Below are positions 1-64,000 of a stretch of 64,000 nt of DNA, in pieces; position 1 is the first letter of the stretch; each line of letters starts with the position of its first letter. The position numbers and the translations under genes were made by a program. The notes under the pieces were generated by a model, which saw only the letters and a list, made by a program, of their open reading frames with translations, did no database searches and had not been told where the DNA came from. Source of the stretch: Bradyrhizobium sp. CCBAU 53351. Its GTDB lineage: Bacteria; Pseudomonadota; Alphaproteobacteria; Rhizobiales; Xanthobacteraceae. Location: positions 3,251,501 to 3,315,500 of the forward strand of contig NZ_CP030059.1 of NCBI RefSeq assembly GCF_015291745.1. Reading direction: 5' to 3'.

Positions 1-141
1 GCGCTGATTGCCGCGGGGCGGGCGGCCGGCCTTGCCGTCACGGCGATCGGCACGATCGTCGCGGGGACGCAGAGGCCGCGCTTCCTGGATGGGCTGGGCC
101 AGGAACTGGCTTTGACGCGGCTGTCCTACAGCCACTTCTAG
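1..141 (+). CDS. thiL: Thiamine-monophosphate kinase, C-terminal end (partial)
   Basis: Only the last 46 codons are in the window; the gene begins before base 1. ThiL phosphorylates thiamine monophosphate to thiamine diphosphate, the last step of thiamine cofactor synthesis. The visible tail has a GRAAG segment followed by a PRFLD motif and ends in LTRLSYSHF, which matches the conserved end of alphaproteobacterial ThiL (typically ...FSHF). The next gene on the same strand is hppA, the arrangement known in Bradyrhizobium and relatives. The identification rests on this short tail plus context, so it is likely but not certain. Confidence 0.75.
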   Translation, partial: ALIAAGRAAGLAVTAIGTIVAGTQRPRFLDGLGQELALTRLSYSHF

Positions 142-265
142 GAATTGCTCCAAACCGGCATCTTGGTTCTCAGCACTTGGTTCTAAATACCTGCCGAGAT
201 CGGCGTTTTCGGCGTTATCCGGCGTTGCACCCTCAATTTGATTTTGGCAAGCTTGCGGCTGACTG

Positions 266-298
266 AAGCCGCCCCTTTTGGGCAAGGGGCGGCTTTGT
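266..298 (+). terminator. Rho-independent terminator after thiL
   Basis: A GC-rich stem (AAGCCGCCCC pairing with GGGGCGGCTT) with a loop of about 9 nt is followed by a short T-rich stretch. It lies between the thiL stop and the hppA start, so it would separate the two transcripts. Confidence 0.65.
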
Positions 299-376
299 TC
301 GAAATCAAGGCGCCGCACTGCACAACGGACAATAAAAGGCGCCGGGGGTACATCAAGGATCTGAGGCAAACATCAC

Positions 377-2497
<2,121 letters not shown>

Positions 2498-2520
2498 GCG
2501 GCGGGTAGAGGCTCAAGACA

Positions 2521-2550
2521 AACCCCGCGGCGCAAGCCGCGGGGTTTTTC
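2521..2550 (+). terminator. Rho-independent terminator of hppA
   Basis: A perfect 11-bp stem (AACCCCGCGGC with GCCGCGGGGTT) around a GCAA tetraloop is followed by a T-run. It starts 24 bp after the hppA stop. Confidence 0.92.
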
Positions 2551-2597
2551 GTTGGGGGCGGCGCGGCTGCACGACGAAACACCTCGAGGGGCGAACC

Positions 2598-3017
2598 TCA
2601 GGCTTTCGGCTCCGATCCGTCCTCGGCTCTTTGCGCGAAGACCTCCTTCGCTGCGAACAGGCCGTTGAGGGCCGCCGGGAAGCCGGCATAGACGGCCATC
2701 TGCATCAGGATCTCGACAATCTCCTCTCGGCCAAGCCCGACATTCAGACCCGCCTCGATATGCACCTTGAGCTGAGGTGCGGCGTTGCCCAGGGCCGCGA
2801 GCGCTGCGATCGTCGCGATTTCGCGCGAACGGACGTCGAGCCCGGGCCGTGAGTAGATGTCGCCAAATGGAAACTCGAATATATAGGTGGCGAAGTCCGG
2901 GGCGATCTCGCCAAGCGCCGCCACGACCTTGTGGCCGGCCTCTCCGTCGATTTCAGCGAGTGCGCGCCGACCGCGCTCCAACCGGCTTTCGCCGGCGTTC
3001 GGAAAGTGTTGCATCAT
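2598..3017 (-). CDS. Carboxymuconolactone decarboxylase (AhpD-like) family protein
   Basis: The 139-residue all-helical protein resembles the CMD family of small decarboxylases and AhpD-like thiol peroxidases. The family pattern is visible in DVRSREIATIAALAALG and in the EAGLNVGLGREEIVEIL stretch that precedes a second helix. It lacks the CxxC pair of true AhpD, so a 4-carboxymuconolactone decarboxylase-like or uncharacterised activity is more likely than peroxidase activity. It is transcribed after the MerR gene and overlaps its 3' end by 65 bp, so it is probably the target of that regulator. The start at 3017 (Met-Met) could be one codon later. Confidence 0.85.
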   Translation of the reverse strand: MMQHFPNAGESRLERGRRALAEIDGEAGHKVVAALGEIAPDFATYIFEFPFGDIYSRPGLDVRSREIATIAALAALGNAAPQLKVHIEAGLNVGLGREEIVEILMQMAVYAGFPAALNGLFAAKEVFAQRAEDGSEPKA

Positions 3018-3381
3018 AATCCTTCATCCTCTGTTCCGTTTCGGCATAACCGCCGATCTTGGTGTCGAGGACGAGAAGACAGGCATTGAGCTCGTCGACG
3101 TGGGCACGCACGCTTTCGCGGTGGCGCTCCAGCAGCGCCCGCCGCTCGGCTTCGGTGCCGCTGCCCTGATCCCGGAGGTCCGCGTAAAGCAGCATGTCCC
3201 GGATCGGCATGCCTGTTGTCTTCAGGCGGCCGAGAAACTCGATCCAGGCAAGGATCGAGGCGTCGTAGTCACGTCGGCTGGATCGATCCCGGTCGGCGTA
3301 AGGCAACAGTCCGATCCGCTCGTAGTAGCGGATCGTATGAGCCGTCAGTCCGGACCGCTTCGCAAGTTCGCCGATCTTCAT
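2953..3381 (-). CDS. MerR-family transcriptional regulator
   Basis: The 142-residue protein opens with the classical MerR DNA-binding signature, MKIGELAKRSGLTAHTIRYY, then ERIGLLP and the winged-helix Arg-rich segment, followed by a long dimerisation helix. No cysteine cluster like that of metal-sensing MerR proteins is visible; it most resembles regulators of small-molecule or aldehyde stress. It is the first gene of a two-gene minus-strand operon with the CMD-family gene. A promoter with the 19-bp spacer typical of MerR control lies just upstream, pointing to autoregulation. The effector cannot be deduced. Confidence 0.9.
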   Translation of the reverse strand: MKIGELAKRSGLTAHTIRYYERIGLLPYADRDRSSRRDYDASILAWIEFLGRLKTTGMPIRDMLLYADLRDQGSGTEAERRALLERHRESVRAHVDELNACLLVLDTKIGGYAETEQRMKDYDATLSERRRKPVGARSARTR

Positions 3382-3406
3382 GTCTGTCTCTCATCACGAC
3401 GCAGGC

Positions 3407-3437
3407 AAACTACGAGTTCGAGCGCGCTCTAAGTCAA
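3407..3437 (-). promoter_or_regulatory. MerR-type promoter/operator
   Basis: On the minus strand a -35 box TTGACT (3437-3432) and a -10 box TAGTTT (3412-3407) are separated by exactly 19 bp, the over-long spacing that MerR proteins correct by twisting DNA. The spacer contains the dyad AGAGCGCGCT. The predicted start site lies about 20 bp before the merR ATG at 3381. Confidence 0.7.
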
Positions 3438-3441
3438 GGGA

Positions 3442-3755
3442 CATTCTGGCCCGGACCGTGCGAGCGTCGCGCCGCCGGCGGTCGGCAGGTCCGGTCGAGC
3501 CATGTCTCGGGCGCGGTCCGCGCCGCGTCGAAGGTGGAACCTGGACCGGAGGATGCCGGAGCTCCGCATCCTGAGCGTGCATCACATTTAAGGTTGTTTA
3601 ACCGGCTGCGCTCTAAGAATACGGGAGATTGCCGCCGGCACCTGGCCAGCTCCGCCGCGGGCCTAGGAGTCCATTCACATCGTGCGCGGTCGCGACATGG
3701 TCAGGTACCCGTTGCTTGCCGGCTGCCACAGGAGGGTCCGTTGGGTGCGCTGCCG
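3442..3755. other. Intergenic stretch with no recognised gene
   Basis: About 310 bp between the MerR promoter and the adenylation-domain remnant. Open frames cross it on both strands but show Arg/Pro/Ser-rich translations typical of shadow frames in GC-rich DNA. A promoter for the dlt-like operon should lie in or just after this stretch, but I cannot point to a convincing pair of boxes. Confidence 0.4.
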
Positions 3756-4081
3756 ATGAGCCAGATTGAGCGCGCCCTGATGGCGCATCCCGGCGTGACG
3801 AACGCCGTCCTCAGCATCGAGCAAACCCCCGACGGGCGCCGGTTCAAGATCGCGTTCTGGCCGGTCAGGACAGGCCGTTGGTGACCGACCCGATGGCCGC
3901 CGCGTTCCTCCAGCATCTTGGCATGAAGCTCGTGACCATGTTGCGGACGAGGTTTCCGGAGCTGGAATCGCCAGCGGCCGTGATTGCGCTCGACCAGCGC
4001 GATTTTGCCGAGATCGCACCTTCGTTGTCGCCTGCGCCGGACCATCCCGGCGTCCATGAAGCGGACGAGGCCGCGATATGA
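3756..4081 (+). pseudogene. Possible broken C-terminal subdomain of an adenylation enzyme
   Basis: Two short frames abut here. The first (3756-3884) reads like the start of the C-terminal subdomain of amino-acid adenylation enzymes: IERALMAHPGVTNAVLSIE, then DGRRFKIAFWP, comparable to the usual 'IE..L..HP.V..AVV..' and '..LVAYVV' strands. The second frame (TTG at 3878 to 4081) continues with LVTMLRTRFPELESPAAVIA plus LDQ, comparable to the later 'LR..LP.YMVP..FV.LD' element. A single frameshift near 3875 would join them. The second frame overlaps the following gene by 4 bp. The piece may be a decayed duplicate of the downstream gene or two small coupled ORFs; the homology is judged by eye only. 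Confidence 0.35.
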
Positions 4082-5628
4082 CCGCCTGTAATTTGGGGCT
4101 GCGCTTCGAGGAGGTCGCGGCGCGCGCGCCGGACGCTGTCGCGCTGTTCTGCGAAGGCGACAGCTGCACGTTTTCAGAGCTGAACAAATTGGCGAACCGG
4201 TTGGCGCGATGGCTGACGTCGCGGGGCGTGGGCAAGGGCGCCGTCGTATGTCTTGAACTGCCGAAGATTGCCGAGGCTTATGCTCTTGCGCTGGCCTGCA
4301 TCAAGATCGGTGCGCCCTATGCGTTCCTGGATCCCGTGGCCCCGGCGGAACGGGCCCGGTTGATGCTGGAGCGATGCCGGCCCGCCGAGATCGTCAGCGT
4401 GCGCGAGGGGATGGGGCCGCGGACGGTGATCGGCAATGCAGGCGCCCGAGCGGCCTTGCATCATGAGTTGTCGAAGCTTGACGACGACAATCTGCCGCTG
4501 ACGTCCCTGATCACCGGGACCGATCCGGCCTATGTCATGTTCACCTCGGGATCGACGGGTGAGCCGAAGGGCGTGGTCATTCCCCATCAGGGCGTGCTTC
4601 ACTTGATCGCGTGGGCGAGGAGCGACCTTGGAATTGGACCGCAAGACCGGCTGACCAACGTCAACCCGATCTACTTCGACAATTCGGTCTTCGACATCTA
4701 TGCCGGATTGCTGAACGGTGCGGCCATTGTGGCGCTCGATGCGCTGAAGGGAAGGCCGCCCGCGGAGCTGGTGGCGGAGATCACGAGGCATCAGTGCACG
4801 TTCTTCTTCGCCGTGCCGACGCTCTTCATGTTCCTGGACTCCATGCACCTGTTGAGTCCCGAATGGCTGCCGAGCGTCAGCCGCTTCATGTTCGGTGGCG
4901 AAGGATTTCCGCTGGCGCGGCTGCGCCGTTTCCACGACGCGTTTGCCGGCAGAGCGAAGCTGATCAATTGTTACGGCCCGACCGAGACGAGCTGCATCTG
5001 CAGCGGCTTCGAGATCATCGAGTCCGTGTTTGACACCAACGACGGGTTGGCCCCGTTGGGACGGCTCAATCCCAATTTCAGCTACCGCATTCTGGACGAG
5101 GACATGCAGGCGGTCACCGCGGGCATCGCCGGCGAGCTGTGGCTGGGAGGCCCGTGCGTCGGGCTCGGCTACATCAACAATCCGCAGGAGACGGCCCGCC
5201 GCTTCCGCCAGGACCCGCTGGTCGACGGTTATCGATCGATCCTCTACCGGACCGGGGACCTCGTCGAGGCCGATGCCGAAACGGGTGTGCTCCGTTTTCG
5301 CGGTCGTGCGGACAATCAGGTCAAGCTCCGGGGATATCGGATCGAGCTGGAAGAGATCGACCATGCTCTGGCGGCATGCAAGGGCATCACCCGGGCCCTC
5401 GCCGTGGTGCTTCACGATGCCGGCGGCGCAAGCCGGCTCCTGGCCGCCTATTCGGGCGCGCGAACGGCGGACAGCGATTTGCGCCAGCACTGCGCCGCGC
5501 GCCTTCCGGCCTATATGGTGCCGAGCCGCTTCATCTGGCTGGAGGACATTCCCGTCAACGCCAATGGCAAGGCGGACCGGCGCTCGGTCGCCGCGCTGCT
5601 TGGCGAGGCCGCCGCGAGGGCATCGTAG
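4078..5628 (+). CDS. DltA-like stand-alone amino-acid adenylation enzyme
   Basis: A 516-residue ANL-superfamily adenylating enzyme. Core motifs are intact: A3 P-loop TSGSTGEPKG (156-165), A5 NCYGPTET (297-304), A6 GELWLGGP, A7 YRTGDLVE, A8 FRGRADNQVKLRGYRIELEE, and the A10 catalytic lysine in NANGKADR (about 498). There is no condensation or carrier domain, so it must load a separate carrier, and one is encoded two genes downstream. An aspartate in FDNSVFDIYAG occupies the region where DltA binds the amino group of D-alanine, suggesting an alpha-amino-acid substrate. It is followed by an MBOAT-like gene and a carrier gene, the same trio as dltA-B-C, though true DltA identity is not shown. Confidence 0.88.
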   Translation: MTACNLGLRFEEVAARAPDAVALFCEGDSCTFSELNKLANRLARWLTSRGVGKGAVVCLELPKIAEAYALALACIKIGAPYAFLDPVAPAERARLMLERCRPAEIVSVREGMGPRTVIGNAGARAALHHELSKLDDDNLPLTSLITGTDPAYVMFTSGSTGEPKGVVIPHQGVLHLIAWARSDLGIGPQDRLTNVNPIYFDNSVFDIYAGLLNGAAIVALDALKGRPPAELVAEITRHQCTFFFAVPTLFMFLDSMHLLSPEWLPSVSRFMFGGEGFPLARLRRFHDAFAGRAKLINCYGPTETSCICSGFEIIESVFDTNDGLAPLGRLNPNFSYRILDEDMQAVTAGIAGELWLGGPCVGLGYINNPQETARRFRQDPLVDGYRSILYRTGDLVEADAETGVLRFRGRADNQVKLRGYRIELEEIDHALAACKGITRALAVVLHDAGGASRLLAAYSGARTADSDLRQHCAARLPAYMVPSRFIWLEDIPVNANGKADRRSVAALLGEAAARAS

Positions 5629-5663
5629 ATGCCATCGCCCGCAGCACTCATGCGCGCATTCCA

Positions 5664-7139
5664 ATGAGTGTCGAGAGCCAGTTCTACGACGCGGCCACAG
5701 GCTTTCTCGCGAAGCCGTCGTGGCGGTTGATCCCGCAGATCGATCGGGACCCGAATCTCGTGGCAGGCCTCCAGCGAGGTCGCGGCCGCGTGCTGCTGTG
5801 CTGCACGGTCGCGCTGCTCGCTGTGCTGTTCTGGCAGATCGGTATGGATTTTTCAGTGGCAGGTCTCGCGCTGGCGTGCGCCTATGCCGGGCGGTACCGG
5901 CGTGTTCTGATCCTCTTCGCAACCGTGCTGCTGCTTTACCGGAGCGGGTTCCTGATCGACCGCGCGTTTCTCGAGCGGGTGGCCGTCAACGAAGGCGTTG
6001 CGGACCGGATCCATCAGCCGCTGCTGGAGGCGGTCACGCTGGTAGCGGTGTTCGCGCTGTTTGCGGGACTGCTGGCCATGCAGGGTTCAGCCGGCACGGC
6101 GCTTCGCCGTCCGACGCTCAGCCTGGTGCTCGCATTCCTGGGGCTCGTCGCGCTGACGCAAGCGGAGATGACGGCCGGCATGCCGCGCGTGCTGCTTTGG
6201 TCGTTTCTGATGACATCGCAGCCTTATCTCTGGTTCCTTGCTTACGGTCTGGCCGATGCCGGCAGGACGCCGTCTCCGATATGGCAACGCTTGAGCGTCT
6301 TTCATCCGTTCTGGGGATCGTCGCTGACGCCGGTCGGGAAGGGACTGTCCTACCTCGAACGCTTCGAGGCCAAGACGCCCGAGGAGCTCGCAGTTGCGCA
6401 ATTGAAGGGGATCAAGCTCGCGGCCTGGAGCCTGCTGCTGGCGAACGTCAGGCTCTGTCTCGGCGTGCTCGTCCACGGTCATTTGCAACTGCCCTTGTTC
6501 GACGACAACCTGCTGCACTATCTCGCAGGCTCTCCCTTGCCGCGTCTTGTCGGGTGGGCCAGCCTCGTCAGCTTCTTCGTGCAGGACGTCCTGGGCATGA
6601 CGGTGTTCGGCGGCGTCATCGTCGCGACGGCGCGGCTGGCCGGTTTTCGCCTGCTGCGCAACACCTGGCGGCCGCTGGAATCGACGACGATCGCCGAGTT
6701 CTGGAATCGCTATTACTTCTATTACAAGGAGCTGCTGGTCGATCACTTCTTCTACCCGACCTTCGTCCGCTATTTCCGCGGTCATCGCCGGCTGCGCATG
6801 TTCTTCGCCACCTTCATGGCGGCGTGCGTCGGCAATCTGCTGTTCCATTTCATCCGCGACATTCATTTCGTCGGCGACATGGGCCTGTGGCGGGCCGTGG
6901 TCGCTGAGCAGTCGCATGCGTTCTACACGTTTGTGCTCGCCGTCAGCGTCGGGCTGTCGCAGATGCGCCGCGCGCCGCAGCCGGCCTCGCGCGGCTGGCT
7001 GCGTCGCCGCGTGCTGCCTTGCCTGTGGGTCTTGACCTTCTTCTGTCTCATCCACGTCTTCGACGCGCCGTTGGACCGCGAGCATACGCTCTGGCAACGC
7101 GCCGAATTCCTGTTCTATCTCCTGGGAGTGACGACATGA
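5664..7139 (+). CDS. MBOAT-like (DltB-type) polytopic membrane acyltransferase
   Basis: A 491-residue membrane protein with about ten hydrophobic segments. The centre-to-C-terminal region FWNRYYFYYKELLVDHFFYP followed by FVRYFRG and then NLLFHFIRDIHF fits the MBOAT pattern, with a Trp/Tyr-rich loop and a conserved membrane-embedded His (here in LLFHFI). DltB-like MBOATs take an aminoacyl group from a carrier protein and move it to an extracytoplasmic acceptor. The ATG at 5664 is chosen because the open frame upstream is only a shadow of the adenylation gene, which ends at 5628. The stop overlaps the carrier start (ATGA), so translation is coupled. Membership is moderately certain because MBOAT motifs are weak. 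Confidence 0.72.
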   Translation: MSVESQFYDAATGFLAKPSWRLIPQIDRDPNLVAGLQRGRGRVLLCCTVALLAVLFWQIGMDFSVAGLALACAYAGRYRRVLILFATVLLLYRSGFLIDRAFLERVAVNEGVADRIHQPLLEAVTLVAVFALFAGLLAMQGSAGTALRRPTLSLVLAFLGLVALTQAEMTAGMPRVLLWSFLMTSQPYLWFLAYGLADAGRTPSPIWQRLSVFHPFWGSSLTPVGKGLSYLERFEAKTPEELAVAQLKGIKLAAWSLLLANVRLCLGVLVHGHLQLPLFDDNLLHYLAGSPLPRLVGWASLVSFFVQDVLGMTVFGGVIVATARLAGFRLLRNTWRPLESTTIAEFWNRYYFYYKELLVDHFFYPTFVRYFRGHRRLRMFFATFMAACVGNLLFHFIRDIHFVGDMGLWRAVVAEQSHAFYTFVLAVSVGLSQMRRAPQPASRGWLRRRVLPCLWVLTFFCLIHVFDAPLDREHTLWQRAEFLFYLLGVTT

Positions 7140-7408
7140 CCGCGAAAGCCGGCCCTGAAATCAGATCGCAAATGCGGCGCTATATCGAGCAGCGCCTGCT
7201 CATGAAGGGCGACGGCGCGCCGCTTCATGACGAGGATTTGCTGTTCACCAGCGGACGTCTCGATTCACTCGACGCAGTCGAGCTGGTGATGAGCATCGAG
7301 ACCGACTACGGGATCAACTTTGCCGACATCGGTTTCGACCTGACGCGGCTCGACTCGATTTCGGCCATCGCCGATCTGGTCGGACAGCCGTCGGCCGAGC
7401 CCGCCTAA
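7136..7408 (+). CDS. Acyl/aminoacyl carrier protein (DltC-like)
   Basis: The 90-residue acidic carrier protein carries the phosphopantetheine attachment serine in GRLDSLDAVEL (Ser44), followed by helix II/III residues IETDYGINFADIGFDL. Its ATG overlaps the stop of the MBOAT-like gene by 4 bp. It is the expected partner of the adenylating enzyme 1.5 kb upstream, which would load an amino acid onto the prosthetic arm. Fatty-acid ACPs have the consensus DSLD with a following (L/V)E; both are present, so the sequence alone does not separate fatty-acyl from aminoacyl carriers. Context favours the latter. Confidence 0.88.
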   Translation: MTAKAGPEIRSQMRRYIEQRLLMKGDGAPLHDEDLLFTSGRLDSLDAVELVMSIETDYGINFADIGFDLTRLDSISAIADLVGQPSAEPA

Positions 7409-7509
7409 AGCATGATCCGGAAAAGCGCGAAGCGGTTTTCCGAAAAGATCATGCGCAAACAAGAACCTAAAGCGCGATGACGAGTCATCCAAATCTCATC
7501 GCGCTTTAG
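7406..7509. repeat. Bradyrhizobium-type intergenic palindromic element
   Basis: The stretch contains GCATGATC (7410-7417) facing GATCATGC (7448-7455), with GGAAAAGCGCGAAGCGGTTTTCC between them, followed by a second dyad AAAGCGCGATGA / TCATCGCGCTTTA. Elements of this type recur in Bradyrhizobium and Rhodopseudomonas intergenic regions. A degenerate relative is at 41845-41880. It sits between the carrier-protein stop and the convergent Bug gene, so it may act as a bidirectional terminator. Confidence 0.8.
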
Positions 7510-7549
7510 CGCGCTCTCGCGCAAGGCGGGATGCCGGTTCGTCGCAGCG

Positions 7550-8578
7550 TCACTGCACGTCCATCTGCAGTCCTTCCTTCTGGATGATGCCGGCGAACTT
7601 CTTCGTCTCGGCGTCCACGAAGGCGGCGAATTGCTCGGGCGTGCCGTAGTCGGCGCGGGCGCCCATGGCGAGGATCTGCTTCTTGATGTCGTCGCGCTCC
7701 AGCATCGCCTTGACCTGAAGATTGAGCGCGTTCAGCACCTCCGGTGAGACGCCCTTCGGCAGGAACACCGAGAACCACGACGAGACGTCGAAATTCGCCA
7801 ATTCCGGCGCGCTCTCGCGCATGGTCGGCAGGTCCTTCGCGAGGTCGCTGCGCTCGGTGGTGGTGACGCAGAGACCGTTGAGCGTGCCGTTCTGCACCTG
7901 CGGCAGGCTTGGATAGAGATTGTCAAACAGGATCTGGATGTCGCCGGCGAGTGCGGCCTGCAGCGCGGGGCCGGCGCCGCGGAAGGGGATGTGCGTCATC
8001 TTCAGCCCGGTGAGCTGGAGGAACCAGGCGCCCGTGAGGTGAGGGCTCTGGCCGACGCCCGAGGAGGCGTAGCTGAGCTTGTCGGGATTGGCCTTGAGAT
8101 AGGCGATCAGCTCGGCGATCGACTTGATGCCGGTCTTCGGATGCGCCGACACGATGTTCGGGATCCGGATGATGTTGCTGACGGGCTGAAGCTGGTCCGG
8201 CTTGTAGGTGAGGTTCTTGAAGATGCTGTAGGCGATCGCGTTCGGACCGGGATTGCCGATCAGGATGGTATGGCCATCAGGCTTGGCGCGGACCACCTCG
8301 GCCGTGCCTATGGTGCCGCCGCCGCCGGAGCGGTTTTCCACGACGGCCGACTGGCCCCATGCGGTTTGCAGATGCGCGGCCAGGAGCCTGCCCATCACGT
8401 CGGTCGAGCCGCCGGCCGCGGCCGGCACCACGAGACGGACGTTTTCGGTCGGCTTCCAGTCCGCAAGGCTCGATCGCGGCAGGATGGCTGCGGCCGAAAT
8501 GCCGGCAGCCGCGGTGAGCACGCGGCGGCGGGACAGCAAAGTGTTTTGAAATTGAGTGTTCTGAAGTTTCTTGGACAC
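7550..8578 (-). CDS. Tripartite tricarboxylate transporter substrate-binding protein (Bug family)
   Basis: A 342-residue periplasmic solute-binding protein of the TctC/Bug family. The N-terminus has a Tat-like signal, SRRRVLTAAAGISAAAILPR. The mature part shows the family hallmarks VRLVVPAAAGGSTDVMGRLL, ENRSGGGGTIGTAEV and VGQSPHLTGAWF. These proteins bind carboxylates or other small anions, and many act without a nearby TctAB permease; none is encoded here, so this is an orphan. GTG at 8578 is preferred over an upstream frame extension because GGGAG stands about 9 nt before it and it places the signal peptide at the N-terminus. Confidence 0.92.
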   Translation of the reverse strand: MSKKLQNTQFQNTLLSRRRVLTAAAGISAAAILPRSSLADWKPTENVRLVVPAAAGGSTDVMGRLLAAHLQTAWGQSAVVENRSGGGGTIGTAEVVRAKPDGHTILIGNPGPNAIAYSIFKNLTYKPDQLQPVSNIIRIPNIVSAHPKTGIKSIAELIAYLKANPDKLSYASSGVGQSPHLTGAWFLQLTGLKMTHIPFRGAGPALQAALAGDIQILFDNLYPSLPQVQNGTLNGLCVTTTERSDLAKDLPTMRESAPELANFDVSSWFSVFLPKGVSPEVLNALNLQVKAMLERDDIKKQILAMGARADYGTPEQFAAFVDAETKKFAGIIQKEGLQMDVQ

Positions 8579-8745
8579 GAATCCGCTCCCAGCTTTTTGC
8601 TTTGCAGGGAGCGTAGGAAACCGCGGGTGCGACGGCAAGTCGCGCGCGACGGCAAAGAGCGCGCGAAGGGTGGCACGACGCCGCAGGCGCGAGCCCATTT
8701 ACCTTGCGGCGGAATTGACGTCGCGCGAAAACGCTTGTCGAGACC

Positions 8746-9252
8746 TCAGTTGAAGCTGAGCAGCTTGAACAGCGGCGTGAGGTAGCTCATCTCCTGGCCC
8801 GAGGTCGGCGTCGTACGGCTGATGAAGTCGAAGATCTTGCCGTCCTGCAGGCCGTAATTCGCAAGCCGGCGCACACGCCGGTTCTTGTCGAAATAGATCG
8901 CGATGACGCGCTGGTCCACCACCCTCTGGTTCATGAAGGCGACCATGCGCTCCGAGCGCTGCGAGATGTAGTAGAACACTTCGCCGTCGAGGGTTGCGAC
9001 GGTGGAGGGCGTGCCCATCACGATCAGCACCTGATCCTGGCTCGCGCCGATCGGAATCTGCTCCAGCGCGCCGGGCGGCAGGATGTAACCCTTCTGGAAT
9101 TGCTCGCCGGTGCAGCCCGCGAGCGCGGCGCCGACCAGGGCCGCCGCGGCGAGCAGGCGCAGGCCGCGCCAGCGCAAATGAGCGCCGCGCCAGCGTGCAT
9201 GAAGGCCGCGCCGCTTAACCGCGCGCTGGCTGGTCTCGATCGTTATCGTCAT
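8746..9252 (-). CDS. bamE: Outer membrane assembly lipoprotein BamE (SmpA/OmlA family)
   Basis: The 168-residue lipoprotein belongs to the BAM complex, which folds beta-barrel proteins into the outer membrane. A cytoplasmic Arg-rich stretch is followed by a hydrophobic segment and the lipobox LAGC, so the mature protein begins at the Cys before TGEQFQKG. The SmpA/OmlA core is visible as LEQIPIGASQDQVLIVMGTP and GEVFYYISQRSER. The start at 9252 was chosen because the upstream extension is low-complexity. It is divergent from the cytochrome bc1 chaperone gene, with about 100 bp between them for two promoters. The chaperone-bamE pairing is common in alphaproteobacteria. Confidence 0.92.
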   Translation of the reverse strand: MTITIETSQRAVKRRGLHARWRGAHLRWRGLRLLAAAALVGAALAGCTGEQFQKGYILPPGALEQIPIGASQDQVLIVMGTPSTVATLDGEVFYYISQRSERMVAFMNQRVVDQRVIAIYFDKNRRVRRLANYGLQDGKIFDFISRTTPTSGQEMSYLTPLFKLLSFN

Positions 9253-9350
9253 AGCGGAACTGATTCCGTCCCCTTGCGTCGCGCGAGGCGCTGAAGTACC
9301 GGGCAGGGCGTCTGAATGCAACACGCGCGCGCCCGCTTGCGGAAACCACA

Positions 9351-9902
9351 ATGCTTTGGCCGTTCAATCACTTCAGGAAACCCCTGGTAACCCCGAGGGG
9401 CACCATTGAAGCCATCTATGGCATGATCGTGACGCAGGCGCGAGAACCCATATTTTACCGGGACTTGGGCGTGCCCGACACGGTTAACGGGCGTTTCGAT
9501 CTGTTGCTGCTGCATCTGTGGCTGCTGCTGCGGCGCCTGCGCACGGTCCAAAGCGCCACCGAGCTGTCGCAGGCGCTGTTCGACCGCTTCTGCGAGGACA
9601 TGGACGACAATCTGCGCGAGATGGGGATCGGCGACCAGACCGTGCCGAAGCGGATGCGGGCCTTCGGCGAGGCCTTTTACGGCCGGGTTCAGGCCTATGA
9701 CCAAGCCATCGAGGCCGGCGGCGAGGCACTGGCAGCGGCGATCTGCAAGAATATCTTGAATGGGACCGGCCTGGATCAGGCCAGACTGCTCGCGGCCTAT
9801 GCCCGGGCCAGCGAGGCCGATCTCGGCCGGACCGGCGAGGCAGCGCTGCTGGCCGCATCCTTCACGTTTCCCCCGGCTCTCAGGGAGGATCTCACGCCAT
9901 GA
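9351..9902 (+). CDS. Ubiquinol-cytochrome c chaperone (CBP3 family)
   Basis: A 183-residue protein related to mitochondrial CBP3/UQCC1, which assists cytochrome b and bc1 complex assembly. The family pattern is seen in YGMIVTQAREPIFYRDLGVP, DTVNGRFDLLLLHLWLLLRR and the later MDDNLREMGIGD. Its stop overlaps the start of the yceD-like gene by 4 bp, giving a two-gene coupled unit. It is divergent from bamE. Function is transferred from the family, not shown here. Confidence 0.9.
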   Translation: MLWPFNHFRKPLVTPRGTIEAIYGMIVTQAREPIFYRDLGVPDTVNGRFDLLLLHLWLLLRRLRTVQSATELSQALFDRFCEDMDDNLREMGIGDQTVPKRMRAFGEAFYGRVQAYDQAIEAGGEALAAAICKNILNGTGLDQARLLAAYARASEADLGRTGEAALLAASFTFPPALREDLTP

Positions 9903-10468
9903 GTCGATCGAATGCCGAATCCAGACCTGATCCCTGGCGCTCCCCGGTCATCGTCGCGCAGATCCCCGACACCGGCCTGCATCGCAAGCTCGAGGCCTCG
10001 GCCGCCGAGCGGCAGGCCATCGCCGAGGTCGGCGGCCTGCGGGAGGTCCTGTCCGCCCACGCCGACCTCGACATTGTGCCCAGGAGCGGCGGCCGGGTTC
10101 AGGTGACCGGCACCATCAGGGCCAGGGTCGGCCAGACCTGCGTGGTCACGCTGGATCCGATGGAGAGCGAGATCGAGGAGGACGTGGACCTGATGTTCGC
10201 GCCCGAGGCCGAGGTGCGCCGCATGGCCGACCTGATCGAGGAGGGGCAGGACGACGAGGAGCCGCCGGAGGTGATCGATCCGCCGGAACCGATCGTCAAC
10301 GGCATGATCGATCTTGGCCGGATCGCCACCGACGCGCTGTTCCTGGCGGTCGACCCCTATCCGCGCAAGGAGGGCGCCGTGTTCGAGGCGGAGGTCACCG
10401 CGCCTGATCCGGAGGACCATCCCTTCGCCGCGTTGAAGGCGCTGCAGGACAACAAGAAGGGCGAATAG
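9899..10468 (+). CDS. yceD: DUF177 / YceD-family protein
   Basis: A 189-residue acidic protein of the YceD (DUF177) family, linked in bacteria and plastids to 23S rRNA accumulation or large-subunit assembly. The characteristic elements are GRVQVTGTIRARVGQTCVVT, then LDPMESEIEEDVDLMFAPE and, near the C-terminus, DPYPRKEGAVFE. It overlaps the upstream chaperone gene (ATGA). In many bacteria yceD is followed by rpmF (ribosomal protein L32) and plsX. Here plsX follows directly after a 298-bp gap and rpmF is absent, as expected for rhizobia. Confidence 0.9.
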   Translation: MSRSNAESRPDPWRSPVIVAQIPDTGLHRKLEASAAERQAIAEVGGLREVLSAHADLDIVPRSGGRVQVTGTIRARVGQTCVVTLDPMESEIEEDVDLMFAPEAEVRRMADLIEEGQDDEEPPEVIDPPEPIVNGMIDLGRIATDALFLAVDPYPRKEGAVFEAEVTAPDPEDHPFAALKALQDNKKGE

Positions 10469-10766
10469 CCGGCCCTTCCCCCTGGGATAGCCTTGCAACG
10501 GTGCACGAGGCATCTGCCTGGATGGTTTCAAAAAGCCCTTTATCTGACTGATTTCAATGTATTTCTTGCAAATTCCGGGGTCCGCCCCCGGATCGCCCGG
10601 GATGCAAAAGCCTGGGGGCAAGAGGTTGTTTCGGGATAACAAAACGCTATTGTCGCGCCCCGGTCGGGGCGCGGCGTGGCGCCTGACCGGTCGCCATGTC
10701 CATGGCGAACTCATTCTGCGGCCCGCTCGCGCAAGACCGCACCAGATCAGGTTTTCCAGGACTTTT
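10469..10766. other. Gap between yceD and plsX
   Basis: Roughly 300 bp with no credible gene. The open frame into plsX runs back to 10557 but its translation there is Arg/Pro-rich and lacks PlsX features. A GC-rich hairpin (CCGGGG / CCCCGG) lies near 10577-10595. A promoter for plsX-fabH-ihfA is expected here; I see no clear consensus boxes. Confidence 0.4.
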
Positions 10767-11828
10767 ATGCCAAGCAAGGTTCGTATTGCGCTTGACGCCA
10801 TGGGGGGCGACGCCGGCGCCGCCGTGGTCATTCCGGGCGCGGCCATCTCGCTTGGCAGGCATCGCGACACCGAGTACCTGCTGGTCGGGGACCGCGCCAA
10901 GATCGAGCCCGAGCTCGAGAAGCATCCCGAGCTCAAGGCCGCCTCGAAGGTCATCCATACCGACGTCGCCGTCAGCGGTTCGGACAAGCCGAGCCAGGCG
11001 CTGCGGCGCGGCCGCAAGACGTCCTCGATGTGGCTTGCCATCGACGCGGTGAAGAAGGGCGAGGCGGATGTCGCAGTCTCCGCCGGCAATACCGGCGCGT
11101 TGATGGCGATGTCGCGCTTCCACCTGCGCACGCTGAAGGGGATCGACCGCCCGGCCATTACGGGGATATGGCCGACCAGGCGCGGCGAATCCGTCGTGCT
11201 CGATCTCGGCGCCACCATCGGCGGCGACGCGCACCATCTGGTGTCGCTCGCGCTCATGGGGGCGGCGACGGCGAGCGTGCTGTTCGACAAGAAGCGGCCC
11301 ACGGTTGGCCTGCTCAATATCGGGACCGAGGAGATCAAGGGCCACGAGGAGATTCGCGAGGCCGGGGAAATCCTGCGGGCGCGGAACCTGCCGGAGCTCG
11401 ACTATATCGGCTTCGTCGAGGGTGACGGCATCGGCAAGGGCGTCGCCGACGTGATCGTGACCGAAGGCTATGCCGGCAACATCGCGCTCAAGGCCGCCGA
11501 GGGAACCGCCCGGCAGATGGCCGAATTACTCCGCAACGAGATGAAACGGAGCTGGCTGTCCAAGCTCGGTTATCTCTTTGCCAGCAGCGCCTTCCAGGCC
11601 CTGCGGGACAAGATGGACCCGAACAAGTCCAATGGCGGCGTGTTCCTGGGTTTGAACGGACTGGTGGTCAAGAGCCACGGCGGAACCAGCGCCGAAGGCT
11701 TTGCCTATGCGATCGATGTTGGCTATGAGATGGCTCACTACGATCTCCTGAACAAGATCAATCAGATGCTCAACCGCGAGGGTGGTGCACTCAATTCCGT
11801 GCAGGCCGCGCAGGAGGCTGTTTCGTGA
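10767..11828 (+). CDS. plsX: Phosphate acyltransferase PlsX
   Basis: A 353-residue cytosolic or peripheral enzyme that converts acyl-ACP plus phosphate to acyl-phosphate, the donor for PlsY in phospholipid synthesis. The start is set at the ATG of [15 protein letters not shown], since IALDAMGGD is the conserved PlsX N-terminus. Other family blocks are [33 protein letters not shown] and [16 protein letters not shown]. Its last four bases overlap fabH (GTGA), so the two lipid genes are translationally coupled. Confidence 0.97.
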
Positions 11829-12805
11829 CTCAAATTCGTTCGGTCGTGCTCGGCTGCGGCTCCTATCTGCCGGAGCAGGTGGTGACCAACGCCCAATTGG
11901 CGGCGCGTATCGACACCTCCGACGAGTGGATCGTGCAGCGCACCGGCATTCGCGAGCGGCACGTCGCGGCCGAGGGCGAGTTCACCTCGCATTTGGCGAT
12001 CAGGGCGGCGCAGGCCGCGCTCGGCGATGCCGGCGTGGACGCGCAGTCGATCGACCTCATCGTGCTGGCGACCTCGACGCCGGACAACACCTTTCCCGCG
12101 ACCGCCGTCGCCGTGCAGAACGCGCTCGGCATCAATCACGGCGCGGCGTTTGACCTGCAAGCGGTGTGCTCGGGCTTCGTGTTCGCGCTCGCCACCGCCG
12201 ACAATTTCCTGCGCACCGGCGCCTTCAAGCGCGCGCTGGTGATCGGCGCCGAGACCTTCTCGCGCATTCTCGACTGGAACGACCGCGGCACGTGCGTGCT
12301 GTTCGGCGACGGCGCCGGTGCGGTCGTGCTGGAGGCGCAGGAGCAGCCGGGCAACGCCGCAACCGACCGCGGCGTCGTGACCACGCATCTGCGCTCCGAC
12401 GGCCGCCACAAGGCGAAGCTGTTCGTCGACGGCGGGCCGTCCTCGACCCAGACCGTCGGTCATCTGCGCATGGAAGGCCGCGAGGTCTTCAAGCATGCGG
12501 TCGGCATGATCACCGACGTCATCGTCGACGCCTTCCAGGCGACCGGGCTCAATGCCGAGACCATCGACTGGTTCGTGCCGCACCAGGCCAACAAGCGAAT
12601 CATCGACGCCTCCGCCCACAAGCTCCACATCGCGCCGGAGAAGGTGGTGCTGACGGTGGACCGCCACGGCAACACCTCGGCCGCCTCGATCCCGCTGGCG
12701 CTGACGGTGGCGCGCAAGGACGGCCGCATCAAGAAGGGCGATATGGTGCTGCTGGAAGCCATGGGCGGCGGCTTCACCTGGGGCTCCGCGTTGGTGCGCT
12801 GGTAG
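11825..12805 (+). CDS. fabH: Beta-ketoacyl-ACP synthase III
   Basis: The 326-residue enzyme starts fatty-acid elongation by condensing acetyl-CoA with malonyl-ACP. The catalytic triad is present: Cys115 in [11 protein letters not shown], His in VPHQANKRI, and Asn in [11 protein letters not shown]. Length is standard. Translation begins at GTG, which overlaps the plsX stop. It is followed by ihfA and a merR-like gene in the order conserved across Rhizobiales. Confidence 0.97.
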
Positions 12806-12939
12806 AGCCACAGTCGATAAAATTTTGCCGGAATCAGCTGGGATTATCGATGCGCCTGCATTGATGAGCGCTGTTGACCGCCGTATCGTAAGCTCATAAT
12901 TTCAGACAACAATTGTTCGCCGTGATGTGGGGCAGGGCG

Positions 12940-13281
12940 ATGACCGATCAAAGTAAAACCGTAACGCGTGTCGATCTGTGCGAAGCCGTCTACCAGAAGG
13001 TGGGCCTGTCGCGCACGGAATCGTCCGCTTTCGTGGAACTCGTGCTGAAGGAGATCACCGATTGCCTGGAAAAGGGCGAGACGGTGAAGCTGTCCTCGTT
13101 CGGGTCCTTCATGGTGCGCAAGAAGGGTCAGCGCATCGGACGCAACCCGAAGACCGGCACCGAGGTACCGATCTCGCCGCGCCGCGTCATGGTGTTCAAG
13201 CCATCGGCGATCCTGAAGCAGCGGATCAATGCCCAGCACCGCACCAATGGTGATGCCAGCAAGGCTCAACCCGAGGCGTAA
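12940..13281 (+). CDS. ihfA: Integration host factor alpha subunit
   Basis: The 113-residue HU/IHF-family DNA-bending protein shows the family signature in [20 protein letters not shown], including the beta-arm RNPKTG, followed by [19 protein letters not shown] bends DNA at specific sites and serves transcription, replication and site-specific recombination, including phage integration. The ATG at 12940 ([10 protein letters not shown]) is favoured over a TTG-started extension at 12913; a GGCAGGG element lies just before it. About 130 bp separate it from fabH. Confidence 0.95.
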
Positions 13282-13305
13282 CGCCTCCCGCGAAGGATTT
13301 GGCAT

Positions 13306-13878
13306 TTGGACAAGGCGCCGGATGCGTTCCGAACCATCAGCGAAGTAGCGCAGGAGCTCGACATCCCGCAGCACGTGCTGCGGTTCTGGGAAACCCGCTT
13401 CTCCCAGATCAAGCCGATGAAGCGCAGCGGCGGCCGCCGCTATTACCGCCCCGACGACGTCGACCTGCTCAAGGGCATCCGCCGCCTGCTCTACGGCGAG
13501 GGCTACACCATCCGCGGCGTGCAGCGGATCCTGAAGGAGCACGGTGTCAAATCGGTGCAGGGCCTTGCCGACAGCGCCGCCGCGGTCTCGTTCGGCGCCA
13601 TCGAGGACGCCATCGGCGCCAGCCTGATGGAGCCTGAGGACGAGGAGGCGCCGATCAAGGGCGTCACCGACACCGACGATGACGACTACCAGGGCGACGA
13701 AGAGGAAGGCATCGACTTCCGCTTCAGCGAGATCGACGACGAGGAGATCCTCACCACCTTCCGCAAGGGCGGCACCCCCGCCGCGCCCAGCGCGCTGGAC
13801 CGGGAGCGCCTCGGGAAGGCGCTCGCAGACCTCGTCGCCTGCCGCGAGATGCTGGATCAGGCGCTGAAGGACGGGTAG
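13306..13878 (+). CDS. MerR-like regulator downstream of ihfA
   Basis: A 190-residue protein with a MerR HTH at the N-terminus: [20 protein letters not shown] then [22 protein letters not shown] middle acidic, low-complexity stretch (about residues 105-145) is followed by a short helical tail containing [19 protein letters not shown]. This gene follows ihfA in many alphaproteobacteria and its targets are unknown. Translation appears to start at TTG with GAAGG upstream; no better start precedes the HTH. The spacing to ihfA (24 bp) suggests co-transcription. Confidence 0.88.
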
Positions 13879-14006
13879 GGGCGGTATTCGGACCGCGCGG
13901 CCAGTTCCCCGGGGCGCTCCGGGCTCCGAGCCGATCAAGGAGAGGCACCAAAATGCTGCGACCTCGCCTTGCGCATCGCGCCGATCCTAGCTAATGGAAC
14001 GACGTT

Positions 14007-14084
14007 CGGAGCGTGGCGCAGCCCGGTTAGCGCACTAGTCTGGGAGACTAGGGGTCGGAGGTTCAAATCCTCTCGCTCCGACCA
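14007..14084 (+). tRNA. tRNA-Pro(GGG)
   Basis: The acceptor stem CGGAGCG pairs with CGCTCCG, followed by A and an encoded CCA. The anticodon arm CTAGT-CTGGGAG-ACTAG places GGG in the loop, and the T arm GGAGG-TTCAAAT-CCTCT is standard. From the anticodon loop onward the sequence is repeated at 32504-32554, so this gene is the integration site of the adjacent prophage and remains complete on the left side. Confidence 0.95.
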
Positions 14085-14089
14085 TTTTT
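14039..14089 (+). repeat. attL: 51-bp direct repeat within tRNA-Pro
   Basis: This 51-bp stretch is identical to 32504-32554. It covers the anticodon loop, variable region, T arm, acceptor 3' strand and CCA of the tRNA plus five T residues. The integrase gene begins about 400 bp inside. It is therefore read as attL. Confidence 0.92.
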
Positions 14090-14189
14090 ACCAATAGAAT
14101 CAATCGCATCTTTGGGCGGTCGGTTTGTAGCCAACCGCCCGTTTGCAGGTGGTTTGCAGAATTGTTCCTCTGACGTTCCTGCGAGGTAG

Positions 14190-14387
14190 TTATCCCGGAC
14201 CCTTATATTCCGGTGCGATCTTGTTGCCCGCGGCGTTCAGCGCGCCTTGAGCCAATAGGACGGCAGCGTAGGCAGCGCCCTTGTCCGGGTGATTTTCGGG
14301 AAGCGAGCGGTAATATTCCATGGCCTCGCGGTGGTTGTCATAGCACTTGCTGTATTCGGCCCATGCCGGGTCGTCTTCAACAGTCAT
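14190..14387 (-). CDS. Small hypothetical protein between attL and integrase
   Basis: A 65-residue acidic protein, MTVEDDPAWAEYSKCYDNHR at its start, with no signal peptide or transmembrane segment and no family I recognise. It lies downstream of the integrase on the same strand, about 110 bp away. The ATG at 14387 is preferred to a longer frame because the extension overlaps low-complexity sequence. It could be an accessory of the element. Confidence 0.5.
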   Translation of the reverse strand: MTVEDDPAWAEYSKCYDNHREAMEYYRSLPENHPDKGAAYAAVLLAQGALNAAGNKIAPEYKGPG

Positions 14388-14494
14388 TCGGGATGATCTC
14401 CATTGAGGGGCTGTTGCCAGCATGTAGGGCGGGCACCCTCGGAAATCGACAGATCACCTGATGATTAACGGGTATAATCGACGCGCAAATCGCC

Positions 14495-15544
14495 TTATGA
14501 AATCGCCGCTCGATCTCGGTAGTCTTCGAGCTTTGCATAGGCGTTCGCCGCCAATACGCCGCGGCGAGCCAAATAGGCATCGATCACACGCTGCGCCTTA
14601 TCTACCGTCCAAGTCAGCGCCTCGGCGATCTCCGGAGCGGTTGCGCCGGCCTCAGCGAGCAACGTAGCGGCCGTGCCCCGATTGTCGTGAAAGTTCAGAT
14701 CGCCAGCGCCGACGGCATCCGAGTCCTCGCGCCAGTGATCGTTGAAGTAGCGCTTCCTGTAGGCCTTGCCGGTAGTCGTCAACATGACCAGGGCGCCGTC
14801 GCGGGGCAGGGCGTCGAGATGGGCCTTCAGCTCCCGCGTTGCGGGGATCCAGAGCATCTTGCCGGTCTTGCTTGACCGAATTTGCACCCGCTGCCCGTCG
14901 TAGCGCGTCCAGGCGAACTTGCGGACATCGCTGGCGCGCATGGCGGTATTTCGGACTAGGATCATGGCCGTCGCCATTGCCGGCCGCGCTGTCCTGATGA
15001 ACTGCTGCTGTAGCTCCTCCGACCACGTCTTGTCGGCCCGGTCGCTTTTGTAGAGCCGGTGGAACGTCGGAATAGGGTGGTGCTTGATGCGGCGCTGCTC
15101 TTTCGCGAATGAAAGCACACGGCAGAGCGCCGACATGAGGTTATCGGCAGATCGGCGCGAGGTCTTGCCTAGCTCCTGATGCCACGCGAGGGCGTCCGCC
15201 GCGAATGCGTCGGCATCGTCCGGGTTATTAAACGTATCCTCTGGGACGGTGCCCCACTTCTGTTCGATGCGCTTGAACTTCCATGGATACTGCTTGCGAG
15301 ACTCCTCGCTCAGCGCGGCGTAGGTGCTGGAAGTATCGAACAGGCGAATGAGATCGGTGAACGTCTTTTCGCTCTTGCGACGGGTTCGCTTCTCCGCCTC
15401 AGCGTAGGTCTCAGCAAGCCGGTCGGGGTCCAGGCGAATGCCGGTGGCGCGGTGGTAGAGATAGATTTTGACCGTGCCGTCAGCCTGACGCTTGGGAACG
15501 CGGTTGATGCCCTTGAGCTTAAGCGGCTTGGGTCTTACGCGCAT
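14495..15544 (-). CDS. Tyrosine recombinase (phage integrase)
   Basis: A 349-residue site-specific recombinase that should insert and excise the element at tRNA-Pro. The C-terminal catalytic domain has all expected residues: Arg203 (AMRASD), Lys226 (SSKTGK), His286-x2-Arg289 (NFHDNRG), Trp312 and nucleophile Tyr324 (VIDAYL). The N-terminal part (about 60-150) resembles a core-binding SAM-like domain. The gene points towards the tRNA and lies 0.4 kb from attL, the usual arrangement. Its 5' end overlaps the excisionase-like gene by 26 bp, so the two are translated together. Confidence 0.95.
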   Translation of the reverse strand: MRVRPKPLKLKGINRVPKRQADGTVKIYLYHRATGIRLDPDRLAETYAEAEKRTRRKSEKTFTDLIRLFDTSSTYAALSEESRKQYPWKFKRIEQKWGTVPEDTFNNPDDADAFAADALAWHQELGKTSRRSADNLMSALCRVLSFAKEQRRIKHHPIPTFHRLYKSDRADKTWSEELQQQFIRTARPAMATAMILVRNTAMRASDVRKFAWTRYDGQRVQIRSSKTGKMLWIPATRELKAHLDALPRDGALVMLTTTGKAYRKRYFNDHWREDSDAVGAGDLNFHDNRGTAATLLAEAGATAPEIAEALTWTVDKAQRVIDAYLARRGVLAANAYAKLEDYRDRAAIS

Positions 15545-15776
15545 TCTCAGCCTTCCACCGCTGGTATGGGGTCATTTCCAGGGCAGATTCTGTCACAAGG
15601 CCCGATGCCCGGTCTAGGGCAGAGTCAAGGGCCTTGAGGTCCCAGCGGTTCGTTCCGGGCATTGCCCTGGGGATAAGTCCCTTTTGAATCCACCGGTCAA
15701 AAGCGGACAGGGTGTTGCAGCCGCAGTAGTCGGCCGCCTCCTGTTTCGTGAGCATGCGTTTGACCGGCTGATTCAT
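15519..15776 (-). CDS. Excisionase-like helix-turn-helix protein
   Basis: An 85-residue protein whose N-terminal half, MLTKQEAADYCGCNTLSAFD then RWIQKGLIPRAMPGTNRWDL, is a winged HTH of the MerR/excisionase (HTH_17) type. Its position directly before and overlapping the integrase suggests a recombination directionality factor. The ATG at 15776 is chosen because upstream sequence in frame belongs to the preceding gene read in another frame. Family assignment is from the HTH pattern only. Confidence 0.75.
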   Translation of the reverse strand: MNQPVKRMLTKQEAADYCGCNTLSAFDRWIQKGLIPRAMPGTNRWDLKALDSALDRASGLVTESALEMTPYQRWKAENARKTQAA

Positions 15777-15780
15777 GTCG

Positions 15781-16059
15781 CTATCGACGGATTCCAAACA
15801 TCTCCAATGCCCCGGCGATGCCGGCAGCAATGCCTGGGTCGCTGGCGCTTCCGGTTGCAACCTTGGGAGCAGGCTCGCTTCCGTCCGTGATAAACCGGGC
15901 GCTGGCCTCGAAATGGTCCTCCAGCACCTCGTGGGTGCGCTCAACAATTTTTTCGATGAGCGCTTCGCTGGAATCAATCGGACCAGGAATCTCAAATTCA
16001 AACGCTGGAAGTCTGACAGTCAGACTGGAGTCGTCATGCCGGATCACGCTGATGGTCAT
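15781..16059 (-). CDS. Hypothetical phage protein upstream of excisionase
   Basis: A 92-residue acidic protein with a beta-rich start (MTISVIRHDDSSLTVRLPAF) and a helix rich in Glu (EALIEKIVERTHEVLEDHFE). I recognise no family. It ends four bases before the excisionase ATG and is preceded by GGAGAG eight or nine bases from its ATG, so it is probably the first gene of the integrase operon. It starts just below the large inverted repeat at 16080-16172. Confidence 0.6.
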   Translation of the reverse strand: MTISVIRHDDSSLTVRLPAFEFEIPGPIDSSEALIEKIVERTHEVLEDHFEASARFITDGSEPAPKVATGSASDPGIAAGIAGALEMFGIRR

Positions 16060-16079
16060 TTATCTTCTCTCCGTTGTCA

Positions 16080-16172
16080 CTCAGTCGGTTCCGTCCCGCA
16101 CGTCCGAAACCAGCCGGCGGAAGGAAACACCGGCTGGTCCCGACGGACGGAGAGCAGGCGGAGCCGACTGAG
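16080..16172. repeat. Three-tier imperfect inverted repeat (93 bp)
   Basis: Nested arms: CTCAGTCGG (16080-16088) with CCGACTGAG (16164-16172); TCCGTCC (16090-16096) with GGACGGA (16145-16151); CCAGCCGG (16110-16117) with CCGGCTGG (16130-16137). The structure lies just upstream of the first gene of the integrase operon and may act as an operator array, an mRNA leader structure or a terminator for transcripts arriving from the virion operon. Confidence 0.7.
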
Positions 16173-16275
16173 AGACGCCGTCTGCTCTGAGGAATATAGC
16201 GGGAAATTCTACGGAGATTCCGAAGGAAAGAAATCGCTGCAACCCGGCGGATTTTCATAATCGGGGAGCGGTATC

Positions 16276-16556
16276 CATTCCGGGAAGGGTGACGCAAACC
16301 TGTCACGCTCTCCCGTCTAATAATAGAATCTAGGTATACCCTCTTTCTTCTCTTTCTTTCTTTTAGACGGCACAGCGTGACAGAGGGTGGTGCCGTTAGA
16401 GATTAGTAAATTCAATGTCTTAGATTCCGGAGTGGCACCACCCTGTCACGCTAGGCCTAAAACGGCACCACCCTCACTGGCACCACCCTGTCACGCTTTT
16501 CGGCTGAATCGGCACCACCCTCCCGGATCGGGAACGGCACCACCCTCTGTCACGCT
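16276..16556. repeat. Non-coding array 1 (origin-like; inverted arms plus six short repeats)
   Basis: CTGTCACGCT (16300-16309) faces AGCGTGACAG (16374-16383) across a 64-bp AT- and pyrimidine-rich core containing TATACCCTCTTTCTTCTC. A repeated word follows: AGGGTGGTGCCG once (16384-16395), then its inverse CGGCACCACCCT or GGCACCACCCT at 16434, 16463, 16479, 16510 and 16535, three of these extended by TGTCACGCT. The last copy runs into the stop codon of the neighbouring gene. The layout is repeated with different words at 30753-31029. It resembles an iteron-type origin with an unwinding element, but function is inferred. Confidence 0.85.
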
Positions 16557-17362
16557 AGACGCCAAGGGCGACCCGGCATCTCCAGTTTGGCGACCACCTC
16601 TAGCAGCCGCTCGGCGCGGCGCTTCGTCATAGACTTGTCGGGATGGTGTCGCGCCACGTTACGAGCGGAGACCTTGCCGGCGCACCGCTTCCGCACAAGC
16701 TCGCGCGTGACCCATGCGACAGCGTATTCGTGCGCCCGGTTCTGAAGCTGTTTCAGGAATGGATCGCCGGCATGGTTGACTGTTGCTGCCAGTAGAGCCG
16801 CGAGGCGCTTGTCGAATTCGCGCACATATCCGGTTGGTTCATAAGGGATCGGGGCGCCGCCGCTATCAAGGCTCGCGAGAAGATCGTCTTCATTCTCGAA
16901 TATGGGCGCGCGGTCTTTGTCCCGTTTCCGCCGTTGGCGCTCGCATGCCAACTTGCGTTTGCGCTCTGCCTTGGCGGCCAACCTCGCGTCTTCCTCAAGG
17001 CGCTCACGTTCTAGGTTTCTCCGGTGCCGGGCCTCGCGGGCGGCTCTAAGCATGGCGGCATTGGCGGCGGCCTTTGACGCGAAGAGCAGGGCTGAGGGTG
17101 CTTCAGGTTCGATCTGGGCCGGAGGCGTCTCGACGATAGGCGGCGGTGCGGCGCCATCGTCGAGAGCATCCAGCGCGGCCATCAAATCTTCCAAGGCGGT
17201 ATTGGGCGCATCGCCGCCGATCGTTACGCATCGCCCCGGCTGGCAGCCATCGGGGAAAAGGCTGCGCTCCAACTGTTCGTCTGACATACCCGCCATAGCG
17301 GGCTCGGACCAACTGGCCTTCGAATTCGTGCTATACTCTAGTTGTAGTTCTGACGCCGTCAC
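16550..17362 (-). CDS. Hypothetical protein with basic coiled coil, ends inside array 1
   Basis: A 270-residue protein I do not recognise. It has an acidic, Pro-rich N-terminal part, an Arg/Lys/Glu-rich predicted coiled coil (about 115-165), and a C-terminal helical region with KLQ/EYAVAW and RNVARHHPDKSMTKRRAERL, which could bind nucleic acid. It starts at GTG with AAGGAG eight bases upstream, after the tape-measure gene and a strong hairpin. Its stop codon lies in the last repeat of array 1, which makes it a candidate array-binding or replication protein, but this is speculation. Confidence 0.65.
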   Translation of the reverse strand: MTASELQLEYSTNSKASWSEPAMAGMSDEQLERSLFPDGCQPGRCVTIGGDAPNTALEDLMAALDALDDGAAPPPIVETPPAQIEPEAPSALLFASKAAANAAMLRAAREARHRRNLERERLEEDARLAAKAERKRKLACERQRRKRDKDRAPIFENEDDLLASLDSGGAPIPYEPTGYVREFDKRLAALLAATVNHAGDPFLKQLQNRAHEYAVAWVTRELVRKRCAGKVSARNVARHHPDKSMTKRRAERLLEVVAKLEMPGRPWRLA

Positions 17363-17381
17363 GTCGGAAACTCCTTCTGTT

Positions 17382-17418
17382 GAGCCTCAGGGATGCGGGT
17401 CCCTGAGGCTCTTATTTT
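17382..17418 (+). terminator. Perfect 12-bp hairpin with T-tract on the plus strand
   Basis: GAGCCTCAGGGA and TCCCTGAGGCTC pair around a 6-nt loop, followed on the plus strand by TTATTTT. The flanking genes are read from the minus strand, where the hairpin is followed by AACAGAAGGAG and the GTG of the next gene. It may terminate stray plus-strand transcripts or process/insulate the minus-strand mRNA after the tape-measure gene. Confidence 0.65.
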
Positions 17419-17462
17419 GGGTTCAATCAGGAATATAGCGGTCGGGGGCGGGCACGATCGGC

Positions 17463-19667
17463 CTAGCGCTTCAGCATGCCGCCCGGGCGCGTCTGGGTTC
17501 GCAATTCCTCGCCAATCATCTGCTTCGCAGCGATTCGGACTTGCTGAGCGATTTGCTGTGCAAGGGCGCGATTATCGGCCGGTGATCCGTTGGGAGCGCC
17601 GCCGTTGACGTGAATGTCGCCCATGATGAAGTTGCCGCCTTGCCCGCCGAACATGGGCGCCGCGCCGCCGCCAACCATGCCGCCATCCGCGAATCGGGGC
17701 GCCCGATTGATCTGTTCCAGGAGCGCGCGGTGCTTCGCGGTCGAGCGGGCATTGACGATGTACTCGCCAGGGCTCACGCGGGCCAAAACCCGGTCATCCC
17801 GGGGGCCGCCCGGACCTGATACTTCGCCGCCGTCCGCAAACTTCGGAATCATCCCGCCATCTGCAAAGCCAAGGCCGCCAGACAAGCCACGCATCAGCGG
17901 CTGAACGATCAGCATCTTGATCGCAGCCTCTTCGATCGCCCGGACGATGTTTTTTGCCATGGAGGCGAAACCGTCGCTTACGCTCTTGGTGCCGTCCAGA
18001 ATGTCGGTGAGGCCGGTGGTGAGCGACGACGACATGGTGTTGCCGATCGACCGCATAGCCTCATTGGTGCGCATGGCCTGCGCTTCAACCGAATTAAGGG
18101 CCTGCGACACGTCCGGATAGAGGCCCCTAAGCTGCTCCGCTATTTGAACGTCCTGAGGATCGAGGAGGGCGGTTTGACTGCCCCGCCGAATGGATAGCGC
18201 AACGGTGGCCTTCTCCACGGCTTGGGTCGCCTTGCTGTAGGCCTCAGTGACTTCCTCAATGCGCTGGCGCTGTTCGGCCGTAACGACGCCTTCGCCCTTG
18301 CCCGCCGCCGCATTGGCCTGCATGGCGACTTCCTGAAGCTGGGCCGCGATCTTGTTACGCTCGCGGGCCGCCGTGCTCAGGTCGAGGCTCTGGGCTTCCG
18401 CATTCAACGCGGCCGTGCGCTTTTCGATACTGTCAGCGGCGGTGTTGAGCTTGTCCACGTTGCTGCCGGTGCTGATCTTGGTCGGTGCCGCACCAGTGCC
18501 GCGCGACTTTGTCGGCGCCTCCGGCCCTTCCAGAACGCCGCGCTCCGAAGCATCGATCTCAGCCTGTAGCTGGTCGCGGCGCCGCCGCAAGGCGTCCTGA
18601 GGCTTCTCAGCGCCGATCGCGTCATAGATCGACGCAACGCCCGGAATGTTCGTGACCTGGGGCAGGCCACCAAGCGCGGTCCCGTTTTTGATCGCGTCAT
18701 TGATCGCGGCGAGTTCATTTCGCTTCCGCGCCGTTTCTGAGGTGAGACCGAGCTTGTTCGAATATTCGACCGCCCGCGCGATCAGATCGACCGTATCGGA
18801 CCAATAGCCCTTGATGGTGAGGAGCACCGACGCGAGATCGTCCCAGCTCGGCTTCAATGCGGTCGTGAGGCGCTGATGGGCCAAGTCCAGCCGAAGGTCC
18901 ATCTCTTTGGCGCGTTGCACCAGGGCGTTGCTGAAAATGCCGTCCGAGTTCGCAGCGGCCTCTTTGATCGTCGCAAGCATGCTGTCGGCGGAGGTTTTGC
19001 CTTGCCGCATTCGGTCGATCAGCGCCGATCCGAACATTTTCTCGCCAAGGTCATAGGCGGCGGCTTGCTGCCCGATGCTCTGCAACTGGATCATGGCCTT
19101 GAGCACGGCCTGAATTCGATCTTCCTGGGTCCGCGCGTCCCGGAACAGAACCAAGCCCTCAAGACGCTGACCCGCACCCTTCGCCAGCGTCTCGTTATAG
19201 ACGCGCAACGCCTTCTCAACGTCGCTGATCTTTTCTTCGCCAACGGTCCATTCCGACACGTCGATAGGCGACTTTTCCTTGGTCGCGTTGAAGGCGTGAT
19301 CAAGGGCGGCTTCGAGGTCGCCAGCGCTGACCTTAAGCTTCAAGGCCTCTGCCGTGAACGCCTGAAAGAATGCAGGGGCAACGCCAACATTCTGTGACTT
19401 GTCGGCAAGATCGACCATGGTCTTGAGCTGGTCGCGGGCGCCTTCGATCGCCGCCGACATGAGCTTGAAAGATCCGACGACAAGGGCGACCCGACCGGCA
19501 ACACCAAGGGCCATGCGGGCGGCACTTCCGGCCATGGAAGCACCGATAGCCTCGTTCATGTCGAGGAATTGCTTCGCGATGTTGCGCGTTGCTGATTGGG
19601 TGAGCGAGCTAGTCTGTTTCAGGCCTTCCTTCAATTGCTCAAGGTTGACGCTAACGGGGATTCTCAA
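17463..19667 (-). CDS. Phage tail tape measure protein
   Basis: A 734-residue protein that sets tail length in siphophages. Long helical and Gln/Glu-rich stretches (about 380-520) are followed by a C-terminal segment typical of these proteins, FADGGEVSGPGGPRDDRV then SPGEYIVNARSTAKH and a second FADGGMVGGG. A hydrophobic stretch lies near residues 45-75. Its start overlaps the stop of the tail-assembly chaperone gene by 4 bp, the standard coupling in tail modules. For 734 residues the predicted tail would be roughly 110 nm by the usual 0.15 nm per residue rule. No distal tail genes follow. Confidence 0.9.
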   Translation of the reverse strand: MRIPVSVNLEQLKEGLKQTSSLTQSATRNIAKQFLDMNEAIGASMAGSAARMALGVAGRVALVVGSFKLMSAAIEGARDQLKTMVDLADKSQNVGVAPAFFQAFTAEALKLKVSAGDLEAALDHAFNATKEKSPIDVSEWTVGEEKISDVEKALRVYNETLAKGAGQRLEGLVLFRDARTQEDRIQAVLKAMIQLQSIGQQAAAYDLGEKMFGSALIDRMRQGKTSADSMLATIKEAAANSDGIFSNALVQRAKEMDLRLDLAHQRLTTALKPSWDDLASVLLTIKGYWSDTVDLIARAVEYSNKLGLTSETARKRNELAAINDAIKNGTALGGLPQVTNIPGVASIYDAIGAEKPQDALRRRRDQLQAEIDASERGVLEGPEAPTKSRGTGAAPTKISTGSNVDKLNTAADSIEKRTAALNAEAQSLDLSTAARERNKIAAQLQEVAMQANAAAGKGEGVVTAEQRQRIEEVTEAYSKATQAVEKATVALSIRRGSQTALLDPQDVQIAEQLRGLYPDVSQALNSVEAQAMRTNEAMRSIGNTMSSSLTTGLTDILDGTKSVSDGFASMAKNIVRAIEEAAIKMLIVQPLMRGLSGGLGFADGGMIPKFADGGEVSGPGGPRDDRVLARVSPGEYIVNARSTAKHRALLEQINRAPRFADGGMVGGGAAPMFGGQGGNFIMGDIHVNGGAPNGSPADNRALAQQIAQQVRIAAKQMIGEELRTQTRPGGMLKR

Positions 19668-19990
19668 TTTGCTTCTCCGATGAAGAGCGCGGACAGGACT
19701 TCGTTGGCAAGGAAGACGTTGGAACCAAGCGGCTTTCCGCGCACATGGGCGTCCAAAAGCGCTTCAACCTCCCGTTCCGGGACACCGCCACCAAGCAAGC
19801 CAAGCTCAATCACGCGCTCAACGTCGTCGGTGGTGTAGTTCCCGGTTTCGAACCGGGCGAGGGATGCCGAAGGCGAATAGCCATTGATACCCCGCCATGA
19901 GATAACACGCTGCACCCAGCGGTCTGCCAGCGTGAATTTATGGATGCCCCCGGCCCAGGTGATTTTGCGGGCGCACTTGTCGTCACTCAT
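19664..19990 (-). CDS. Tail assembly chaperone, Phage_TAC_11/GTA type (copy A)
   Basis: A 108-residue protein. The pattern GGIHKFTLADRWVQRVISWR with LGLLGGGVPEREVEALLDAH and LANEVLSALF fits the small 'gene transfer agent family' chaperones that lie just before the tape measure gene and keep it soluble. A second, divergent member is at 28333-28662, far from the tape measure gene. The start (ATG 19990) overlaps the preceding gene by 8 bp; the longer open frame upstream is a shadow. Confidence 0.8.
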   Translation of the reverse strand: MSDDKCARKITWAGGIHKFTLADRWVQRVISWRGINGYSPSASLARFETGNYTTDDVERVIELGLLGGGVPEREVEALLDAHVRGKPLGSNVFLANEVLSALFIGEAN

Positions 19991-20384
19991 TGTCCAAAAT
20001 CTCCGTAATGGCGTCTTCGATCGCCTTTTGCAGGTCGTCGCGCATGGCTTCGTACGTGTTGAAAAAGAAGGGGCGCGCGGGCTGGCGGCTGGTGCCGAAT
20101 TCGAACCCTTCCGCGTAGTCATAGGGAACGCCGCTGCCATCGCGGACTTCCTTGGTGGTCAGCTCGCCGCCCGCCTGAACGATGAATTCGAGGTCATTGG
20201 AGCCGGGCACCACAACGCACGACTCCTCAAGGTGCCCGGTTTCATCGGGCGACTGCTCAAGGGCCTGCAACGCTTCGCGCTGGGCCTGGGAAAGCCGTTC
20301 CGCTTGCTCACGGACAACTGCCGATAGCTGCTCGGTGAGTCTGTCGGGGAGGGCTGCTAGGAAGGCTTCGAGATCGTCGCTCAT
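19983..20384 (-). CDS. HK97 gp10-like head-tail/tail completion protein
   Basis: A 133-residue protein of the HK97 gp10 type, found at the head-tail joint of siphophages. The C-terminal part YAEGFEFGTSRQPARPFFFN is the recognisable family block (usually 'YVEFGTSRMPARPF'). It overlaps both the terminase stop (4 bp) and the chaperone start (8 bp). Residues 1-50 are a charged helix. Confidence 0.8.
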   Translation of the reverse strand: MSDDLEAFLAALPDRLTEQLSAVVREQAERLSQAQREALQALEQSPDETGHLEESCVVVPGSNDLEFIVQAGGELTTKEVRDGSGVPYDYAEGFEFGTSRQPARPFFFNTYEAMRDDLQKAIEDAITEILDNE

Positions 20385-22015
20385 TCAAGCACCAACATGT
20401 CAGCCGTGATCGCCGGGTTATCGAGGAAGGAACGGCCGCTGTCCCCTGCAGCCGCGCGGGAAACGGCCATCCAAGTCGCCGCCGCGCCGTCAATGCGATC
20501 GGTCGATTTGCTCTTGTGAATGATGCGGTTGTCGTTCGCGTCTTTGTGGATGGCCACGTTGGCGAAGTTCCAGCGCAAGACGGGGTGTCCGCCGTGCCGG
20601 AAGTTGCCGCTGATGATCGCAGCTTCAAGGGTATTGAGGGCGGGCGATTGCGTCACCCATCCTTGGCGAATGGTGACGACGGGAAAGCCGTCTTCAATCA
20701 GGGGCGCCATGACGGCCTGGGCATAGGCCACGTCAAAGCCGATTTCTTGGACTTGAAAGCGTTCCGCTAGGCTCCGGATATAGTCCGCGACCGCCGCGTT
20801 ATCGATCACGTTTCCCGGGGTGGGAGTGATAAAGCCATCCTTGGCCCAAGAGGCGTAGTTGACCCCGTCGAGGTCGCCGCGCTTGCGAATATCTTCGTCT
20901 GGGCAAAAGAAGTGCGGCAACACCGTGTATGTCTCACCGTCCCGGAAGCACGCCACGACCGACGAAAGGTCGGTGGTCTTGGACATATCGACGCCGATCC
21001 AGCAAGGCGCGCCGCGCAAGGTCTCATAATCGATCGGCGCCGCGCCGCGATCGTAAGTCGCCATATCAACAAAGGGCGAGGTTGAGTGATCTAGCCAGAC
21101 GTTCAGCTTGTATTGGCGCAAGCTGTCCCGTTCGGTCGGGCTGTCTTTCGCCCGCGCGACATGGCGGCGGAAACCCGCAATGGACGGATAGCCGTGGGCG
21201 CTGCCAGGATTGACGCGGCGCCAAAGCTCTTCGTCGGCATAGTCGCAGTCGGGTGGCGCCTCAAAGAGGACGGGAAGGCAGGTGGGGTCATTGATCTCGC
21301 CGCGCGCGATCTTGCGGGCGCGCTCAATTACCTCATGGGCGATATTGTCCTGCCCGCGACCGGCCGTCGTGGCGACGACAAGCAAGCTGTTGTCGATCTT
21401 GTCCAGACCGTTGGTGAGAACCTTCCAAAGGCCATCGCCGCGCCAGACGTGGATTTCGTCCGCCAGGACGAATACGGGCGTGCGGCCTTCCTTGCTCGGT
21501 GCATCGGACGAAATGACCTCAAGCTCGGTCCCGTCGCGCGGATAGGCGATCTTTTTGGCGCTGTTGAAAGCGTCATAGACCTTCGTCACCGGGACAAGGT
21601 GTTTTACGTCGGCTTGGACGATGCCACGCGCTTCTTTGAAGGCGATACCGGCTTGACTGCGGTCACTGGCAGCAAAGATCACTTCGCCACCGGAAACCCG
21701 TTCAGGGCCGATGGTGTGAAGCAGGGCCAGGGCAGCGGACAGGCTTGTTTTGCGGTTGCCACGCGGGACCAGGATTACAACCGTCGATACAATCCGGTTA
21801 CCGTTGCCGTCGCGTGGCCCATAGATAGCGCGAACAATCCGTTCCTGCCAGGGATCAAGCTGGAATTGCTTGCGGGGCAGGGTGGATTTCGGGTGCTTCA
21901 AAGACCTAAGCCAGCGGACCGCCCGCTCGCCATAACCGAGCGGGTCGGGAATGGGCGAGTTGTCGTAAATCCAGTGCGGATAGGTATCAGACGATGTTGA
22001 AGGGGTTTTCATCAT
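20381..22015 (-). CDS. terL: Terminase large subunit
   Basis: A 544-residue DNA-packaging motor of the HK97-like group. The ATPase has Walker A VPRGNRKTS (83-91) and Walker B VFVLADE (181-187). The C-terminal nuclease region includes GVDMSKTTDLSSVVA and IGFDVAYAQAVM, with acidic residues at positions expected for the RNase H-like fold. It overlaps the small subunit gene by 29 bp. The unusual point is its place, downstream of portal, capsid and connector genes. Confidence 0.95.
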   Translation of the reverse strand: MMKTPSTSSDTYPHWIYDNSPIPDPLGYGERAVRWLRSLKHPKSTLPRKQFQLDPWQERIVRAIYGPRDGNGNRIVSTVVILVPRGNRKTSLSAALALLHTIGPERVSGGEVIFAASDRSQAGIAFKEARGIVQADVKHLVPVTKVYDAFNSAKKIAYPRDGTELEVISSDAPSKEGRTPVFVLADEIHVWRGDGLWKVLTNGLDKIDNSLLVVATTAGRGQDNIAHEVIERARKIARGEINDPTCLPVLFEAPPDCDYADEELWRRVNPGSAHGYPSIAGFRRHVARAKDSPTERDSLRQYKLNVWLDHSTSPFVDMATYDRGAAPIDYETLRGAPCWIGVDMSKTTDLSSVVACFRDGETYTVLPHFFCPDEDIRKRGDLDGVNYASWAKDGFITPTPGNVIDNAAVADYIRSLAERFQVQEIGFDVAYAQAVMAPLIEDGFPVVTIRQGWVTQSPALNTLEAAIISGNFRHGGHPVLRWNFANVAIHKDANDNRIIHKSKSTDRIDGAAATWMAVSRAAAGDSGRSFLDNPAITADMLVLE

Positions 22016-22367
22016 CGTCCTGGGTGTCGTTTTCGCGGACTGCCGGTCGCGATCGGGAAACAGGGGTCAACCCGAGTTCGGCCGCGAGCTGGCGCGCCGT
22101 CACCATGCTTTTGTCCTGGGCGCGGAGAAGCTTTAGGTCGATCTCGGTGCGCAAGAGCTCTTCCAACTGGCGAACCCTGCCCATGGCGACGCAATAGCTT
22201 TCCAGTGAGCCCAGGTCTGCGATGGTCAGGATGCGGCGCTTGGCGAGTTCCGGCATGACGCGGCGCCATTCGGCCTTGGCGTGCTTGCTCAGCCAGGACG
22301 GCGGCTTGGTCGTAGCATCGAGCGCGTTGGCGTCGGCGGTGAGTTCGGGTTTGCGACCGCGCATCAT
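21987..22367 (-). CDS. terS: Terminase small subunit, P27 family
   Basis: A 126-residue protein beginning RGRKPELTADANALDATTKP, with WLSKHAKAEWRRVMPELAKR and a central helix pair, matching the P27-type small terminase that recognises phage DNA for packaging. It overlaps the large subunit (29 bp) and the AP2-domain gene before it (4 bp). Confidence 0.88.
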   Translation of the reverse strand: MMRGRKPELTADANALDATTKPPSWLSKHAKAEWRRVMPELAKRRILTIADLGSLESYCVAMGRVRQLEELLRTEIDLKLLRAQDKSMVTARQLAAELGLTPVSRSRPAVRENDTQDDDENPFNIV

Positions 22368-22831
22368 GGCCTCGCAAACTCGCCAAAGTGCTTGCGCGCT
22401 GCCGTGGCGTAAGCTTCCGCCGCAGCCTCTTTAGTGGTGAAGGTGCCCAGGTTGAGGGTGCGATCGTTGACGTAGATCGATGCGCGGTAGTTGCCGTTTG
22501 GGGTTTCGCGAACTCCTTTGATGCCGAGCTTATTGCGAGCCTTGCGGCCATAGGCTGTCTGCTTAGGCGAGGCCAAGCGGAGGTTTGCCCAGCGAAGATT
22601 CGCGGGGTCATTGTCCCGATAGCTCACGCTGCGGGGCGGCCACTCGCCGGTCATGTAGAGCCAGACAAGACGGTTGGCTCGATAGACGCCGTGCTCTCCT
22701 AGACGAACCCGCGCAGCCCAGGTGTTAGGCAAGGTCTCGCCCGTGGGCCGCTTGATCAAGCCTGTGGCGGGGTCATAGACGATCAGTTGACGGAGCCGAT
22801 CAGCGGCAAGCTGTGGTTTTCGGTGGGTCAT
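22364..22831 (-). CDS. AP2-domain protein with degenerate HNH domain
   Basis: A 155-residue protein of the phage AP2/HNH group. The N-terminal half, NRLVWLYMTGEWPPRSVSYR then NDPANLRWANLRLAS, is an HNH_3-type fold in which the usual Asp-His before the 'NGD' turn reads Ser-Tyr, so nuclease activity is doubtful. The C-terminal AP2-like DNA-binding part, GIKGVRETPNGNYRASIYVN to FTTKEAAAEAYATAARKHFG, looks intact. It lies directly before the small terminase gene and overlaps it by 4 bp, so it may regulate or aid packaging rather than act as a homing enzyme. Confidence 0.8.
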   Translation of the reverse strand: MTHRKPQLAADRLRQLIVYDPATGLIKRPTGETLPNTWAARVRLGEHGVYRANRLVWLYMTGEWPPRSVSYRDNDPANLRWANLRLASPKQTAYGRKARNKLGIKGVRETPNGNYRASIYVNDRTLNLGTFTTKEAAAEAYATAARKHFGEFARP

Positions 22832-22878
22832 GCCGCAACCCTCTCGACAATTCCGAGGACGCAGAGCATTTTGTCGAA

Positions 22879-23493
22879 ATGAATCAGCGATATGACCTTC
22901 TCGCCTTTGCGTTTTTGCTGCTCTCTGCGATCCTTGCTGTATGGCTGACGGTTGGCCCCACCAATTTCGTTCTTAAAGATTGGCAGCCGCTCATGGCGTC
23001 GTTCGTAGCGCTTGGCGCCGCGACCTTGGCCTACAAGGCTGCAATGGCGAAGGTGGAGTTTGATAGGCACATCGTTGAACGCCAGGACAAACGGAAGGCG
23101 CTCGGACTGTGCTTGCGGCTCGAATTCGCGATGCAGGTTTTGAGACACCAAGCTGAAATGCTGAGGGACAAAATTCCAGCCCGCGTTACATCTAAAGCCT
23201 TCAAGCTGGAGATGAAGACGATAGACTTTGAGACACCTGAGGCGCTCGTTGAAGCTTGGCAAAACCTCGACGCTTTTCCTCCGCCTACCGCACAACGGCT
23301 GGCGGACATCCAAGCGCAATTGTACGATTTTAAGCAACTCAAGGGCGTGGTAGATCACGTTGTCTGGGATCTCAAAGCTTGGGATGCGACGCCGGAAGAG
23401 CTGCAAAGTCTGAGGTTTATAGCCAGCGAACTTGAGCATGTTACGGACGACGCGGGCAATCAGATCAGGACAATGATAGCATTCTTGCAATAG
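22879..23493 (+). CDS. Membrane protein inserted opposite to the virion operon (moron-like)
   Basis: A 204-residue protein with two N-terminal transmembrane segments (LLAFAFLLLSAILAVWL and a second around residues 35-52), then a cytoplasmic helical region. It reads against the surrounding minus-strand operon and interrupts it between the head-closure and AP2 genes. I know no specific family; size and topology resemble small membrane proteins carried by prophages as cargo. The ATG at 22879 is preferred because an upstream in-frame extension overlaps the AP2 gene start. The opposite frame is rejected. Confidence 0.65.
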   Translation: MNQRYDLLAFAFLLLSAILAVWLTVGPTNFVLKDWQPLMASFVALGAATLAYKAAMAKVEFDRHIVERQDKRKALGLCLRLEFAMQVLRHQAEMLRDKIPARVTSKAFKLEMKTIDFETPEALVEAWQNLDAFPPPTAQRLADIQAQLYDFKQLKGVVDHVVWDLKAWDATPEELQSLRFIASELEHVTDDAGNQIRTMIAFLQ

Positions 23494-23502
23494 GTTCATG
23501 AT

Positions 23503-23817
23503 CTACCCAACGCGCTCGCAAGTCACGTCCATCCCGACGCGGCGGCCGATCTCGGTGATCTGCTTCACGTCGTATTGCTGCCCCTCATAGAGCAGCCGGT
23601 CATTGAGGCTGAGGCTGGCGAAATAGTACATGCGGAAGGTCAGCACCGCGTCGGTGGTGTGCCCGCGTGCGTCCTCTCGGTCATCGGTGGCATTCTTGAG
23701 CAACTGTGCCCGCATGGTGGCGAACGTGGCCCACGTCTCAATGGGCGTGCCGTTGAGTTTCAGGCCGGTGGTGCGGCGTTGAATTTCGATGAGGCGGTCA
23801 AGGTTACCCGCGCGCAT
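23503..23817 (-). CDS. Phage head closure / head-tail adaptor protein
   Basis: A 104-residue protein with the SPP1 gp16/HK97-type pattern: MRAGNLDRLIEIQRRTTGLK and, later, LNDRLLYEGQQYDVKQITEI. Proteins of this family close the connector after packaging. The stop of the DUF3168-like gene lies one base before its ATG. Confidence 0.82.
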   Translation of the reverse strand: MRAGNLDRLIEIQRRTTGLKLNGTPIETWATFATMRAQLLKNATDDREDARGHTTDAVLTFRMYYFASLSLNDRLLYEGQQYDVKQITEIGRRVGMDVTCERVG

Positions 23818-23818
23818 G

Positions 23819-24235
23819 TTAGGCCACCTTCATGATGCCGGCGGCCGAGATAACGCCGTGCGAGAAAGAGCCGTGCGGATCGCGCATGAACCGGGTGAGG
23901 GTCACTGTGAGGTCGTGGCAGTCCCAGCCGTCGAGGTGCAGCACGCCATCAACCTGGGCGTCCATCCTCAAGGCGGCGACGATCGCGGACACGGCCTGCT
24001 TACACTTCTCCAAGCCGGGTTCCTGAAACCAGACATGCAAGGTCTGCTGACTAGTGGCGTTCCAACGCCCAAAGTTGGTGCTGCCCTCACCGACGTAGAC
24101 TGCAGGCATGATCTCCGGGCGCCCCGTAGCGTCCCGAATGTTGTCCGGAGGCACCAACGCCAGAAGCTCTTCGGACGCGATCAGGCGCGCCCGAATGGCC
24201 TCTTGCAGGATCAATGAGGGATCAGAAGTAGTCAT
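23819..24235 (-). CDS. DUF3168-family tail completion protein
   Basis: A 138-residue protein of the DUF3168 kind (tail terminator or completion protein). Recognisable parts are ILQEAIRARLIASEELLALV, MPAVYVGEGSTNFGRW and LHVWFQEPGLEKCKQAVSAI. It follows the connector gene, with which its start overlaps by one base, and precedes the head-closure gene. Confidence 0.82.
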   Translation of the reverse strand: MTTSDPSLILQEAIRARLIASEELLALVPPDNIRDATGRPEIMPAVYVGEGSTNFGRWNATSQQTLHVWFQEPGLEKCKQAVSAIVAALRMDAQVDGVLHLDGWDCHDLTVTLTRFMRDPHGSFSHGVISAAGIMKVA

Positions 24236-24525
24236 CAGCCGAAACAGAACGCACGATAGGGGGCCAAAAGGTCGAGGAAACCGAACGGCAATTCGGTAGC
24301 CGTCACGCCGACCAATGATGCTTCCCGGTTCTGATAGAGGTGTGCGGTCAATTGGAGCACGGCTTCATTCACCGGGGCCGGGGTGCCGTCCGCATCCACA
24401 TCGGAGGCCGTATAGGCGCCAACCCACGCCTTAGCCGCCGCCAGCTTGTCCGTAAGTAAGGCGTTGTCAGCGTCAAACGTGACGTTCAGGTGGGCCTTGG
24501 CTTGGTCCAGGGTGATGCCGGGCAT
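24235..24525 (-). CDS. Head-tail connector protein, HK97 gp6-like
   Basis: A 96-residue all-helical protein beginning MPGITLDQAKAHLNVTFDAD and ending in VTATELPFGFLDLLAPYRAF, the standard pattern of gp6-type connectors ('FGVEALLAPYR'). It should form a ring below the portal. It lies 28 bp after the duplicated small DNA-binding genes. Confidence 0.88.
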   Translation of the reverse strand: MPGITLDQAKAHLNVTFDADNALLTDKLAAAKAWVGAYTASDVDADGTPAPVNEAVLQLTAHLYQNREASLVGVTATELPFGFLDLLAPYRAFCFG

Positions 24526-24553
24526 GGTCGAAAAACTCCAGAAAACTGCTGTC

Positions 24554-24886
24554 TTATGCGGCGGGAGTGGACCGGTCGCAGCGACTTCGCGGAAACATTT
24601 TGGTGGCCCCCCGGTCTAGCTCTTCCAACGCAAGCGAGCCGACGCGCTTGCGGTAGATGCGCAACGCGCCATCGATCGTGCAGACAAGCTTGTGAAACTC
24701 AGTCTCGAATATAGCGCTGCGGGTAGGGCGAGACGTGTGCTTGCGTGCCGGTGTGGTCAGTGTGCGCTCAATGGTCCATCCTTGGCTCAGACGCCAGTAG
24801 AGCAACTGAGGTGATTGACCGGTGTGCTTGGCCCAAGCGCTGATGGTCTGGGTCATGCCGTTGTGGGTCAGGGTGCGGGCTGGCAT
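24554..24886 (-). CDS. Small NUMOD-like HTH protein (tandem copy 2)
   Basis: A 110-residue basic protein. Its N-terminal half, GMTQTISAWAKHTGQSPQLL then YWRLSQGWTIERTLTTP, repeats the motif of the gene just upstream (TILQWAKEIG...YYRISNGWPIERALTTP). The word is typical of NUMOD-like HTH modules in phage HNH loci. The start at ATG 24886 overlaps the previous gene by 19 bp. A role in DNA binding is inferred. Confidence 0.7.
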   Translation of the reverse strand: MPARTLTHNGMTQTISAWAKHTGQSPQLLYWRLSQGWTIERTLTTPARKHTSRPTRSAIFETEFHKLVCTIDGALRIYRKRVGSLALEELDRGATKMFPRSRCDRSTPAA

Positions 24887-25341
24887 TCGGTGTTCCTGGT
24901 CATCTTTCGAAAGGGTGTGGTGAGGGCGCGTTCGATCGGCCAACCATTGCTGATCCGGTAGTAGAGCACGGGGTAAGTGCACCCGATCTCTTTGGCCCAT
25001 TGCAGGATGGTTAGGCGCTTACCGCCGAATTCGTAGAGCTGGCCTTTGCGGAGCCGGGTGGAACTGGCCTTTGGAGTGGCGGTTGCTGACTTCTCGGTAG
25101 CCTTTGCGGACTTCACAGCTGCCTTGTCGGCGCGTTGCTCGATGCGCTGCTGTGCCAGCTTGCGGGTATAATCGGGGTCAAGGTCGGCAAGCGCGCACGC
25201 GCGATTGAAGTTGCCATTGGACCTGAGCAGCCAGTCATGAGCCGTTCGGCGCTCGAACGTGGTGCAATCCGACTTGCCGGACGCGTCGGCAATGGCTTGG
25301 GCGATAACGGCGCGCCAAAGGGCCTGCTCTGGGTTAGCCAT
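24868..25341 (-). CDS. Phage protein with C-terminal NUMOD-like HTH (tandem copy 1)
   Basis: A 157-residue protein: an N-terminal helical domain (MANPEQALWRAVIAQAIADA, with a DWLLRSNGNFNRACALADLD stretch), a Lys/Ala/Thr-rich linker (about 80-105), and a C-terminal module LYEFGGKRLTILQWAKEIGC to SNGWPIERALTTP shared with the next gene. It overlaps the HNH gene by 8 bp. The combination hints at a DNA-binding partner of that nuclease. Confidence 0.7.
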   Translation of the reverse strand: MANPEQALWRAVIAQAIADASGKSDCTTFERRTAHDWLLRSNGNFNRACALADLDPDYTRKLAQQRIEQRADKAAVKSAKATEKSATATPKASSTRLRKGQLYEFGGKRLTILQWAKEIGCTYPVLYYRISNGWPIERALTTPFRKMTRNTECQPAP

Positions 25342-25678
25342 GTGTGCGCTCCCTCGATTGCTTGCGGCTGGCATGGCAAGGCGAGCTGGCGAGGGGCTGC
25401 CAGTTGGTGCGGTCCCAGAAAAGCTTCATGTCGCCGCGATGGGGAACCTTGTGATCGACACAATCCGCGATGCGACCACAGCCACATGCACAGAACCGGT
25501 TCTGGGGTAGGGCAAGGAATTCTTTGCTCTCGCGGCGCCACTTGGAGTCATAGCCGCGTTGGTGTGCGTTGGGCCGGAGGCGATCAGCCTCAGCCTTGCG
25601 CTTGACCTGACAGGGGCAAAGCTCGCCTGCCCAAACGAGCTTGCCGCAGCTACAGACGCGACGGGGTTTGAAGGGCAT
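25334..25678 (-). CDS. HNH endonuclease
   Basis: A 114-residue HNH nuclease of the packaging-associated type. The N-terminus carries a small Cys cluster (CSCGKLVWAGELCPC). The core is RFCACGCGRIADCVDHKVPH, with catalytic His in the VDH motif, followed by NWQPLASSPCHASRKQ. HNH proteins next to terminase often nick DNA during cos/pac maturation; here the gene lies among head genes and 3 kb from terminase. It begins on the stop of the previous gene (TAATG). Confidence 0.9.
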   Translation of the reverse strand: MPFKPRRVCSCGKLVWAGELCPCQVKRKAEADRLRPNAHQRGYDSKWRRESKEFLALPQNRFCACGCGRIADCVDHKVPHRGDMKLFWDRTNWQPLASSPCHASRKQSRERTHG

Positions 25679-26253
25679 TAGGAGCGACCCTTTCCAATGG
25701 CGTTGATCTCTTTGCGGAGATCGGCAGGCATGCCCTTGGTCGCGTCTATTGTCTCGGTGTCGTCGCGCTTGCCGAAGATGGCCGCAAGCATTTCAACGCG
25801 ACCTTCCTTAGCGTTGATGATCTCTGCCGCTGTTGCGGCCCAGGTCGCTTCCGGCGTCCATCCAAGCCAGCCGGTGCCGATCTGGTAAAGCTGGGTGAAA
25901 TACTCCTCGAATGACAGAGGCTCACCGGACTGAGGTTCCGAGTCGCTGTTAGTGACGCCGCATAGGGCGGGAATGAATGCGAGAAGCTGTTCGCGCGCTG
26001 CCATGAGGGCAGGGATCATGCTCGGGTCTTCGTTGCGGGCATATTCAGCCCAGCCCAATTGATCGGCGCAGGTCATGGTGATTAGGTCGGAAATTGCCGT
26101 AAGATTGCCTTCGCTGATTGCCTGAAACAGCGACTCAAAGCCGCTGTAGGAATGAGCGAGACGGAATGCCGCCCGCAAAGACGGGCGCAAGGTCAGCGTC
26201 ACGCTTGGCGAGAGCGTGATGACCAATTCGTCATTTGCGAGCGGCATAACCAT
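25678..26253 (-). CDS. Tail-assembly-chaperone-like protein (third)
   Basis: A 191-residue protein. Its C-terminal half, FEEYFTQLYQIGTGWLGWTP then EATWAATAAEIINAKEGRVE, resembles the short tail-assembly chaperones in which 'LGWSPEEFWRATPREL' is conserved, fused here to an N-terminal beta-rich part of about 90 residues (LVITLSPSVTLTLRPSLRAA). Its position right after the major capsid gene is unusual for a chaperone. It starts on the capsid stop codon (TAATG). Confidence 0.6.
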   Translation of the reverse strand: MVMPLANDELVITLSPSVTLTLRPSLRAAFRLAHSYSGFESLFQAISEGNLTAISDLITMTCADQLGWAEYARNEDPSMIPALMAAREQLLAFIPALCGVTNSDSEPQSGEPLSFEEYFTQLYQIGTGWLGWTPEATWAATAAEIINAKEGRVEMLAAIFGKRDDTETIDATKGMPADLRKEINAIGKGRS

Positions 26254-27410
26254 TAGGGCTTCGTCGACTTGATGACGACGGCCGCTTCGCTCAGAAGCGG
26301 CTTGCCGCCGACGCGACGACGCCAGCGAACCTTGACGATACCGTTATCCGCGCCCGTCAGGTCATCGGTGCGAACGGCGAGACCGACGCGATCGACAATC
26401 TGGTAAGCAGACGCCATGTCACCGAACACCACCGGGTAGGTTGTGCCCGTCGTCGCCGGCAGAAGGCTCATGTCGATCGACTCATAGACCGGGCGGCCCA
26501 AGAGCGTCGGCGGGGTGCCGTTGGCGAGGCCATCCGACCAGATCGGCCCTTTGGTGCCGATGACGATGTCGGCCATTTTGCGAATGAGCCCCATGGTCTC
26601 GCGGCGCATCATCCAAGAGCCGTTGGCCGCATAGGCGCCGGGCAGCTTGTAGAATGCGTCAATCAGTGCTGTGACGATGTCGGAGCCGTCCGCCGCAGCG
26701 TTCACGAATGCATAGTTCGCGGGAGTATTGAGCAGGCCCGTCGGCTTGCCGTTGCCGTCGCCGATCATGAAAGCCTTCGCTTCCACCTTGCCGGTGATCT
26801 TGGCGATATGACCCGCGACGAACGAAAGCAGGTCGATATCCGCATCTTCCAACAACTGTTGGCTGATGGGGATATAGCGGGCGTTTTCGAACGTCTTGAT
26901 GTTGAGCTGGCCGAATACCGGCTCGGTAGCGGTGCGGTTGCCGGTTTCCGTGACCCAGCCTTCGCCGTCCGCGTCGGTTTCCAGCGTCGGAATGTAGACT
27001 TCGGTGGTGCCGATGGTCATAGCACTGGCGAGACCGCGAAGCGGCGAATACTGGCGCACCTTCTCCAGCACGCTCTTGCCGTATTCCGGGCTGACGACGT
27101 ATCCGCCCGCCGTGGTGGTGCCAAGATTGAGCGTCTTGCGCTCAAGGTCGTCCAGGGCGCCGGCACCGCCGCGCAAATACTTGTTCAGCGCCTTGGTTTC
27201 GAGACCGGGCTCATTGTCGTTCGCGGCACGATTGCCGGGCCGGTTCACCTTTGCCTCGATGCGGTCCAAACGCTCGGTGAGCTTGGTGTTGTCGTTTGCG
27301 GCCTTCGTTTCGAGGGCGGCTTTCAGGTCCGCCAGCTCTTTAGCAACCGACGCGATCGGGTCGTCGGCCTCGCCGGTATCCTTGAATTCGAGTGCATGGG
27401 CAGTTTTCAT
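26253..27410 (-). CDS. Major capsid protein, HK97 family
   Basis: A 385-residue capsid protein. Residues 1-100 form the charged, coiled-coil delta domain normally removed by the protease encoded just upstream. The HK97 core begins at TTAGGYVVSPEYGKSVLEKV and includes LETDADGEGWVTETGNRT, ARYIPISQQLLEDADIDLLS and MIGDGNGKPTGLLN. The order protease-capsid is conventional even though flanking genes are not. Confidence 0.95.
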   Translation of the reverse strand: MKTAHALEFKDTGEADDPIASVAKELADLKAALETKAANDNTKLTERLDRIEAKVNRPGNRAANDNEPGLETKALNKYLRGGAGALDDLERKTLNLGTTTAGGYVVSPEYGKSVLEKVRQYSPLRGLASAMTIGTTEVYIPTLETDADGEGWVTETGNRTATEPVFGQLNIKTFENARYIPISQQLLEDADIDLLSFVAGHIAKITGKVEAKAFMIGDGNGKPTGLLNTPANYAFVNAAADGSDIVTALIDAFYKLPGAYAANGSWMMRRETMGLIRKMADIVIGTKGPIWSDGLANGTPPTLLGRPVYESIDMSLLPATTGTTYPVVFGDMASAYQIVDRVGLAVRTDDLTGADNGIVKVRWRRRVGGKPLLSEAAVVIKSTKP

Positions 27411-27425
27411 TGGGTCGTCTAGCTC

Positions 27426-27923
27426 CTAGGATTTCAGCGTTGCCGTGAAACGCTTGATGAGATCGGCCACGGCACGCGCCGCGTCGTCGGATTTGGTGCC
27501 GGTTACCCGGGCACGCGGATGGGCGGGGTTGCGCACGATCGACGTTTCGAACACGTCCAGTGCGGTGATGAGACGCCGCGCGCCTTGCTTGATCGCGGTT
27601 TTGGTTCGGAAGCCGATGCTGAGACCGCTGGCGAGTTGGCCCCGGATCATGGCGAGCACAGATCGCGCGCGCGGCCGATCCATATGCAGCTTGCCTTTCA
27701 CTATCAGGCCTTCCTCCGTTTCTTTCACTTCCGTCCAGGTGCCAATGAGGTCGCTGGGGTCGTGATTGAAAAGAATGGGCATGTCGGTGACAGCGATGTT
27801 GAAGGCGCCTTTCTGAATCAGGTCGCCATAGCTGTCTGGGCCAGCATTGAACGGCCAAGCGATGCCGGTGATCTCGCCTTCGTCACTGACGCTCAGCGTT
27901 GCTTTGATCTCTAGGCGGTCCAT
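27426..27923 (-). CDS. Prohead protease, HK97 family
   Basis: A 165-residue serine protease (U35 type) that cleaves the capsid delta domain. The catalytic His is in ILFNHDPS (His54) and Ser in LASGLSIGF (Ser102); FETSIVRNPAHPRA follows. The ATG overlaps the stop of the previous gene (TGATG). Confidence 0.92.
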   Translation of the reverse strand: MDRLEIKATLSVSDEGEITGIAWPFNAGPDSYGDLIQKGAFNIAVTDMPILFNHDPSDLIGTWTEVKETEEGLIVKGKLHMDRPRARSVLAMIRGQLASGLSIGFRTKTAIKQGARRLITALDVFETSIVRNPAHPRARVTGTKSDDAARAVADLIKRFTATLKS

Positions 27924-28336
27924 CAGTTATTCCGATAGGCGCTGTAAAGATTGACGACGCGATCGGCAGCTTGCGCGACCGGCGCCGCCGACGTGCCGCT
28001 TCTGATTTTCAAGTAGCGAATGGCGAACCATCCCCATGACGCAAGGCGGATGGCGCGGTTCGCTGCTGCTTGAAAAGAGACTTCGCCATTTTCGTCCCAG
28101 AGATCGCGATAGGTCACCCCGTCGCTGCTAACTTGGAACGTGATCACGGCAGCCGTCCACGCGCTCGGAAATTCGATGCTCGCCAGTGCGTGGTTTGCCA
28201 GATCGATAGGCGCGGAGAGACTTTGTCCATTGGCAATGGTCGCTGCCGCGCTGTAATCGACGCGCGAGCCGTCGCTTGTCACGACTATCGGCAGCGGGTT
28301 GGCGTCGTTAACGGGCGTGCCGGTGGCAAAAGTCAC
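27923..28336 (-). CDS. Beta-rich phage virion-associated protein, unknown role
   Basis: A 137-residue protein with features of phage decoration or minor structural proteins: VVTSDGSRVDYSAAATIANG, FQVSSDGVTYRDLWDENGEV, and RYLKIRSGTSAAPVAQAADR. It reads as a beta-sandwich with no transmembrane segment. GTG at 28336 overlaps the chaperone stop (GTGA). It could be a head decoration protein; with no other tail-tube candidate in the element a tube role cannot be excluded, but it lacks tube hallmarks. Confidence 0.65.
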   Translation of the reverse strand: MTFATGTPVNDANPLPIVVTSDGSRVDYSAAATIANGQSLSAPIDLANHALASIEFPSAWTAAVITFQVSSDGVTYRDLWDENGEVSFQAAANRAIRLASWGWFAIRYLKIRSGTSAAPVAQAADRVVNLYSAYRNN

Positions 28337-28662
28337 TTTGAAGTTTCCTTTTCGTTGGGATTGCCGCACAACGTCCGCTCAAGGATCTTTGCGGCAAGTT
28401 CGTATGTTTCGATGAGGGGGCGGCCTTCGACATAGGTCGCGATTAGCTCGTGCGCGCGCTTGGGCGTCATGCCGCCGCCGATGAGGGCAAGCCGGATAGT
28501 TTCGTTGATGTCGGCCTGGGCGAAGTTGCGCGCGAATAGGCGATTGGCGATAGCGCCGATACCGGAGCCGCACTTGACTTGAAGCTCTTCAATCTCGCGC
28601 TTGGTGAGGCGGAATGTGTGTTCGCCATCGCCAAAGAACGCGATGTAAGACAGATCAGTCAT
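28333..28662 (-). CDS. Phage_TAC_11/GTA-type small protein (copy B)
   Basis: A 109-residue paralogue of the chaperone at 19664-19990. Shared features are a beta start (GDGEHTFRL versus GGIHKFTL), a central helix, LALIGGGMTPKRAHELIATY versus LGLLGGGVPEREVEALLDAH, and a C-terminal helix. It lies between gpI-like and virion-protein genes, 9 kb of operon away from the tape measure gene. The ATG at 28662 overlaps the gpI-like stop. Confidence 0.72.
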   Translation of the reverse strand: MTDLSYIAFFGDGEHTFRLTKREIEELQVKCGSGIGAIANRLFARNFAQADINETIRLALIGGGMTPKRAHELIATYVEGRPLIETYELAAKILERTLCGNPNEKETSK

Positions 28663-29333
28663 CAACCGGCCTCCCCAAAGGCGGTCTCGATTGAGCCGGC
28701 GTTGTCGGCATAGACGCTGATATCTTCCACATCCGACCACGCTTGAACCGGGGTCGATCCGACAAAGCACTCGCCGTAGATCAGAGGAACGGCGTTACCT
28801 TGCTTGCCCGAATTGCCGATGTTGCCGCCGTTCACGCTGAGCGAATTGGATGCCTGGGCTTGGTCGCCGGCAGGTTTGGTGAGCAGAGTAGAAGCGCCGG
28901 ATAGCGCAAGACCGAGACCGAGCGCGGCCAAGGTGCCGTAAGTTGTACCGCTCAAAATGCCAGAAGCCGCAAGCGGGGTGGCAAGTGTGCCGCCTGACAG
29001 AAAGATTGCGCCACCGACAAGGGCCGCACCGAGCACGATCTTGGTGGTGCCCTTCGCAGTATTGGAGGCCGCGCCCTTTGCGACCGGAATGACGTGCAGG
29101 TCGGCTTGACCCAGATTGAACTGGTTGATCAGATCGATGTCGAGCTGCATCCCGCTGCGCTTGTCGCCCCGCACGAGCTTATAAGCCCCGTGCTCAAGCG
29201 ATTTGACGAAGCGACCGGGGAAAGCGCAGTTGAGCGCGCGCAACGCTTCAGCGGCCGTCGCTACGTCAAAGCGATGGGACGCGCCGAACTCTTTGCCGAG
29301 CTTGCCGTGCAGGTGGACTAAACGCATCGTCAT
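28662..29333 (-). CDS. Lambda gpI-like tail assembly protein
   Basis: A 223-residue protein of the lambda tail-tip assembly group. It has an N-terminal ubiquitin-like part (VHLHGKLGKEFGASHRFDVA), a glycine/alanine-rich hydrophobic centre (about 95-160), and a C-terminus with GNIGNSGKQGNAVPLIYGEC, typical of gpI. In lambda this gene precedes the central fibre gene J, but here portal lies before it and no J-like gene is found, so it is displaced. Its ATG overlaps the portal stop. Confidence 0.8.
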   Translation of the reverse strand: MTMRLVHLHGKLGKEFGASHRFDVATAAEALRALNCAFPGRFVKSLEHGAYKLVRGDKRSGMQLDIDLINQFNLGQADLHVIPVAKGAASNTAKGTTKIVLGAALVGGAIFLSGGTLATPLAASGILSGTTYGTLAALGLGLALSGASTLLTKPAGDQAQASNSLSVNGGNIGNSGKQGNAVPLIYGECFVGSTPVQAWSDVEDISVYADNAGSIETAFGEAG

Positions 29334-30553
29334 GCGGCCTCCGCTTGGGCGTTGCCGTTGAGCTTGCCGCCCTGATGCGCTGAGCTGGTATTGGGGTTTT
29401 CGAAGATGTCGCCGCCTTCATAGGCGGGATAGCCAAAGCCAAGTTGGCGGGCTTCGTTCGGGTTCAGGATGCGAGCGGATACAGTAGCGCTGAGCGCCTG
29501 GGCGCGCGCGAGAAGGTCGGCGCGGGCGAAGCCGTCAACGTTGAATTCAATACAGTATTGCTTGCGCTCTTCCGGGGGCAGAAGCTTCAACTCAAGCTCT
29601 TGCTCGAAAGACTTCAGTCGGGGCAGTAGAGCCTGCGAGAGGAATTCTTGGCCGATGGCTTCAATCGATCGCGGCTGAGCGCGGTCAACCTGCATCAGCA
29701 TATGCAGCGGGACGCGCCAAAGTCTGGCGATCTCCGCGACCGCATAGGTGCGCATTTCAAGGAACTGAGCATCAACGCTGTTGAGCGTTAGCGCTTGCCA
29801 GTTGAAGTCGCCGGGCAAGATTGCCGTGCCGCCCGATTTGTTGCCGCCGTGAGCAGCATTCCAGGCCGTGGCGACTTTCGTGAGCGCTTCCTGGGTGGCG
29901 TTGCCCTTGGCCGTGAGGACGCCGCTGGGGCGGGCGCCCTTACCGAACAGCCTCGCTGCATGGCGCTCCAAAACCAGGGCGAGCGCGATGGCTTCGCGAC
30001 CTTCCCCGACCAGGCCTTTGCGCGGATCATAAGCCGGGGTCGGAAGATGGATCAGGTCCGTACCCGCGATCTCGCGACCATCGAGCTTGTAAGTCGGCTC
30101 AACGTCGGAGTCGTCAACAGCTACCGGGTTGGTCCGGGGATCAAGCCGGATCAGCTCAGCGGGCTTGCCACCGTCAACGCGATTGATGAGCGCGAAGCCG
30201 CCGTGCGGCTGCAACAGCGCGTCGGCCATGAGCTGGGTGCGGAATAGGGCAGCGGGGCTGAAGGTATTCGGCGCGTCATGCAGGAGCGCGTAGAGCGGGT
30301 GTTCGGGGGCTTTCTCTTTGCCGCCGTCATCAAGCTTGCGATAGATGTGGAGCGGTAGTGAGCCCGCCGCTTCGCTGATTGATCGCACCGCGCACGCGAC
30401 GGGCGCGCAGGACATGGCGGAGTAAGGCGAGACGGTCACGCCTGAAAGGGTTGGGCTCGCGCCGAACATCTCGACAAGCCAAGGCTCAGGCGAGGAGATG
30501 CCTGACTTGGTTTCGAGTCCGATCAGTTGTTTGAGGCGCGACGTGAGAGACAT
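29330..30553 (-). CDS. Portal protein, HK97 family
   Basis: A 407-residue portal subunit that forms the dodecameric DNA gate. Family segments include VSPYSAMSCAPVACAVRSIS, GSLPLHIYRKL, HPLYALLHDAPN, LPGDFNWQALTLNSVDAQFL and RIFGVPLHML-like WRVPLHMLMQVDRAQPRSIE. It is the first gene of the minus-strand virion operon, which normally begins with terminase. No clear Shine-Dalgarno precedes the ATG; instead a stem-loop lies directly upstream. Confidence 0.93.
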   Translation of the reverse strand: MSLTSRLKQLIGLETKSGISSPEPWLVEMFGASPTLSGVTVSPYSAMSCAPVACAVRSISEAAGSLPLHIYRKLDDGGKEKAPEHPLYALLHDAPNTFSPAALFRTQLMADALLQPHGGFALINRVDGGKPAELIRLDPRTNPVAVDDSDVEPTYKLDGREIAGTDLIHLPTPAYDPRKGLVGEGREAIALALVLERHAARLFGKGARPSGVLTAKGNATQEALTKVATAWNAAHGGNKSGGTAILPGDFNWQALTLNSVDAQFLEMRTYAVAEIARLWRVPLHMLMQVDRAQPRSIEAIGQEFLSQALLPRLKSFEQELELKLLPPEERKQYCIEFNVDGFARADLLARAQALSATVSARILNPNEARQLGFGYPAYEGGDIFENPNTSSAHQGGKLNGNAQAEAA

Positions 30554-30557
30554 AGAC

Positions 30558-30611
30558 CAAAGGGGTTTGCGCGTCCGCTGAATTGCGGATGCGTGGTGTA
30601 GTTCCCCTTTG
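30558..30611 (-). promoter_or_regulatory. Leader stem-loop before portal gene
   Basis: CAAAGGGG (30558-30565) pairs with CCCCTTTG (30604-30611), enclosing an inner stem GCGTCCGC / GCGGATGC. The structure ends four bases before the portal ATG, which has no good ribosome-binding site. It could control translation of the first gene of the virion operon. A possible -10 element TATATT (minus strand) lies near 30660. Confidence 0.45.
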
Positions 30612-30752
30612 TTTGCTCTGAAGTCGTGATCGCGTTTTCTCGCGAGCGATCACCGACGCAAATATAATCTCACGGTTTCAAATTGCGCGCAAGCGGAATT
30701 TCGGATTGTCGAAATTGTATACTTACAGGCGCGACGGCGGCGGAGGAGTTTG

Positions 30753-31029
30753 CATTCCGGGAGCAGTTTTCCATTCCGGAGGTGGGCTGACCAGGGCGGT
30801 GGCTGTAACGCCGCGCCGACTATCTAATAGATATACCCTCTTACTTCTCTTCTCTTACTTAGACGACACAGCGTTACAGGATCGCCCCGGTCATGATTTC
30901 TTGTGCTTTCAATTAGATAAGGCTGAAAATCGCCCCGGTCATGTAACGCTCGGCCTCAAATCGCCCCGGTCATGTAACGCCGCAAATCGCCCCGGTCAGT
31001 AACGCTGCGTTACAGGATCGCCCCGGTCA
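30753..31029. repeat. Non-coding array 2 (origin-like; inverted arms plus five short repeats)
   Basis: CTGTAACGC (30803-30811) faces GCGTTACAG (30871-30879) across a 59-bp AT- and pyrimidine-rich core with TATACCCTCTTACTTCTC. The word ATCGCCCCGGTCA then occurs at 30881, 30929, 30960, 30986 and 31017, each flanked by GTAACGC or GCGTTACAGG. Two CATTCCGG words precede the block, as one does in array 1. The arms and core are alignable with array 1 but the repeated word differs. It lies upstream of the portal-first operon. An ORF over this region is not considered a gene. Confidence 0.85.
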
Positions 31030-31227
31030 CCCTGGGAAATTTGCGGGTGGTCGCTGGGCTGTAAGCGTTGGCTTGCATCGAAAATATTTTCAGCCGCCAA
31101 CATCCGGATATCGTTCGCGGTCGATATCAGCACCAACTTACATTTTCGCCTTTGTCGAAGTCGACCGCTTGCTGCCAGCTCGCAAATCGATTCATTTCGG
31201 TTCCGTTGCATCACACATGGGGCTGAC

Positions 31228-31518
31228 ATGACAACTGAAAGCTTTTTGCCGAACGGACTTTACGCGCTCATTGTCGAGCGGACGACCAAGGTTGCCGGGC
31301 AGGGCGACGTTGAGCTGATCAAGATTGCAATGGGACCGCTGTTGCATGACCGTCCCGGGTTGGCTGAGCGGTTGGCGCATCTTGAGCCGTGCCCGTGCAG
31401 CGGACGGATGACCGCCGATCAGGTCAAGCACTGCCTGGGCGTGGATGGCGACTACTGGCCGAAGGAAATCTATGGCGCGGCGCTGTTGGCAGCAGTCGAG
31501 GGCTCCGCGGTTAGCTGA
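31228..31518 (+). CDS. Hypothetical protein right of array 2
   Basis: A 96-residue protein with a predicted helical N-terminus and the segment LAHLEPCPCSGRMTADQVKH. No family is recognised. It reads rightward, away from the virion operon, and its ATG lies about 200 bp after the last repeat. It could be an accessory gene of the element. Confidence 0.5.
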   Translation: MTTESFLPNGLYALIVERTTKVAGQGDVELIKIAMGPLLHDRPGLAERLAHLEPCPCSGRMTADQVKHCLGVDGDYWPKEIYGAALLAAVEGSAVS

Positions 31519-31641
31519 GCACTGGTGCGAACGAATTTTGTTAAGAAGGCGCGGGGAGTTACGCCTTCTTGTTGAAAGCATGCGCTCGGTAAGGTTGAAT
31601 GCGATTCGGCGGACGCCAGTAATTGTACCCAGACAATTTCA

Positions 31642-32394
31642 ATGCCCTATGCACACGACGACGAGACCGTCTACAGTCAGGACGCGCCTAAATTCACATT
31701 TGGTGAGGTCATCGCAGGACTGTCCGCGTTGTACGTCTTGTGCATTGCTTCGTTCAATGCAGGCTACTTCTCGCGGCTAAAAGGGCAGTTCTTACAACTT
31801 TTTTCGTTTGCTGATCTGATAGGATCGAATATCGCAATTCTCCAGTATCTGACCGCTGCTATTGGTTGCTATGTAATCCTGTCATTCTATTTCTCCATCC
31901 TGCCCGGGGACGTTGCCGGCGATCTTAAGCGTTGGGCTATCAAGAATTGGAACGCTCTCGACACGTTAGAGGTGCCTTACAACATCCTGGCTGTGATTGC
32001 CCTGCTAGTTATCCCCTACGTGCTGGGGTCTATGATCGAGAGTCACAGCTTCACCCTGGCATTGTTACCGATCGCAATTCTTCAGGGAGTTTTTTTGCTC
32101 AGCCTGTGGACGGGATTTCAGGAAGGCACAACTAGTTTTAAGGCCTTCGGCATTTGGACAGTGATCGCGGCAGCGAACTTCTCTTATTCATCGGGAAGTT
32201 TTTGGGCCGCTAGCGAAATCTCGGAGCCGCGTAATCAGCAATCTTTGATATTGGTGAGCGGCACTTGCATTGATCGCATCATTCTTCGCACTAACTCCTC
32301 CGGCTTCTTGCTCTACAACTTCGCGCTGCAGCAGACGGAGTTCAGGAGCAAAGACGACGTGCGGACCGTGTTTGAGTCGAAGTCATGCACTTGA
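31642..32394 (+). CDS. Hypothetical polytopic membrane protein (cargo)
   Basis: A 250-residue protein with about five transmembrane segments: LSALYVLCIASFNAGYF, LTAAIGCYVILSFYF, NILAVIALLVIPYVL, LALLPIAILQGVFLL and FGIWTVIAAANFSY. Base composition is clearly more AT-rich than the chromosome. It is the last gene before attR and reads rightward. I recognise no family; position and composition suggest cargo such as exclusion or defence, without direct evidence. Confidence 0.65.
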   Translation: MPYAHDDETVYSQDAPKFTFGEVIAGLSALYVLCIASFNAGYFSRLKGQFLQLFSFADLIGSNIAILQYLTAAIGCYVILSFYFSILPGDVAGDLKRWAIKNWNALDTLEVPYNILAVIALLVIPYVLGSMIESHSFTLALLPIAILQGVFLLSLWTGFQEGTTSFKAFGIWTVIAAANFSYSSGSFWAASEISEPRNQQSLILVSGTCIDRIILRTNSSGFLLYNFALQQTEFRSKDDVRTVFESKSCT

Positions 32395-32503
32395 CCGTTG
32401 CGGACAACGGGTTTGCAGCGGGGGTCAAAAGCGCTGTGATTTCAATACCGCCGGAATCGGGCGGTTTGCAGAAAAGTCTAACGATATCAAAGTTCAGCGC
32501 TAA

Positions 32504-32554
32504 TCTGGGAGACTAGGGGTCGGAGGTTCAAATCCTCTCGCTCCGACCATTTTT
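32504..32554 (+). repeat. attR: 51-bp copy of the tRNA-Pro 3' part
   Basis: Identical to 14039-14089, covering the tRNA from the anticodon loop through CCA and five T residues. The bases upstream differ from the tRNA 5' half, so this is a fragment and not a functional tRNA gene. It marks the right boundary of the element. Confidence 0.92.
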
Positions 32555-32905
32555 TCAAAGCATCTGTCGGGTGGATTGACTGTTGGCGCGAGCCTGCTGC
32601 CGGCGTTGCGCTGCGCGACATCGCTGCCCGACGAGGTGCTAAAAGTGGAAATGTCAAAAACAACCCCATGCACAGTACCGAAGTCATTGGGGGGATGTCG
32701 GTTTTCCGAATTGGTTTTGGGGGTTGGTCATACGGGGCATGGCCGCCTTTTCATCGGCGGGAGGATGGAGGCGATCTAGCGGGATGATCAAAACCCGTAA
32801 GATTTTGATGGGTGGATTGCCGAAGGCTGCCATCACGCAAGTGCTCCGGCGATGGCGCGTTCCTATCTATGCAGCTCAGCATAATGCGCAGGACAGCTGA
32901 GCCGA
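32555..32905. other. Chromosomal stretch right of attR, no gene recognised
   Basis: About 350 bp between attR and the stop of the GlxA-like gene. No credible coding region or terminator was seen; open frames here are short and without family features. Confidence 0.4.
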
Positions 32906-33910
32906 TTATTGCCCTGCTATCGGCTCGCGAAGCTGATCACCGCCTGCGTGAAACCTGGCGCGATATTCGTTCGGCAGAACACTCAAACGCCGACGGAAAG
33001 CCCGTCTCATGTGCTCTTCGCTTTGAAAGCCGGCACGGACAGCGATTTCCTTGATACTGGCTTCGGATTCCTCGAGAGCCCGCCGTGCCGCCTCGACACG
33101 AAATTCCTCAACGGTCTTGCCGGGGGACTGACCTGTTCTTTTCCGGAATAGCCGGGCAAAGGTGCGAGGGCTCATCTTCGCCTGCTCGGCCAATCGTTCG
33201 ACGCGCAGGTCTCCTCCCAGATTGTCTTGGATCCAGGCGGTGATCTCCTCAAATGCCGGATGGTCGGACGATTGTACTGAAAGCGGCACACTGAACTGGG
33301 CTTGGCCTCCAGGTCGCTTGAGAAAGACCACCAATCTTCGCGCGACCCTCATCGCTTCGCGATGGCCCAAATCGTCCTCCAGAAGCGTGAGCGCCAGATC
33401 GATACCGGCGGTGACACCCGCCGACGTCCAGATGCCCCGGTCATGAACGAACACGGGATCGACTTCGACCGTGGTGTCGGGATGGCGGGTCCTCAGCAAG
33501 TCGCATGAGCCCCAGTGCGTCGTGGCGCGACGACCAGCAAGGAGGCCGGCTGCCGCCAAGACAAATGCTCCCGTACAGACCGAGCAGATGCGCCTGACGT
33601 GCGGAGCGGCCGAGCGAAAAAATGCGATGAGCTTGAGATCTGTGGCGGCTCGGTGAACGCCGGGCCCACCGCCGATGACCAGGGTGTCGATGCCCTCCAA
33701 ATCGACAGGGAGTGGTCGCGTCATCAGTTCAAGGCCGGCGGAGGTCCGAACAAGCCCCCCGTTGGCGGAGCAGATCTCCCACACGTAAGGCGGATTCGAT
33801 GCGTCATTTTCGCAAGCCAACTCAAAGACTTGAAGCGGCCCTCCAAAATCGAGCAGAAGCCCATCCTCGAACAAGACGAAGACGAGACGTCGGGGGGAAG
33901 CGGCGGGCAT
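32906..33910 (-). CDS. GlxA-family transcriptional regulator (DJ-1/PfpI-like plus AraC HTH)
   Basis: A 334-residue protein. The N-terminal two thirds are a DJ-1/PfpI fold (VFVLFEDGLLLDFGGPLQVF ... IDTLVIGGGPG ... ICSVCTGAFVLAAAGLL), which in this group senses rather than catalyses. The C-terminal third is an AraC-type double HTH: ERLAEQAKMSPRTFARLFRK then AGFQSEEHMRRAFRRRLSVL. ATG 33910 is chosen because the sequence further upstream in frame is a shadow of the divergent gene. It is divergent from isonitrile hydratase, with 111 bp between, and probably controls it. Confidence 0.9.
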   Translation of the reverse strand: MPAASPRRLVFVLFEDGLLLDFGGPLQVFELACENDASNPPYVWEICSANGGLVRTSAGLELMTRPLPVDLEGIDTLVIGGGPGVHRAATDLKLIAFFRSAAPHVRRICSVCTGAFVLAAAGLLAGRRATTHWGSCDLLRTRHPDTTVEVDPVFVHDRGIWTSAGVTAGIDLALTLLEDDLGHREAMRVARRLVVFLKRPGGQAQFSVPLSVQSSDHPAFEEITAWIQDNLGGDLRVERLAEQAKMSPRTFARLFRKRTGQSPGKTVEEFRVEAARRALEESEASIKEIAVRAGFQSEEHMRRAFRRRLSVLPNEYRARFHAGGDQLREPIAGQ

Positions 33911-34021
33911 GGCAGCCTTGGCAGAAAATGCGTGTAGATTGACATTTCGGCAAAGTCCGGCGGCTGTCAACATCGTCCAGTCAAAGAACGAGACGGCATC
34001 AGTCAAAGGAAGAGGCGACAA

Positions 34022-34729
34022 ATGTCCGACAAGCCCATTCAAATCGGGATCGTCTGCTTCCCGGGTATGACCCAGCTTGATGTGACGGGGCCATTCGAGG
34101 TTCTTGCCCGATTGCCGAACGCCAAGGTTCATCTGCTCTGGAAGCGTATCGAGACGATCGTCAGCGACGTCGGACTGCCGCTGCTGCCGACAACGACGTT
34201 CAGCGAGTGCCCCGACCTCGACATTTTCTGTATCGGCGGCGGTCCGGGCATGACGTCGATCATGAGCGATGACGAGGTGATTGCCTTCGTCCGCGAGAAG
34301 GGTGGTTCGGCGCGCTATGTGACGTCTGTCTGCGCCGGCAGCCTCGTGCTGGGATCGGCTGGCCTTCTCACGGGTTACGAATCGGCTTGCCATTGGCTGA
34401 TGCGGGACATGCTGGCCTCGTTCGGTGCCATCGCCGTCGACCAGCGCGTCGTCGTCGACCGCAATCGCATCTCGGGGGGAGGGGTCACGGCCGGGGTGGA
34501 TTTCGCTTTCCGGGTCGCCGCCGAAATCTGCGGCGAGGACGTCGCGAAAAGGTTGCAGCTGTTCCTCGAATATCAACCTGAGCCGCCGTTCGATCTCACG
34601 GTCCAGAACGCTCCTCCGGAGCTCCTGTCGGAGATCAAATCAGCCTCGCTGCCCTGGCTCCGCGCGCGTCAGGCCGCCGTCGATCAGGCTGCGGAAAAGC
34701 TCCGGTCGCGCAAGGCGGTGCCGGCTTAG
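34022..34729 (+). CDS. inhA: Isonitrile hydratase-like DJ-1/PfpI protein
   Basis: A 235-residue DJ-1/PfpI superfamily enzyme most like Pseudomonas isonitrile hydratase, which turns isonitriles into N-formamides. The opening IGIVCFPGMTQLDVTGPFEV and the nucleophile elbow VTSVCAGSLVLGSAGLLTG (Cys104) match, followed by HWLMRDMLASFGA. The nearby divergent GlxA-type regulator is itself a DJ-1 protein. Substrate is transferred from the family. Confidence 0.85.
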   Translation: MSDKPIQIGIVCFPGMTQLDVTGPFEVLARLPNAKVHLLWKRIETIVSDVGLPLLPTTTFSECPDLDIFCIGGGPGMTSIMSDDEVIAFVREKGGSARYVTSVCAGSLVLGSAGLLTGYESACHWLMRDMLASFGAIAVDQRVVVDRNRISGGGVTAGVDFAFRVAAEICGEDVAKRLQLFLEYQPEPPFDLTVQNAPPELLSEIKSASLPWLRARQAAVDQAAEKLRSRKAVPA

Positions 34730-34848
34730 GAAGCGGCAAGGCCAGGGGTCGCGGACCACCAGCTGCGACGCCCATGTCATTTCGCACGACGGCAGACTTC
34801 ACGGCAGCAATCTTGAAGCGACCACGCGACATATATTGGGAGCGTCGA

Positions 34849-36114
34849 ATGACCAGCCATGGGTCTAAGCAGGAATTGTTGGTGCGATGTCAGGGGCGGC
34901 GAGGTGCCCGCGTGACGGCTCTCCTGGCGATCATCGCGTTCGGATCGCATTGTGGCCAAGCCGATGCCGCGGAGTTCTCAGGCGGCCTCATCAAGATCGG
35001 TATCATCAACGATCAGACGGGTCCGCTATCCGACATCAATGGACCGGGATCAGTCGTAGCGGCCAAGCTTGCGGTTGAGGACTTTCAGAGGACGAATCCC
35101 TCGGTCAAGGTTGAGGTCGTATCGGCCGACCATCAGAACAAGGCGGATATAGGCGTAAGCATCGTGCGCAGATGGTTCGATGTCGAAGGCGTCGACATGG
35201 TCGCGGATGTCGGCAATTCGGCTGTCGGGCTGGCCATCCAATCGCAGGCAAGAGACAAGAACAAGATCGTCATCTATACGTCAGTCGCGACGACCGAATT
35301 GACCGGCAAACAATGCACCAAAACAGGCCTGGCCTGGCTTCATGATTCCTACAACCTCGTAGCAGGGCCAATTCGAACACTCGTCTCTCAAGGCTTCGAT
35401 AGCTGGTACTTCATCGCCGCCGACTATGCTTTTGGGAAGAACATGGTGCTCGAGTCGCAGCGAGTGCTTGCCTCGACCGGCGGCAAGGCCCTCGGGGCCG
35501 TCTACCATCCGCTCGGGAATGCCGACTACGGGTCGTTCCTTCTTCAGGCGCAAGCCTCTGGTGCCAAGGTCGTCGCCTTCGCCAATGCCGGCGACCAACT
35601 CGTAAACTCCATGAAACAATGGAACGAGTTCGGCATGACCGCAGGCGCTCAGAAGCCGATCGCCGAACTGATGTTCATCAGCGACGTGCATGCCATGGGG
35701 GCCCAGACCGCGCGAGGTCTGACCACTCTGACTGCATGGTATTGGGCTCGGAATGAGGAAACGAGAGCGTTCTCGCAACGCTTCTTCAAACTTCGAAACG
35801 CAATGCCGACTGAGCCGCAGGCGGCCACCTACTCCGGCGTGCTGCATTATCTCAAGGCCGCCATGTCGGCCGGTACTGACGCGACCGATGCGGTTCTGGA
35901 GAAAATGCGTGCCACCCCGATTGATGATTTCTACGCGAGAGGAGCGACCATCAGGGAAGACGGAAAGCTTATTCACGACTTCTACCTGGCGCAGGTCAAG
36001 GAGCCGTCGGAAATCACCGCCCCCTGGGATTACTATGACATCATCAAAACCGTGCCGAGTAGCGAGGCTTACTTTCCCTTGAGCGAGAGCGAATGCCCGT
36101 TGGTCAAGAAGTAA
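34849..36114 (+). CDS. ABC transporter substrate-binding protein, branched-chain amino acid type
   Basis: A 421-residue periplasmic binding protein of the LivK/amide-urea group. The signal peptide is in the first 40 residues (ALLAIIAFGSHCGQADA). The fold shows IKIGIINDQTGPLSDINGPG, SADHQNKADIGVSIVRRWFD and the central ADYAFGKNM. Start ATG 34849 has GGGAGCG six bases upstream, whereas the longer frame lacks an RBS and puts charged residues first. No permease or ATPase gene accompanies it. It precedes a creatininase-family gene by 34 bp, so it may bring in an amide-type compound. Confidence 0.88.
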   Translation: MTSHGSKQELLVRCQGRRGARVTALLAIIAFGSHCGQADAAEFSGGLIKIGIINDQTGPLSDINGPGSVVAAKLAVEDFQRTNPSVKVEVVSADHQNKADIGVSIVRRWFDVEGVDMVADVGNSAVGLAIQSQARDKNKIVIYTSVATTELTGKQCTKTGLAWLHDSYNLVAGPIRTLVSQGFDSWYFIAADYAFGKNMVLESQRVLASTGGKALGAVYHPLGNADYGSFLLQAQASGAKVVAFANAGDQLVNSMKQWNEFGMTAGAQKPIAELMFISDVHAMGAQTARGLTTLTAWYWARNEETRAFSQRFFKLRNAMPTEPQAATYSGVLHYLKAAMSAGTDATDAVLEKMRATPIDDFYARGATIREDGKLIHDFYLAQVKEPSEITAPWDYYDIIKTVPSSEAYFPLSESECPLVKK

Positions 36115-36148
36115 CCCGGGCCGCCGGCGCGGTCGTCATATCGTCGGA

Positions 36149-36955
36149 ATGATGGTCATGGCATGCACGACTTGGAATTGCTTGGATGCGGCCACTCTGC
36201 GAACGCTCGCTGCGCGGGACGCGATTGTGCTTCTGCCCGTCGCATCAACGGAACAACATGGTCCGCACTTGCCGACCGGCGTCGACGACATGCTGGTGAC
36301 GAACGTGTGCCGACGGGTGGCTGGCTTGTTGACTTCAGAACTGCCCGTCGTGGTCACACCGACGGTATGGTGTGGCTTGGCTGACCACCATGTCCCGTTC
36401 GGAGGGACGTTTTCGCTGACGCTTCAGACATATTATCTGCTCTTGAGGGACCTGTGCCGCTCCGTGTTGGAGGCCGGCTTTCGCAAGATCGTTCTTGTCA
36501 ACGGACATGCCGGAAACATCGCGGCCTTGGCTGCGATCACGACAGATCTGACGCGTGAGCTGAATGCGCCGATCGCGACAGCGACCTATTTCATGGCGGC
36601 CCGGGAGGCGATCTCGAGTATTCTGGAGGATCAGCCCGGTCTCATGCACGCATGCGAAGCTGAAACGTCCATGATGATGGCCGCATGTCCCGAGTTGGTC
36701 GATGCCGATCGTCTCGGGGAAGCGCAGGGGCCGGCCTTTGACGTTGTTGCGTCGCTGGTGCCGACGCTGAAGCGGTTTGTGTCGTTCGAGCAGGTGACTT
36801 CGACTGGCGTTGCAGGGGACGCCAGACGCAGCTCGCGGGACAAGGGGGAGGCGTTGCTGGCCGCATGCGCGTGCGCGCTGGCCGACGGGCTGAGGCGCGG
36901 GGAGCCTTGGGAAAAGCCGGCGTTCCCTTCCACGCCGAAAGCCGGAGAGGCGTGA
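36149..36955 (+). CDS. Creatininase-family amidohydrolase
   Basis: A 268-residue metal-dependent amidase of the creatininase/MftE family. Metal ligands are recognisable: Glu35, His37 and Asp46 in STEQHGPHLPTGVDD, His in VLVNGHAGN, and Glu in HACEAETS. True creatininases act on creatinine; others act on cyclic amides or peptides. It follows the substrate-binding protein gene closely, suggesting a short catabolic unit. The start could be 36149 or the next Met at 36152. Confidence 0.88.
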   Translation: MMVMACTTWNCLDAATLRTLAARDAIVLLPVASTEQHGPHLPTGVDDMLVTNVCRRVAGLLTSELPVVVTPTVWCGLADHHVPFGGTFSLTLQTYYLLLRDLCRSVLEAGFRKIVLVNGHAGNIAALAAITTDLTRELNAPIATATYFMAAREAISSILEDQPGLMHACEAETSMMMAACPELVDADRLGEAQGPAFDVVASLVPTLKRFVSFEQVTSTGVAGDARRSSRDKGEALLAACACALADGLRRGEPWEKPAFPSTPKAGEA

Positions 36956-37026
36956 TGGCCCCGACAGCGAACACGACTAGGCCTCGCAGTCCAGCAAGCG
37001 CGTCCAGGTTTCGGGCATCGTTCCAC

Positions 37027-37650
37027 CTACCTCAAATATCCCACCACTAGCCGCGTCGTCTCGTCCACCAGCACCTTCACCATCTTCTCCGACAGCATCT
37101 CGGCTCCGTGCAGCACCGTGTTGTGCGCGACCGACTCGATCGCGCTGACGCAGATGAAGGTCGCTACATCCAAATCGACCTTGCGCATCTCCTTGCGGCG
37201 GCTTTCGAGATAGCTGCGCACGAGGGTTTGGACCTCGCGGTTGAAGGCTTCGACGTCTTTGAGCTGGCCGGTGCGGGGAATCTGCTCGGCGAGCACGCGG
37301 TGCAGTTTCGGGTTGATGCGGTGGGCTTCGATCGCGACGGTGACGAGTTTTCGCACGGCTTTCTCGATCGGGAGGTCGGCGACTTCCACGAGGGCGGCGC
37401 GGACGATGCCCATGATCTCCTCGTTGTGATGCTCGATCACAGCGGCGACGAGGGCTTCCTTGCTTGGAAAGTACTGGTAGAGCGAGCCGACGCTGACGCC
37501 GGCGATCTCCGCGATGCGGTTGGTGCTCGCCTTCTCGAAACCGTCGCGGACCAGAATGCGAGCGGTCGCCTCGACCAGCGCGTCGACGGTGGCGCGTGAG
37601 CGCGCCTGTGAGGCGTTTTTGCGCGGATTTGTCGGTGGCGTGCGGGCCAT
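37027..37650 (-). CDS. TetR/AcrR-family transcriptional regulator
   Basis: A 207-residue repressor. The HTH is standard: ILVRDGFEKASTNRIAEIAG then VSVGSLYQYFPSKEALV. The C-terminal ligand domain is helical with the AefR-like segment RINPKLHRVLAEQIP. The start was set at ATG 37650 (MARTPPTNPRK), dropping an Arg-rich extension. It is divergent from an HSL-type hydrolase gene 125 bp away, its likely target. Confidence 0.9.
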   Translation of the reverse strand: MARTPPTNPRKNASQARSRATVDALVEATARILVRDGFEKASTNRIAEIAGVSVGSLYQYFPSKEALVAAVIEHHNEEIMGIVRAALVEVADLPIEKAVRKLVTVAIEAHRINPKLHRVLAEQIPRTGQLKDVEAFNREVQTLVRSYLESRRKEMRKVDLDVATFICVSAIESVAHNTVLHGAEMLSEKMVKVLVDETTRLVVGYLR

Positions 37651-37774
37651 GGCATTGCGATCCGAATGCGAGTAGGAAAAGCGAGCGAATGCTCGCATTA
37701 TATCTGCCTATGGCGGCCTTCTCGCAACCATCTTCGTCGCCATATGGATGCGAAAGCCAGGCGGAGAACGGACC

Positions 37775-38740
37775 ATGAGCGTCGCAAGACTTGTGTCGTC
37801 CCTGCAGTTTTGTCCTGCGATGTGCGCGCCGCGCAACCACGATCCCACGCCGAGCCTGCAGAGCCGTCTGTTCAACGCGGTGCTGCGGCAGCTCCCCTAC
37901 AAGCAGCAGCTCGCCTCCGCCGAAGCGGTGCAGGCGCATGTGCAGAAGCTTGCCTTGCAGCCGGCCTCGTTCGAGCCGACCGGGCTTGGCCGCGGCGTCG
38001 AAGCGATCCTGACCAGGATGGGCGGCTGGCCGGTCTATTACACCGCGCCGGCGTCGGGCCATGAGGGCTGCAACTTCGTCATGTTCCTGCATGGCGGCGG
38101 CTACATCAACGAGATCGTGCCGGCGCATTGGCGCTTTGTCGGCGAGATGACGCGCAAGGCGAACGTCGTCTGCGTCGTGCCGATCTATCCGCTGGCGCCG
38201 CGCGCCACCGCGAAGGACCTTGTCCCAAGGACTTCCGAGCTGCTGCGGATGCTGCTGGAGGATGCCGGGTCCGCAAAGGTGACGGTGGTCGGCAATTCCG
38301 CCGGCGCGGGCCTTGCGCTCGCCGCCTGCCAATGGCTGCGCGATCGCGGGCACCGACAGCCGGCGCGCTTGATGCTGATCTCGCCGGCGGCCGACGCCTC
38401 GGTCAGCCGTCCCGAGCAGATCGAGATCGCCGCGCGCGATCCGGTCCAGGACATTCCCGGCATCGTCGAGGCTGCCAGGCTATATGCCGGCGAGCTCGAT
38501 GTCGGCCACCCCTTCGTCAGTCCGCTCAACGGCGCGTTCCGCTTCCTCGCGCCCATGACGATCTTCTCAGGCACGCGTGATCTGCTCTATCCCGACAGCG
38601 TCGATCTGGCGGAGCGGGCGAGGGCGGTGGGCGTGCCGGTGGATCTGCATCTGCTCCGCGACCAGCCGCACAATTATGCGCTGATGCCGACGCCGGAGGG
38701 CCGGCGCGCGCGGGCGATGATTTTGCGGGCGGTGGCGTGA
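37775..38740 (+). CDS. Alpha/beta hydrolase, hormone-sensitive lipase (GDXG) type
   Basis: A 321-residue esterase. The oxyanion-hole motif FLHGGGY, nucleophile elbow GNSAGAG, catalytic Asp in SGTRDLLYPD and His in DQPHNYAL form the complete set. ATG 37775 with GGAG upstream was selected over an earlier in-frame ATG. It is divergent from the TetR gene. Substrate is unknown; the family acts on short- to medium-chain esters. Confidence 0.9.
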   Translation: MSVARLVSSLQFCPAMCAPRNHDPTPSLQSRLFNAVLRQLPYKQQLASAEAVQAHVQKLALQPASFEPTGLGRGVEAILTRMGGWPVYYTAPASGHEGCNFVMFLHGGGYINEIVPAHWRFVGEMTRKANVVCVVPIYPLAPRATAKDLVPRTSELLRMLLEDAGSAKVTVVGNSAGAGLALAACQWLRDRGHRQPARLMLISPAADASVSRPEQIEIAARDPVQDIPGIVEAARLYAGELDVGHPFVSPLNGAFRFLAPMTIFSGTRDLLYPDSVDLAERARAVGVPVDLHLLRDQPHNYALMPTPEGRRARAMILRAVA

Positions 38741-38864
38741 GAGGCGTGTGACCGTTGTCACAGGGATGCGCCGTCGTGTCGACTGGCGCGGGGCCCATTG
38801 GAGGCGGCCTCCGGGGCGTTTCCTCGTCGTCTTCTATCTTCGCGTCAGTAGTTTTGCGGGATCT

Positions 38865-39104
38865 TCAGGCGTGGCCCTTGATCTCGTAGTGACCCGGCAC
38901 GCATTTGAAGCGCTCGAGGCGCCAATTGGCGTGATAGATCGGATGCTCGCCCATCCATTTCGCAAGGGGTGCCTGTGCGCCGACCGCGCACTGCATCATC
39001 GAAATCTCGGGCGTCATGTTGCTGTCGGTCACGATTTCCTCGACGCAACTGCCTGAGCTAGCTGCGCTAAGCCGGCAGAGCACGGCTACGACGGTCACGA
39101 ACAT
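38865..39104 (-). CDS. Small secreted hypothetical protein
   Basis: A 79-residue protein with a short hydrophobic N-terminus (MFVTVVAVLCRLSAASSG) that may act as a signal peptide, then four cysteines and the segment MMQCAVGAQAPLAKWMGEHP followed by NWRLERFKC. I recognise no family. The longer open frame upstream has no such features. It might be an exported Cys-rich protein. Confidence 0.5.
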   Translation of the reverse strand: MFVTVVAVLCRLSAASSGSCVEEIVTDSNMTPEISMMQCAVGAQAPLAKWMGEHPIYHANWRLERFKCVPGHYEIKGHA

Positions 39105-39489
39105 TCCTGTCACCTCATCGGTAGTTCTGGACCACGAAGAGGATGCAAGCGGAGTGCCAGAGCCTGTGACACGCAAACAACACGCTGGCCTGGCCGACTC
39201 GACCCAGCGTCCGGTGTCCATTTGATGATTCGGATTGTAAAAAATTTGCCTATAAACCGAAGCCGGACAAATACGGGAACCGGATGGTTATGTCCGATTG
39301 CGGGGGTGTGGCTCGGAGGGGCAGCGGCGCGACGAAACGTCGGAATAGTCCATCCGCCGAAATAAGCGATGTCGGCCACCGCGGGCGCCTGCTTTTACCT
39401 GCCGGTGCAGCGCTGCTACATTTTGCGCGCGCGTCGGCGAACGGCGCGGCGACGAAGAAACATACCGACAAGGGAGGGACTCCAGTCCC
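39105..39489. other. Intergenic region, no gene recognised
   Basis: About 385 bp between the small secreted protein and the SDR gene. An AT-rich patch (39231-39255) could include a promoter. No hairpin or convincing ORF was seen. Confidence 0.4.
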
Positions 39490-40461
39490 ATGAAGGATTT
39501 TGCTGGAAAGATCGCGGTCATCACCGGCGGCGGCACGGGTATGGGGCGCGAGCTCGCGCGGCAGCTGGTGGCCGAGGGCTGCAACGTCGCGATGTGCGAC
39601 GTCTCGGAAGCGGCCATGGCCGAGACCAAGCGGCTGTGCGAGACCGAGAAGCTGCCGCAAGGCTTGCGCGTCACCACGCATGTCGCCGACGTTTCGATCG
39701 AGGATCATCTGAAACGGTTTCGCGACGAGCTCGCCGAGCAGCAGAAGACCGATCGCGTCAATCTGTTGTTCAACAATGCCGGCATCGGCGGCGGCGGCAG
39801 CCTGTTCACCAACACGCGCGAGCAGTGGGAACGCACCTTCAACATCTGCTGGGGCGGCGTCTATCTCGGCGTGCGCACCTTCCTGCCGATGCTGGTCGCG
39901 GCGGACGAGGCCCACATCGTCAACACCGCGAGCGTCAACGGCTTCTGGGCCTCGATCGGCATGAACCAGGCGCACACTGCCTACAGCTCGGCGAAGTTCG
40001 CGGTGAAGGGATTCACCGAAGCCCTGATCAACGACCTCCGCCTGCACGCGCCGCACGTCAAATGCTCGGTGGTGATGCCCGGCCATATCGGCACCTCGAT
40101 CGTCTCCAATTCGCGCAAGGTGCAGAGCGCCGACGGCTCGGAGCGACTCAATGCCGACGAGGTCGCGCTGACCCGCAAGCGCATGGTCGCGGCGGGCGTG
40201 CCGGATGCCGACAGGATGTCGGACGAGGACATTCAGGCGGCGTTCGCCGAGCGCGCCCGCAGCTTCCTGGAGGATGCGCCGACGACGGCCGCGCAAGCGG
40301 CCAAGATCATTCTCGACGGGGTCAAGGCGGAGCGCTGGCGCATCCTCGTCGGCGAGGACGCCAGGCGATTGGACGAACGCGTGCGCGCCACGCCCGAGCA
40401 GGCCTATGACCGCGCCTTCTACGAAAGCTTTACGCAGGAGGTCGGCTGGAAGCTCGGTTGA
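39490..40461 (+). CDS. Short-chain dehydrogenase/reductase
   Basis: A 323-residue SDR oxidoreductase. The NAD(P)-binding motif is TGGGTGMGRELARQL, followed by NNAGIGGGG and the active-site YSSAKFAVKGF (Tyr-x3-Lys), with Ser in TASVNGF. The C-terminal extension (about 60 residues beyond the core) with DERVRATPEQAYDRAFY is longer than usual. It resembles reductases next to fatty or aromatic acid catabolism genes; the substrate is not evident. Confidence 0.92.
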   Translation: MKDFAGKIAVITGGGTGMGRELARQLVAEGCNVAMCDVSEAAMAETKRLCETEKLPQGLRVTTHVADVSIEDHLKRFRDELAEQQKTDRVNLLFNNAGIGGGGSLFTNTREQWERTFNICWGGVYLGVRTFLPMLVAADEAHIVNTASVNGFWASIGMNQAHTAYSSAKFAVKGFTEALINDLRLHAPHVKCSVVMPGHIGTSIVSNSRKVQSADGSERLNADEVALTRKRMVAAGVPDADRMSDEDIQAAFAERARSFLEDAPTTAAQAAKIILDGVKAERWRILVGEDARRLDERVRATPEQAYDRAFYESFTQEVGWKLG

Positions 40462-40709
40462 GACCGCCGGCGGGCGCGCCGATATAGGTATGATAGTCAT
40501 CATGACAAGGGGTGTGCGCGTGATATTGCGTGCCACCTCTTGCCAATCCCCGGCTCTCCATGTCGGATCGGAATGTCATGCATGCGTCACGGATCGTCGC
40601 TCAAGCGAAGGTGATCTCGAACGCTTGTAATGCCGCGCGCGGCGTCTTGGTCGGACACCTGAAATGGTTTAGTCAATCAGGGGTAACGCGATGATAGAGC
40701 GCAGCTCCG

Positions 40710-41825
40710 ATGATACCCGCATGCCTCTCCGACGACTGGATCCTCTGCCCGGAGCGAGAGGACATCTCCGCTGAATTCACGCGGCTGCTCACCGCGGCCC
40801 AGGAGGGCGGCGCCACGATCGCCGAATGCCTGATGATCGCGCGGCAGCTGAAGCGCGGCGACGATCGCTCCTGGCATCGCGAATGGAAGCGGCTGGCGCA
40901 AGCCAACCGGCAGCGCGCCGAGGCCGCCTTCGCGGAAGGCCATATGGCGAGCGCACAGCGCAACTGGCTGCGCGCCATGAACTATTATGGTGCAGCGGCC
41001 ATGCCGCTCGAGCAGGACGACGAGCGCCGCTGGGTCGCGGTGCTGGCGATGCAGGAATGCGCACGCCGCTACCTTTCGGCGCGCAGTCCGGCCGGCGAGG
41101 TCGTGACCATCCCCTGGCTCGACGGACATGCGCTGCAGGGCTACTTCCTCCCGGCACCGTCGGGCAGCGTGCGAGCGCCGACCGTGATCTGCATCGGCGA
41201 GCCCGGCCACCGCAAGGAAGAGTTCTTGTTCAAGCTCGCGCCGCATGCGCGCGAGCGTGGCTTCTCGCTGCTGGCGCTGGATCTGTTCGGCGAGCAGCGC
41301 GACGATTTCATCGATGCGCTGTTGCGGCGCCGCGATCTCGAGAGCGCGATTCCTTCCGTCATGGACTATCTGGAGACGCGCGGCGAGGTCGATTTCGCGC
41401 GCGTCGGGATCATTGCCGATGGCTGGGGCTCTTCCTTCGTGGCGCGGGCGGTGTTGCAGGAGCCGCGGCTTGCCGCCGCCGTCTGCGACGGCGGCCTGTG
41501 GGACCTGCACGAGCGCGCCTTCTTCGCCAGCCGATTCGCGCTGAGCGACGTCGGCATCGTGCCGGTGCCGCATGCGCCGCTGATGGCCTCCAGCGCCGAC
41601 TGTCCGGTGCTGATCACGCTCGGCGAGGACGGCTGGCTCAAGGCCGACCGAGCCCGTCAGATCGTCCAGAGCTCCCGGCTCGGCAGCTCGGATGTCATGT
41701 TGAAGGTCTTCACGGCCGCCGAGACCGGCGCGGCGCAGGCCCACGCGGACAATCCGAGCCTTGCCAACGAATATATCTTCGACTGGCTCGAATCGCGGCT
41801 CGGCGCCGCCGCCCGCCGGATCTGA
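40710..41825 (+). CDS. FrsA/DUF1100-like alpha/beta hydrolase without obvious nucleophile
   Basis: A 371-residue protein of the FrsA/2,6-dihydropseudooxynicotine hydrolase-like group: helical N-terminal cap (about 1-115), then an alpha/beta fold with TVICIGEPGHRKEEFLFKLA and ALDLFGEQRDD. At the nucleophile elbow the text is GIIADGWGSSFVARAV, so the serine of GxSxG is replaced by glycine, unless the following Ser serves. It may be a pseudo-enzyme or use a shifted residue. It is preceded by 250 bp without a gene. Start assignment is provisional. Confidence 0.75.
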   Translation: MIPACLSDDWILCPEREDISAEFTRLLTAAQEGGATIAECLMIARQLKRGDDRSWHREWKRLAQANRQRAEAAFAEGHMASAQRNWLRAMNYYGAAAMPLEQDDERRWVAVLAMQECARRYLSARSPAGEVVTIPWLDGHALQGYFLPAPSGSVRAPTVICIGEPGHRKEEFLFKLAPHARERGFSLLALDLFGEQRDDFIDALLRRRDLESAIPSVMDYLETRGEVDFARVGIIADGWGSSFVARAVLQEPRLAAAVCDGGLWDLHERAFFASRFALSDVGIVPVPHAPLMASSADCPVLITLGEDGWLKADRARQIVQSSRLGSSDVMLKVFTAAETGAAQAHADNPSLANEYIFDWLESRLGAAARRI

Positions 41826-41844
41826 ACCCGGCTTTATCGCTTGG

Positions 41845-41880
41845 GCATGATCTTGTCGGAAAACCGCGGCACACTTTTCC
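41845..41880. repeat. Degenerate copy of the GCATGATC-type palindrome
   Basis: Begins GCATGATCTTGTCGGAAAAC and ends in CACTTTTCC, a shortened relative of the element at 7406-7509. It sits between two convergent genes. Confidence 0.65.
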
Positions 41881-41890
41881 GCAATGTGCC

Positions 41891-42367
41891 CTAGAAGTCG
41901 AGCGAGATCCGGACGCAGGCCTTCTCGAGGCGAGTCTTCAGCGTCGCGAGCTTGGTAGTGAATTCCGCCAGTTCGTCCTCGTCGAACTCCTGGAAGACGA
42001 ATTCGCGAATCGTCTTGTACTGCTCGTTGAGGCTCGCGATGTGCTTCTGCGTCTTGTCGGTCAGCGACAACCGCACCACGCGGGCGTCGGTCGGCGAGGG
42101 GCGACGGCGCAACAGGGCCTTCTTCTCCAGCAGCTTGGACTGCGTGGTGATGAAGGACGGATCCACGTGGAGCAGCTTGGAGACGACGTTGACCGGGATG
42201 CCCTCGTCCTTGTCGAGGTCGGAGATGGCCATCAGGATCAGCCATTGCGGGCCGCTGATGCCGAGCGTCTTCGCCCACAACTGACGCAATTCCTCCAGAT
42301 GCATGTTGATCGACGATATCTCCCAGGTGAAGCGCCTGATGATATCCAGATTGCCGACCGAGCGCAT
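41891..42367 (-). CDS. MarR-family transcriptional regulator
   Basis: A 158-residue MarR protein: ISGPQWLILMAISDLDKDEG, then the winged HTH VNVVSKLLHVDPSFITTQSK and LLEKKALLRRRPSPTDARVV, with the usual Arg/Asp wing. ATG 42367 is chosen because AAGGAG stands six bases upstream; the ATG at 42397 would encode that RBS. A short palindrome in the region upstream (42487-42508) is a likely operator. The porin gene is divergent but 430 bp away, so co-control is uncertain. Confidence 0.9.
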   Translation of the reverse strand: MRSVGNLDIIRRFTWEISSINMHLEELRQLWAKTLGISGPQWLILMAISDLDKDEGIPVNVVSKLLHVDPSFITTQSKLLEKKALLRRRPSPTDARVVRLSLTDKTQKHIASLNEQYKTIREFVFQEFDEDELAEFTTKLATLKTRLEKACVRISLDF

Positions 42368-42486
42368 ACGCGCTCCTTCTTTCCTCGTCGCGGACACAGC
42401 GTCACTCCAGTGAACGATGGTTCAGGCCGGTGTTCGTGGAGGGCCATAGTCCACGCAAGCCTGCTCTGACGCAAGTGCAGAGCAGG

Positions 42487-42508
42487 GTAATTTCGTCACT
42501 AAAATTAC
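42487..42508. promoter_or_regulatory. Candidate MarR operator palindrome
   Basis: GTAATTT and AAATTAC form an inverted repeat around CGTCACTA, in an AT-rich patch about 120 bp upstream of the marR ATG. Size and position suit a MarR dimer, but no functional data exist. Confidence 0.45.
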
Positions 42509-42797
42509 AAAGATGATCAGCTCAGCATTAGCCCGTTGACTTCCGGTGTTGCGCGCGGAGCACAGGTCGGGCGAAACCATAAAGCTGATCTAATAAACTA
42601 TTTTGATTAGCGAACGACGCGCTGCATATTGTTCCCCGACGGTGGGGGGTACTCGATCGTCCCGTTGCAGGTGGTTCGCTCACGTTCCTCGCGTCGCGAT
42701 GCGGGGGTGTCCGAAAGCGGCCGAGCGGATTTGAGAGGCGGGGATCTGGGGGGCCTCACGGTCCGTCTCCGCAAAATGAGCAACTTGGAGGTTTTAA
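42509..42797 (+). promoter_or_regulatory. Porin upstream region, probable promoter and leader
   Basis: This 290-bp gap before the porin gene contains an AT-rich patch near 42580-42610 (AATAAACTATTTTGATTAG), a plausible promoter location, and GGAGG eight bases before the porin ATG. I cannot name exact boxes. Confidence 0.4.
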
Positions 42798-44354
42798 ATG
42801 AAAGTGGTGAAGAGCCTTTTGCTCGGCACTGCGGCGGGTCTGATCGCCGTCGGTGGAGCCCAGGCGGCCGATCTTCCCGTCAAGGCCAAGGCGGTCGAGT
42901 ATGTCAAGATCTGCTCGCTTTACGGTGCGGGCTACTACTACATCCCGGGCACCGATACCTGCATCAAGCTCGGCGGCTATGTGCGTGCCGAAGTGGCGCT
43001 GAACGCGGGCGGCAATTACAGCGCCCAGTACAACGGCGTGTTCGCGGCCAACAACCGCCTGACCAATTACTACTCGATGCGTGCTCGTGAAGACCTCAAC
43101 ATCGACACGCGCACCGCGACCGAGTACGGCGTCGTCCGCACCTATTTCGACGCGGTTTTCACCTGGACGACCGGCAGTTACGGCGGCACGGGGTCGGCCA
43201 CGGGCGCGACCCAGTACAGCGGCACGATCGGCCTCAACGCGGCCGGCACCGGCCTCACCGGTTCGAGCGGCGGCGCCATCAACGGCACCGACGGCAACAC
43301 CTCGGGCGGCGCGCTCGGCGTGTACTACGCCTTCATCCAGTTCGCCGGCTTCACCATGGGTAAGGCGGTGTCGCAGTTCGACGCGCCCTGGATCAACTAT
43401 CCCGGCAACAACTTCGACCAGCTCGTCGGCGGCAGCGGCACCACCAACGGCGTGGCGCAGTTCACCTACACGGCCGATTTCGGCCAGGGCATCACGGCGG
43501 CGTTCTCGGCGCAGGACCAGACGCAGGTCTACCAGACCAGCCTCTGGAACACCGCGGGCATGTCGACCACCGGCGTGCTCGGCGGTGCGTACGGCTCGAA
43601 CGACATCGGCGGCAGCCGCTCGCCCGATCTCGTCGCGATGGTTCGCGTCGATCAGGCCTGGGGCATCTTCCAGGCGTCGGTCGCAGCCCACGACAACCAT
43701 GTCGCCTATTACGGCGCCAACGAAGCCACCGGTCATCCCGAAGACAAATGGGGCTGGGCCGTTCAGCTCGCATTGGGCATCAAGAACATCCCGACCGGCG
43801 CCGGCGACGTGATCAACATCTCGGGCGTCTACACCGAGGGCGCGAGCCGCTACAACTTCCAGGAGCTGGCCGCGACCAGCTACTCGATGTTCGGCAGCTC
43901 GAACGCCGCCTATCAGAGCATCGGCTTCGCCGGCGTGTCTGACGCGGTGTTCGCCCCGGGCGGCCAGCTCGAGCTGACCAAGACCTACGGCTTCCGGGGT
44001 GCCTTCACCCACAACTGGAGCCCGTACTGGAATACGGCGCTCTACGGCGCGTGGGCCGCGGTCAACTACAACGGCACCGCGAAGGGCCTGATCTGCGGCA
44101 GCGCCGCGTTCGCCACCCTGACCGGCACCTGCAACCCGGACTTCAACATCGGCCAGGTCGGTGTCATCACCCGCTGGACGCCGGTGAAGAACCTGACCTT
44201 CTCGGCTGACTTCACCTACAGCCACCTCGATCAGAAGTACTCGGGCGCGATCACGACCGCCGCGCTGACGGGCGTCGCCAAGCCGGCAGCGACCTACGAG
44301 CTGAAGGACCAGGACACCTACAGCCTGCTGCTGCGCGCCCAGCGCAACTGGTAA
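42798..44354 (+). CDS. Outer-membrane porin, Porin_2 family
   Basis: A 518-residue alphaproteobacterial porin. A cleavable signal ([20 protein letters not shown], cleaved after AQA) is followed by [20 protein letters not shown] and the [11 protein letters not shown] segment found in rhizobial RopA-like porins, including the Cys pair in ICSLYG...DTCIK. Alternating hydrophobic strands fill the rest and the protein ends in aromatic RAQRNW, as beta-barrels do (terminal W instead of F). It carries small solutes across the outer membrane. GGAGG lies before the ATG and a terminator follows. Confidence 0.95.
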
Positions 44355-44380
44355 GCTTCTAGGTTCTTCGATCCGACACA

Positions 44381-44409
44381 GCCCCGGCGGACAACCGCCG
44401 GGGCTTTTT
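44381..44409 (+). terminator. Rho-independent terminator of porin gene
   Basis: GCCCCGGCGG and CCGCCGGGGC pair around ACAA, followed by TTTTTC, 27 bp after the porin stop. Confidence 0.93.
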
Positions 44410-44454
44410 CTTTGCAGGCGCTCGCACGCCTCATCGCCGTGCGGCGGACGAAGA

Positions 44455-44602
44455 CGAGCCATGCGATTCAAGCGTCCCAGATTAATTTACTTACATGAGT
44501 TACTAAGCTATATAGCTGAAAGCCAGATACGAAAGTTGCGGCTCTTAGCTTCACGCTAAGCCTCCAGAAGCCTCCGGCGATGCCCCGCCGGAGGTTTTTT
44601 AT
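44455..44602 (+). ncRNA. Candidate small RNA between porin and gcrA
   Basis: After the porin terminator there is a 90-bp AT-rich stretch, then CTTAGCTTCACGCTAAG (a hairpin) and a second strong terminator, CCTCCGGC / GCCGGAGG with TTTTTT (44571-44602). No gene lies before it on this strand apart from the already terminated porin, so a separate short transcript is likely. CCTCC words near the loops could bind Shine-Dalgarno sequences. The 5' end is unknown. Confidence 0.4.
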
Positions 44603-44617
44603 GTCCGCAAGTGGAGT

Positions 44618-45088
44618 TCAGCCCCGCATCACGCGAACGCGGGCGGTTGGCCGGTAGGCGAGGCGGCTGTGGCCGGCGCAATAGGGCTGACCGTCGGGCG
44701 CGGAATTGCCGCAGAAGCAGAAGTCCTCGGCGCCGGGCGTCGAGATCGGCCAGCGGCAGCGGTTCTCCGAGAGCTCCAGCAGCGAGCAGCGATTGGCCTC
44801 GTCGATCGGGCCTGTCACCACGCGGGCGTCGGTGTCGCCATAGATCGTGGCGAGCATCTCGAATTGCAGCCGCGGGACCGCCTTCGCGCGCGCCGGGCCT
44901 CTGTCCTGAATCTTGCGCTCATCGCCGGTGCGGCCACGCGTCAGGTTGAGGCGGGACAGCTTGCCGATCACGGCGTTGCGGCTGACGCCGATGTCGGCGG
45001 CGATCTCGCGGCAGGAAAGGCCGGCCTCGAAGTGCCGCTTCAGGAGCTCAATTCGTTCGTCGGTCCAGGTCGGTGAGAGAACAGGCAT
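44618..45088 (-). CDS. gcrA: GcrA-family cell-cycle regulator
   Basis: A 156-residue protein. The N-terminal HTH TWTDERIELLKRHFEAGLSC then REIAADIGVSRNAVIGKLSR is the GcrA signature. The C-terminal part has a Cys-rich region, NRCRWPI...DFCFCGN...YCAGHSRLAY, as in GcrA proteins that contact sigma-70. GcrA activates genes with methylated GANTC sites in alphaproteobacteria. This version is divergent from Caulobacter GcrA in the linker and may be a paralogue of a canonical copy elsewhere. Confidence 0.85.
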   Translation of the reverse strand: MPVLSPTWTDERIELLKRHFEAGLSCREIAADIGVSRNAVIGKLSRLNLTRGRTGDERKIQDRGPARAKAVPRLQFEMLATIYGDTDARVVTGPIDEANRCSLLELSENRCRWPISTPGAEDFCFCGNSAPDGQPYCAGHSRLAYRPTARVRVMRG

Positions 45089-45160
45089 TTGTCAACGGTC
45101 CCAGGTTGCAGCTGTCGGCCATCCGCCTCGAGATCCGTCCGCCTCACGTTCGGCGCGCGC

Positions 45161-45358
45161 TCACGTCCTGCCATTGTCGCGGATCGACAAAAGCCCGTCC
45201 TTGATGGCGAGACGGATGCCTTCCTCGATCAAGGTACGTGCGACGCCGGGAACGCTGGTGCCGTGGGTGCCCTGTCTCACCAGCTTCTCCAAATAGGTGA
45301 TGGTCGAGAGCGCCAAGGTTACGGGAATACGGTCAGTCTCGGCTTTTTCGGTGGCCAT
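45161..45358 (-). CDS. Small ribbon-helix-helix-like protein
   Basis: A 65-residue protein, RIPVTLALSTITYLEKLVRQ then GTHGTSVPGVARTLIEEGIR, with a beta-strand plus two helices as in CopG/Arc DNA-binding proteins. No antitoxin partner toxin is visible next to it. It lies upstream of gcrA on the same strand, 72 bp away. An AT-rich promoter-like patch occurs before its ATG (45375-45410). Confidence 0.6.
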   Translation of the reverse strand: MATEKAETDRIPVTLALSTITYLEKLVRQGTHGTSVPGVARTLIEEGIRLAIKDGLLSIRDNGRT

Positions 45359-45557
45359 GGCCCGAACGCTAGCCTCTTACTCGGGTACATAAAAGTAACG
45401 ATTAAGACTCTATTTAGGTTCAGGGCCGGAAGTCAAATGCAGGCTGCGCTTGACGCTCAGCATGTTGGAATCGCACGGGAAATCAGACACGACTCAGCGC
45501 ACCGCGCGGGGATATGGGCGGCGGCGTGGGGTCAGCAGGTCGGGAAGGGCGGTCCGC

Positions 45558-46499
45558 TCAGCCGTGCACGATGGCCTTTTCGATCATGCAATGGATGCCT
45601 TTGGAGCCGTTGACGGTCTGGGTCACCCTGAGATCGGCGGCCAGGCTGCACAGCGTGTAGGCGTCCTCGCGCGACAGGTTTCGCGTCTCGCCGAGCAGCG
45701 CGATCATGTCGCGCAGCGCGCGCACCACGCATTGGTCGAGGTCGGGATCCATCGCCATGGTCATGTAGTGGGTCGCCGTCTCGGCGCGGGGATAGTCGAA
45801 CTTGAGGTCCTTGCGCAGCGTCAGGCGGAAGCGGCCCTGCAGCGCGGTCTCGATCGCAGTGACGCAGACCTCGCCATCGCCCTGCACGCCGTGGCCGTCG
45901 CCGCAGGAGAACATCGCGCCCGGCACGAACACTGGCAGATAGAGCGTCGCGCCCGCGCCAAGCTCCTTGTTGTCGAGATTGCCGCCCATCGCGCGCGGGA
46001 CCAGCGAGGAGATGCGGCCCCAGGCTGGCGGCGGCGATACGCCCATCACGCCGAAGAACGGCTTGAGCGGCAGGTCGAGGCCCCACGGCATGCGGCCGGT
46101 CATCCGTGTCCGGTCGAGCGGGATGTTCAGGATGCGCGTCTCGTGGAAATCGTCGGGCAGGGTCCCGGATAGCGGCTTGATCATGTTCCAGCCCCAATCC
46201 TGCCGGAGCTGAACGTCGAGGATCTCGACCGCGAGCACGTCCCCGGGCTCGGCGCCCTCGACCGCGATCGGGCCGGTGAGGATGTGGCCGGGCAGCATGC
46301 GCTCGTTCCTGGCGTGAACCTCGTGCATCTCCGGCGGAATGTGAAACTTGTCGCGGTCGGGCAGCATGTCCGGCCCGCCGCTGATGGTGTCGACCGTCAC
46401 CTCATCACCGCTGGCGATGGTGAGGACGGGCTTCAGCGCGGCTTCGAAGAAGCCCCAATGGCAGGTTTCGGGGCTGGAATGCAGGTGGTGATGGGTCAT
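45558..46499 (-). CDS. Acetamidase/formamidase family protein
   Basis: A 313-residue amidohydrolase of the FmdA_AmdA family, which releases ammonia from formamide or acetamide. Characteristic blocks are ASGDEVTVDTISGGPDMLPD, GHILTGPIAVEGAEPGDVLA, MGVSPPPAWGRISSLVPRAM, GGNLDNKEL and FSCGDGHGVQGDGEVCVTAI. Start ATG 46499 (MTHHHLHSS) was preferred to a frame extension that runs into a repeat. No transporter is adjacent. Substrate not determined. Confidence 0.92.
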   Translation of the reverse strand: MTHHHLHSSPETCHWGFFEAALKPVLTIASGDEVTVDTISGGPDMLPDRDKFHIPPEMHEVHARNERMLPGHILTGPIAVEGAEPGDVLAVEILDVQLRQDWGWNMIKPLSGTLPDDFHETRILNIPLDRTRMTGRMPWGLDLPLKPFFGVMGVSPPPAWGRISSLVPRAMGGNLDNKELGAGATLYLPVFVPGAMFSCGDGHGVQGDGEVCVTAIETALQGRFRLTLRKDLKFDYPRAETATHYMTMAMDPDLDQCVVRALRDMIALLGETRNLSREDAYTLCSLAADLRVTQTVNGSKGIHCMIEKAIVHG

Positions 46500-46525
46500 T
46501 TGCCGCGTCCGGTCGCTTTCATCAG

Positions 46526-46594
46526 GCCGGGCTTGACCCGGCGATCGATCATCTTTCAAGAAGCTGTCTGAAGATCGCCGGGCAGGTCAAGCCC
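46526..46594. repeat. Palindromic GACCCGGCGATC-type intergenic repeat
   Basis: CCGGGCTTGACCCGGCGATC faces GATCGCCGGGCAGGTCAAGC, forming a long imperfect palindrome. Related copies occur at 53872-53900. It lies between divergent amidase and YdcF-like genes and covers part of their promoter space. Confidence 0.65.
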
Positions 46595-46711
46595 CGCGCA
46601 GACTGGCAAGATCATTCCCGCGAGGCTCCCCTGTATTTCGTTCTGTCCAAGACCCTTGGCGCTGCGCTGCTGCCGATCAATCTTCTGGTCGAGCTCGGTA
46701 TCGTCTCGCTG

Positions 46712-47434
46712 GTGCTGATGGCGACGCGCTTTGCCGCGCTCGGCCGCAAGCTTGCCGTGACCACGCTGGTGCTGCTGGCGCTGGCGGCGTTCTCGCCGCT
46801 CGGCAATCTGCTGATCTATCCGCTCGAAACGCGCTTTCCGGCGTGGGACGCCGCGCGCGGCGCGCCCGACGGCATCATCGTGCTCGGCGGTTCGGTCGAC
46901 ACCGATCTGTCGGCGGCGCATCGCACGCCCGTCGTCGCGCACGCCGCCGATCGCCTGTTTGCGCCGGCCGAGCTCGCGCGCCGCTATCCCAATGCGCGCA
47001 TCGTGTTCACCGGGGGCAGCGCCAACATCGTCTCCAACGACGCCCGGGAAGCCGACTACTCCGCGCCGATCCTGGAAAGTCTGGGCATCCCGAAGGAGCG
47101 TCTGATCTTCGAGCGCAATTCGCGCAACACGTGGGAGAACGCGATCTTCACCAAAGAGCTGGTGACGCCGAAGCCGGGCGAGCGCTGGCTTCTGGTGACC
47201 TCGGCCTTCCACATGCCGCGCTCGATGGGAATCTTCCGCCAGGCCGGATTTGAGGTCGAGGCCTATCCGGTCGACTGGCGGATGGGCGGACGTGACGATC
47301 TCCTGTCCTTCACCAACATGGGCATGGATGGCCTCGGCCGAACCGAAGTTGCCGTGCGCGAGTGGATCGGCCTCGTGGTTTACCGCCTGATGGGCCGGAC
47401 CGGCGAGTTGCTTCCCCGACCCGGCAAGGACTAG
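46712..47434 (+). CDS. YdcF/DUF218-family protein
   Basis: A protein of at least 240 residues with one clear transmembrane helix (LAVTTLVLLALAAFSPLG), then the DUF218 domain: DGIIVLGGSVDTDLSAAHRT, RIVFTGGSANI, ERNSRNTWENAIFT and TSAFHMPRSMGIFRQAGFEV. The family includes ElyC, which works in envelope polysaccharide metabolism. The listed start is GTG 46712, but homologues usually begin 27 residues earlier with a first helix (YFVLSKTLG...); in frame this reaches a CTG at 46631 with no ATG/GTG/TTG, so the true start is unclear. Confidence 0.85.
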   Translation: MLMATRFAALGRKLAVTTLVLLALAAFSPLGNLLIYPLETRFPAWDAARGAPDGIIVLGGSVDTDLSAAHRTPVVAHAADRLFAPAELARRYPNARIVFTGGSANIVSNDAREADYSAPILESLGIPKERLIFERNSRNTWENAIFTKELVTPKPGERWLLVTSAFHMPRSMGIFRQAGFEVEAYPVDWRMGGRDDLLSFTNMGMDGLGRTEVAVREWIGLVVYRLMGRTGELLPRPGKD

Positions 47435-47491
47435 AACGAGAGCCGCAAAACAAGAATACGCGGCGCACGATCGCTGCGTCCGGAGGAAGTC

Positions 47492-48274
47492 ATGCAACAG
47501 CACAGCGCAGACAGCATCGATCTTGCCGGCCTCGTTGCCGATCTCAACAGCCTGCTGCGGCTGAAGACGAATGTGATCGGCATGAAGCTGTTCGCGCGTA
47601 CCGCGGATATGGAAGCGATCCCGAAGATCCGGCGGCCGAATGCGATCCACACCACCGATCAGATCGTCAGCATGGCCTCGCGGCTCGGCTGGACCGTCGG
47701 CATTACCGCGGATGACCTCGTCGGCGCGCAGTGCCGCGCGGTGATCGGGCTGAGCCCCCAGGACGACAAATGGCTCGCCGGTGAAAACTATGTCGGGGTC
47801 TGGCACGGCACGGCGGAGGACGCGCGCAAGCGCCAGGAGGCGCTGGACGTGGTTCCATTCGGACAGTATCAGGCGCTCGCCGTCAGTCCGCTCGCGAGCG
47901 GCCGGCTCGATCCGCCCGATATCTGCCTCGTCTATGCGACGCCCGGGCAGATGATCATCCTGATCAACGGGCTGCAATATACCGGCTACAAGAAGTTCGA
48001 ATGGGGCGTGGTCGGCGAGACCGCTTGCGCGGATTCGTGGGGGCGGGCGCTCAAGACCGGGGAGCCCAGCCTGTCCTTGCCATGCTATGCCGAACGGCGC
48101 TATGGCGGCGTGCCGGACGAGGAGATGCTGATGGCCTTGAAGCCCGTGCATCTCGCCAAGGCAATCGAGGGCATGAAGGCACTGGCCAAGAACGGCCTGC
48201 GCTATCCGATTCCGCCCTATGGCATTCAAAGCGACGTTCGTGCCGGCATGGGCGTGAGTTACGCGAAAAAGTAA
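47492..48274 (+). CDS. DUF169-family protein
   Basis: A 260-residue protein of the DUF169 family, uncharacterised proteins with conserved N-terminal segments such as LRLKTNVIGMKLF and ICLVYATPGQMIILINGLQY, plus GVVGETACADSWGRA and SLPCYAERRYGGVPDEEML. No cofactor motif is visible. The next gene starts 9 bp later, so it is likely in one operon with the oxidoreductase pair. Confidence 0.88.
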   Translation: MQQHSADSIDLAGLVADLNSLLRLKTNVIGMKLFARTADMEAIPKIRRPNAIHTTDQIVSMASRLGWTVGITADDLVGAQCRAVIGLSPQDDKWLAGENYVGVWHGTAEDARKRQEALDVVPFGQYQALAVSPLASGRLDPPDICLVYATPGQMIILINGLQYTGYKKFEWGVVGETACADSWGRALKTGEPSLSLPCYAERRYGGVPDEEMLMALKPVHLAKAIEGMKALAKNGLRYPIPPYGIQSDVRAGMGVSYAKK

Positions 48275-48283
48275 GGGACGAGC

Positions 48284-49462
48284 ATGAGCTCTGCGAAATT
48301 CGACATCGTCGTCTATGGCGCGACCGGTTTCACCGGCCAGCTCGTCGCCGAATATCTGACGAGGCAATACAAGACCGACAATTCGCTCAAATGGGCGATG
48401 GCAGGCCGCAGCCTCGGCAAGCTGAAATCGGTACGCGATGCGATCGGCGCGCCCGGGAATACGGCGCTGATCGTTGCGGATGCGTCGGACGCGGCCTCGC
48501 TGAGGGCGATGGCGGAGCAGACGATGTCGGTGATCACGACGGTCGGTCCGTACCAGCTCTATGGCGAGGAATTGCTCGCGGCCTGCGTCGCCACCGGCAC
48601 GGATTATCTGGATCTCTGCGGCGAGCCGGTCTGGATGCGGCAGATGATCGACAAGTACGAGGCGGCTGCAAAAGAGAGCGGCGCGCGCATCGTGTTCTCG
48701 TGCGGCTATGATTCCGTGCCGTTCGAGCTCGGGACGTTCTTCGTGCAGGAGGAGGCCAAGCGCGTGTTCGGTGCGCCGGCTCCTCGCGTGAAGGGACGCG
48801 TGCGCGACATGCGCGGCACATTGTCGGGCGGCACCGCGGCGAGTGCGAAAGCGACGTTCGACGCGGTCGCCAAGGATCTCAGCCTCGTCGCCATTCTCAA
48901 CGATCATTTTGCGTTGACGCCGGGGTTCAGCGGCCCGAAGCAGCCAAAGGGCAACAAGGCGGCCTTCGAGGAGGACCTGAATTCCTGGGCCGCGCCGTTC
49001 ATGATGGCGCTGATCAACACGCGCAACGTCCATCGCTCCAACATGCTGATGGGTTTCCCCTATGGCCAGGACTTCGTCTACGACGAGATGGTCTTGACCG
49101 GCCCCGGCGAGAAGGGCGAGGCCAACGCCAAGCGCGTGATGGCGGCCAACGCCGAGAAGACCGGTCCGAACGCGCCGAAGCCGGGCGAGGGGCCGTCGAA
49201 GGAGGAACGCGAGAAGGGGCTCTTCAATCTGCTCTATGTCGCGATCGCGCCCGATGGCCGCACGGTCCGCGCCGGTGTCACCGGCGACCGCGATCCCGGC
49301 TACGGCTCGACCTCGAAGATGATCTCCGAATGCGCGATGTGCCTGCTGCGCGACGCGACGGATGTTCCGGCCGGCTTCTGGACACCAGGCGCGGCGATGC
49401 AGCACAAGCTGATCAAGCGGCTGCAGGACAATGCGGGGCTGACGTTCAGGGTGGAAGCTTAG
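48284..49462 (+). CDS. Saccharopine dehydrogenase-like oxidoreductase, copy 1
   Basis: A 392-residue protein of the trans-acting enoyl reductase/saccharopine dehydrogenase-like family. The Rossmann motif is FDIVVYGATGFTGQLVAEYL, followed by SVITTVGPYQLYGEELLAAC, GTDYLDLCGEPVWMRQMIDK and FSCGYDSVPFELG. The family reduces C=C bonds in lipid or phthiocerol pathways or remains uncharacterised. The next gene is a close tandem duplicate. It probably shares a transcript with the DUF169 gene. Confidence 0.92.
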   Translation: MSSAKFDIVVYGATGFTGQLVAEYLTRQYKTDNSLKWAMAGRSLGKLKSVRDAIGAPGNTALIVADASDAASLRAMAEQTMSVITTVGPYQLYGEELLAACVATGTDYLDLCGEPVWMRQMIDKYEAAAKESGARIVFSCGYDSVPFELGTFFVQEEAKRVFGAPAPRVKGRVRDMRGTLSGGTAASAKATFDAVAKDLSLVAILNDHFALTPGFSGPKQPKGNKAAFEEDLNSWAAPFMMALINTRNVHRSNMLMGFPYGQDFVYDEMVLTGPGEKGEANAKRVMAANAEKTGPNAPKPGEGPSKEEREKGLFNLLYVAIAPDGRTVRAGVTGDRDPGYGSTSKMISECAMCLLRDATDVPAGFWTPGAAMQHKLIKRLQDNAGLTFRVEA

Positions 49463-49492
49463 GAGTCCACGGTGCTGCAGGAGGCGTGATCC

Positions 49493-50674
49493 GTGCCCGC
49501 GACGTTCGACATCGTCCTCTATGGCGCAACCGGATATACCGGCCAGCTCGTCGCCGAATATCTCGCCGCGCACTATGTCGGCGACGGCGCGCCGACATGG
49601 GCGATGGCGGGGCGCAGCAAGGATAAGCTCGCCTCCGTTCGCGACGCGATCGGCGCGCCTCAGGACACGCCGCTCATCGTCGCGGACGCAGCCGATCCCG
49701 CGTCGCTGCGGGCGATGGTCGATCAGGCGAAGCTGGTCATCACCACCGTCGGCCCGTACCAGATCTATGGCTCTGATCTGGTTGCGGCCTGCGCCGCATC
49801 GGGCACGGACTATATGGATCTGTGCGGCGAGCCGATCTGGCTGAAGCAGATGATCGACAGGCACGAGGCGGCCGCCAAGGCGAGCGGCGCGCGCATCATG
49901 TTCTCCTGCGGTTTCGATTCCGTGCCGTTCGAGCTCGGTGCGTTCTTCGTGCAGGAGGAGGCAAGGCGCGTGTTCGGTGCGCCGGCTCCGCGCGTCAAGG
50001 GACGCGTCCGCGACCTCAGCTGGAAGTTCTCCGGCGGCACCTCGGCAAGCGCAAGGGTCACTTTCGAAGCGGTGGCGCGGGACCTCAGCCTGGTGCCGAT
50101 CCTCAAGGACCCCTTCGCATTCACGCCCGGCTTCGAGGGGCCCAAACAGCCGCGCGGCAACAAGCCTGTCTTCGAGGAGGATTTGCAATCCTGGTCCGCC
50201 CCGTTCGCGATGGCGATCCTCAATACGCGCAACGTCCATCGCTCCAACATGCTGATGGGATTTCCGTATGGCAGGGAGTTCGTCTACGACGAGATGGTGC
50301 TGACCGGTGCAGGCGATGAGGGGCAGGCCAACGCGAAGCTCGTCATGGCCGCCAACAGCGAAAAGACCGGCCCTGAAGCGCTCAAGCCGGGCGACGGACC
50401 GTCGAAGGAAGAGCGCGACAATGGTCGTTACGACCTGCTCTATGTCGCGACCGCGCCCGATGGCCGTCAGGTCCGCGCGGCGGTGAAGGGCGATCTCGAT
50501 CCGGGCTATGCGTCAACGGCGAAGATCATCTCCGAATGCGCCATCTGCCTGCTACGAGACACGCCGGATGTTCCGGCCGGTCTCTGGACGCCGGGCGCCG
50601 CGATGCAGCACAGACTGATCAAGCGGCTGGTCGATCACGCCGGCTTGAGGTTCGAGGTGGAAGCCCGGGCGTAG
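49493..50674 (+). CDS. Saccharopine dehydrogenase-like oxidoreductase, copy 2
   Basis: A 393-residue tandem paralogue of the preceding gene with the same motifs: FDIVLYGATGYTGQLVAEYL, SDLVAACAASGTDYMDLCGE and FSCGFDSVPFELG. By eye the two copies are about three quarters identical along their whole length, with the difference spread evenly, so the duplication is not very recent. Translation begins at GTG 49493. It ends the unit; a repeat element follows. Confidence 0.92.
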   Translation: MPATFDIVLYGATGYTGQLVAEYLAAHYVGDGAPTWAMAGRSKDKLASVRDAIGAPQDTPLIVADAADPASLRAMVDQAKLVITTVGPYQIYGSDLVAACAASGTDYMDLCGEPIWLKQMIDRHEAAAKASGARIMFSCGFDSVPFELGAFFVQEEARRVFGAPAPRVKGRVRDLSWKFSGGTSASARVTFEAVARDLSLVPILKDPFAFTPGFEGPKQPRGNKPVFEEDLQSWSAPFAMAILNTRNVHRSNMLMGFPYGREFVYDEMVLTGAGDEGQANAKLVMAANSEKTGPEALKPGDGPSKEERDNGRYDLLYVATAPDGRQVRAAVKGDLDPGYASTAKIISECAICLLRDTPDVPAGLWTPGAAMQHRLIKRLVDHAGLRFEVEARA

Positions 50675-50682
50675 CTTCCCTA

Positions 50683-50767
50683 GGGTGGGCAAAGCGAAGC
50701 GTGCCCACGTCTTCTGTCGAATGCCTGGAAACATGGTGGGCACGGCACATTGCGCCTTTGCCCACCC
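50683..50767. repeat. GGGTGGGCAAAGCGAAGCG-type Bradyrhizobium palindrome
   Basis: GGGTGGGCAAAGCGAAGCGT opens an element that closes with GCACATTGCGCCTTTGCCCA then CCC, with a further internal pair of GTGCCCAC/GTGGGCAC words. Such elements are common between genes in Bradyrhizobium. It separates two convergent genes. Confidence 0.7.
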
Positions 50768-50779
50768 GGCAGCTCGCCG

Positions 50780-51976
50780 CTACACCGCCCGAGCGTCATA
50801 TGCGTACATGAAGTCCATGCCCTTGGCGCCGAGCGGCAATAGCCACTTCATCATCTGATTGCGAACCCACGCGCCGCCGGCGCTGAATTCGCGCTTGCTG
50901 TTGCCGTTGCGGCGGGCGATGGCGACGATCTTCTCGGTGCGCGGGCGACGCTCGGCCTCGAAGGCCTGGAACGTGGCGCCGAGTTCCTGGCCCTCCTGCA
51001 TCAGGCGCGCGAGCCGCATCGCATCCTCGAGCGCCAGCGAGGCGCCCTGGCCGGCATGGGGGCTCGTCGCGTGCGCGGCGTCCCCGATCAGCAGCGAACG
51101 CTTGCGCGACCAGGCCGGCAGGGTCGCGACGTCGAGCGTGTCGGTGACCACGATATTCTCGGCGGCCTCGATGATGCCAGGGATCGGATCGTGCCAGCCG
51201 CGGTGGAAGCCGCGCAGATGCTGCTTCAGTGTCGCGTGGTCGAGCGCGCGAAACATCGCCGCGTCCATGCCGTGCGCAGGCTGCGTGCTCCACCACATCA
51301 CGCCGTCGTTCGGATCCGGGCTGCAATAGCCGTATCCGAAGAAACCGCTCTGGCCGAACGTGGTCTCGACGTGCCGGCTGATCGACCTGCCGTCGAGGAC
51401 GGCGTGCGGCGCGAAGCCGCCGAAGCCGATCAGTCCGGTATCGAAAGGCTGCGGTCCGTCCGGCACCACCTGACGGCGCGTCACGGAGTGGACGCCGTCG
51501 GCACCGATCAGGAAATCGCCCTCGGCGGTGGTGCCGTCGGCGAAATAGGCAATGACAGGCTGGTCGCCGCGGTCCTCGACCTTGATCAGCCGCTTCTCGA
51601 AATAGAGCGAGACGCAGGCGCACCAGGCCTTGTCAATCAGCATCTCGTTCAGCGTGGCACGGCAGACATTGACGGCCGGCTGGCCGAAGCGCCGTGCCAT
51701 GTCGCGGTTGATCGAGCCGAGCTTGGCGCCTCCTTGCGAATAGAAGTCGAAGGCCTCCGCGACCGAGCCGCGGCTGATCAGCTCGTTTGCAAGGCCGATT
51801 TCGTCCATCACATGCATGCCGTTCGGCGCGATCTGAAGGCCGCCGCCGATGCCCTTCGAATAGGGCCAGGCCTCGTAGATCGCGGATTCGATGCCGGCGC
51901 GGCGCAGCAGGATCGCGGCCACGGGGCCGGCGATGCCGGCGCCGATGATCAGGGCCTTGCGGGGACGAGTGGACAT
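50780..51976 (-). CDS. FAD-dependent monooxygenase (aromatic hydroxylase type)
   Basis: A 398-residue PHBH-fold flavoprotein. The dinucleotide motif is ALIIGAGIAGPVAAILLRRA, the DG motif FLIGADGVHSVTRR, and the GD motif LLIGDAAHATSPHAGQGASL. These single-component enzymes hydroxylate phenolic or related compounds with NAD(P)H. It is divergent from a MarR gene, and a perfect 21-bp palindrome lies between them, so it is probably repressed until its substrate, or a relative, is present. Confidence 0.93.
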   Translation of the reverse strand: MSTRPRKALIIGAGIAGPVAAILLRRAGIESAIYEAWPYSKGIGGGLQIAPNGMHVMDEIGLANELISRGSVAEAFDFYSQGGAKLGSINRDMARRFGQPAVNVCRATLNEMLIDKAWCACVSLYFEKRLIKVEDRGDQPVIAYFADGTTAEGDFLIGADGVHSVTRRQVVPDGPQPFDTGLIGFGGFAPHAVLDGRSISRHVETTFGQSGFFGYGYCSPDPNDGVMWWSTQPAHGMDAAMFRALDHATLKQHLRGFHRGWHDPIPGIIEAAENIVVTDTLDVATLPAWSRKRSLLIGDAAHATSPHAGQGASLALEDAMRLARLMQEGQELGATFQAFEAERRPRTEKIVAIARRNGNSKREFSAGGAWVRNQMMKWLLPLGAKGMDFMYAYDARAV

Positions 51977-52025
51977 AGCTTGCTCCCGACGTTTCCGTGG
52001 TGCTAGGAGAAATTACGGTCGCTAA

Positions 52026-52046
52026 ATATCTTAGTGACTAAGATAT
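52026..52046. promoter_or_regulatory. Perfect palindromic operator between monooxygenase and marR
   Basis: ATATCTTAG and CTAAGATAT are perfect inverted arms around TGA (21 bp total). It is 50 bp upstream of the monooxygenase start and 27 bp upstream of the marR start, the classic place for a MarR operator controlling both. The AT-rich arms also overlap probable -10 boxes. Confidence 0.75.
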
Positions 52047-52072
52047 ATATCGAGTAAGAGAAGAGGTCGGCC

Positions 52073-52600
52073 TTGTCAAGGACGAAGGCGCGCGCGGTGT
52101 TGCTCGGGGAATTGGAGGAGGCGATGCGCAGGTCATCCGCGCAGGGCGTGCTCTATGGTCAGACCGTTGCGAACGTTGCCGGAATTGCCAATTCCGACCT
52201 CGAATGCATGGACATCCTCTATCTCGAGGGCCGCGTCACAGCAGGCAGGCTCGCCGAGGTCACGGGCCTCACGACGGGCGCCATCACCGGCGTGGTCGAC
52301 CGGCTCGAGACGGCGGGGCTGGTGCGCCGCGAGCGGGACGAGGCCGACCGCCGCAAGGTCTTCATCGCCGTCGTGCCCGAGGCGATCGACAAGCTCAGCC
52401 AGTTCTACGTGCCGATGCAGCAGGCCATGGAGAAGGTCTGCAACGGCTATTCCGACGAGGAGCTGCGTCTGCTGCTGCGCTTCGCCAATGAGGGCTACAA
52501 GGGCGTGCTCGCGGCAACCGAAGCGCTGAAGAGCCTGCTCGACACGCCGCCGGAAAAGCGTCCGGCCCTCAAGCTGAAGACGCGTCCTCGTCAGCCCTGA
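52073..52600 (+). CDS. MarR-family regulator of the adjacent monooxygenase
   Basis: A 175-residue MarR protein: SDLECMDILYLEGRVTAGRL, AEVTGLTTGAITGVVDRLET then AGLVRRERDEADRRKVFIAV, followed by dimerisation helices. It starts at TTG 52073 just below the palindromic operator. Its last 32 bp overlap the convergent O-antigen-ligase-like gene. Confidence 0.9.
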   Translation: MSRTKARAVLLGELEEAMRRSSAQGVLYGQTVANVAGIANSDLECMDILYLEGRVTAGRLAEVTGLTTGAITGVVDRLETAGLVRRERDEADRRKVFIAVVPEAIDKLSQFYVPMQQAMEKVCNGYSDEELRLLLRFANEGYKGVLAATEALKSLLDTPPEKRPALKLKTRPRQP

Positions 52601-53828
52601 CCTTGTAGATCTGCGCGGCGGCGATCATGCCCCACATCGCGCCCAGCATCATCCAGAAGTGCCGCCAGTGGTCGGTGTCGATCACGAGGCTTTCGCCGAC
52701 GGTGCCGACGAAGGCGGAGAACACGGCCAGATAAGCGCGCTGCCAGGGCACGGGAACGAAGACGTGCCTGAAGCCCATGATCACGGTGGTGAAGACCAGC
52801 GCCGGATAGCACACGCCGGACAGCCAGCCGCCGGACATGAACGCGTTGAGGTAGGAGTTGTGGGTGTCCTCGGGAAAGAAGCGGTGGAATTGCAGGGGGC
52901 CGATGCCGAACGGCATGTCGAGCGCCATCTCCGCACCCAGGATGTGGCGACCGAACCGGCCGAAGCGGCCTTCGTCGTAGCTCTGGTCGAAACTCGCGCG
53001 CTGCTTGAACATCTCGGCGGTGGAATCGAACGACAGCAGCACGGCGATCAGCGCCAGCCCCAGCACGGCGGCCACGATCGCCATGATGACGATGCGCGAG
53101 CGTTGCGCGTTGGTGCGGCCGGTCAGCACCATCAACGCCAGCATGAAGGCGGAGGTCAGCACGAGGCCGCCCCAGGCGGCACGCGAGAACGCGAGCAGGA
53201 TCGCCAGCGACATGATGGCGAAGGCGAAGACGTTGCGGAAGGCCTTTCCGAGCTTGTCCGAAACCACGCTCTGGAGCGAGAACAGCGCCGGCAGGATCAG
53301 GAAGGCGCCGAGCACGTTCGGGTCCTTGAACGTGCCGCGCGCGCGTCCGTAGAGCGTGAGGAGGTCGTTGCCGCCGGGTACCAGGTGGAAGTAGCCGGCG
53401 ACCGCCAGCACCGAGGCGACCATCGCGCCGACCACGAGCCCGCGGCGGAGCATGTCGAGCCGGGCCAGCGTATCCTCGGACATCACCATGGCGAAGAACA
53501 CCACTGTCACCGCCATGTACCAGGAGGTCGCGATCCAGCTCACCACCTCGGATTGCTCGAACAGCGGAATCGCGCTGATCGTGTAGCCGACATTGAGCAG
53601 GACCAGCAGCGCGAGCAGCGGCATCAACGCGAGCCGCAAGCGAAGGCCGGTGGCGAAGAACGTGACCGCCGCGAGCAGCGTCATGATCTCGTAGGGGCTC
53701 GGCTCGATGAAGACGACCGCGCCGGCGGCGCCGACCAGCCACACCAGCGCGCGCTGCAGCGCCAGCACGCCGGGCGCGGCACGGACCGCTGCATTCATCT
53801 CCCCGGCTGTCGCCGCATACGCCATCAC
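52569..53828 (-). CDS. O-antigen ligase / Wzy-like polymerase
   Basis: A 419-residue polytopic inner-membrane protein with about eleven hydrophobic segments. The Wzy_C/O-antigen ligase region is recognisable in GRFGRHILGAEMALDMPFGI, PEDTHNSYLNAFMSGGWLSG, with conserved Arg and His in the periplasmic loop. It sits beside a WcaJ-like sugar-phosphate transferase and other exopolysaccharide genes, so it more likely polymerises exopolysaccharide than ligates O-antigen. The start at Met-Met (53828) is not certain. Confidence 0.85.
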   Translation of the reverse strand: MMAYAATAGEMNAAVRAAPGVLALQRALVWLVGAAGAVVFIEPSPYEIMTLLAAVTFFATGLRLRLALMPLLALLVLLNVGYTISAIPLFEQSEVVSWIATSWYMAVTVVFFAMVMSEDTLARLDMLRRGLVVGAMVASVLAVAGYFHLVPGGNDLLTLYGRARGTFKDPNVLGAFLILPALFSLQSVVSDKLGKAFRNVFAFAIMSLAILLAFSRAAWGGLVLTSAFMLALMVLTGRTNAQRSRIVIMAIVAAVLGLALIAVLLSFDSTAEMFKQRASFDQSYDEGRFGRFGRHILGAEMALDMPFGIGPLQFHRFFPEDTHNSYLNAFMSGGWLSGVCYPALVFTTVIMGFRHVFVPVPWQRAYLAVFSAFVGTVGESLVIDTDHWRHFWMMLGAMWGMIAAAQIYKVRADEDASSA

Positions 53829-53871
53829 ACGCTCATACGCTTACGCAACTCTCACGCCACAACTTCCGCTG

Positions 53872-53900
53872 TCATCGCCCGGCTTGACCGGGCGATCCAG
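53872..53900. repeat. TCATCGCCCGGCTTGACCGG-type palindromic repeat
   Basis: ATCGCCCGG faces CCGGGCGAT around CTTGA, related to the element at 46526. It lies between two minus-strand exopolysaccharide genes and may cap or process their mRNA. Confidence 0.65.
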
Positions 53901-53909
53901 AAACTCAAT

Positions 53910-55514
53910 TCAATACGCGTTCTCGTTCTTGGTCAGCAGCGAGATCGGCGTCTTCAGGAGAATGTAGAGGTCGAACAGCACCGACCAGTTCTCGATGTAA
54001 TAGAGGTCGAACTCGACGCGCTTCTGGATCTTCTCTTCGTTGTCGATCTCGCCGCGCCAACCGTTGATCTGGGCCCAGCCGGTGATGCCGGGCTTGACCC
54101 GGTGGCGGGCGAAATAGCCGTCGACGGCCTCGTCGAACAGCCGGCTCTGCAGCTTGCCCTGCACCGCATGCGGGCGCGGGCCGACCAGGGAGAGATTGCC
54201 GGAGAAGACCACGTTGAAGAGCTGCGGCAGCTCGTCGAGGCTGGTCTTGCGGATGAAGCGGCCGACGGGGGTGACGCGCGGATCGTTCTTGGTCACGACC
54301 TTCGACGCCGTCGGATCGGCCTGATGATGATACATCGAGCGGAACTTGTAGACGTCGATGCGCTCGTTGTTGAAGCCGAAGCGCTTCTGGCGGAACAGCA
54401 CCGGTCCGGGGCTGGTCAACTTGACTGCCAGCGCCACCAATCCCATCACCGGAAGCGCTGCGAGCAGCGCGAGGCTGCCGACGACGCGGTCGAACAGCCA
54501 TTTCATCACCAGATCCCAGTCGGTGATCGGCGCCTCGAACACGTCGAGTGTCGGCACCTCGCCGAGATAGGAATAGGAGCGGGGCCGGAAGCGCAGCTTG
54601 TTGGTGTGCGCGGAGAGGCGGATGTCGACCGGTAGCACCCAGAGCTTCTTCAGCATCTCGAGGATGCGCGTCTCCGCCGAGATCGGCAGCGCGAACAGCA
54701 CGAGATCGACGCGGGTGCGGCGGGCGAATTCGACGATGTCGTCGACCTTGCCGAGCTTGCGCGCGCCGGCGCAGGTGTCGAGCGCCCGGCTGTCGTTGCG
54801 GTCGTCGAACACGCCGAGCACGTGGATGTCGGAATCCTCCTGCGCCTTCAGCGCCTCGACCAGCTGCTCGCCGTTGCTGTCGGAGCCAACGATGATGGTG
54901 CGGCGGTCGAGCCGGCCCTGGCGCGCCCAGCCGCGCACCAGCGAGCGCAGCACCAGGCGCTCGGCCATCAGTGTGGCGAGCCCGAGGGCGTAGAAGCCGA
55001 CCAGCCAAAGCCGCGAGATTTCGCTGCCGTATTTGGCGAAAAAGGAGATGCCGATGAACAGCAGGAAGACGAACGACCAGGACGAGATCATCCGCGTCAT
55101 CTGCCGGAGCTGCCCGCGGAACAACTGCACCTGATAGATGTCGGCGGCCTGGAAGCAGATCACGGCGGCGACCGCCACCGCGATGATCTCTGCAGGGTAG
55201 AGCCAGTTGAAGCCGGCGTGGGGCATCACATAGCCGGCATAGAGCGCGATGCCGACGAGGCTCAGCAGCGTGAAGTCGGCGAGGCGCACGAAGCCGGCGA
55301 TCACGATCGGCGAATAGGCGCGGGCGACCTTCTGGTTGACGACTTCGAGCGCTGCGGGCGTCAGCCGGCGACGGCGCTCGACGAAGGGTTGGTCAGCGGG
55401 CTTCGCCGCAGCGCTGGTCGCGGCGTCGAGCATCGAGCGTGCGTTGAGCGGTTCCACGGGCGTCCACGTCCATTCCAAAGCCCGCGGCACGGCCTTGAGC
55501 GCCCGGGCGAGCAT
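53910..55514 (-). CDS. Undecaprenyl-phosphate glucose phosphotransferase (WcaJ-like)
   Basis: A 534-residue polyprenyl-phosphate hexose-1-phosphate transferase that begins exopolysaccharide repeat assembly on the lipid carrier. Four N-terminal transmembrane helices (about 70-190) are followed by a Rossmann-like CoA-binding domain ([20 protein letters not shown]) and the catalytic domain: [52 protein letters not shown] and LVGPRPHAV. Length is normal for this group. Confidence 0.95.
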
Positions 55515-55574
55515 CCCCTGGAGCTTCGATTATCGAACAAATCGGAAGATTCTCTAAAGCGGGCTTAAGGATGG

Positions 55575-56708
55575 TTAATGATTGGCAAATGCGTCGCGAT
55601 AGCCGGCGATCACGCCGTCGACCATCGCGGCCTGCGAGAAATGCGCGGAGATGCGTTCGCGCAAGGAGATCGCGCGCTGGGCGGTGACTTGCGGATCGTC
55701 GAGCGCGGCGGCGATCGCCTCGGCCATGGCCTCGGAATTGCTCGGCGCGAACAGGGCCGGGCTTTCGTCCCCGAAGATCTCGGGAATGCCGCCAATGCGC
55801 GACGCGATCATGGGAATGCCGGCCGCGCCGGCCTCGATCACGACATAGGGCATGGAATCGCCGCGCGAGGGAACGACGAGCAGCCGCCCCTTGGAGAAGC
55901 CGTAGCGCGCCTTGACGTGGCCGATGAAGCGGATCGCGCCTGACAGGGCGAGCTTTTCGACCTGTGCCTTCAGTGCCGCCGTTTCCTCGCCGTCGCCGCC
56001 GAGCGTCAGCGTGACCTTCTTGCCGCCCTCGTGCAGGCGCGCCACGGCATCGACCAGGAGATCCGCGCCCTTGATGTGCCTGAACTCGCCGACATAGCAG
56101 ATGTCGGTGGCATCGTCGGCGGTCACGACAGGCTCGAATTCCTCGGGCGTGACGCCGTTGAAGACGCAATGCACCACGCCCTTGGGCGTGCCGACGATGC
56201 GTTGATAGGTGTCGCGGGCGAACGCGCTCTCGAACAGGAACAGGTCGGTCGAATCCATCAGCGTTCGCTCGAGCCGCGCGTAGAACTCGCCCTTGAAGGT
56301 GTTGAGCGGGTAGTGCAGCGAGCCGCCATGCGGCGTGTAGATGCGGATGGTGTCGTCGGAGCGCCGCCGCATCCGGATGAAGGCGCCGGCCTTGGCGCCA
56401 TGGCCGTGCATGACGTCGGGCTTGAGCTTCGCGATCAGCCGCCGCATGCGAAGCCACACCAGCACGTCGTCCGGCGAGGGTTCGCGGCGAATCGCGAGCC
56501 GGTGCACGCCGAGCTTCAGGCGCGGCGCGAGCTCGGCAAGCGCCTTGTCGGCGCGCTCGCCGCCGGTGAGGCTGTCGGCGAGGATGCCGACATGATGGCC
56601 GCGGTCGACCTGGCCGTTGGCGACGTCGAGGATGTGGCGGAAGATGCCGCCGACCGGAGCACGCACGGCGTGCAGGATACGAAGCGGCCGGTCAGGAGAG
56701 GGGGGCAT
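55575..56708 (-). CDS. Glycosyltransferase family 4
   Basis: A 377-residue GT-B glycosyltransferase. It begins RILHAVRAPVGGIFRHILDV and contains HGHGAKAGAFIRMRR, YTPHGGSLHYP, and the nucleotide-sugar binding part VPSRGDSMPYVVIEAGAAGI with the EX7E-like pattern. It is 60 bp upstream of the wcaJ-like gene on the same strand, so they are probably transcribed together. The sugar is not predictable. Confidence 0.92.
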   Translation of the reverse strand: MPPSPDRPLRILHAVRAPVGGIFRHILDVANGQVDRGHHVGILADSLTGGERADKALAELAPRLKLGVHRLAIRREPSPDDVLVWLRMRRLIAKLKPDVMHGHGAKAGAFIRMRRRSDDTIRIYTPHGGSLHYPLNTFKGEFYARLERTLMDSTDLFLFESAFARDTYQRIVGTPKGVVHCVFNGVTPEEFEPVVTADDATDICYVGEFRHIKGADLLVDAVARLHEGGKKVTLTLGGDGEETAALKAQVEKLALSGAIRFIGHVKARYGFSKGRLLVVPSRGDSMPYVVIEAGAAGIPMIASRIGGIPEIFGDESPALFAPSNSEAMAEAIAAALDDPQVTAQRAISLRERISAHFSQAAMVDGVIAGYRDAFANH

Positions 56709-56913
56709 GAATCAAAACCAGCGCTCGACGGCGATTGCCGAACAATTCCTCGGAAATATCGAGACGGATTAAGAGCCCTCGTGGTTAACAAACGGTGACG
56801 GGCATGCGCGCGAGGTGCGCCGGATGCCCGCGATTAACCCAGCGGCAACCTTAATGGAGTGTAATCGCCGGCGTTGAGGTAGCTTGGTGGCGTTGCCCCT
56901 GCGGGAGTGTTCG

Positions 56914-59202
56914 ATGCGTTTAGCGTTTTGGCGTGCCGGCAAGGACAAGGCGGTGGTGGCGCGGGCCGTTGCAAAGCCCAAAGCCGAAGTTGCGCCCAAA
57001 GCCGAAGTCGAGGTCGAGCCCAAGATCGAGCCCAAGATTGAAGCGAGGCCTGCGCCTGTTGTCACCAAGCAGCCGCAAACCGAATCCGGCGATATCGATC
57101 TGCACGCGCTCGGCGCGGCATTGGCGCGCAAGCGCGGCTGGATCGTCGTGCCGACGGTGCTGGCGCTCGTCGGCTCCATTGCAATCGTCAATCTCGTCAC
57201 GCCGCGCTACAAGTCCGAATCGCGCATCCTGATCGATGGCCGCGAGAACGTATTCCTGCGCCCGAGCAGCGATCGCGCCGAGGAGCGCCAGGCGCTCGAC
57301 GCCGAAGCCGTCACCAGCCAGGTGCAGCTCGTGCTGTCGCGCGATCTCGCGCGCGAGATCATCAAGAAGAACAAGCTCGCCGAACGTCCCGAATTCGATC
57401 CGGTGCTGCAGGGCGTCTCGCCGCTGAAGTCGCTGGCCGCGATGATCGGGATCGGCCGCGACCCGTTCTCGATGACGCCGGAAGAGCGCGTGCTCGATGC
57501 CTATTACGATCGCCTGCAGGCCTATGCCGTCGACAAGTCGCGCGTCATCGTGGTCGAATTCCAGTCCGCCGATCCCGACCTTGCGGCCCGCGTCGCCAAT
57601 TCGATCGCCGACGGCTATCTCGTGCTGCAGCAGGGCGTTCGCCAGGAGCAGGCCAAGAACGCCAGCCAGTGGCTGGCCGGCGAGATCGAGAGCTTGCGCA
57701 AGAAGGTCTCCGAGGCCGAGGCCAGGGTCGAGGACTTCCGCTCCAAGTCGAGCCTGTTCGTCGGCACCAACAACACCACGCTCTCGAACCAGCAGATGGG
57801 CGAGGTCAACACCCAGCTCAACAACGCGCGCTCTATGAAGGCGGATGCGGAATCAAAGGCGCGGCTGATCAAGGAGATGCTCCAGAGCGGCAAGCCGATC
57901 GAGGCATCCGAGGTCGTGAACTCCGAATTGATGCGGCGGCTGTCGGAGCAAAGGGTGACGCTGCGCGCGCAGCTCGCCGAACAATCGTCGACGCTGCTCG
58001 GCAATCACCCGCGGATCAAGGAGCTGAAGGCGCAGCTCGGCGACCTCGACAACCAGATTCGCGACGAGGCGGCCAAGATCTCGCGCTCGCTGGAAAGCGA
58101 CGCGCGGATCGCCAGCGGCCGGGTCGACGGCTTGATCACCAGCCTCGAGCAGCTCAAGAAGCAGGCGACATCGACCAACGGCCAGGACGTCCAGCTCCGC
58201 GCGCTCGAGCGCGAGGCCAAGGCGCAGCGCGATCTGCTCGAGACTTATCTCGCCAAATACCGCGAGGCCAACACCCGCGAGACCATCGACACGGCGCCAA
58301 CCGACGGCCGCATCATCTCGCGCGCCATCGTCTCCAACACGCCGGCCTATCCGAAGAAGCTGCCGATCGTGCTGATCGCGACGATCGCGACGCTGCTGCT
58401 GTCGTCCGGCGTCGTCGTCACCGGCGAGCTGTTGCGCCAGACCGCGCCGCGCGCGGTGGCCGCGTTCAGCCCGGTGCAAGCGCCGGCGGCGATTCGCCGG
58501 GAAGCGATCGTCCAGCCCGAGGCAGAGCCGTTCACCGATCCCGTCATGGCAGAGCCCGCGCCGCTGCAGCCTGAGATGGCTGATGATGCCGGATTCACCG
58601 AATTCACCGAGATCGAGCAACTGGCCGACAGATTGGGCGCCGCCGGCGCTGCCGCGAAGAAGGTCACCGTGCTCGGCACTGCCTCGGGCGAAGCCATCAC
58701 GCTGTCGACGCTGACGCTTGCACGGCATCTGGCGCGCGAGGCGCGTGTCGTCGTGGTCGATCTCGCCGCGTCCTCGCCGACGATCGCCGCGGTGTCCGTC
58801 GACGCTTCGGCACCCGGACTTGCCGAGCTGATGCAGGGCGAAGCCTCGTTCGCGCAAGTCATCACCCGGGACAAGCTGTCGCGGCTGCATCTGGTCATGG
58901 CCGGCCGTCCCGGCTTCGACCGCAGCCTGCTGCAATCGCCGCGGGTGACGCTCGCGATCGACGCACTGCTGCGCGCCTACGATCACGTGTTGATCGATGC
59001 CGGCAGTGCCTCAGACCTTCCGGCCGAGCTGCTGACGGCGCATGCCCGCGCCGTCGTGGTGCCCGATGCTGCGATGGCACAGGATGCGCGCACGCTGATG
59101 TGCGAGCAGCTGCGAGCGGTCGGCTTCAGCGAGGTGACGATGCTGAGCAAGCCGGTGCAGGCGTCGAATGCGGCAGAAGCGCCGCGCGTGGTGGCGGCGT
59201 GA
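56914..59202 (+). CDS. Wzz/GumC-type polysaccharide co-polymerase with degenerate BY-kinase domain
   Basis: A 762-residue inner-membrane protein. Residues 1-60 are a Lys/Ala/Glu-rich cytoplasmic part; two transmembrane helices (about 78-95 and 485-505) bracket a periplasmic coiled coil with Wzz features (YKSESRILIDGRENVFLRPS). A cytoplasmic C-terminal domain has the fold of a BY-kinase but its Walker A reads GTASGEAITLSTL (about 588-600) rather than PGEGKS/T, and there is no tyrosine-rich tail. It probably controls chain length without kinase activity. GGGAG precedes ATG 56914; it is divergent from the glycosyltransferase. Confidence 0.9.
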   Translation: MRLAFWRAGKDKAVVARAVAKPKAEVAPKAEVEVEPKIEPKIEARPAPVVTKQPQTESGDIDLHALGAALARKRGWIVVPTVLALVGSIAIVNLVTPRYKSESRILIDGRENVFLRPSSDRAEERQALDAEAVTSQVQLVLSRDLAREIIKKNKLAERPEFDPVLQGVSPLKSLAAMIGIGRDPFSMTPEERVLDAYYDRLQAYAVDKSRVIVVEFQSADPDLAARVANSIADGYLVLQQGVRQEQAKNASQWLAGEIESLRKKVSEAEARVEDFRSKSSLFVGTNNTTLSNQQMGEVNTQLNNARSMKADAESKARLIKEMLQSGKPIEASEVVNSELMRRLSEQRVTLRAQLAEQSSTLLGNHPRIKELKAQLGDLDNQIRDEAAKISRSLESDARIASGRVDGLITSLEQLKKQATSTNGQDVQLRALEREAKAQRDLLETYLAKYREANTRETIDTAPTDGRIISRAIVSNTPAYPKKLPIVLIATIATLLLSSGVVVTGELLRQTAPRAVAAFSPVQAPAAIRREAIVQPEAEPFTDPVMAEPAPLQPEMADDAGFTEFTEIEQLADRLGAAGAAAKKVTVLGTASGEAITLSTLTLARHLAREARVVVVDLAASSPTIAAVSVDASAPGLAELMQGEASFAQVITRDKLSRLHLVMAGRPGFDRSLLQSPRVTLAIDALLRAYDHVLIDAGSASDLPAELLTAHARAVVVPDAAMAQDARTLMCEQLRAVGFSEVTMLSKPVQASNAAEAPRVVAA

Positions 59203-59212
59203 TCCCTCTTGC

Positions 59213-59233
59213 CCTCTCCCCTTGTGGGAGAGG
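59213..59233. repeat. CCTCTCCC-type hairpin between convergent genes
   Basis: CCTCTCCC pairs with GGGAGAGG around CTTGT. This is a widespread intergenic hairpin word in Bradyrhizobium. It lies between the stops of two convergent genes and may serve as a transcription end. Confidence 0.6.
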
Positions 59234-59256
59234 ATGGCATCTCGCGAGAGGATAGA

Positions 59257-60438
59257 TTACCCGAACGCCTGCCGCACGCGCCGGGCCAGATCGAACAGCA
59301 TCTGGTTCTGCTTCACCAGCCGCTTGCCGTGGCTCAGCGATGACATCGCCATCGCGGCGAGCTTGCCGCGCGAGGTCAGAGGCACAAAGCTGTCGAAGAT
59401 CTCTTCGTCGTTCTTGCAGAACATCCGCTTGTAATCGTCCGAGCCGATGCCGAGGTCGAGCGAGCGGTAGCCGCGCTCGCCGTAGCGATCGATGATGTAG
59501 CGCATCAGGATCAGGCCGGGGCTGTAGCGGGCGTGCTCGGACATCGTGTAGGTGTTGAACATCATCGAGAAGCGCTGGCCGTCGGCGACCCCGGCGTAGA
59601 TCGCGATGACCTCCTCGTCGCACTCGAGCGCGTGGATGTCGATGACGCGGCCTTCGCCGCGCGGCGCCAGGCAGGCGCTGCGGATGAACTGTTCGACGCC
59701 GGGCTCGGCAAAGACGTTCGGGAGCTTCTGCTCCGCCATCCGCGCCGGCTTGACGCGGAAGAACCAGTCGAGCAGGCGGGTGATGTCGGCGTCGGTGGTG
59801 GCGAGGTGATAGCGATAGCCGGCGAGGGTCTGGAGCTTCTTTTCCTTGCTCTTGAGGCGGCGGCGAAGGGAATTGCTGATGCGCGAGGCCGGCGGTCCGC
59901 CCGGCTCCATCACCAGCTGCGGACAGCCGTTGATCGCGCTCTGTCGCGGCCACAGCGCGAACGGGTTCTGCTGGTCGTGCCAGCGCAGCGGCTGCTGCGT
60001 CAGCGCGAGCACGTCGACATGTTCGCGCAGCGGGGCCAGCAGCGCCTCGAGATCGGCGATGGCGGTCTGCGCGGCGCACGCGGCGTCCCACAGACCCATG
60101 TTGAAGGTCGTGTGCTTACCGCCCATGAAGCAGGCCGTGCGCACGCCGTGGCTTTGGCGCAGCGAGAGCGGCAGCAGCAGCAGCGGCTTGTGATCGGCGT
60201 CGCGGGCGATCACAACGAAGGGGCGGGCGCCTTCGCGCGCGCCGACCAGGCGCTGCCAGGGGCTCAGCAGATCAAACCGCTGATAGGGCGTGAAGAGGTG
60301 GCCGGGCTCCTCGAGGCTGCGCCAGGCCGCTTCAGTGGCGTCGAGATCGGCGACGATGTCGACCTGCGCGATACGGCTCGCTTTCGACCGCGCTGGCGCT
60401 TCTGCCGTCCGGCTTTGCATCGCCGCAGCCATGGTCAT
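59257..60438 (-). CDS. GNAT-fold acetyltransferase (CelD/BioF2-like)
   Basis: A 393-residue protein of the CelD/BioF2 acetyltransferase-like group found in exopolysaccharide clusters. Core pieces are RRRLKSKEKKLQTLAGYRYH, MAEQKLPNVFAEPGVEQFIR and YSPGLILMRYIIDRYGERGY then RSLDLGIGSDDYKRMFCKND. The start at ATG 60438 (MTMAAAMQSR) removes a Ser/Arg-rich shadow extension. It may acetylate a sugar in the polymer. Convergent with the Wzz gene and divergent from the deacetylase-like gene. Confidence 0.88.
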   Translation of the reverse strand: MTMAAAMQSRTAEAPARSKASRIAQVDIVADLDATEAAWRSLEEPGHLFTPYQRFDLLSPWQRLVGAREGARPFVVIARDADHKPLLLLPLSLRQSHGVRTACFMGGKHTTFNMGLWDAACAAQTAIADLEALLAPLREHVDVLALTQQPLRWHDQQNPFALWPRQSAINGCPQLVMEPGGPPASRISNSLRRRLKSKEKKLQTLAGYRYHLATTDADITRLLDWFFRVKPARMAEQKLPNVFAEPGVEQFIRSACLAPRGEGRVIDIHALECDEEVIAIYAGVADGQRFSMMFNTYTMSEHARYSPGLILMRYIIDRYGERGYRSLDLGIGSDDYKRMFCKNDEEIFDSFVPLTSRGKLAAMAMSSLSHGKRLVKQNQMLFDLARRVRQAFG

Positions 60439-60559
60439 TCGCGAAACCTGTCGAGAAATCAGAAATATGCGTAATTCGGCCTGTGGCCGACCTTTGCAAA
60501 GAAATGTCAACAAAGGGTAAGGACAATGGGAGCGGGAACGGGCGCCCGCGGGCGCAAGG

Positions 60560-61618
60560 GTGGGGATATTGGCTTCCGACGACAGATGGCTGGAACGGCT
60601 GCGCCTCGAGCTGGCCTGGTTCACCGGCCGGGCAGCGCTGGGCAGCCGCGGTGCGGGCGCCATCCTGCGCCTCGAACGGGTGCGGCCGCGGCGGCACGGC
60701 GGGTTTCAGCCGCTGCGCGCGCACGAGATCACGCCGCAATTCCTCGACCGCGCCATTCACGCGTTGAAGCGCTGGGGCTACGATTTCATCGGCATGGATG
60801 AAGTCTGCCGGCGCGCGGTGACATTGCCGGAGCAGCGGCGTTTCGTGGCGCTCACCTTCGACGGTGCGCATAAGGATCTCGTCGACTTCGCCTGTCCGGT
60901 GCTGGCGCATCACGCGGTGCCCTTCACGATCTACGTGCCCACCGCGTTTCCCGACGGCGTCGGACAGGCCTGGTGGCTCGGGCTCGAACAGGTGATCGCG
61001 CGCGAGAGCCGCATCAGCCTGATGATGGGCGAGAAGGAGCAGCGCTTCAACGTGGCTGATCGCGCCGAAAAGCAGGCGCTGTTTTCGCATCTGGAGAGCT
61101 GGTTGCGCTCGCTGTCGCCGGCGGATCTGTCGGCGGCGATCGCCGATCTCTGCACGCGCTACCGGGTCGACCTCGCCGCGCTCTCGCGCGAAGCGGCGAT
61201 GGACTGGGAGGATCTGGCGAAGCTCGCTGCCGATCCGCTCGTTACGATCGGCAGCGCGACCGTGAACTACCCCGTCCTCGCCAACATGAAGGACGCTGCC
61301 GCGCTGCGCGAGATGAATATGGGCAAGGCGGTGGCGGAAGCCGCCTTCCGCCGCGATGTCGGGCATTTCGCCTTTCCGTTCGGCGATCGCACCTCGTTCC
61401 GGCGCAGCCATGTCATCATGGCGGAAGAGGCCGGCTTTGCCAGCGCGGTGTCGACCATCCCGGGCATCGTGGATGCGGAGGGGCGGACCAATCTGCGCGC
61501 GCTGCCGCGGATCTCCTTGGACGGTCGTGTACGCTCGCTGCGCATGCTGCGCGTGCTGGTGTCGGGCGTCGCCTTTGCGCCGGTGAAGCCGACCGGCAGC
61601 GCTAGCGACCGGACTTGA
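60560..61618 (+). CDS. Polysaccharide deacetylase-like protein lacking metal ligands
   Basis: A 352-residue NodB-fold protein. The first NodB motif reads TFDGAHKD (99-106) where active enzymes have TFDDG, so the metal-binding Asp is Gly102. The second motif reads IGSATVNYPVL (about 230-240) where active enzymes have H(T/S)xxH, so both His are replaced (Ala233, Tyr237). The later FAFPFGDRTSF strand is kept. The fold is intact while all three metal ligands are lost, so it is probably non-catalytic or uses other chemistry. GTG 60560 is the listed start; TTG 60569 is possible. Confidence 0.85.
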   Translation: MGILASDDRWLERLRLELAWFTGRAALGSRGAGAILRLERVRPRRHGGFQPLRAHEITPQFLDRAIHALKRWGYDFIGMDEVCRRAVTLPEQRRFVALTFDGAHKDLVDFACPVLAHHAVPFTIYVPTAFPDGVGQAWWLGLEQVIARESRISLMMGEKEQRFNVADRAEKQALFSHLESWLRSLSPADLSAAIADLCTRYRVDLAALSREAAMDWEDLAKLAADPLVTIGSATVNYPVLANMKDAAALREMNMGKAVAEAAFRRDVGHFAFPFGDRTSFRRSHVIMAEEAGFASAVSTIPGIVDAEGRTNLRALPRISLDGRVRSLRMLRVLVSGVAFAPVKPTGSASDRT

Positions 61619-61823
61619 CGCGATCCGGCCGCTGCATCCAGCTCACGATCGGCATTGCCGGCAGCACCCAGCCCATGCCCACGACCACGTAGTAGATCGC
61701 CTGCCGCCAGCCGGACTCGGCAATCCACGGCATCTGTGCCGCGGCCATGCCGAGCAGGGCCCAGACCGTGGCCAGCACCAGGAGCAGGATGGCGCCGAGG
61801 AACTTGCGGGTGCGGATATTCAT
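61602..61823 (-). CDS. DUF2842 family small membrane protein
   Basis: A 73-residue protein with two transmembrane helices (FLGAILLLVLATVWALLG and AIYYVVVGMGWVLPAMPI) and the opening MNIRTRKF typical of DUF2842 in Rhizobiales. Function unknown. It overlaps the convergent deacetylase-like gene by 17 bp and is divergent from ctaA, its usual neighbour. Confidence 0.88.
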   Translation of the reverse strand: MNIRTRKFLGAILLLVLATVWALLGMAAAQMPWIAESGWRQAIYYVVVGMGWVLPAMPIVSWMQRPDRVKSGR

Positions 61824-61934
61824 GGCGAACGTGGGCGGCTTTCGCGTAACTTGCGCTGCGGGAGCGGGGGACTATAAGGGGCACGCAGTCCGGTTCAAGC
61901 CTCTTAAGTTCAAGCCCTGGTTTTAGCCCCTGAA

Positions 61935-63017
61935 ATGACGACGAATTCCGTTCCGACCAACCCGCATCGCGCCGTGCGCTGGTGGCTGATCTCGGTCGCC
62001 GCGTTGATTGCGTTGATGGTGCTGGTCGGCGGCGCGACCCGGCTGACGGAATCCGGCCTGTCGATCGTCGAATGGAAGCCGGTCACGGGCAGCGTGCCGC
62101 CGCTGTCGGAGGCGCAGTGGACCGAGGCGTTCGAGGCCTACAAGAAGATCCCGCAATATCGCGAGCTCAATGCCGGCATGAGCCTGTCGGAGTTCAAGGA
62201 GATCTTCTGGTGGGAATGGAGCCACCGTTTGCTCGGCCGCTTCATCGGCGTCGCCTATCTCCTGCCGTTCCTGTTCTTCCTCTGGCGAGGCGGTCTCTCC
62301 GGTGAGTTGAAGCGCCGGCTCTGGTTGCTGTTCGCGCTTGGCGGCCTGCAGGGCGCAGTGGGCTGGTGGATGGTCGCCTCGGGCCTGACGGAACGGGTCG
62401 AGGTGTCGCAATATCGGCTGGCGACGCATCTCTTGCTCGCGCTCCTGATCTTCGCCGGCATCGTCTGGACCGTGCGGCGGCTCAAGGAACGGCCGCAGAT
62501 CGCAGCCCCGGTTCGGCTGCGCTTCACGAGCGCGCTGCTTCTGGTCGTGACGCTGGTGCAGATCTATTTCGGCGCGCTGGTCGCAGGCCTGCGCGCCGGC
62601 CGCGCCTACAACACCTGGCCGCAGATCGACGGCGCATTCATTCCCTCGGCCGAGCGGCTGTGGTTCGAGACGCCGTGGTGGCGCAACATGTTCGACAATG
62701 TCCTGACGGTGCAGTTCGAGCACCGCATGACGGCCTATGCACTGTTCGTGCTGGCGCTGCTGCACGCGATCGACGCGGTGCGCTCGCGCGCAGGCGCGGC
62801 CGCGGGCGGGGCGCTGTGGCTGTTCGCTGCGGTGAGCGTGCAGGCGGTGCTCGGCATCCTCACGCTGCTCAATCAGGTGCCGATCGATCTCGCGCTGTCG
62901 CACCAGGCGGTCGCGATCGCCGTGCTGACGCTTGCTGTGATGCAGGTGGAACGGCTTGCGTCGCGGCAGTCCGCGCAGGCGCAGCCGCGCGCGGTTCCGG
63001 TTAGCCAGGCCGGCTGA
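61935..63017 (+). CDS. ctaA: Heme A synthase
   Basis: A 360-residue inner-membrane COX15/CtaA protein that oxidises heme O to heme A for cytochrome aa3 oxidase. Eight hydrophobic helices are evident. Heme-ligand His are in EWSHRLLGR and [10 protein letters not shown] and in ALSHQAVAI; the opening has [20 protein letters not shown], the family signature, followed by [11 protein letters not shown]. Length is normal for the alphaproteobacterial type-2 enzyme. It is divergent from the DUF2842 gene. Confidence 0.97.
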
Positions 63018-63022
63018 TCAGG

Positions 63023-63364
63023 TCAGCAATAGCCGTAGATGCCGCACGCGTAGGGCAGCCGCCAGAAATAATCGACCTGCTTCCCGCCGTAATACGCGCC
63101 CTGATAGTCGTAATCCCAGGGGCGGCCGTAATAGCCCGGCAGCGTGTGCGACCCCGGCAGCAGCGGGGTGCCCGGCAGGTTGCGGATGTAGCTGCCGACG
63201 CCATAGGCCGGTGAGATCAGCGCATCCGGATCGGTCTCGACCCAAACCTTGGGCGGCTCTTGCTGCGCGGCGGCCCGCCGCTTCGGCGTGGCCGGCAAGT
63301 CCGCAGCGATCGCGCTTGAAACCGTCAGCATCGCGGCAAGGGCAGGCACCATCCAGCGCAGCAT
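63023..63364 (-). CDS. Small secreted hypothetical protein, Tyr/Gly/Pro-rich
   Basis: A 113-residue protein with a clear signal peptide (MLRWMVPALAAMLTVSSAIA, cleaved before ADLP) and a mature part rich in Tyr, Pro and Gly (LPGYYGRPWDYDYQGAYYGG) ending in CGIYGYC. ATG 63364 gives the best signal peptide. It may be a periplasmic or surface protein common in Bradyrhizobium; no known family is apparent. Its stop lies 6 bp beyond that of ctaA, convergent. Confidence 0.75.
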   Translation of the reverse strand: MLRWMVPALAAMLTVSSAIAADLPATPKRRAAAQQEPPKVWVETDPDALISPAYGVGSYIRNLPGTPLLPGSHTLPGYYGRPWDYDYQGAYYGGKQVDYFWRLPYACGIYGYC

Positions 63365-63480
63365 CGTCGGCTCCGAATCAAAGGGGCGATCCAACGACGA
63401 TGTATGGGGCAGATATGGTTAATGATCGTTAACTGACGGTCGCCGAAGCGGCCGTCGGGCGCGCGTGAGCAACGGAATTC

Positions 63481-63518
63481 CGTAGCCCGGATTGCGCTTC
63501 GCTTCATCCGGGCTACGA
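63481..63518. repeat. GTAGCCCGGATTGCGC-type palindromic repeat
   Basis: CGTAGCCCGGATTGCGCTTC faces CATCCGGGCTACG, with GAAGCG between. This is a common Bradyrhizobium intergenic palindrome. It lies 8 bp after the stop of the minus-strand PLP-enzyme gene and can act as its terminator. Confidence 0.7.
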
Positions 63519-63525
63519 GAGGAAC

Positions 63526-64000
63526 CTAAGCCCCCAGCGCCTGTTCCAGGTCCGCGATCAGGTCTTCCTTGTCCTCGATGCCGATCGAGAGCCGCACCAC
63601 GTCAGGACCGGCGCCGGACTTCACCTTGGCGGCGTCGTCGAGCTGGCTGTGCGTGGTCGAGGCCGGGTGGATCACCAGCGAGCGGGTATCGCCGACATTG
63701 GCGAGGTGCGAGAACAGCTGCAGCTTCGACACCAAATTGACGCCGGCGTCATAGCCGCCCTTCAGGCTGAAGGTGAACACGGCGCCCGCACCCTTCGGCG
63801 CGTATTTGCGGGCGAGCTGGTTGTACTTGTCGCTTGGCAGGCCCGCATAGCTCACCGAGGCCACCGCCGGATGTCCCGCGAGAAATTCGGCGACCGCTTT
63901 CGCATTGTCGCAATGCTTCTGCATGCGCAGCGGCAGCGTCTCGATGCCGGTCAGGATCATGAAGGCGTTGAAGGGCGACAGCGCGGGGCCGAGATCGCGC
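63526..64000 (-). CDS. O-acetylhomoserine sulfhydrylase-type PLP enzyme, C-terminal part (partial)
   Basis: The reading frame is open from the right edge to the stop at 63526; the N-terminus, with the PLP lysine, is outside. The visible 157 residues include GPALSPFNAFMILTGIETLP, LRMQKHCDNAKAVAEFLAGH, NVGDTRSLVIHPASTTHSQL and the end LSIGIEDKEDLIADLEQALG, all standard for the Cys/Met metabolism PLP family, closest to O-acetylhomoserine sulfhydrylase (MetY). It makes homocysteine from O-acetylhomoserine and sulfide. A gamma-synthase or lyase cannot be fully excluded from this part alone. Confidence 0.88.
   Translation of the reverse strand, partial: RDLGPALSPFNAFMILTGIETLPLRMQKHCDNAKAVAEFLAGHPAVASVSYAGLPSDKYNQLARKYAPKGAGAVFTFSLKGGYDAGVNLVSKLQLFSHLANVGDTRSLVIHPASTTHSQLDDAAKVKSGAGPDVVRLSIGIEDKEDLIADLEQALGA

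What the first reader, a model, noticed from the sequence alone, without database searches (positions are those of the whole stretch)
16276..31029. Paired origin-like non-coding arrays bracket the virion operon
Arrays at 16276-16556 and 30753-31029 share a precise architecture. Each has a CATTCCGG word, an inverted arm pair (CTGTCACGCT/AGCGTGACAG in array 1, CTGTAACGC/GCGTTACAG in array 2) and an AT- and pyrimidine-rich core with TATACCCTCTT and CTTCTC. Each then has TTAGACGxCACAGCG and a run of short repeats carrying the arm word. The repeated payload differs: GGCACCACCCT in array 1, ATCGCCCCGGTCA in array 2. Two paralogous arrays flanking one operon with diverged specificity suggest twin replication origins, packaging/replication controls, or sites captured from two relatives. 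I know no described element with this layout.
Basis: partly seen in the sequence, partly recalled or inferred. Interest (0 to 1): 0.8.

Follow-up and report, generated by a model that had tools for sequence, protein, structure and literature searches.

The report
Paired origin-like arrays in phage island
An 18.5-kb phage-like island in a Bradyrhizobium-type genome carries two related repeat arrays that look like DNA replication origins: one sits beside its probable matching initiator gene, the other has different repeats and no matching gene, and looks like a leftover or second origin.

Summary
Two ~280-bp non-coding arrays share arm words, an AT-rich pyrimidine core and short repeats with different payloads, far above chance. 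They lie in an 18.5-kb island bounded by 51-bp direct repeats at tRNA-Pro.

Array 1 is most likely the replication origin, fired by the 270-aa protein next to it. Relatives of that gene occur in 10 of 264 other genus genomes and one virus contig; all 12 loci including the window have a repeat array directly 3' of it, mostly with a private payload: the layout of PICI origins. In 8 sibling elements a probable HUH-type Rep gene follows tape measure instead, and neither array is found. In one, G557, homology to the window ends ~13 codons into rep: a swappable replication cassette.

Array 2 lies between r96 and portal. Its payload was found in no other array, the genome search found no second initiator of this family, and 11 of 11 relatives read upstream of portal lack it. 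G557 is colinear on both sides and keeps 9 bp of a payload, as if it had lost the array. I read array 2 as an orphan origin left by an initiator swap; a working second origin is not excluded. Packaging-site and integrase-site readings are contradicted.

The parts
14007..14084 (+). tRNA-Pro (GGG), integration site
   Evidence: ARAGORN
14039..14089 (+). att direct repeat, left copy (51 bp, exact)
14495..15544 (-). tyrosine integrase (95% identical to the one in the G493 element at the same tRNA)
15519..16001 (-). small HTH_17-like ORF (excisionase/AlpA-like guess); the C-terminal part is the conserved gene
   Evidence: E 0.009, below cut-off; 96% over residues 81-160 with G493
16276..16556 (.). 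array 1: arms CTGTCACGCT/AGCGTGACAG around an AT/pyrimidine core, then payload GGCACCACCCT x5 (+1 inverted); inferred replication origin
16550..17362 (-). 270-aa protein (248 aa from the internal ATG), inferred origin-binding initiator: long helix plus helical HTH-like C-domain
17323..17440 (-). 5' leader and first ~13 codons shared (89%) with the HUH-type rep gene of G557; cassette swap breakpoint at 17323
17463..30553 (-). virion operon: tape measure, tail tube, neck, TerL, TerS, HNH genes, head-tail joining, capsid, protease, GTA gp10-like, tail assembly, portal
30750..31029 (.). array 2: arms CTGTAACGC/GCGTTACAG around a homologous core, payload ATCGCCCCGGTCA x5 (+1 degenerate inverted); orphan origin-like array
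31228..31518 (+). r96, small gene with relatives in several related elements
31642..32394 (+). r250, no Pfam match; 89% identical in G557
32504..32554 (+). att direct repeat, right copy

Best explanation
Array 1 is the replication origin of an 18.5-kb integrated phage-like island, and the 270-aa protein encoded next to it is its initiator. The protein's C-terminal HTH-like domain would bind the payload repeats; the conserved arms and AT-rich core would be where other (probably host) factors act and the strands open. Payload and initiator diverge together between elements, as expected of replicons that avoid cross-talk. Array 2 is a second origin of the same family with another specificity. It lies in the divergent r96/portal spacer, belongs to the ancestry shared with element G557, and has no cognate initiator that I could find in this genome. 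It most likely became an orphan when the replication cassette (rep plus array 1) was swapped in at the other end of the operon. Shown: anatomy, homology, gene-array adjacency, cassette swap, absence of array 2 in the relatives read, scar-like remnant in G557. Inferred: binding, strand opening, initiation, order of events.
For: (1) Rep-profile search: 11 of 265 genus genomes including the own; with IMG/VR contig L028 that makes 12 loci, and in 12 of 12 read by eye a repeat array starts directly 3' of the gene. (2) Arm-pair pattern in the same 265 genomes: own twice, G377, G425, G427, G546. The reversed control matched 8 genomes, so the count means nothing; the point is that 3 of the 4 foreign hits lie beside rep, which 10 foreign genomes have. 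G546 was not followed up. (3) PICI origins are described as lying immediately 3' of the initiator gene with two iteron sets around an AT-rich stretch (PMC6092414, passages). (4) After tape measure 8 siblings carry another gene with an HxH motif (invariant in the 7 of 8 aligned) and weak REP_ORF2-G2P hits in 6 of 8 (E 0.0004-0.027, below cut-off); none has the rep family, and neither array's payload nor a paired arm is found in these 8. Homology of G557 to the window stops at 17323, inside rep. (5) C-domain identity and shared repeated words correlate, Mantel r 0.79, p 0.0009, 12 elements. (6) G557 matches 32394-31020 and 30749-28287 (83%, 79%), leaving out array 2, and keeps TGACCGGGG where the first payload begins. 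(7) One rep match in the own genome.
Confidence: 0.6

Rival explanations
1. Twin working origins: both arrays fire in the same element, array 2 through the shared arms or through another element's initiator (a landing pad for a co-resident island).
For: Both arrays are intact, with perfect payloads, arms and core; related elements with other payloads occur in the genus, so a second initiator could meet array 2.
Against: Payloads and arm variants differ consistently between the arrays; one initiator of the family found in this genome; 0 of 11 relatives read have a second array.
Confidence: 0.2
2. Arrays are operators/promoters: array 2 controls the divergent r96 and portal genes, array 1 the rep/integrase side.
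For: Array 2 lies between divergent genes.
Against: Much of the spacer is conserved in G557 and part of it in G567 without array 2; array 1 lies 3' of rep. The sigma-70 scan of 30500-31300 found none, but shuffles gave 0.7 on average, so it says little.
Confidence: 0.13
3. Arrays are packaging (cos/pac) sites.
For: HNH + TerS/TerL set present in the island.
Against: G557 has TerL 94%, TerS 85%, HNH1 73% identical and neither array; the rep-array pair also lies in 20-kb stretches of G421, G456, G374 and G517 where tblastn with this terminase found none.
Confidence: 0.04
4. Arrays are integrase arm sites of attP.
For: They lie within 2.3 kb of the att repeats.
Against: G493 has a 95% identical integrase at the same tRNA but a payload that differs in its second half; G425 and G427, where the window's integrase has no tblastn match, have the same arm word as array 1.
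Confidence: 0.03

Closest known systems
PICI/SaPI replicons (pri-rep + ori)
   Same: Integrase island at a tRNA; origin immediately 3' of the initiator gene; repeats on both sides of an AT-rich stretch (PMC6092414, passages)
   Different: Initiator slot holds a small helical protein without a primase or helicase family match; the island carries a large virion operon including tape measure; two arrays of different payload here
Capsid-forming PICIs (recalled; listings only)
   Same: Island with its own head and packaging genes
   Different: This island also has tail tube and tape measure; no Pri-Rep seen among the genes tested
Lambda O / iteron plasmid origins (recalled; listings only)
   Same: Initiator binding direct repeats beside an AT-rich unwinding stretch
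   Different: No family match to the initiator; repeats inside the rep gene, as recalled for lambda O, occur in siblings G557 and G567, not in the window element
Satellite P4 ori + crr (recalled; the search listed nothing usable)
   Same: Two separate cis sites with related repeats in one small element
   Different: P4 sites share one initiator (recalled); here payloads differ and no P4-type primase-helicase was found in the rep slot
Bartonella GTA with run-off replication origin (PMC2697382, passages)
   Same: Alphaproteobacterial link of a phage-derived origin and virion genes
   Different: There a Twinkle-like helicase at the origin and the host genome packaged in 14-kb pieces; here integrase, att repeats and a private origin

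Membership tests
PICI | Integrase and specific attachment site | tested here: met
   Integrase; 51-bp att repeats at tRNA-Pro
PICI | Pri-Rep primase/helicase initiator | tested here: not met
   The gene in the initiator slot has no Pfam/PHROG match, its relatives bear no function name; no primase/helicase among the other island ORFs given to Pfam or PHROGs (not every ORF was given)
PICI | Origin directly 3' of initiator, two repeat sets around an AT-rich stretch | tested here: met
   Anatomy only:
PICI | AlpA or Stl type regulator | tested here: inconclusive
   HTH_17 E 0.009, below cut-off
PICI | Induction and mobilisation by a helper phage | not testable with these tools
   -
Gene transfer agent | No excisable self unit | tested here: not met
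   Integrase and att repeats define a mobile unit
Gene transfer agent | Packages host DNA at large | not testable with these tools
   -
cos/pac packaging site | Conserved in elements with the same terminase | tested here: not met
   G557 has TerL 94%/TerS 85% identical and neither array
HUH rolling-circle Rep (sibling elements, not the window) | HxH metal motif and REP_ORF2-G2P profile | tested here: inconclusive
   HxH invariant in the 7 of 8 aligned; profile hits in 6 of 8, all below cut-off

The most novel reading that the evidence does not exclude
A Bradyrhizobium island family with swappable initiator/origin cassettes, in which this element keeps a second, intact origin of foreign specificity that can be fired by another resident island's initiator, so that it replicates both by itself and by hitch-hiking.
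Probability: 0.18. Interest if true: 0.75.

Novelty: new variant of a known kind. Interest (0 to 1): 0.55.

Why it matters
It points to an apparently undescribed family of initiator plus repeat origin in Bradyrhizobium phage-like islands and in islands near defence-like genes, and shows replication cassettes exchanged between an HTH-like and an HUH-type initiator in otherwise colinear elements. The orphan second array makes a clean test of whether foreign-specificity origins are relics or are kept for cross-activation. I found no paper on such islands: the searches returned no papers; one search returned 13 (10 listed), of which I looked at passages of one (PMC10127595); some searches gave listings on related or unrelated topics. 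Only open-licence PMC text was searched.

Tried and rejected
Core pattern elsewhere: 0 of 296 other genomes of the order with up to 1 mismatch; one IMG/VR hit, L010, is an AT-rich, apparently coding coincidence. Array-2 payload pair elsewhere: G355 of 264 other genomes, read by eye as a coding repeat, and 37 IMG/VR stretches; none of these 37 has an arm word within 300 bp (minus-strand matches without arms and with at most two payloads were not printed), and many have spacings that are multiples of 15, as in pentapeptide-repeat genes. Of 46 IMG/VR arm-pair stretches three (the G425, G427 and G377 elements) contain rep; the other 43 were not looked at further. An apparent payload match inside rep at 17230 was dropped: 3-mismatch hits are common. 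G395 (L008) was dropped: stops inside, not found by the profile. Core-like stretches in G561 and G565 scored 29 and 31 against a shuffled maximum of 26 but lie inside coding genes. Phage records: no relative of the 270-aa protein; TerL matches all below 60% identity. Genome contigs with alignment A1: no relative. PDB fold search: nothing with E<=0.001; the second look is too weak to name a fold. A PDB sequence search with the G557 HUH-type protein found nothing. MAFFT over 13 array cores was too gappy to use; comparison was by eye. PADLOC and Pfam on the islands served context only.

Full report
WHAT IS THERE. The window lies in an 8.34-Mb genome. I call it Bradyrhizobium-type because the close named relatives of its genes are Bradyrhizobium. 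A 51-bp exact direct repeat, 14039-14089 and 32504-32554, marks an 18.5-kb island at tRNA-Pro. It holds an integrase, a small HTH_17-like ORF, array 1, the 270-aa gene, a virion operon from tape measure to portal, array 2, and two small rightward genes r96 and r250. The arrays are real and far above chance.

ARRAY 1 AND ITS GENE. Single-sequence search with the 270-aa protein found 7 of 265 genus genomes including the own; one of these, G395, has stops inside and was dropped. A profile of 25 family sequences, the window's included, found 11 of 265 including the own. With the IMG/VR contig L028 I could read 12 gene-array junctions. In all 12 a repeat array begins at the 3' end of the gene by eye; in G417 the first copy overlaps the ORF end and the automatic word count shows no payload. 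Payloads in the gene's reading direction: window GGGTGGTGCC; G425, G427, G377, G493 GGGTGGAACAG; L028 GGGTGACACG; G443 GGGTAGCACG; G456 GGGTGATACGG; G417 GGGTCCAACAA; G421 AGTCCGYAACAA; G374 GTCTGACACGAAAG; G517 TGTCCCGGACGA. The window and the G425 group share the arm word and the payload half GGGTGG, not the other half, at about 31-33% C-domain identity. I assign the payload to the initiator and the arms to something more conserved (inference). No arm word was recognised by eye in G456, G374 and G517. The arm-pair pattern by itself is not specific: its reversed control matched 8 of 265 genomes.

THE CASSETTE SWAP. Using the portal as bait I found seven Bradyrhizobium loci in genome contigs (L051-L056, L060; the other four of the 11 are distant, 30-34%) and twelve IMG/VR records with 72-95% portal identity (L062-L073; 179 stretches encoded a relative, 80 were kept, and the other 68 of these are 33-36% and were not used). 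Of 16 genomes or records searched with the rep profile, 4 had it. Of the 12 without, 8 are virus records that carry after tape measure a different gene: within about 0.5 kb in seven, 1.6 kb in G560; it has an HxH motif and weak REP_ORF2-G2P matches. The other four are whole genomes whose slot I did not read. The eight records hold neither payload and no paired arm; a single arm word occurs in G560. In G557, whose portal, capsid and TerL are 94-96% identical to the window's, DNA homology runs to position 17323, about 13 codons into rep, and then stops. Replacement of one Rep type by another in the same slot is the best indirect evidence that the 270-aa gene and array 1 form the replication module; it rests on the HUH reading, which is itself below the curated cut-off. 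In G557 and G567 a repeat cluster lies inside the HUH-type gene.

ARRAY 2. G557 aligns to the window over 32394-31020 and 30749-28287, leaving out array 2. At the break G557 has TGACCGGGG just after the conserved AAATTTCCC flank, the start of array 2's first payload read leftward. I take this as a scar: the common ancestor had the array and G557 lost it. The right side of the gap can be aligned in more than one way, so the exact deletion end is open. G567 has no array there either. In 11 distinct elements with sequence upstream of portal (L051-L056, L060, L062, L065, L070, L073) the 1.2-1.5 kb before portal hold no arm word and no repeat cluster, and no core-like match above background. L063, L067, L069, L071, L072 are duplicates (exact 600-bp portal piece shared); L064, L066, L068 begin at portal; G377's contig ends before it. 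Array 2's payload pair was found in no other array. The genome search found one initiator of this family. Hence an orphan: a relic of an initiator swap, or an origin waiting for another element's initiator. Its perfect copies argue mildly against a long-dead relic.

ALTERNATIVES. Packaging sites are contradicted by G557; integrase arm sites by G493 and G425/G427; a promoter or operator role for array 2 is not excluded.

COMPARISON WITH KNOWN SYSTEMS. The layout matches PICI origins as described in PMC6092414 (passages), but the gene in the initiator slot is not a recognisable Pri-Rep. The island is not a GTA in the usual sense, since it has an integrase and att sites. Whether it is a satellite or a small complete phage was not settled; no lysis gene turned up among the genes given to Pfam or PHROGs, and not every ORF was given.

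LIMITS. Everything on function is inferred from sequence. The codivergence test rests on 12 elements with one tight clade. Most of the 25 protein relatives could not be read as DNA.

Noticed in passing
L045, L046, L047, L021/L022, L023: The same rep-array pair sits in stretches without a detected virion operon: an integrase was identified in G421, G456, G374 and G443, and defence-like genes nearby in G456 (SIR2, type I restriction), G374 (HmaB/HmaC-like, PRTase-CE, SIR2-like) and G443 (DrmA, PRTase-CE, HEPN). Island limits were not set, except a 40-bp repeat of tRNA-Arg in G421.
   Followed up: partly
L046:12434-12553, L021:18815-19049: By similarity G456 and G443 keep only the last ~40-45 codons of the tape measure gene just before rep, as if virion genes had been deleted or a needed DNA site were kept there.
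   Followed up: no
L231:4585-4682, L232:4376-4559: Repeats (GTCCGATAAGGTCACG-like) lie inside the HUH-type rep gene in G557 and G567, a possible intragenic origin.
   Followed up: no
P0002, P0003, P0016, P0018: Four initiator relatives lie on unnamed contigs of 17.5-18.2 kb, about the island's size, possibly free circles or virion DNA; others of the list lie on contigs from 1.2 kb to whole chromosomes.
   Followed up: no
L044:18246-18353: The G493 element keeps a 36-codon remnant of another integrase (G425 type) next to its present HTH17/integrase pair: integrase cassettes seem to swap too; in this 11.9-kb element portal and capsid were not found by similarity.
   Followed up: partly
window 22364-25678: Three or four HNH endonuclease ORFs are interspersed in one virion operon.
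   Followed up: no
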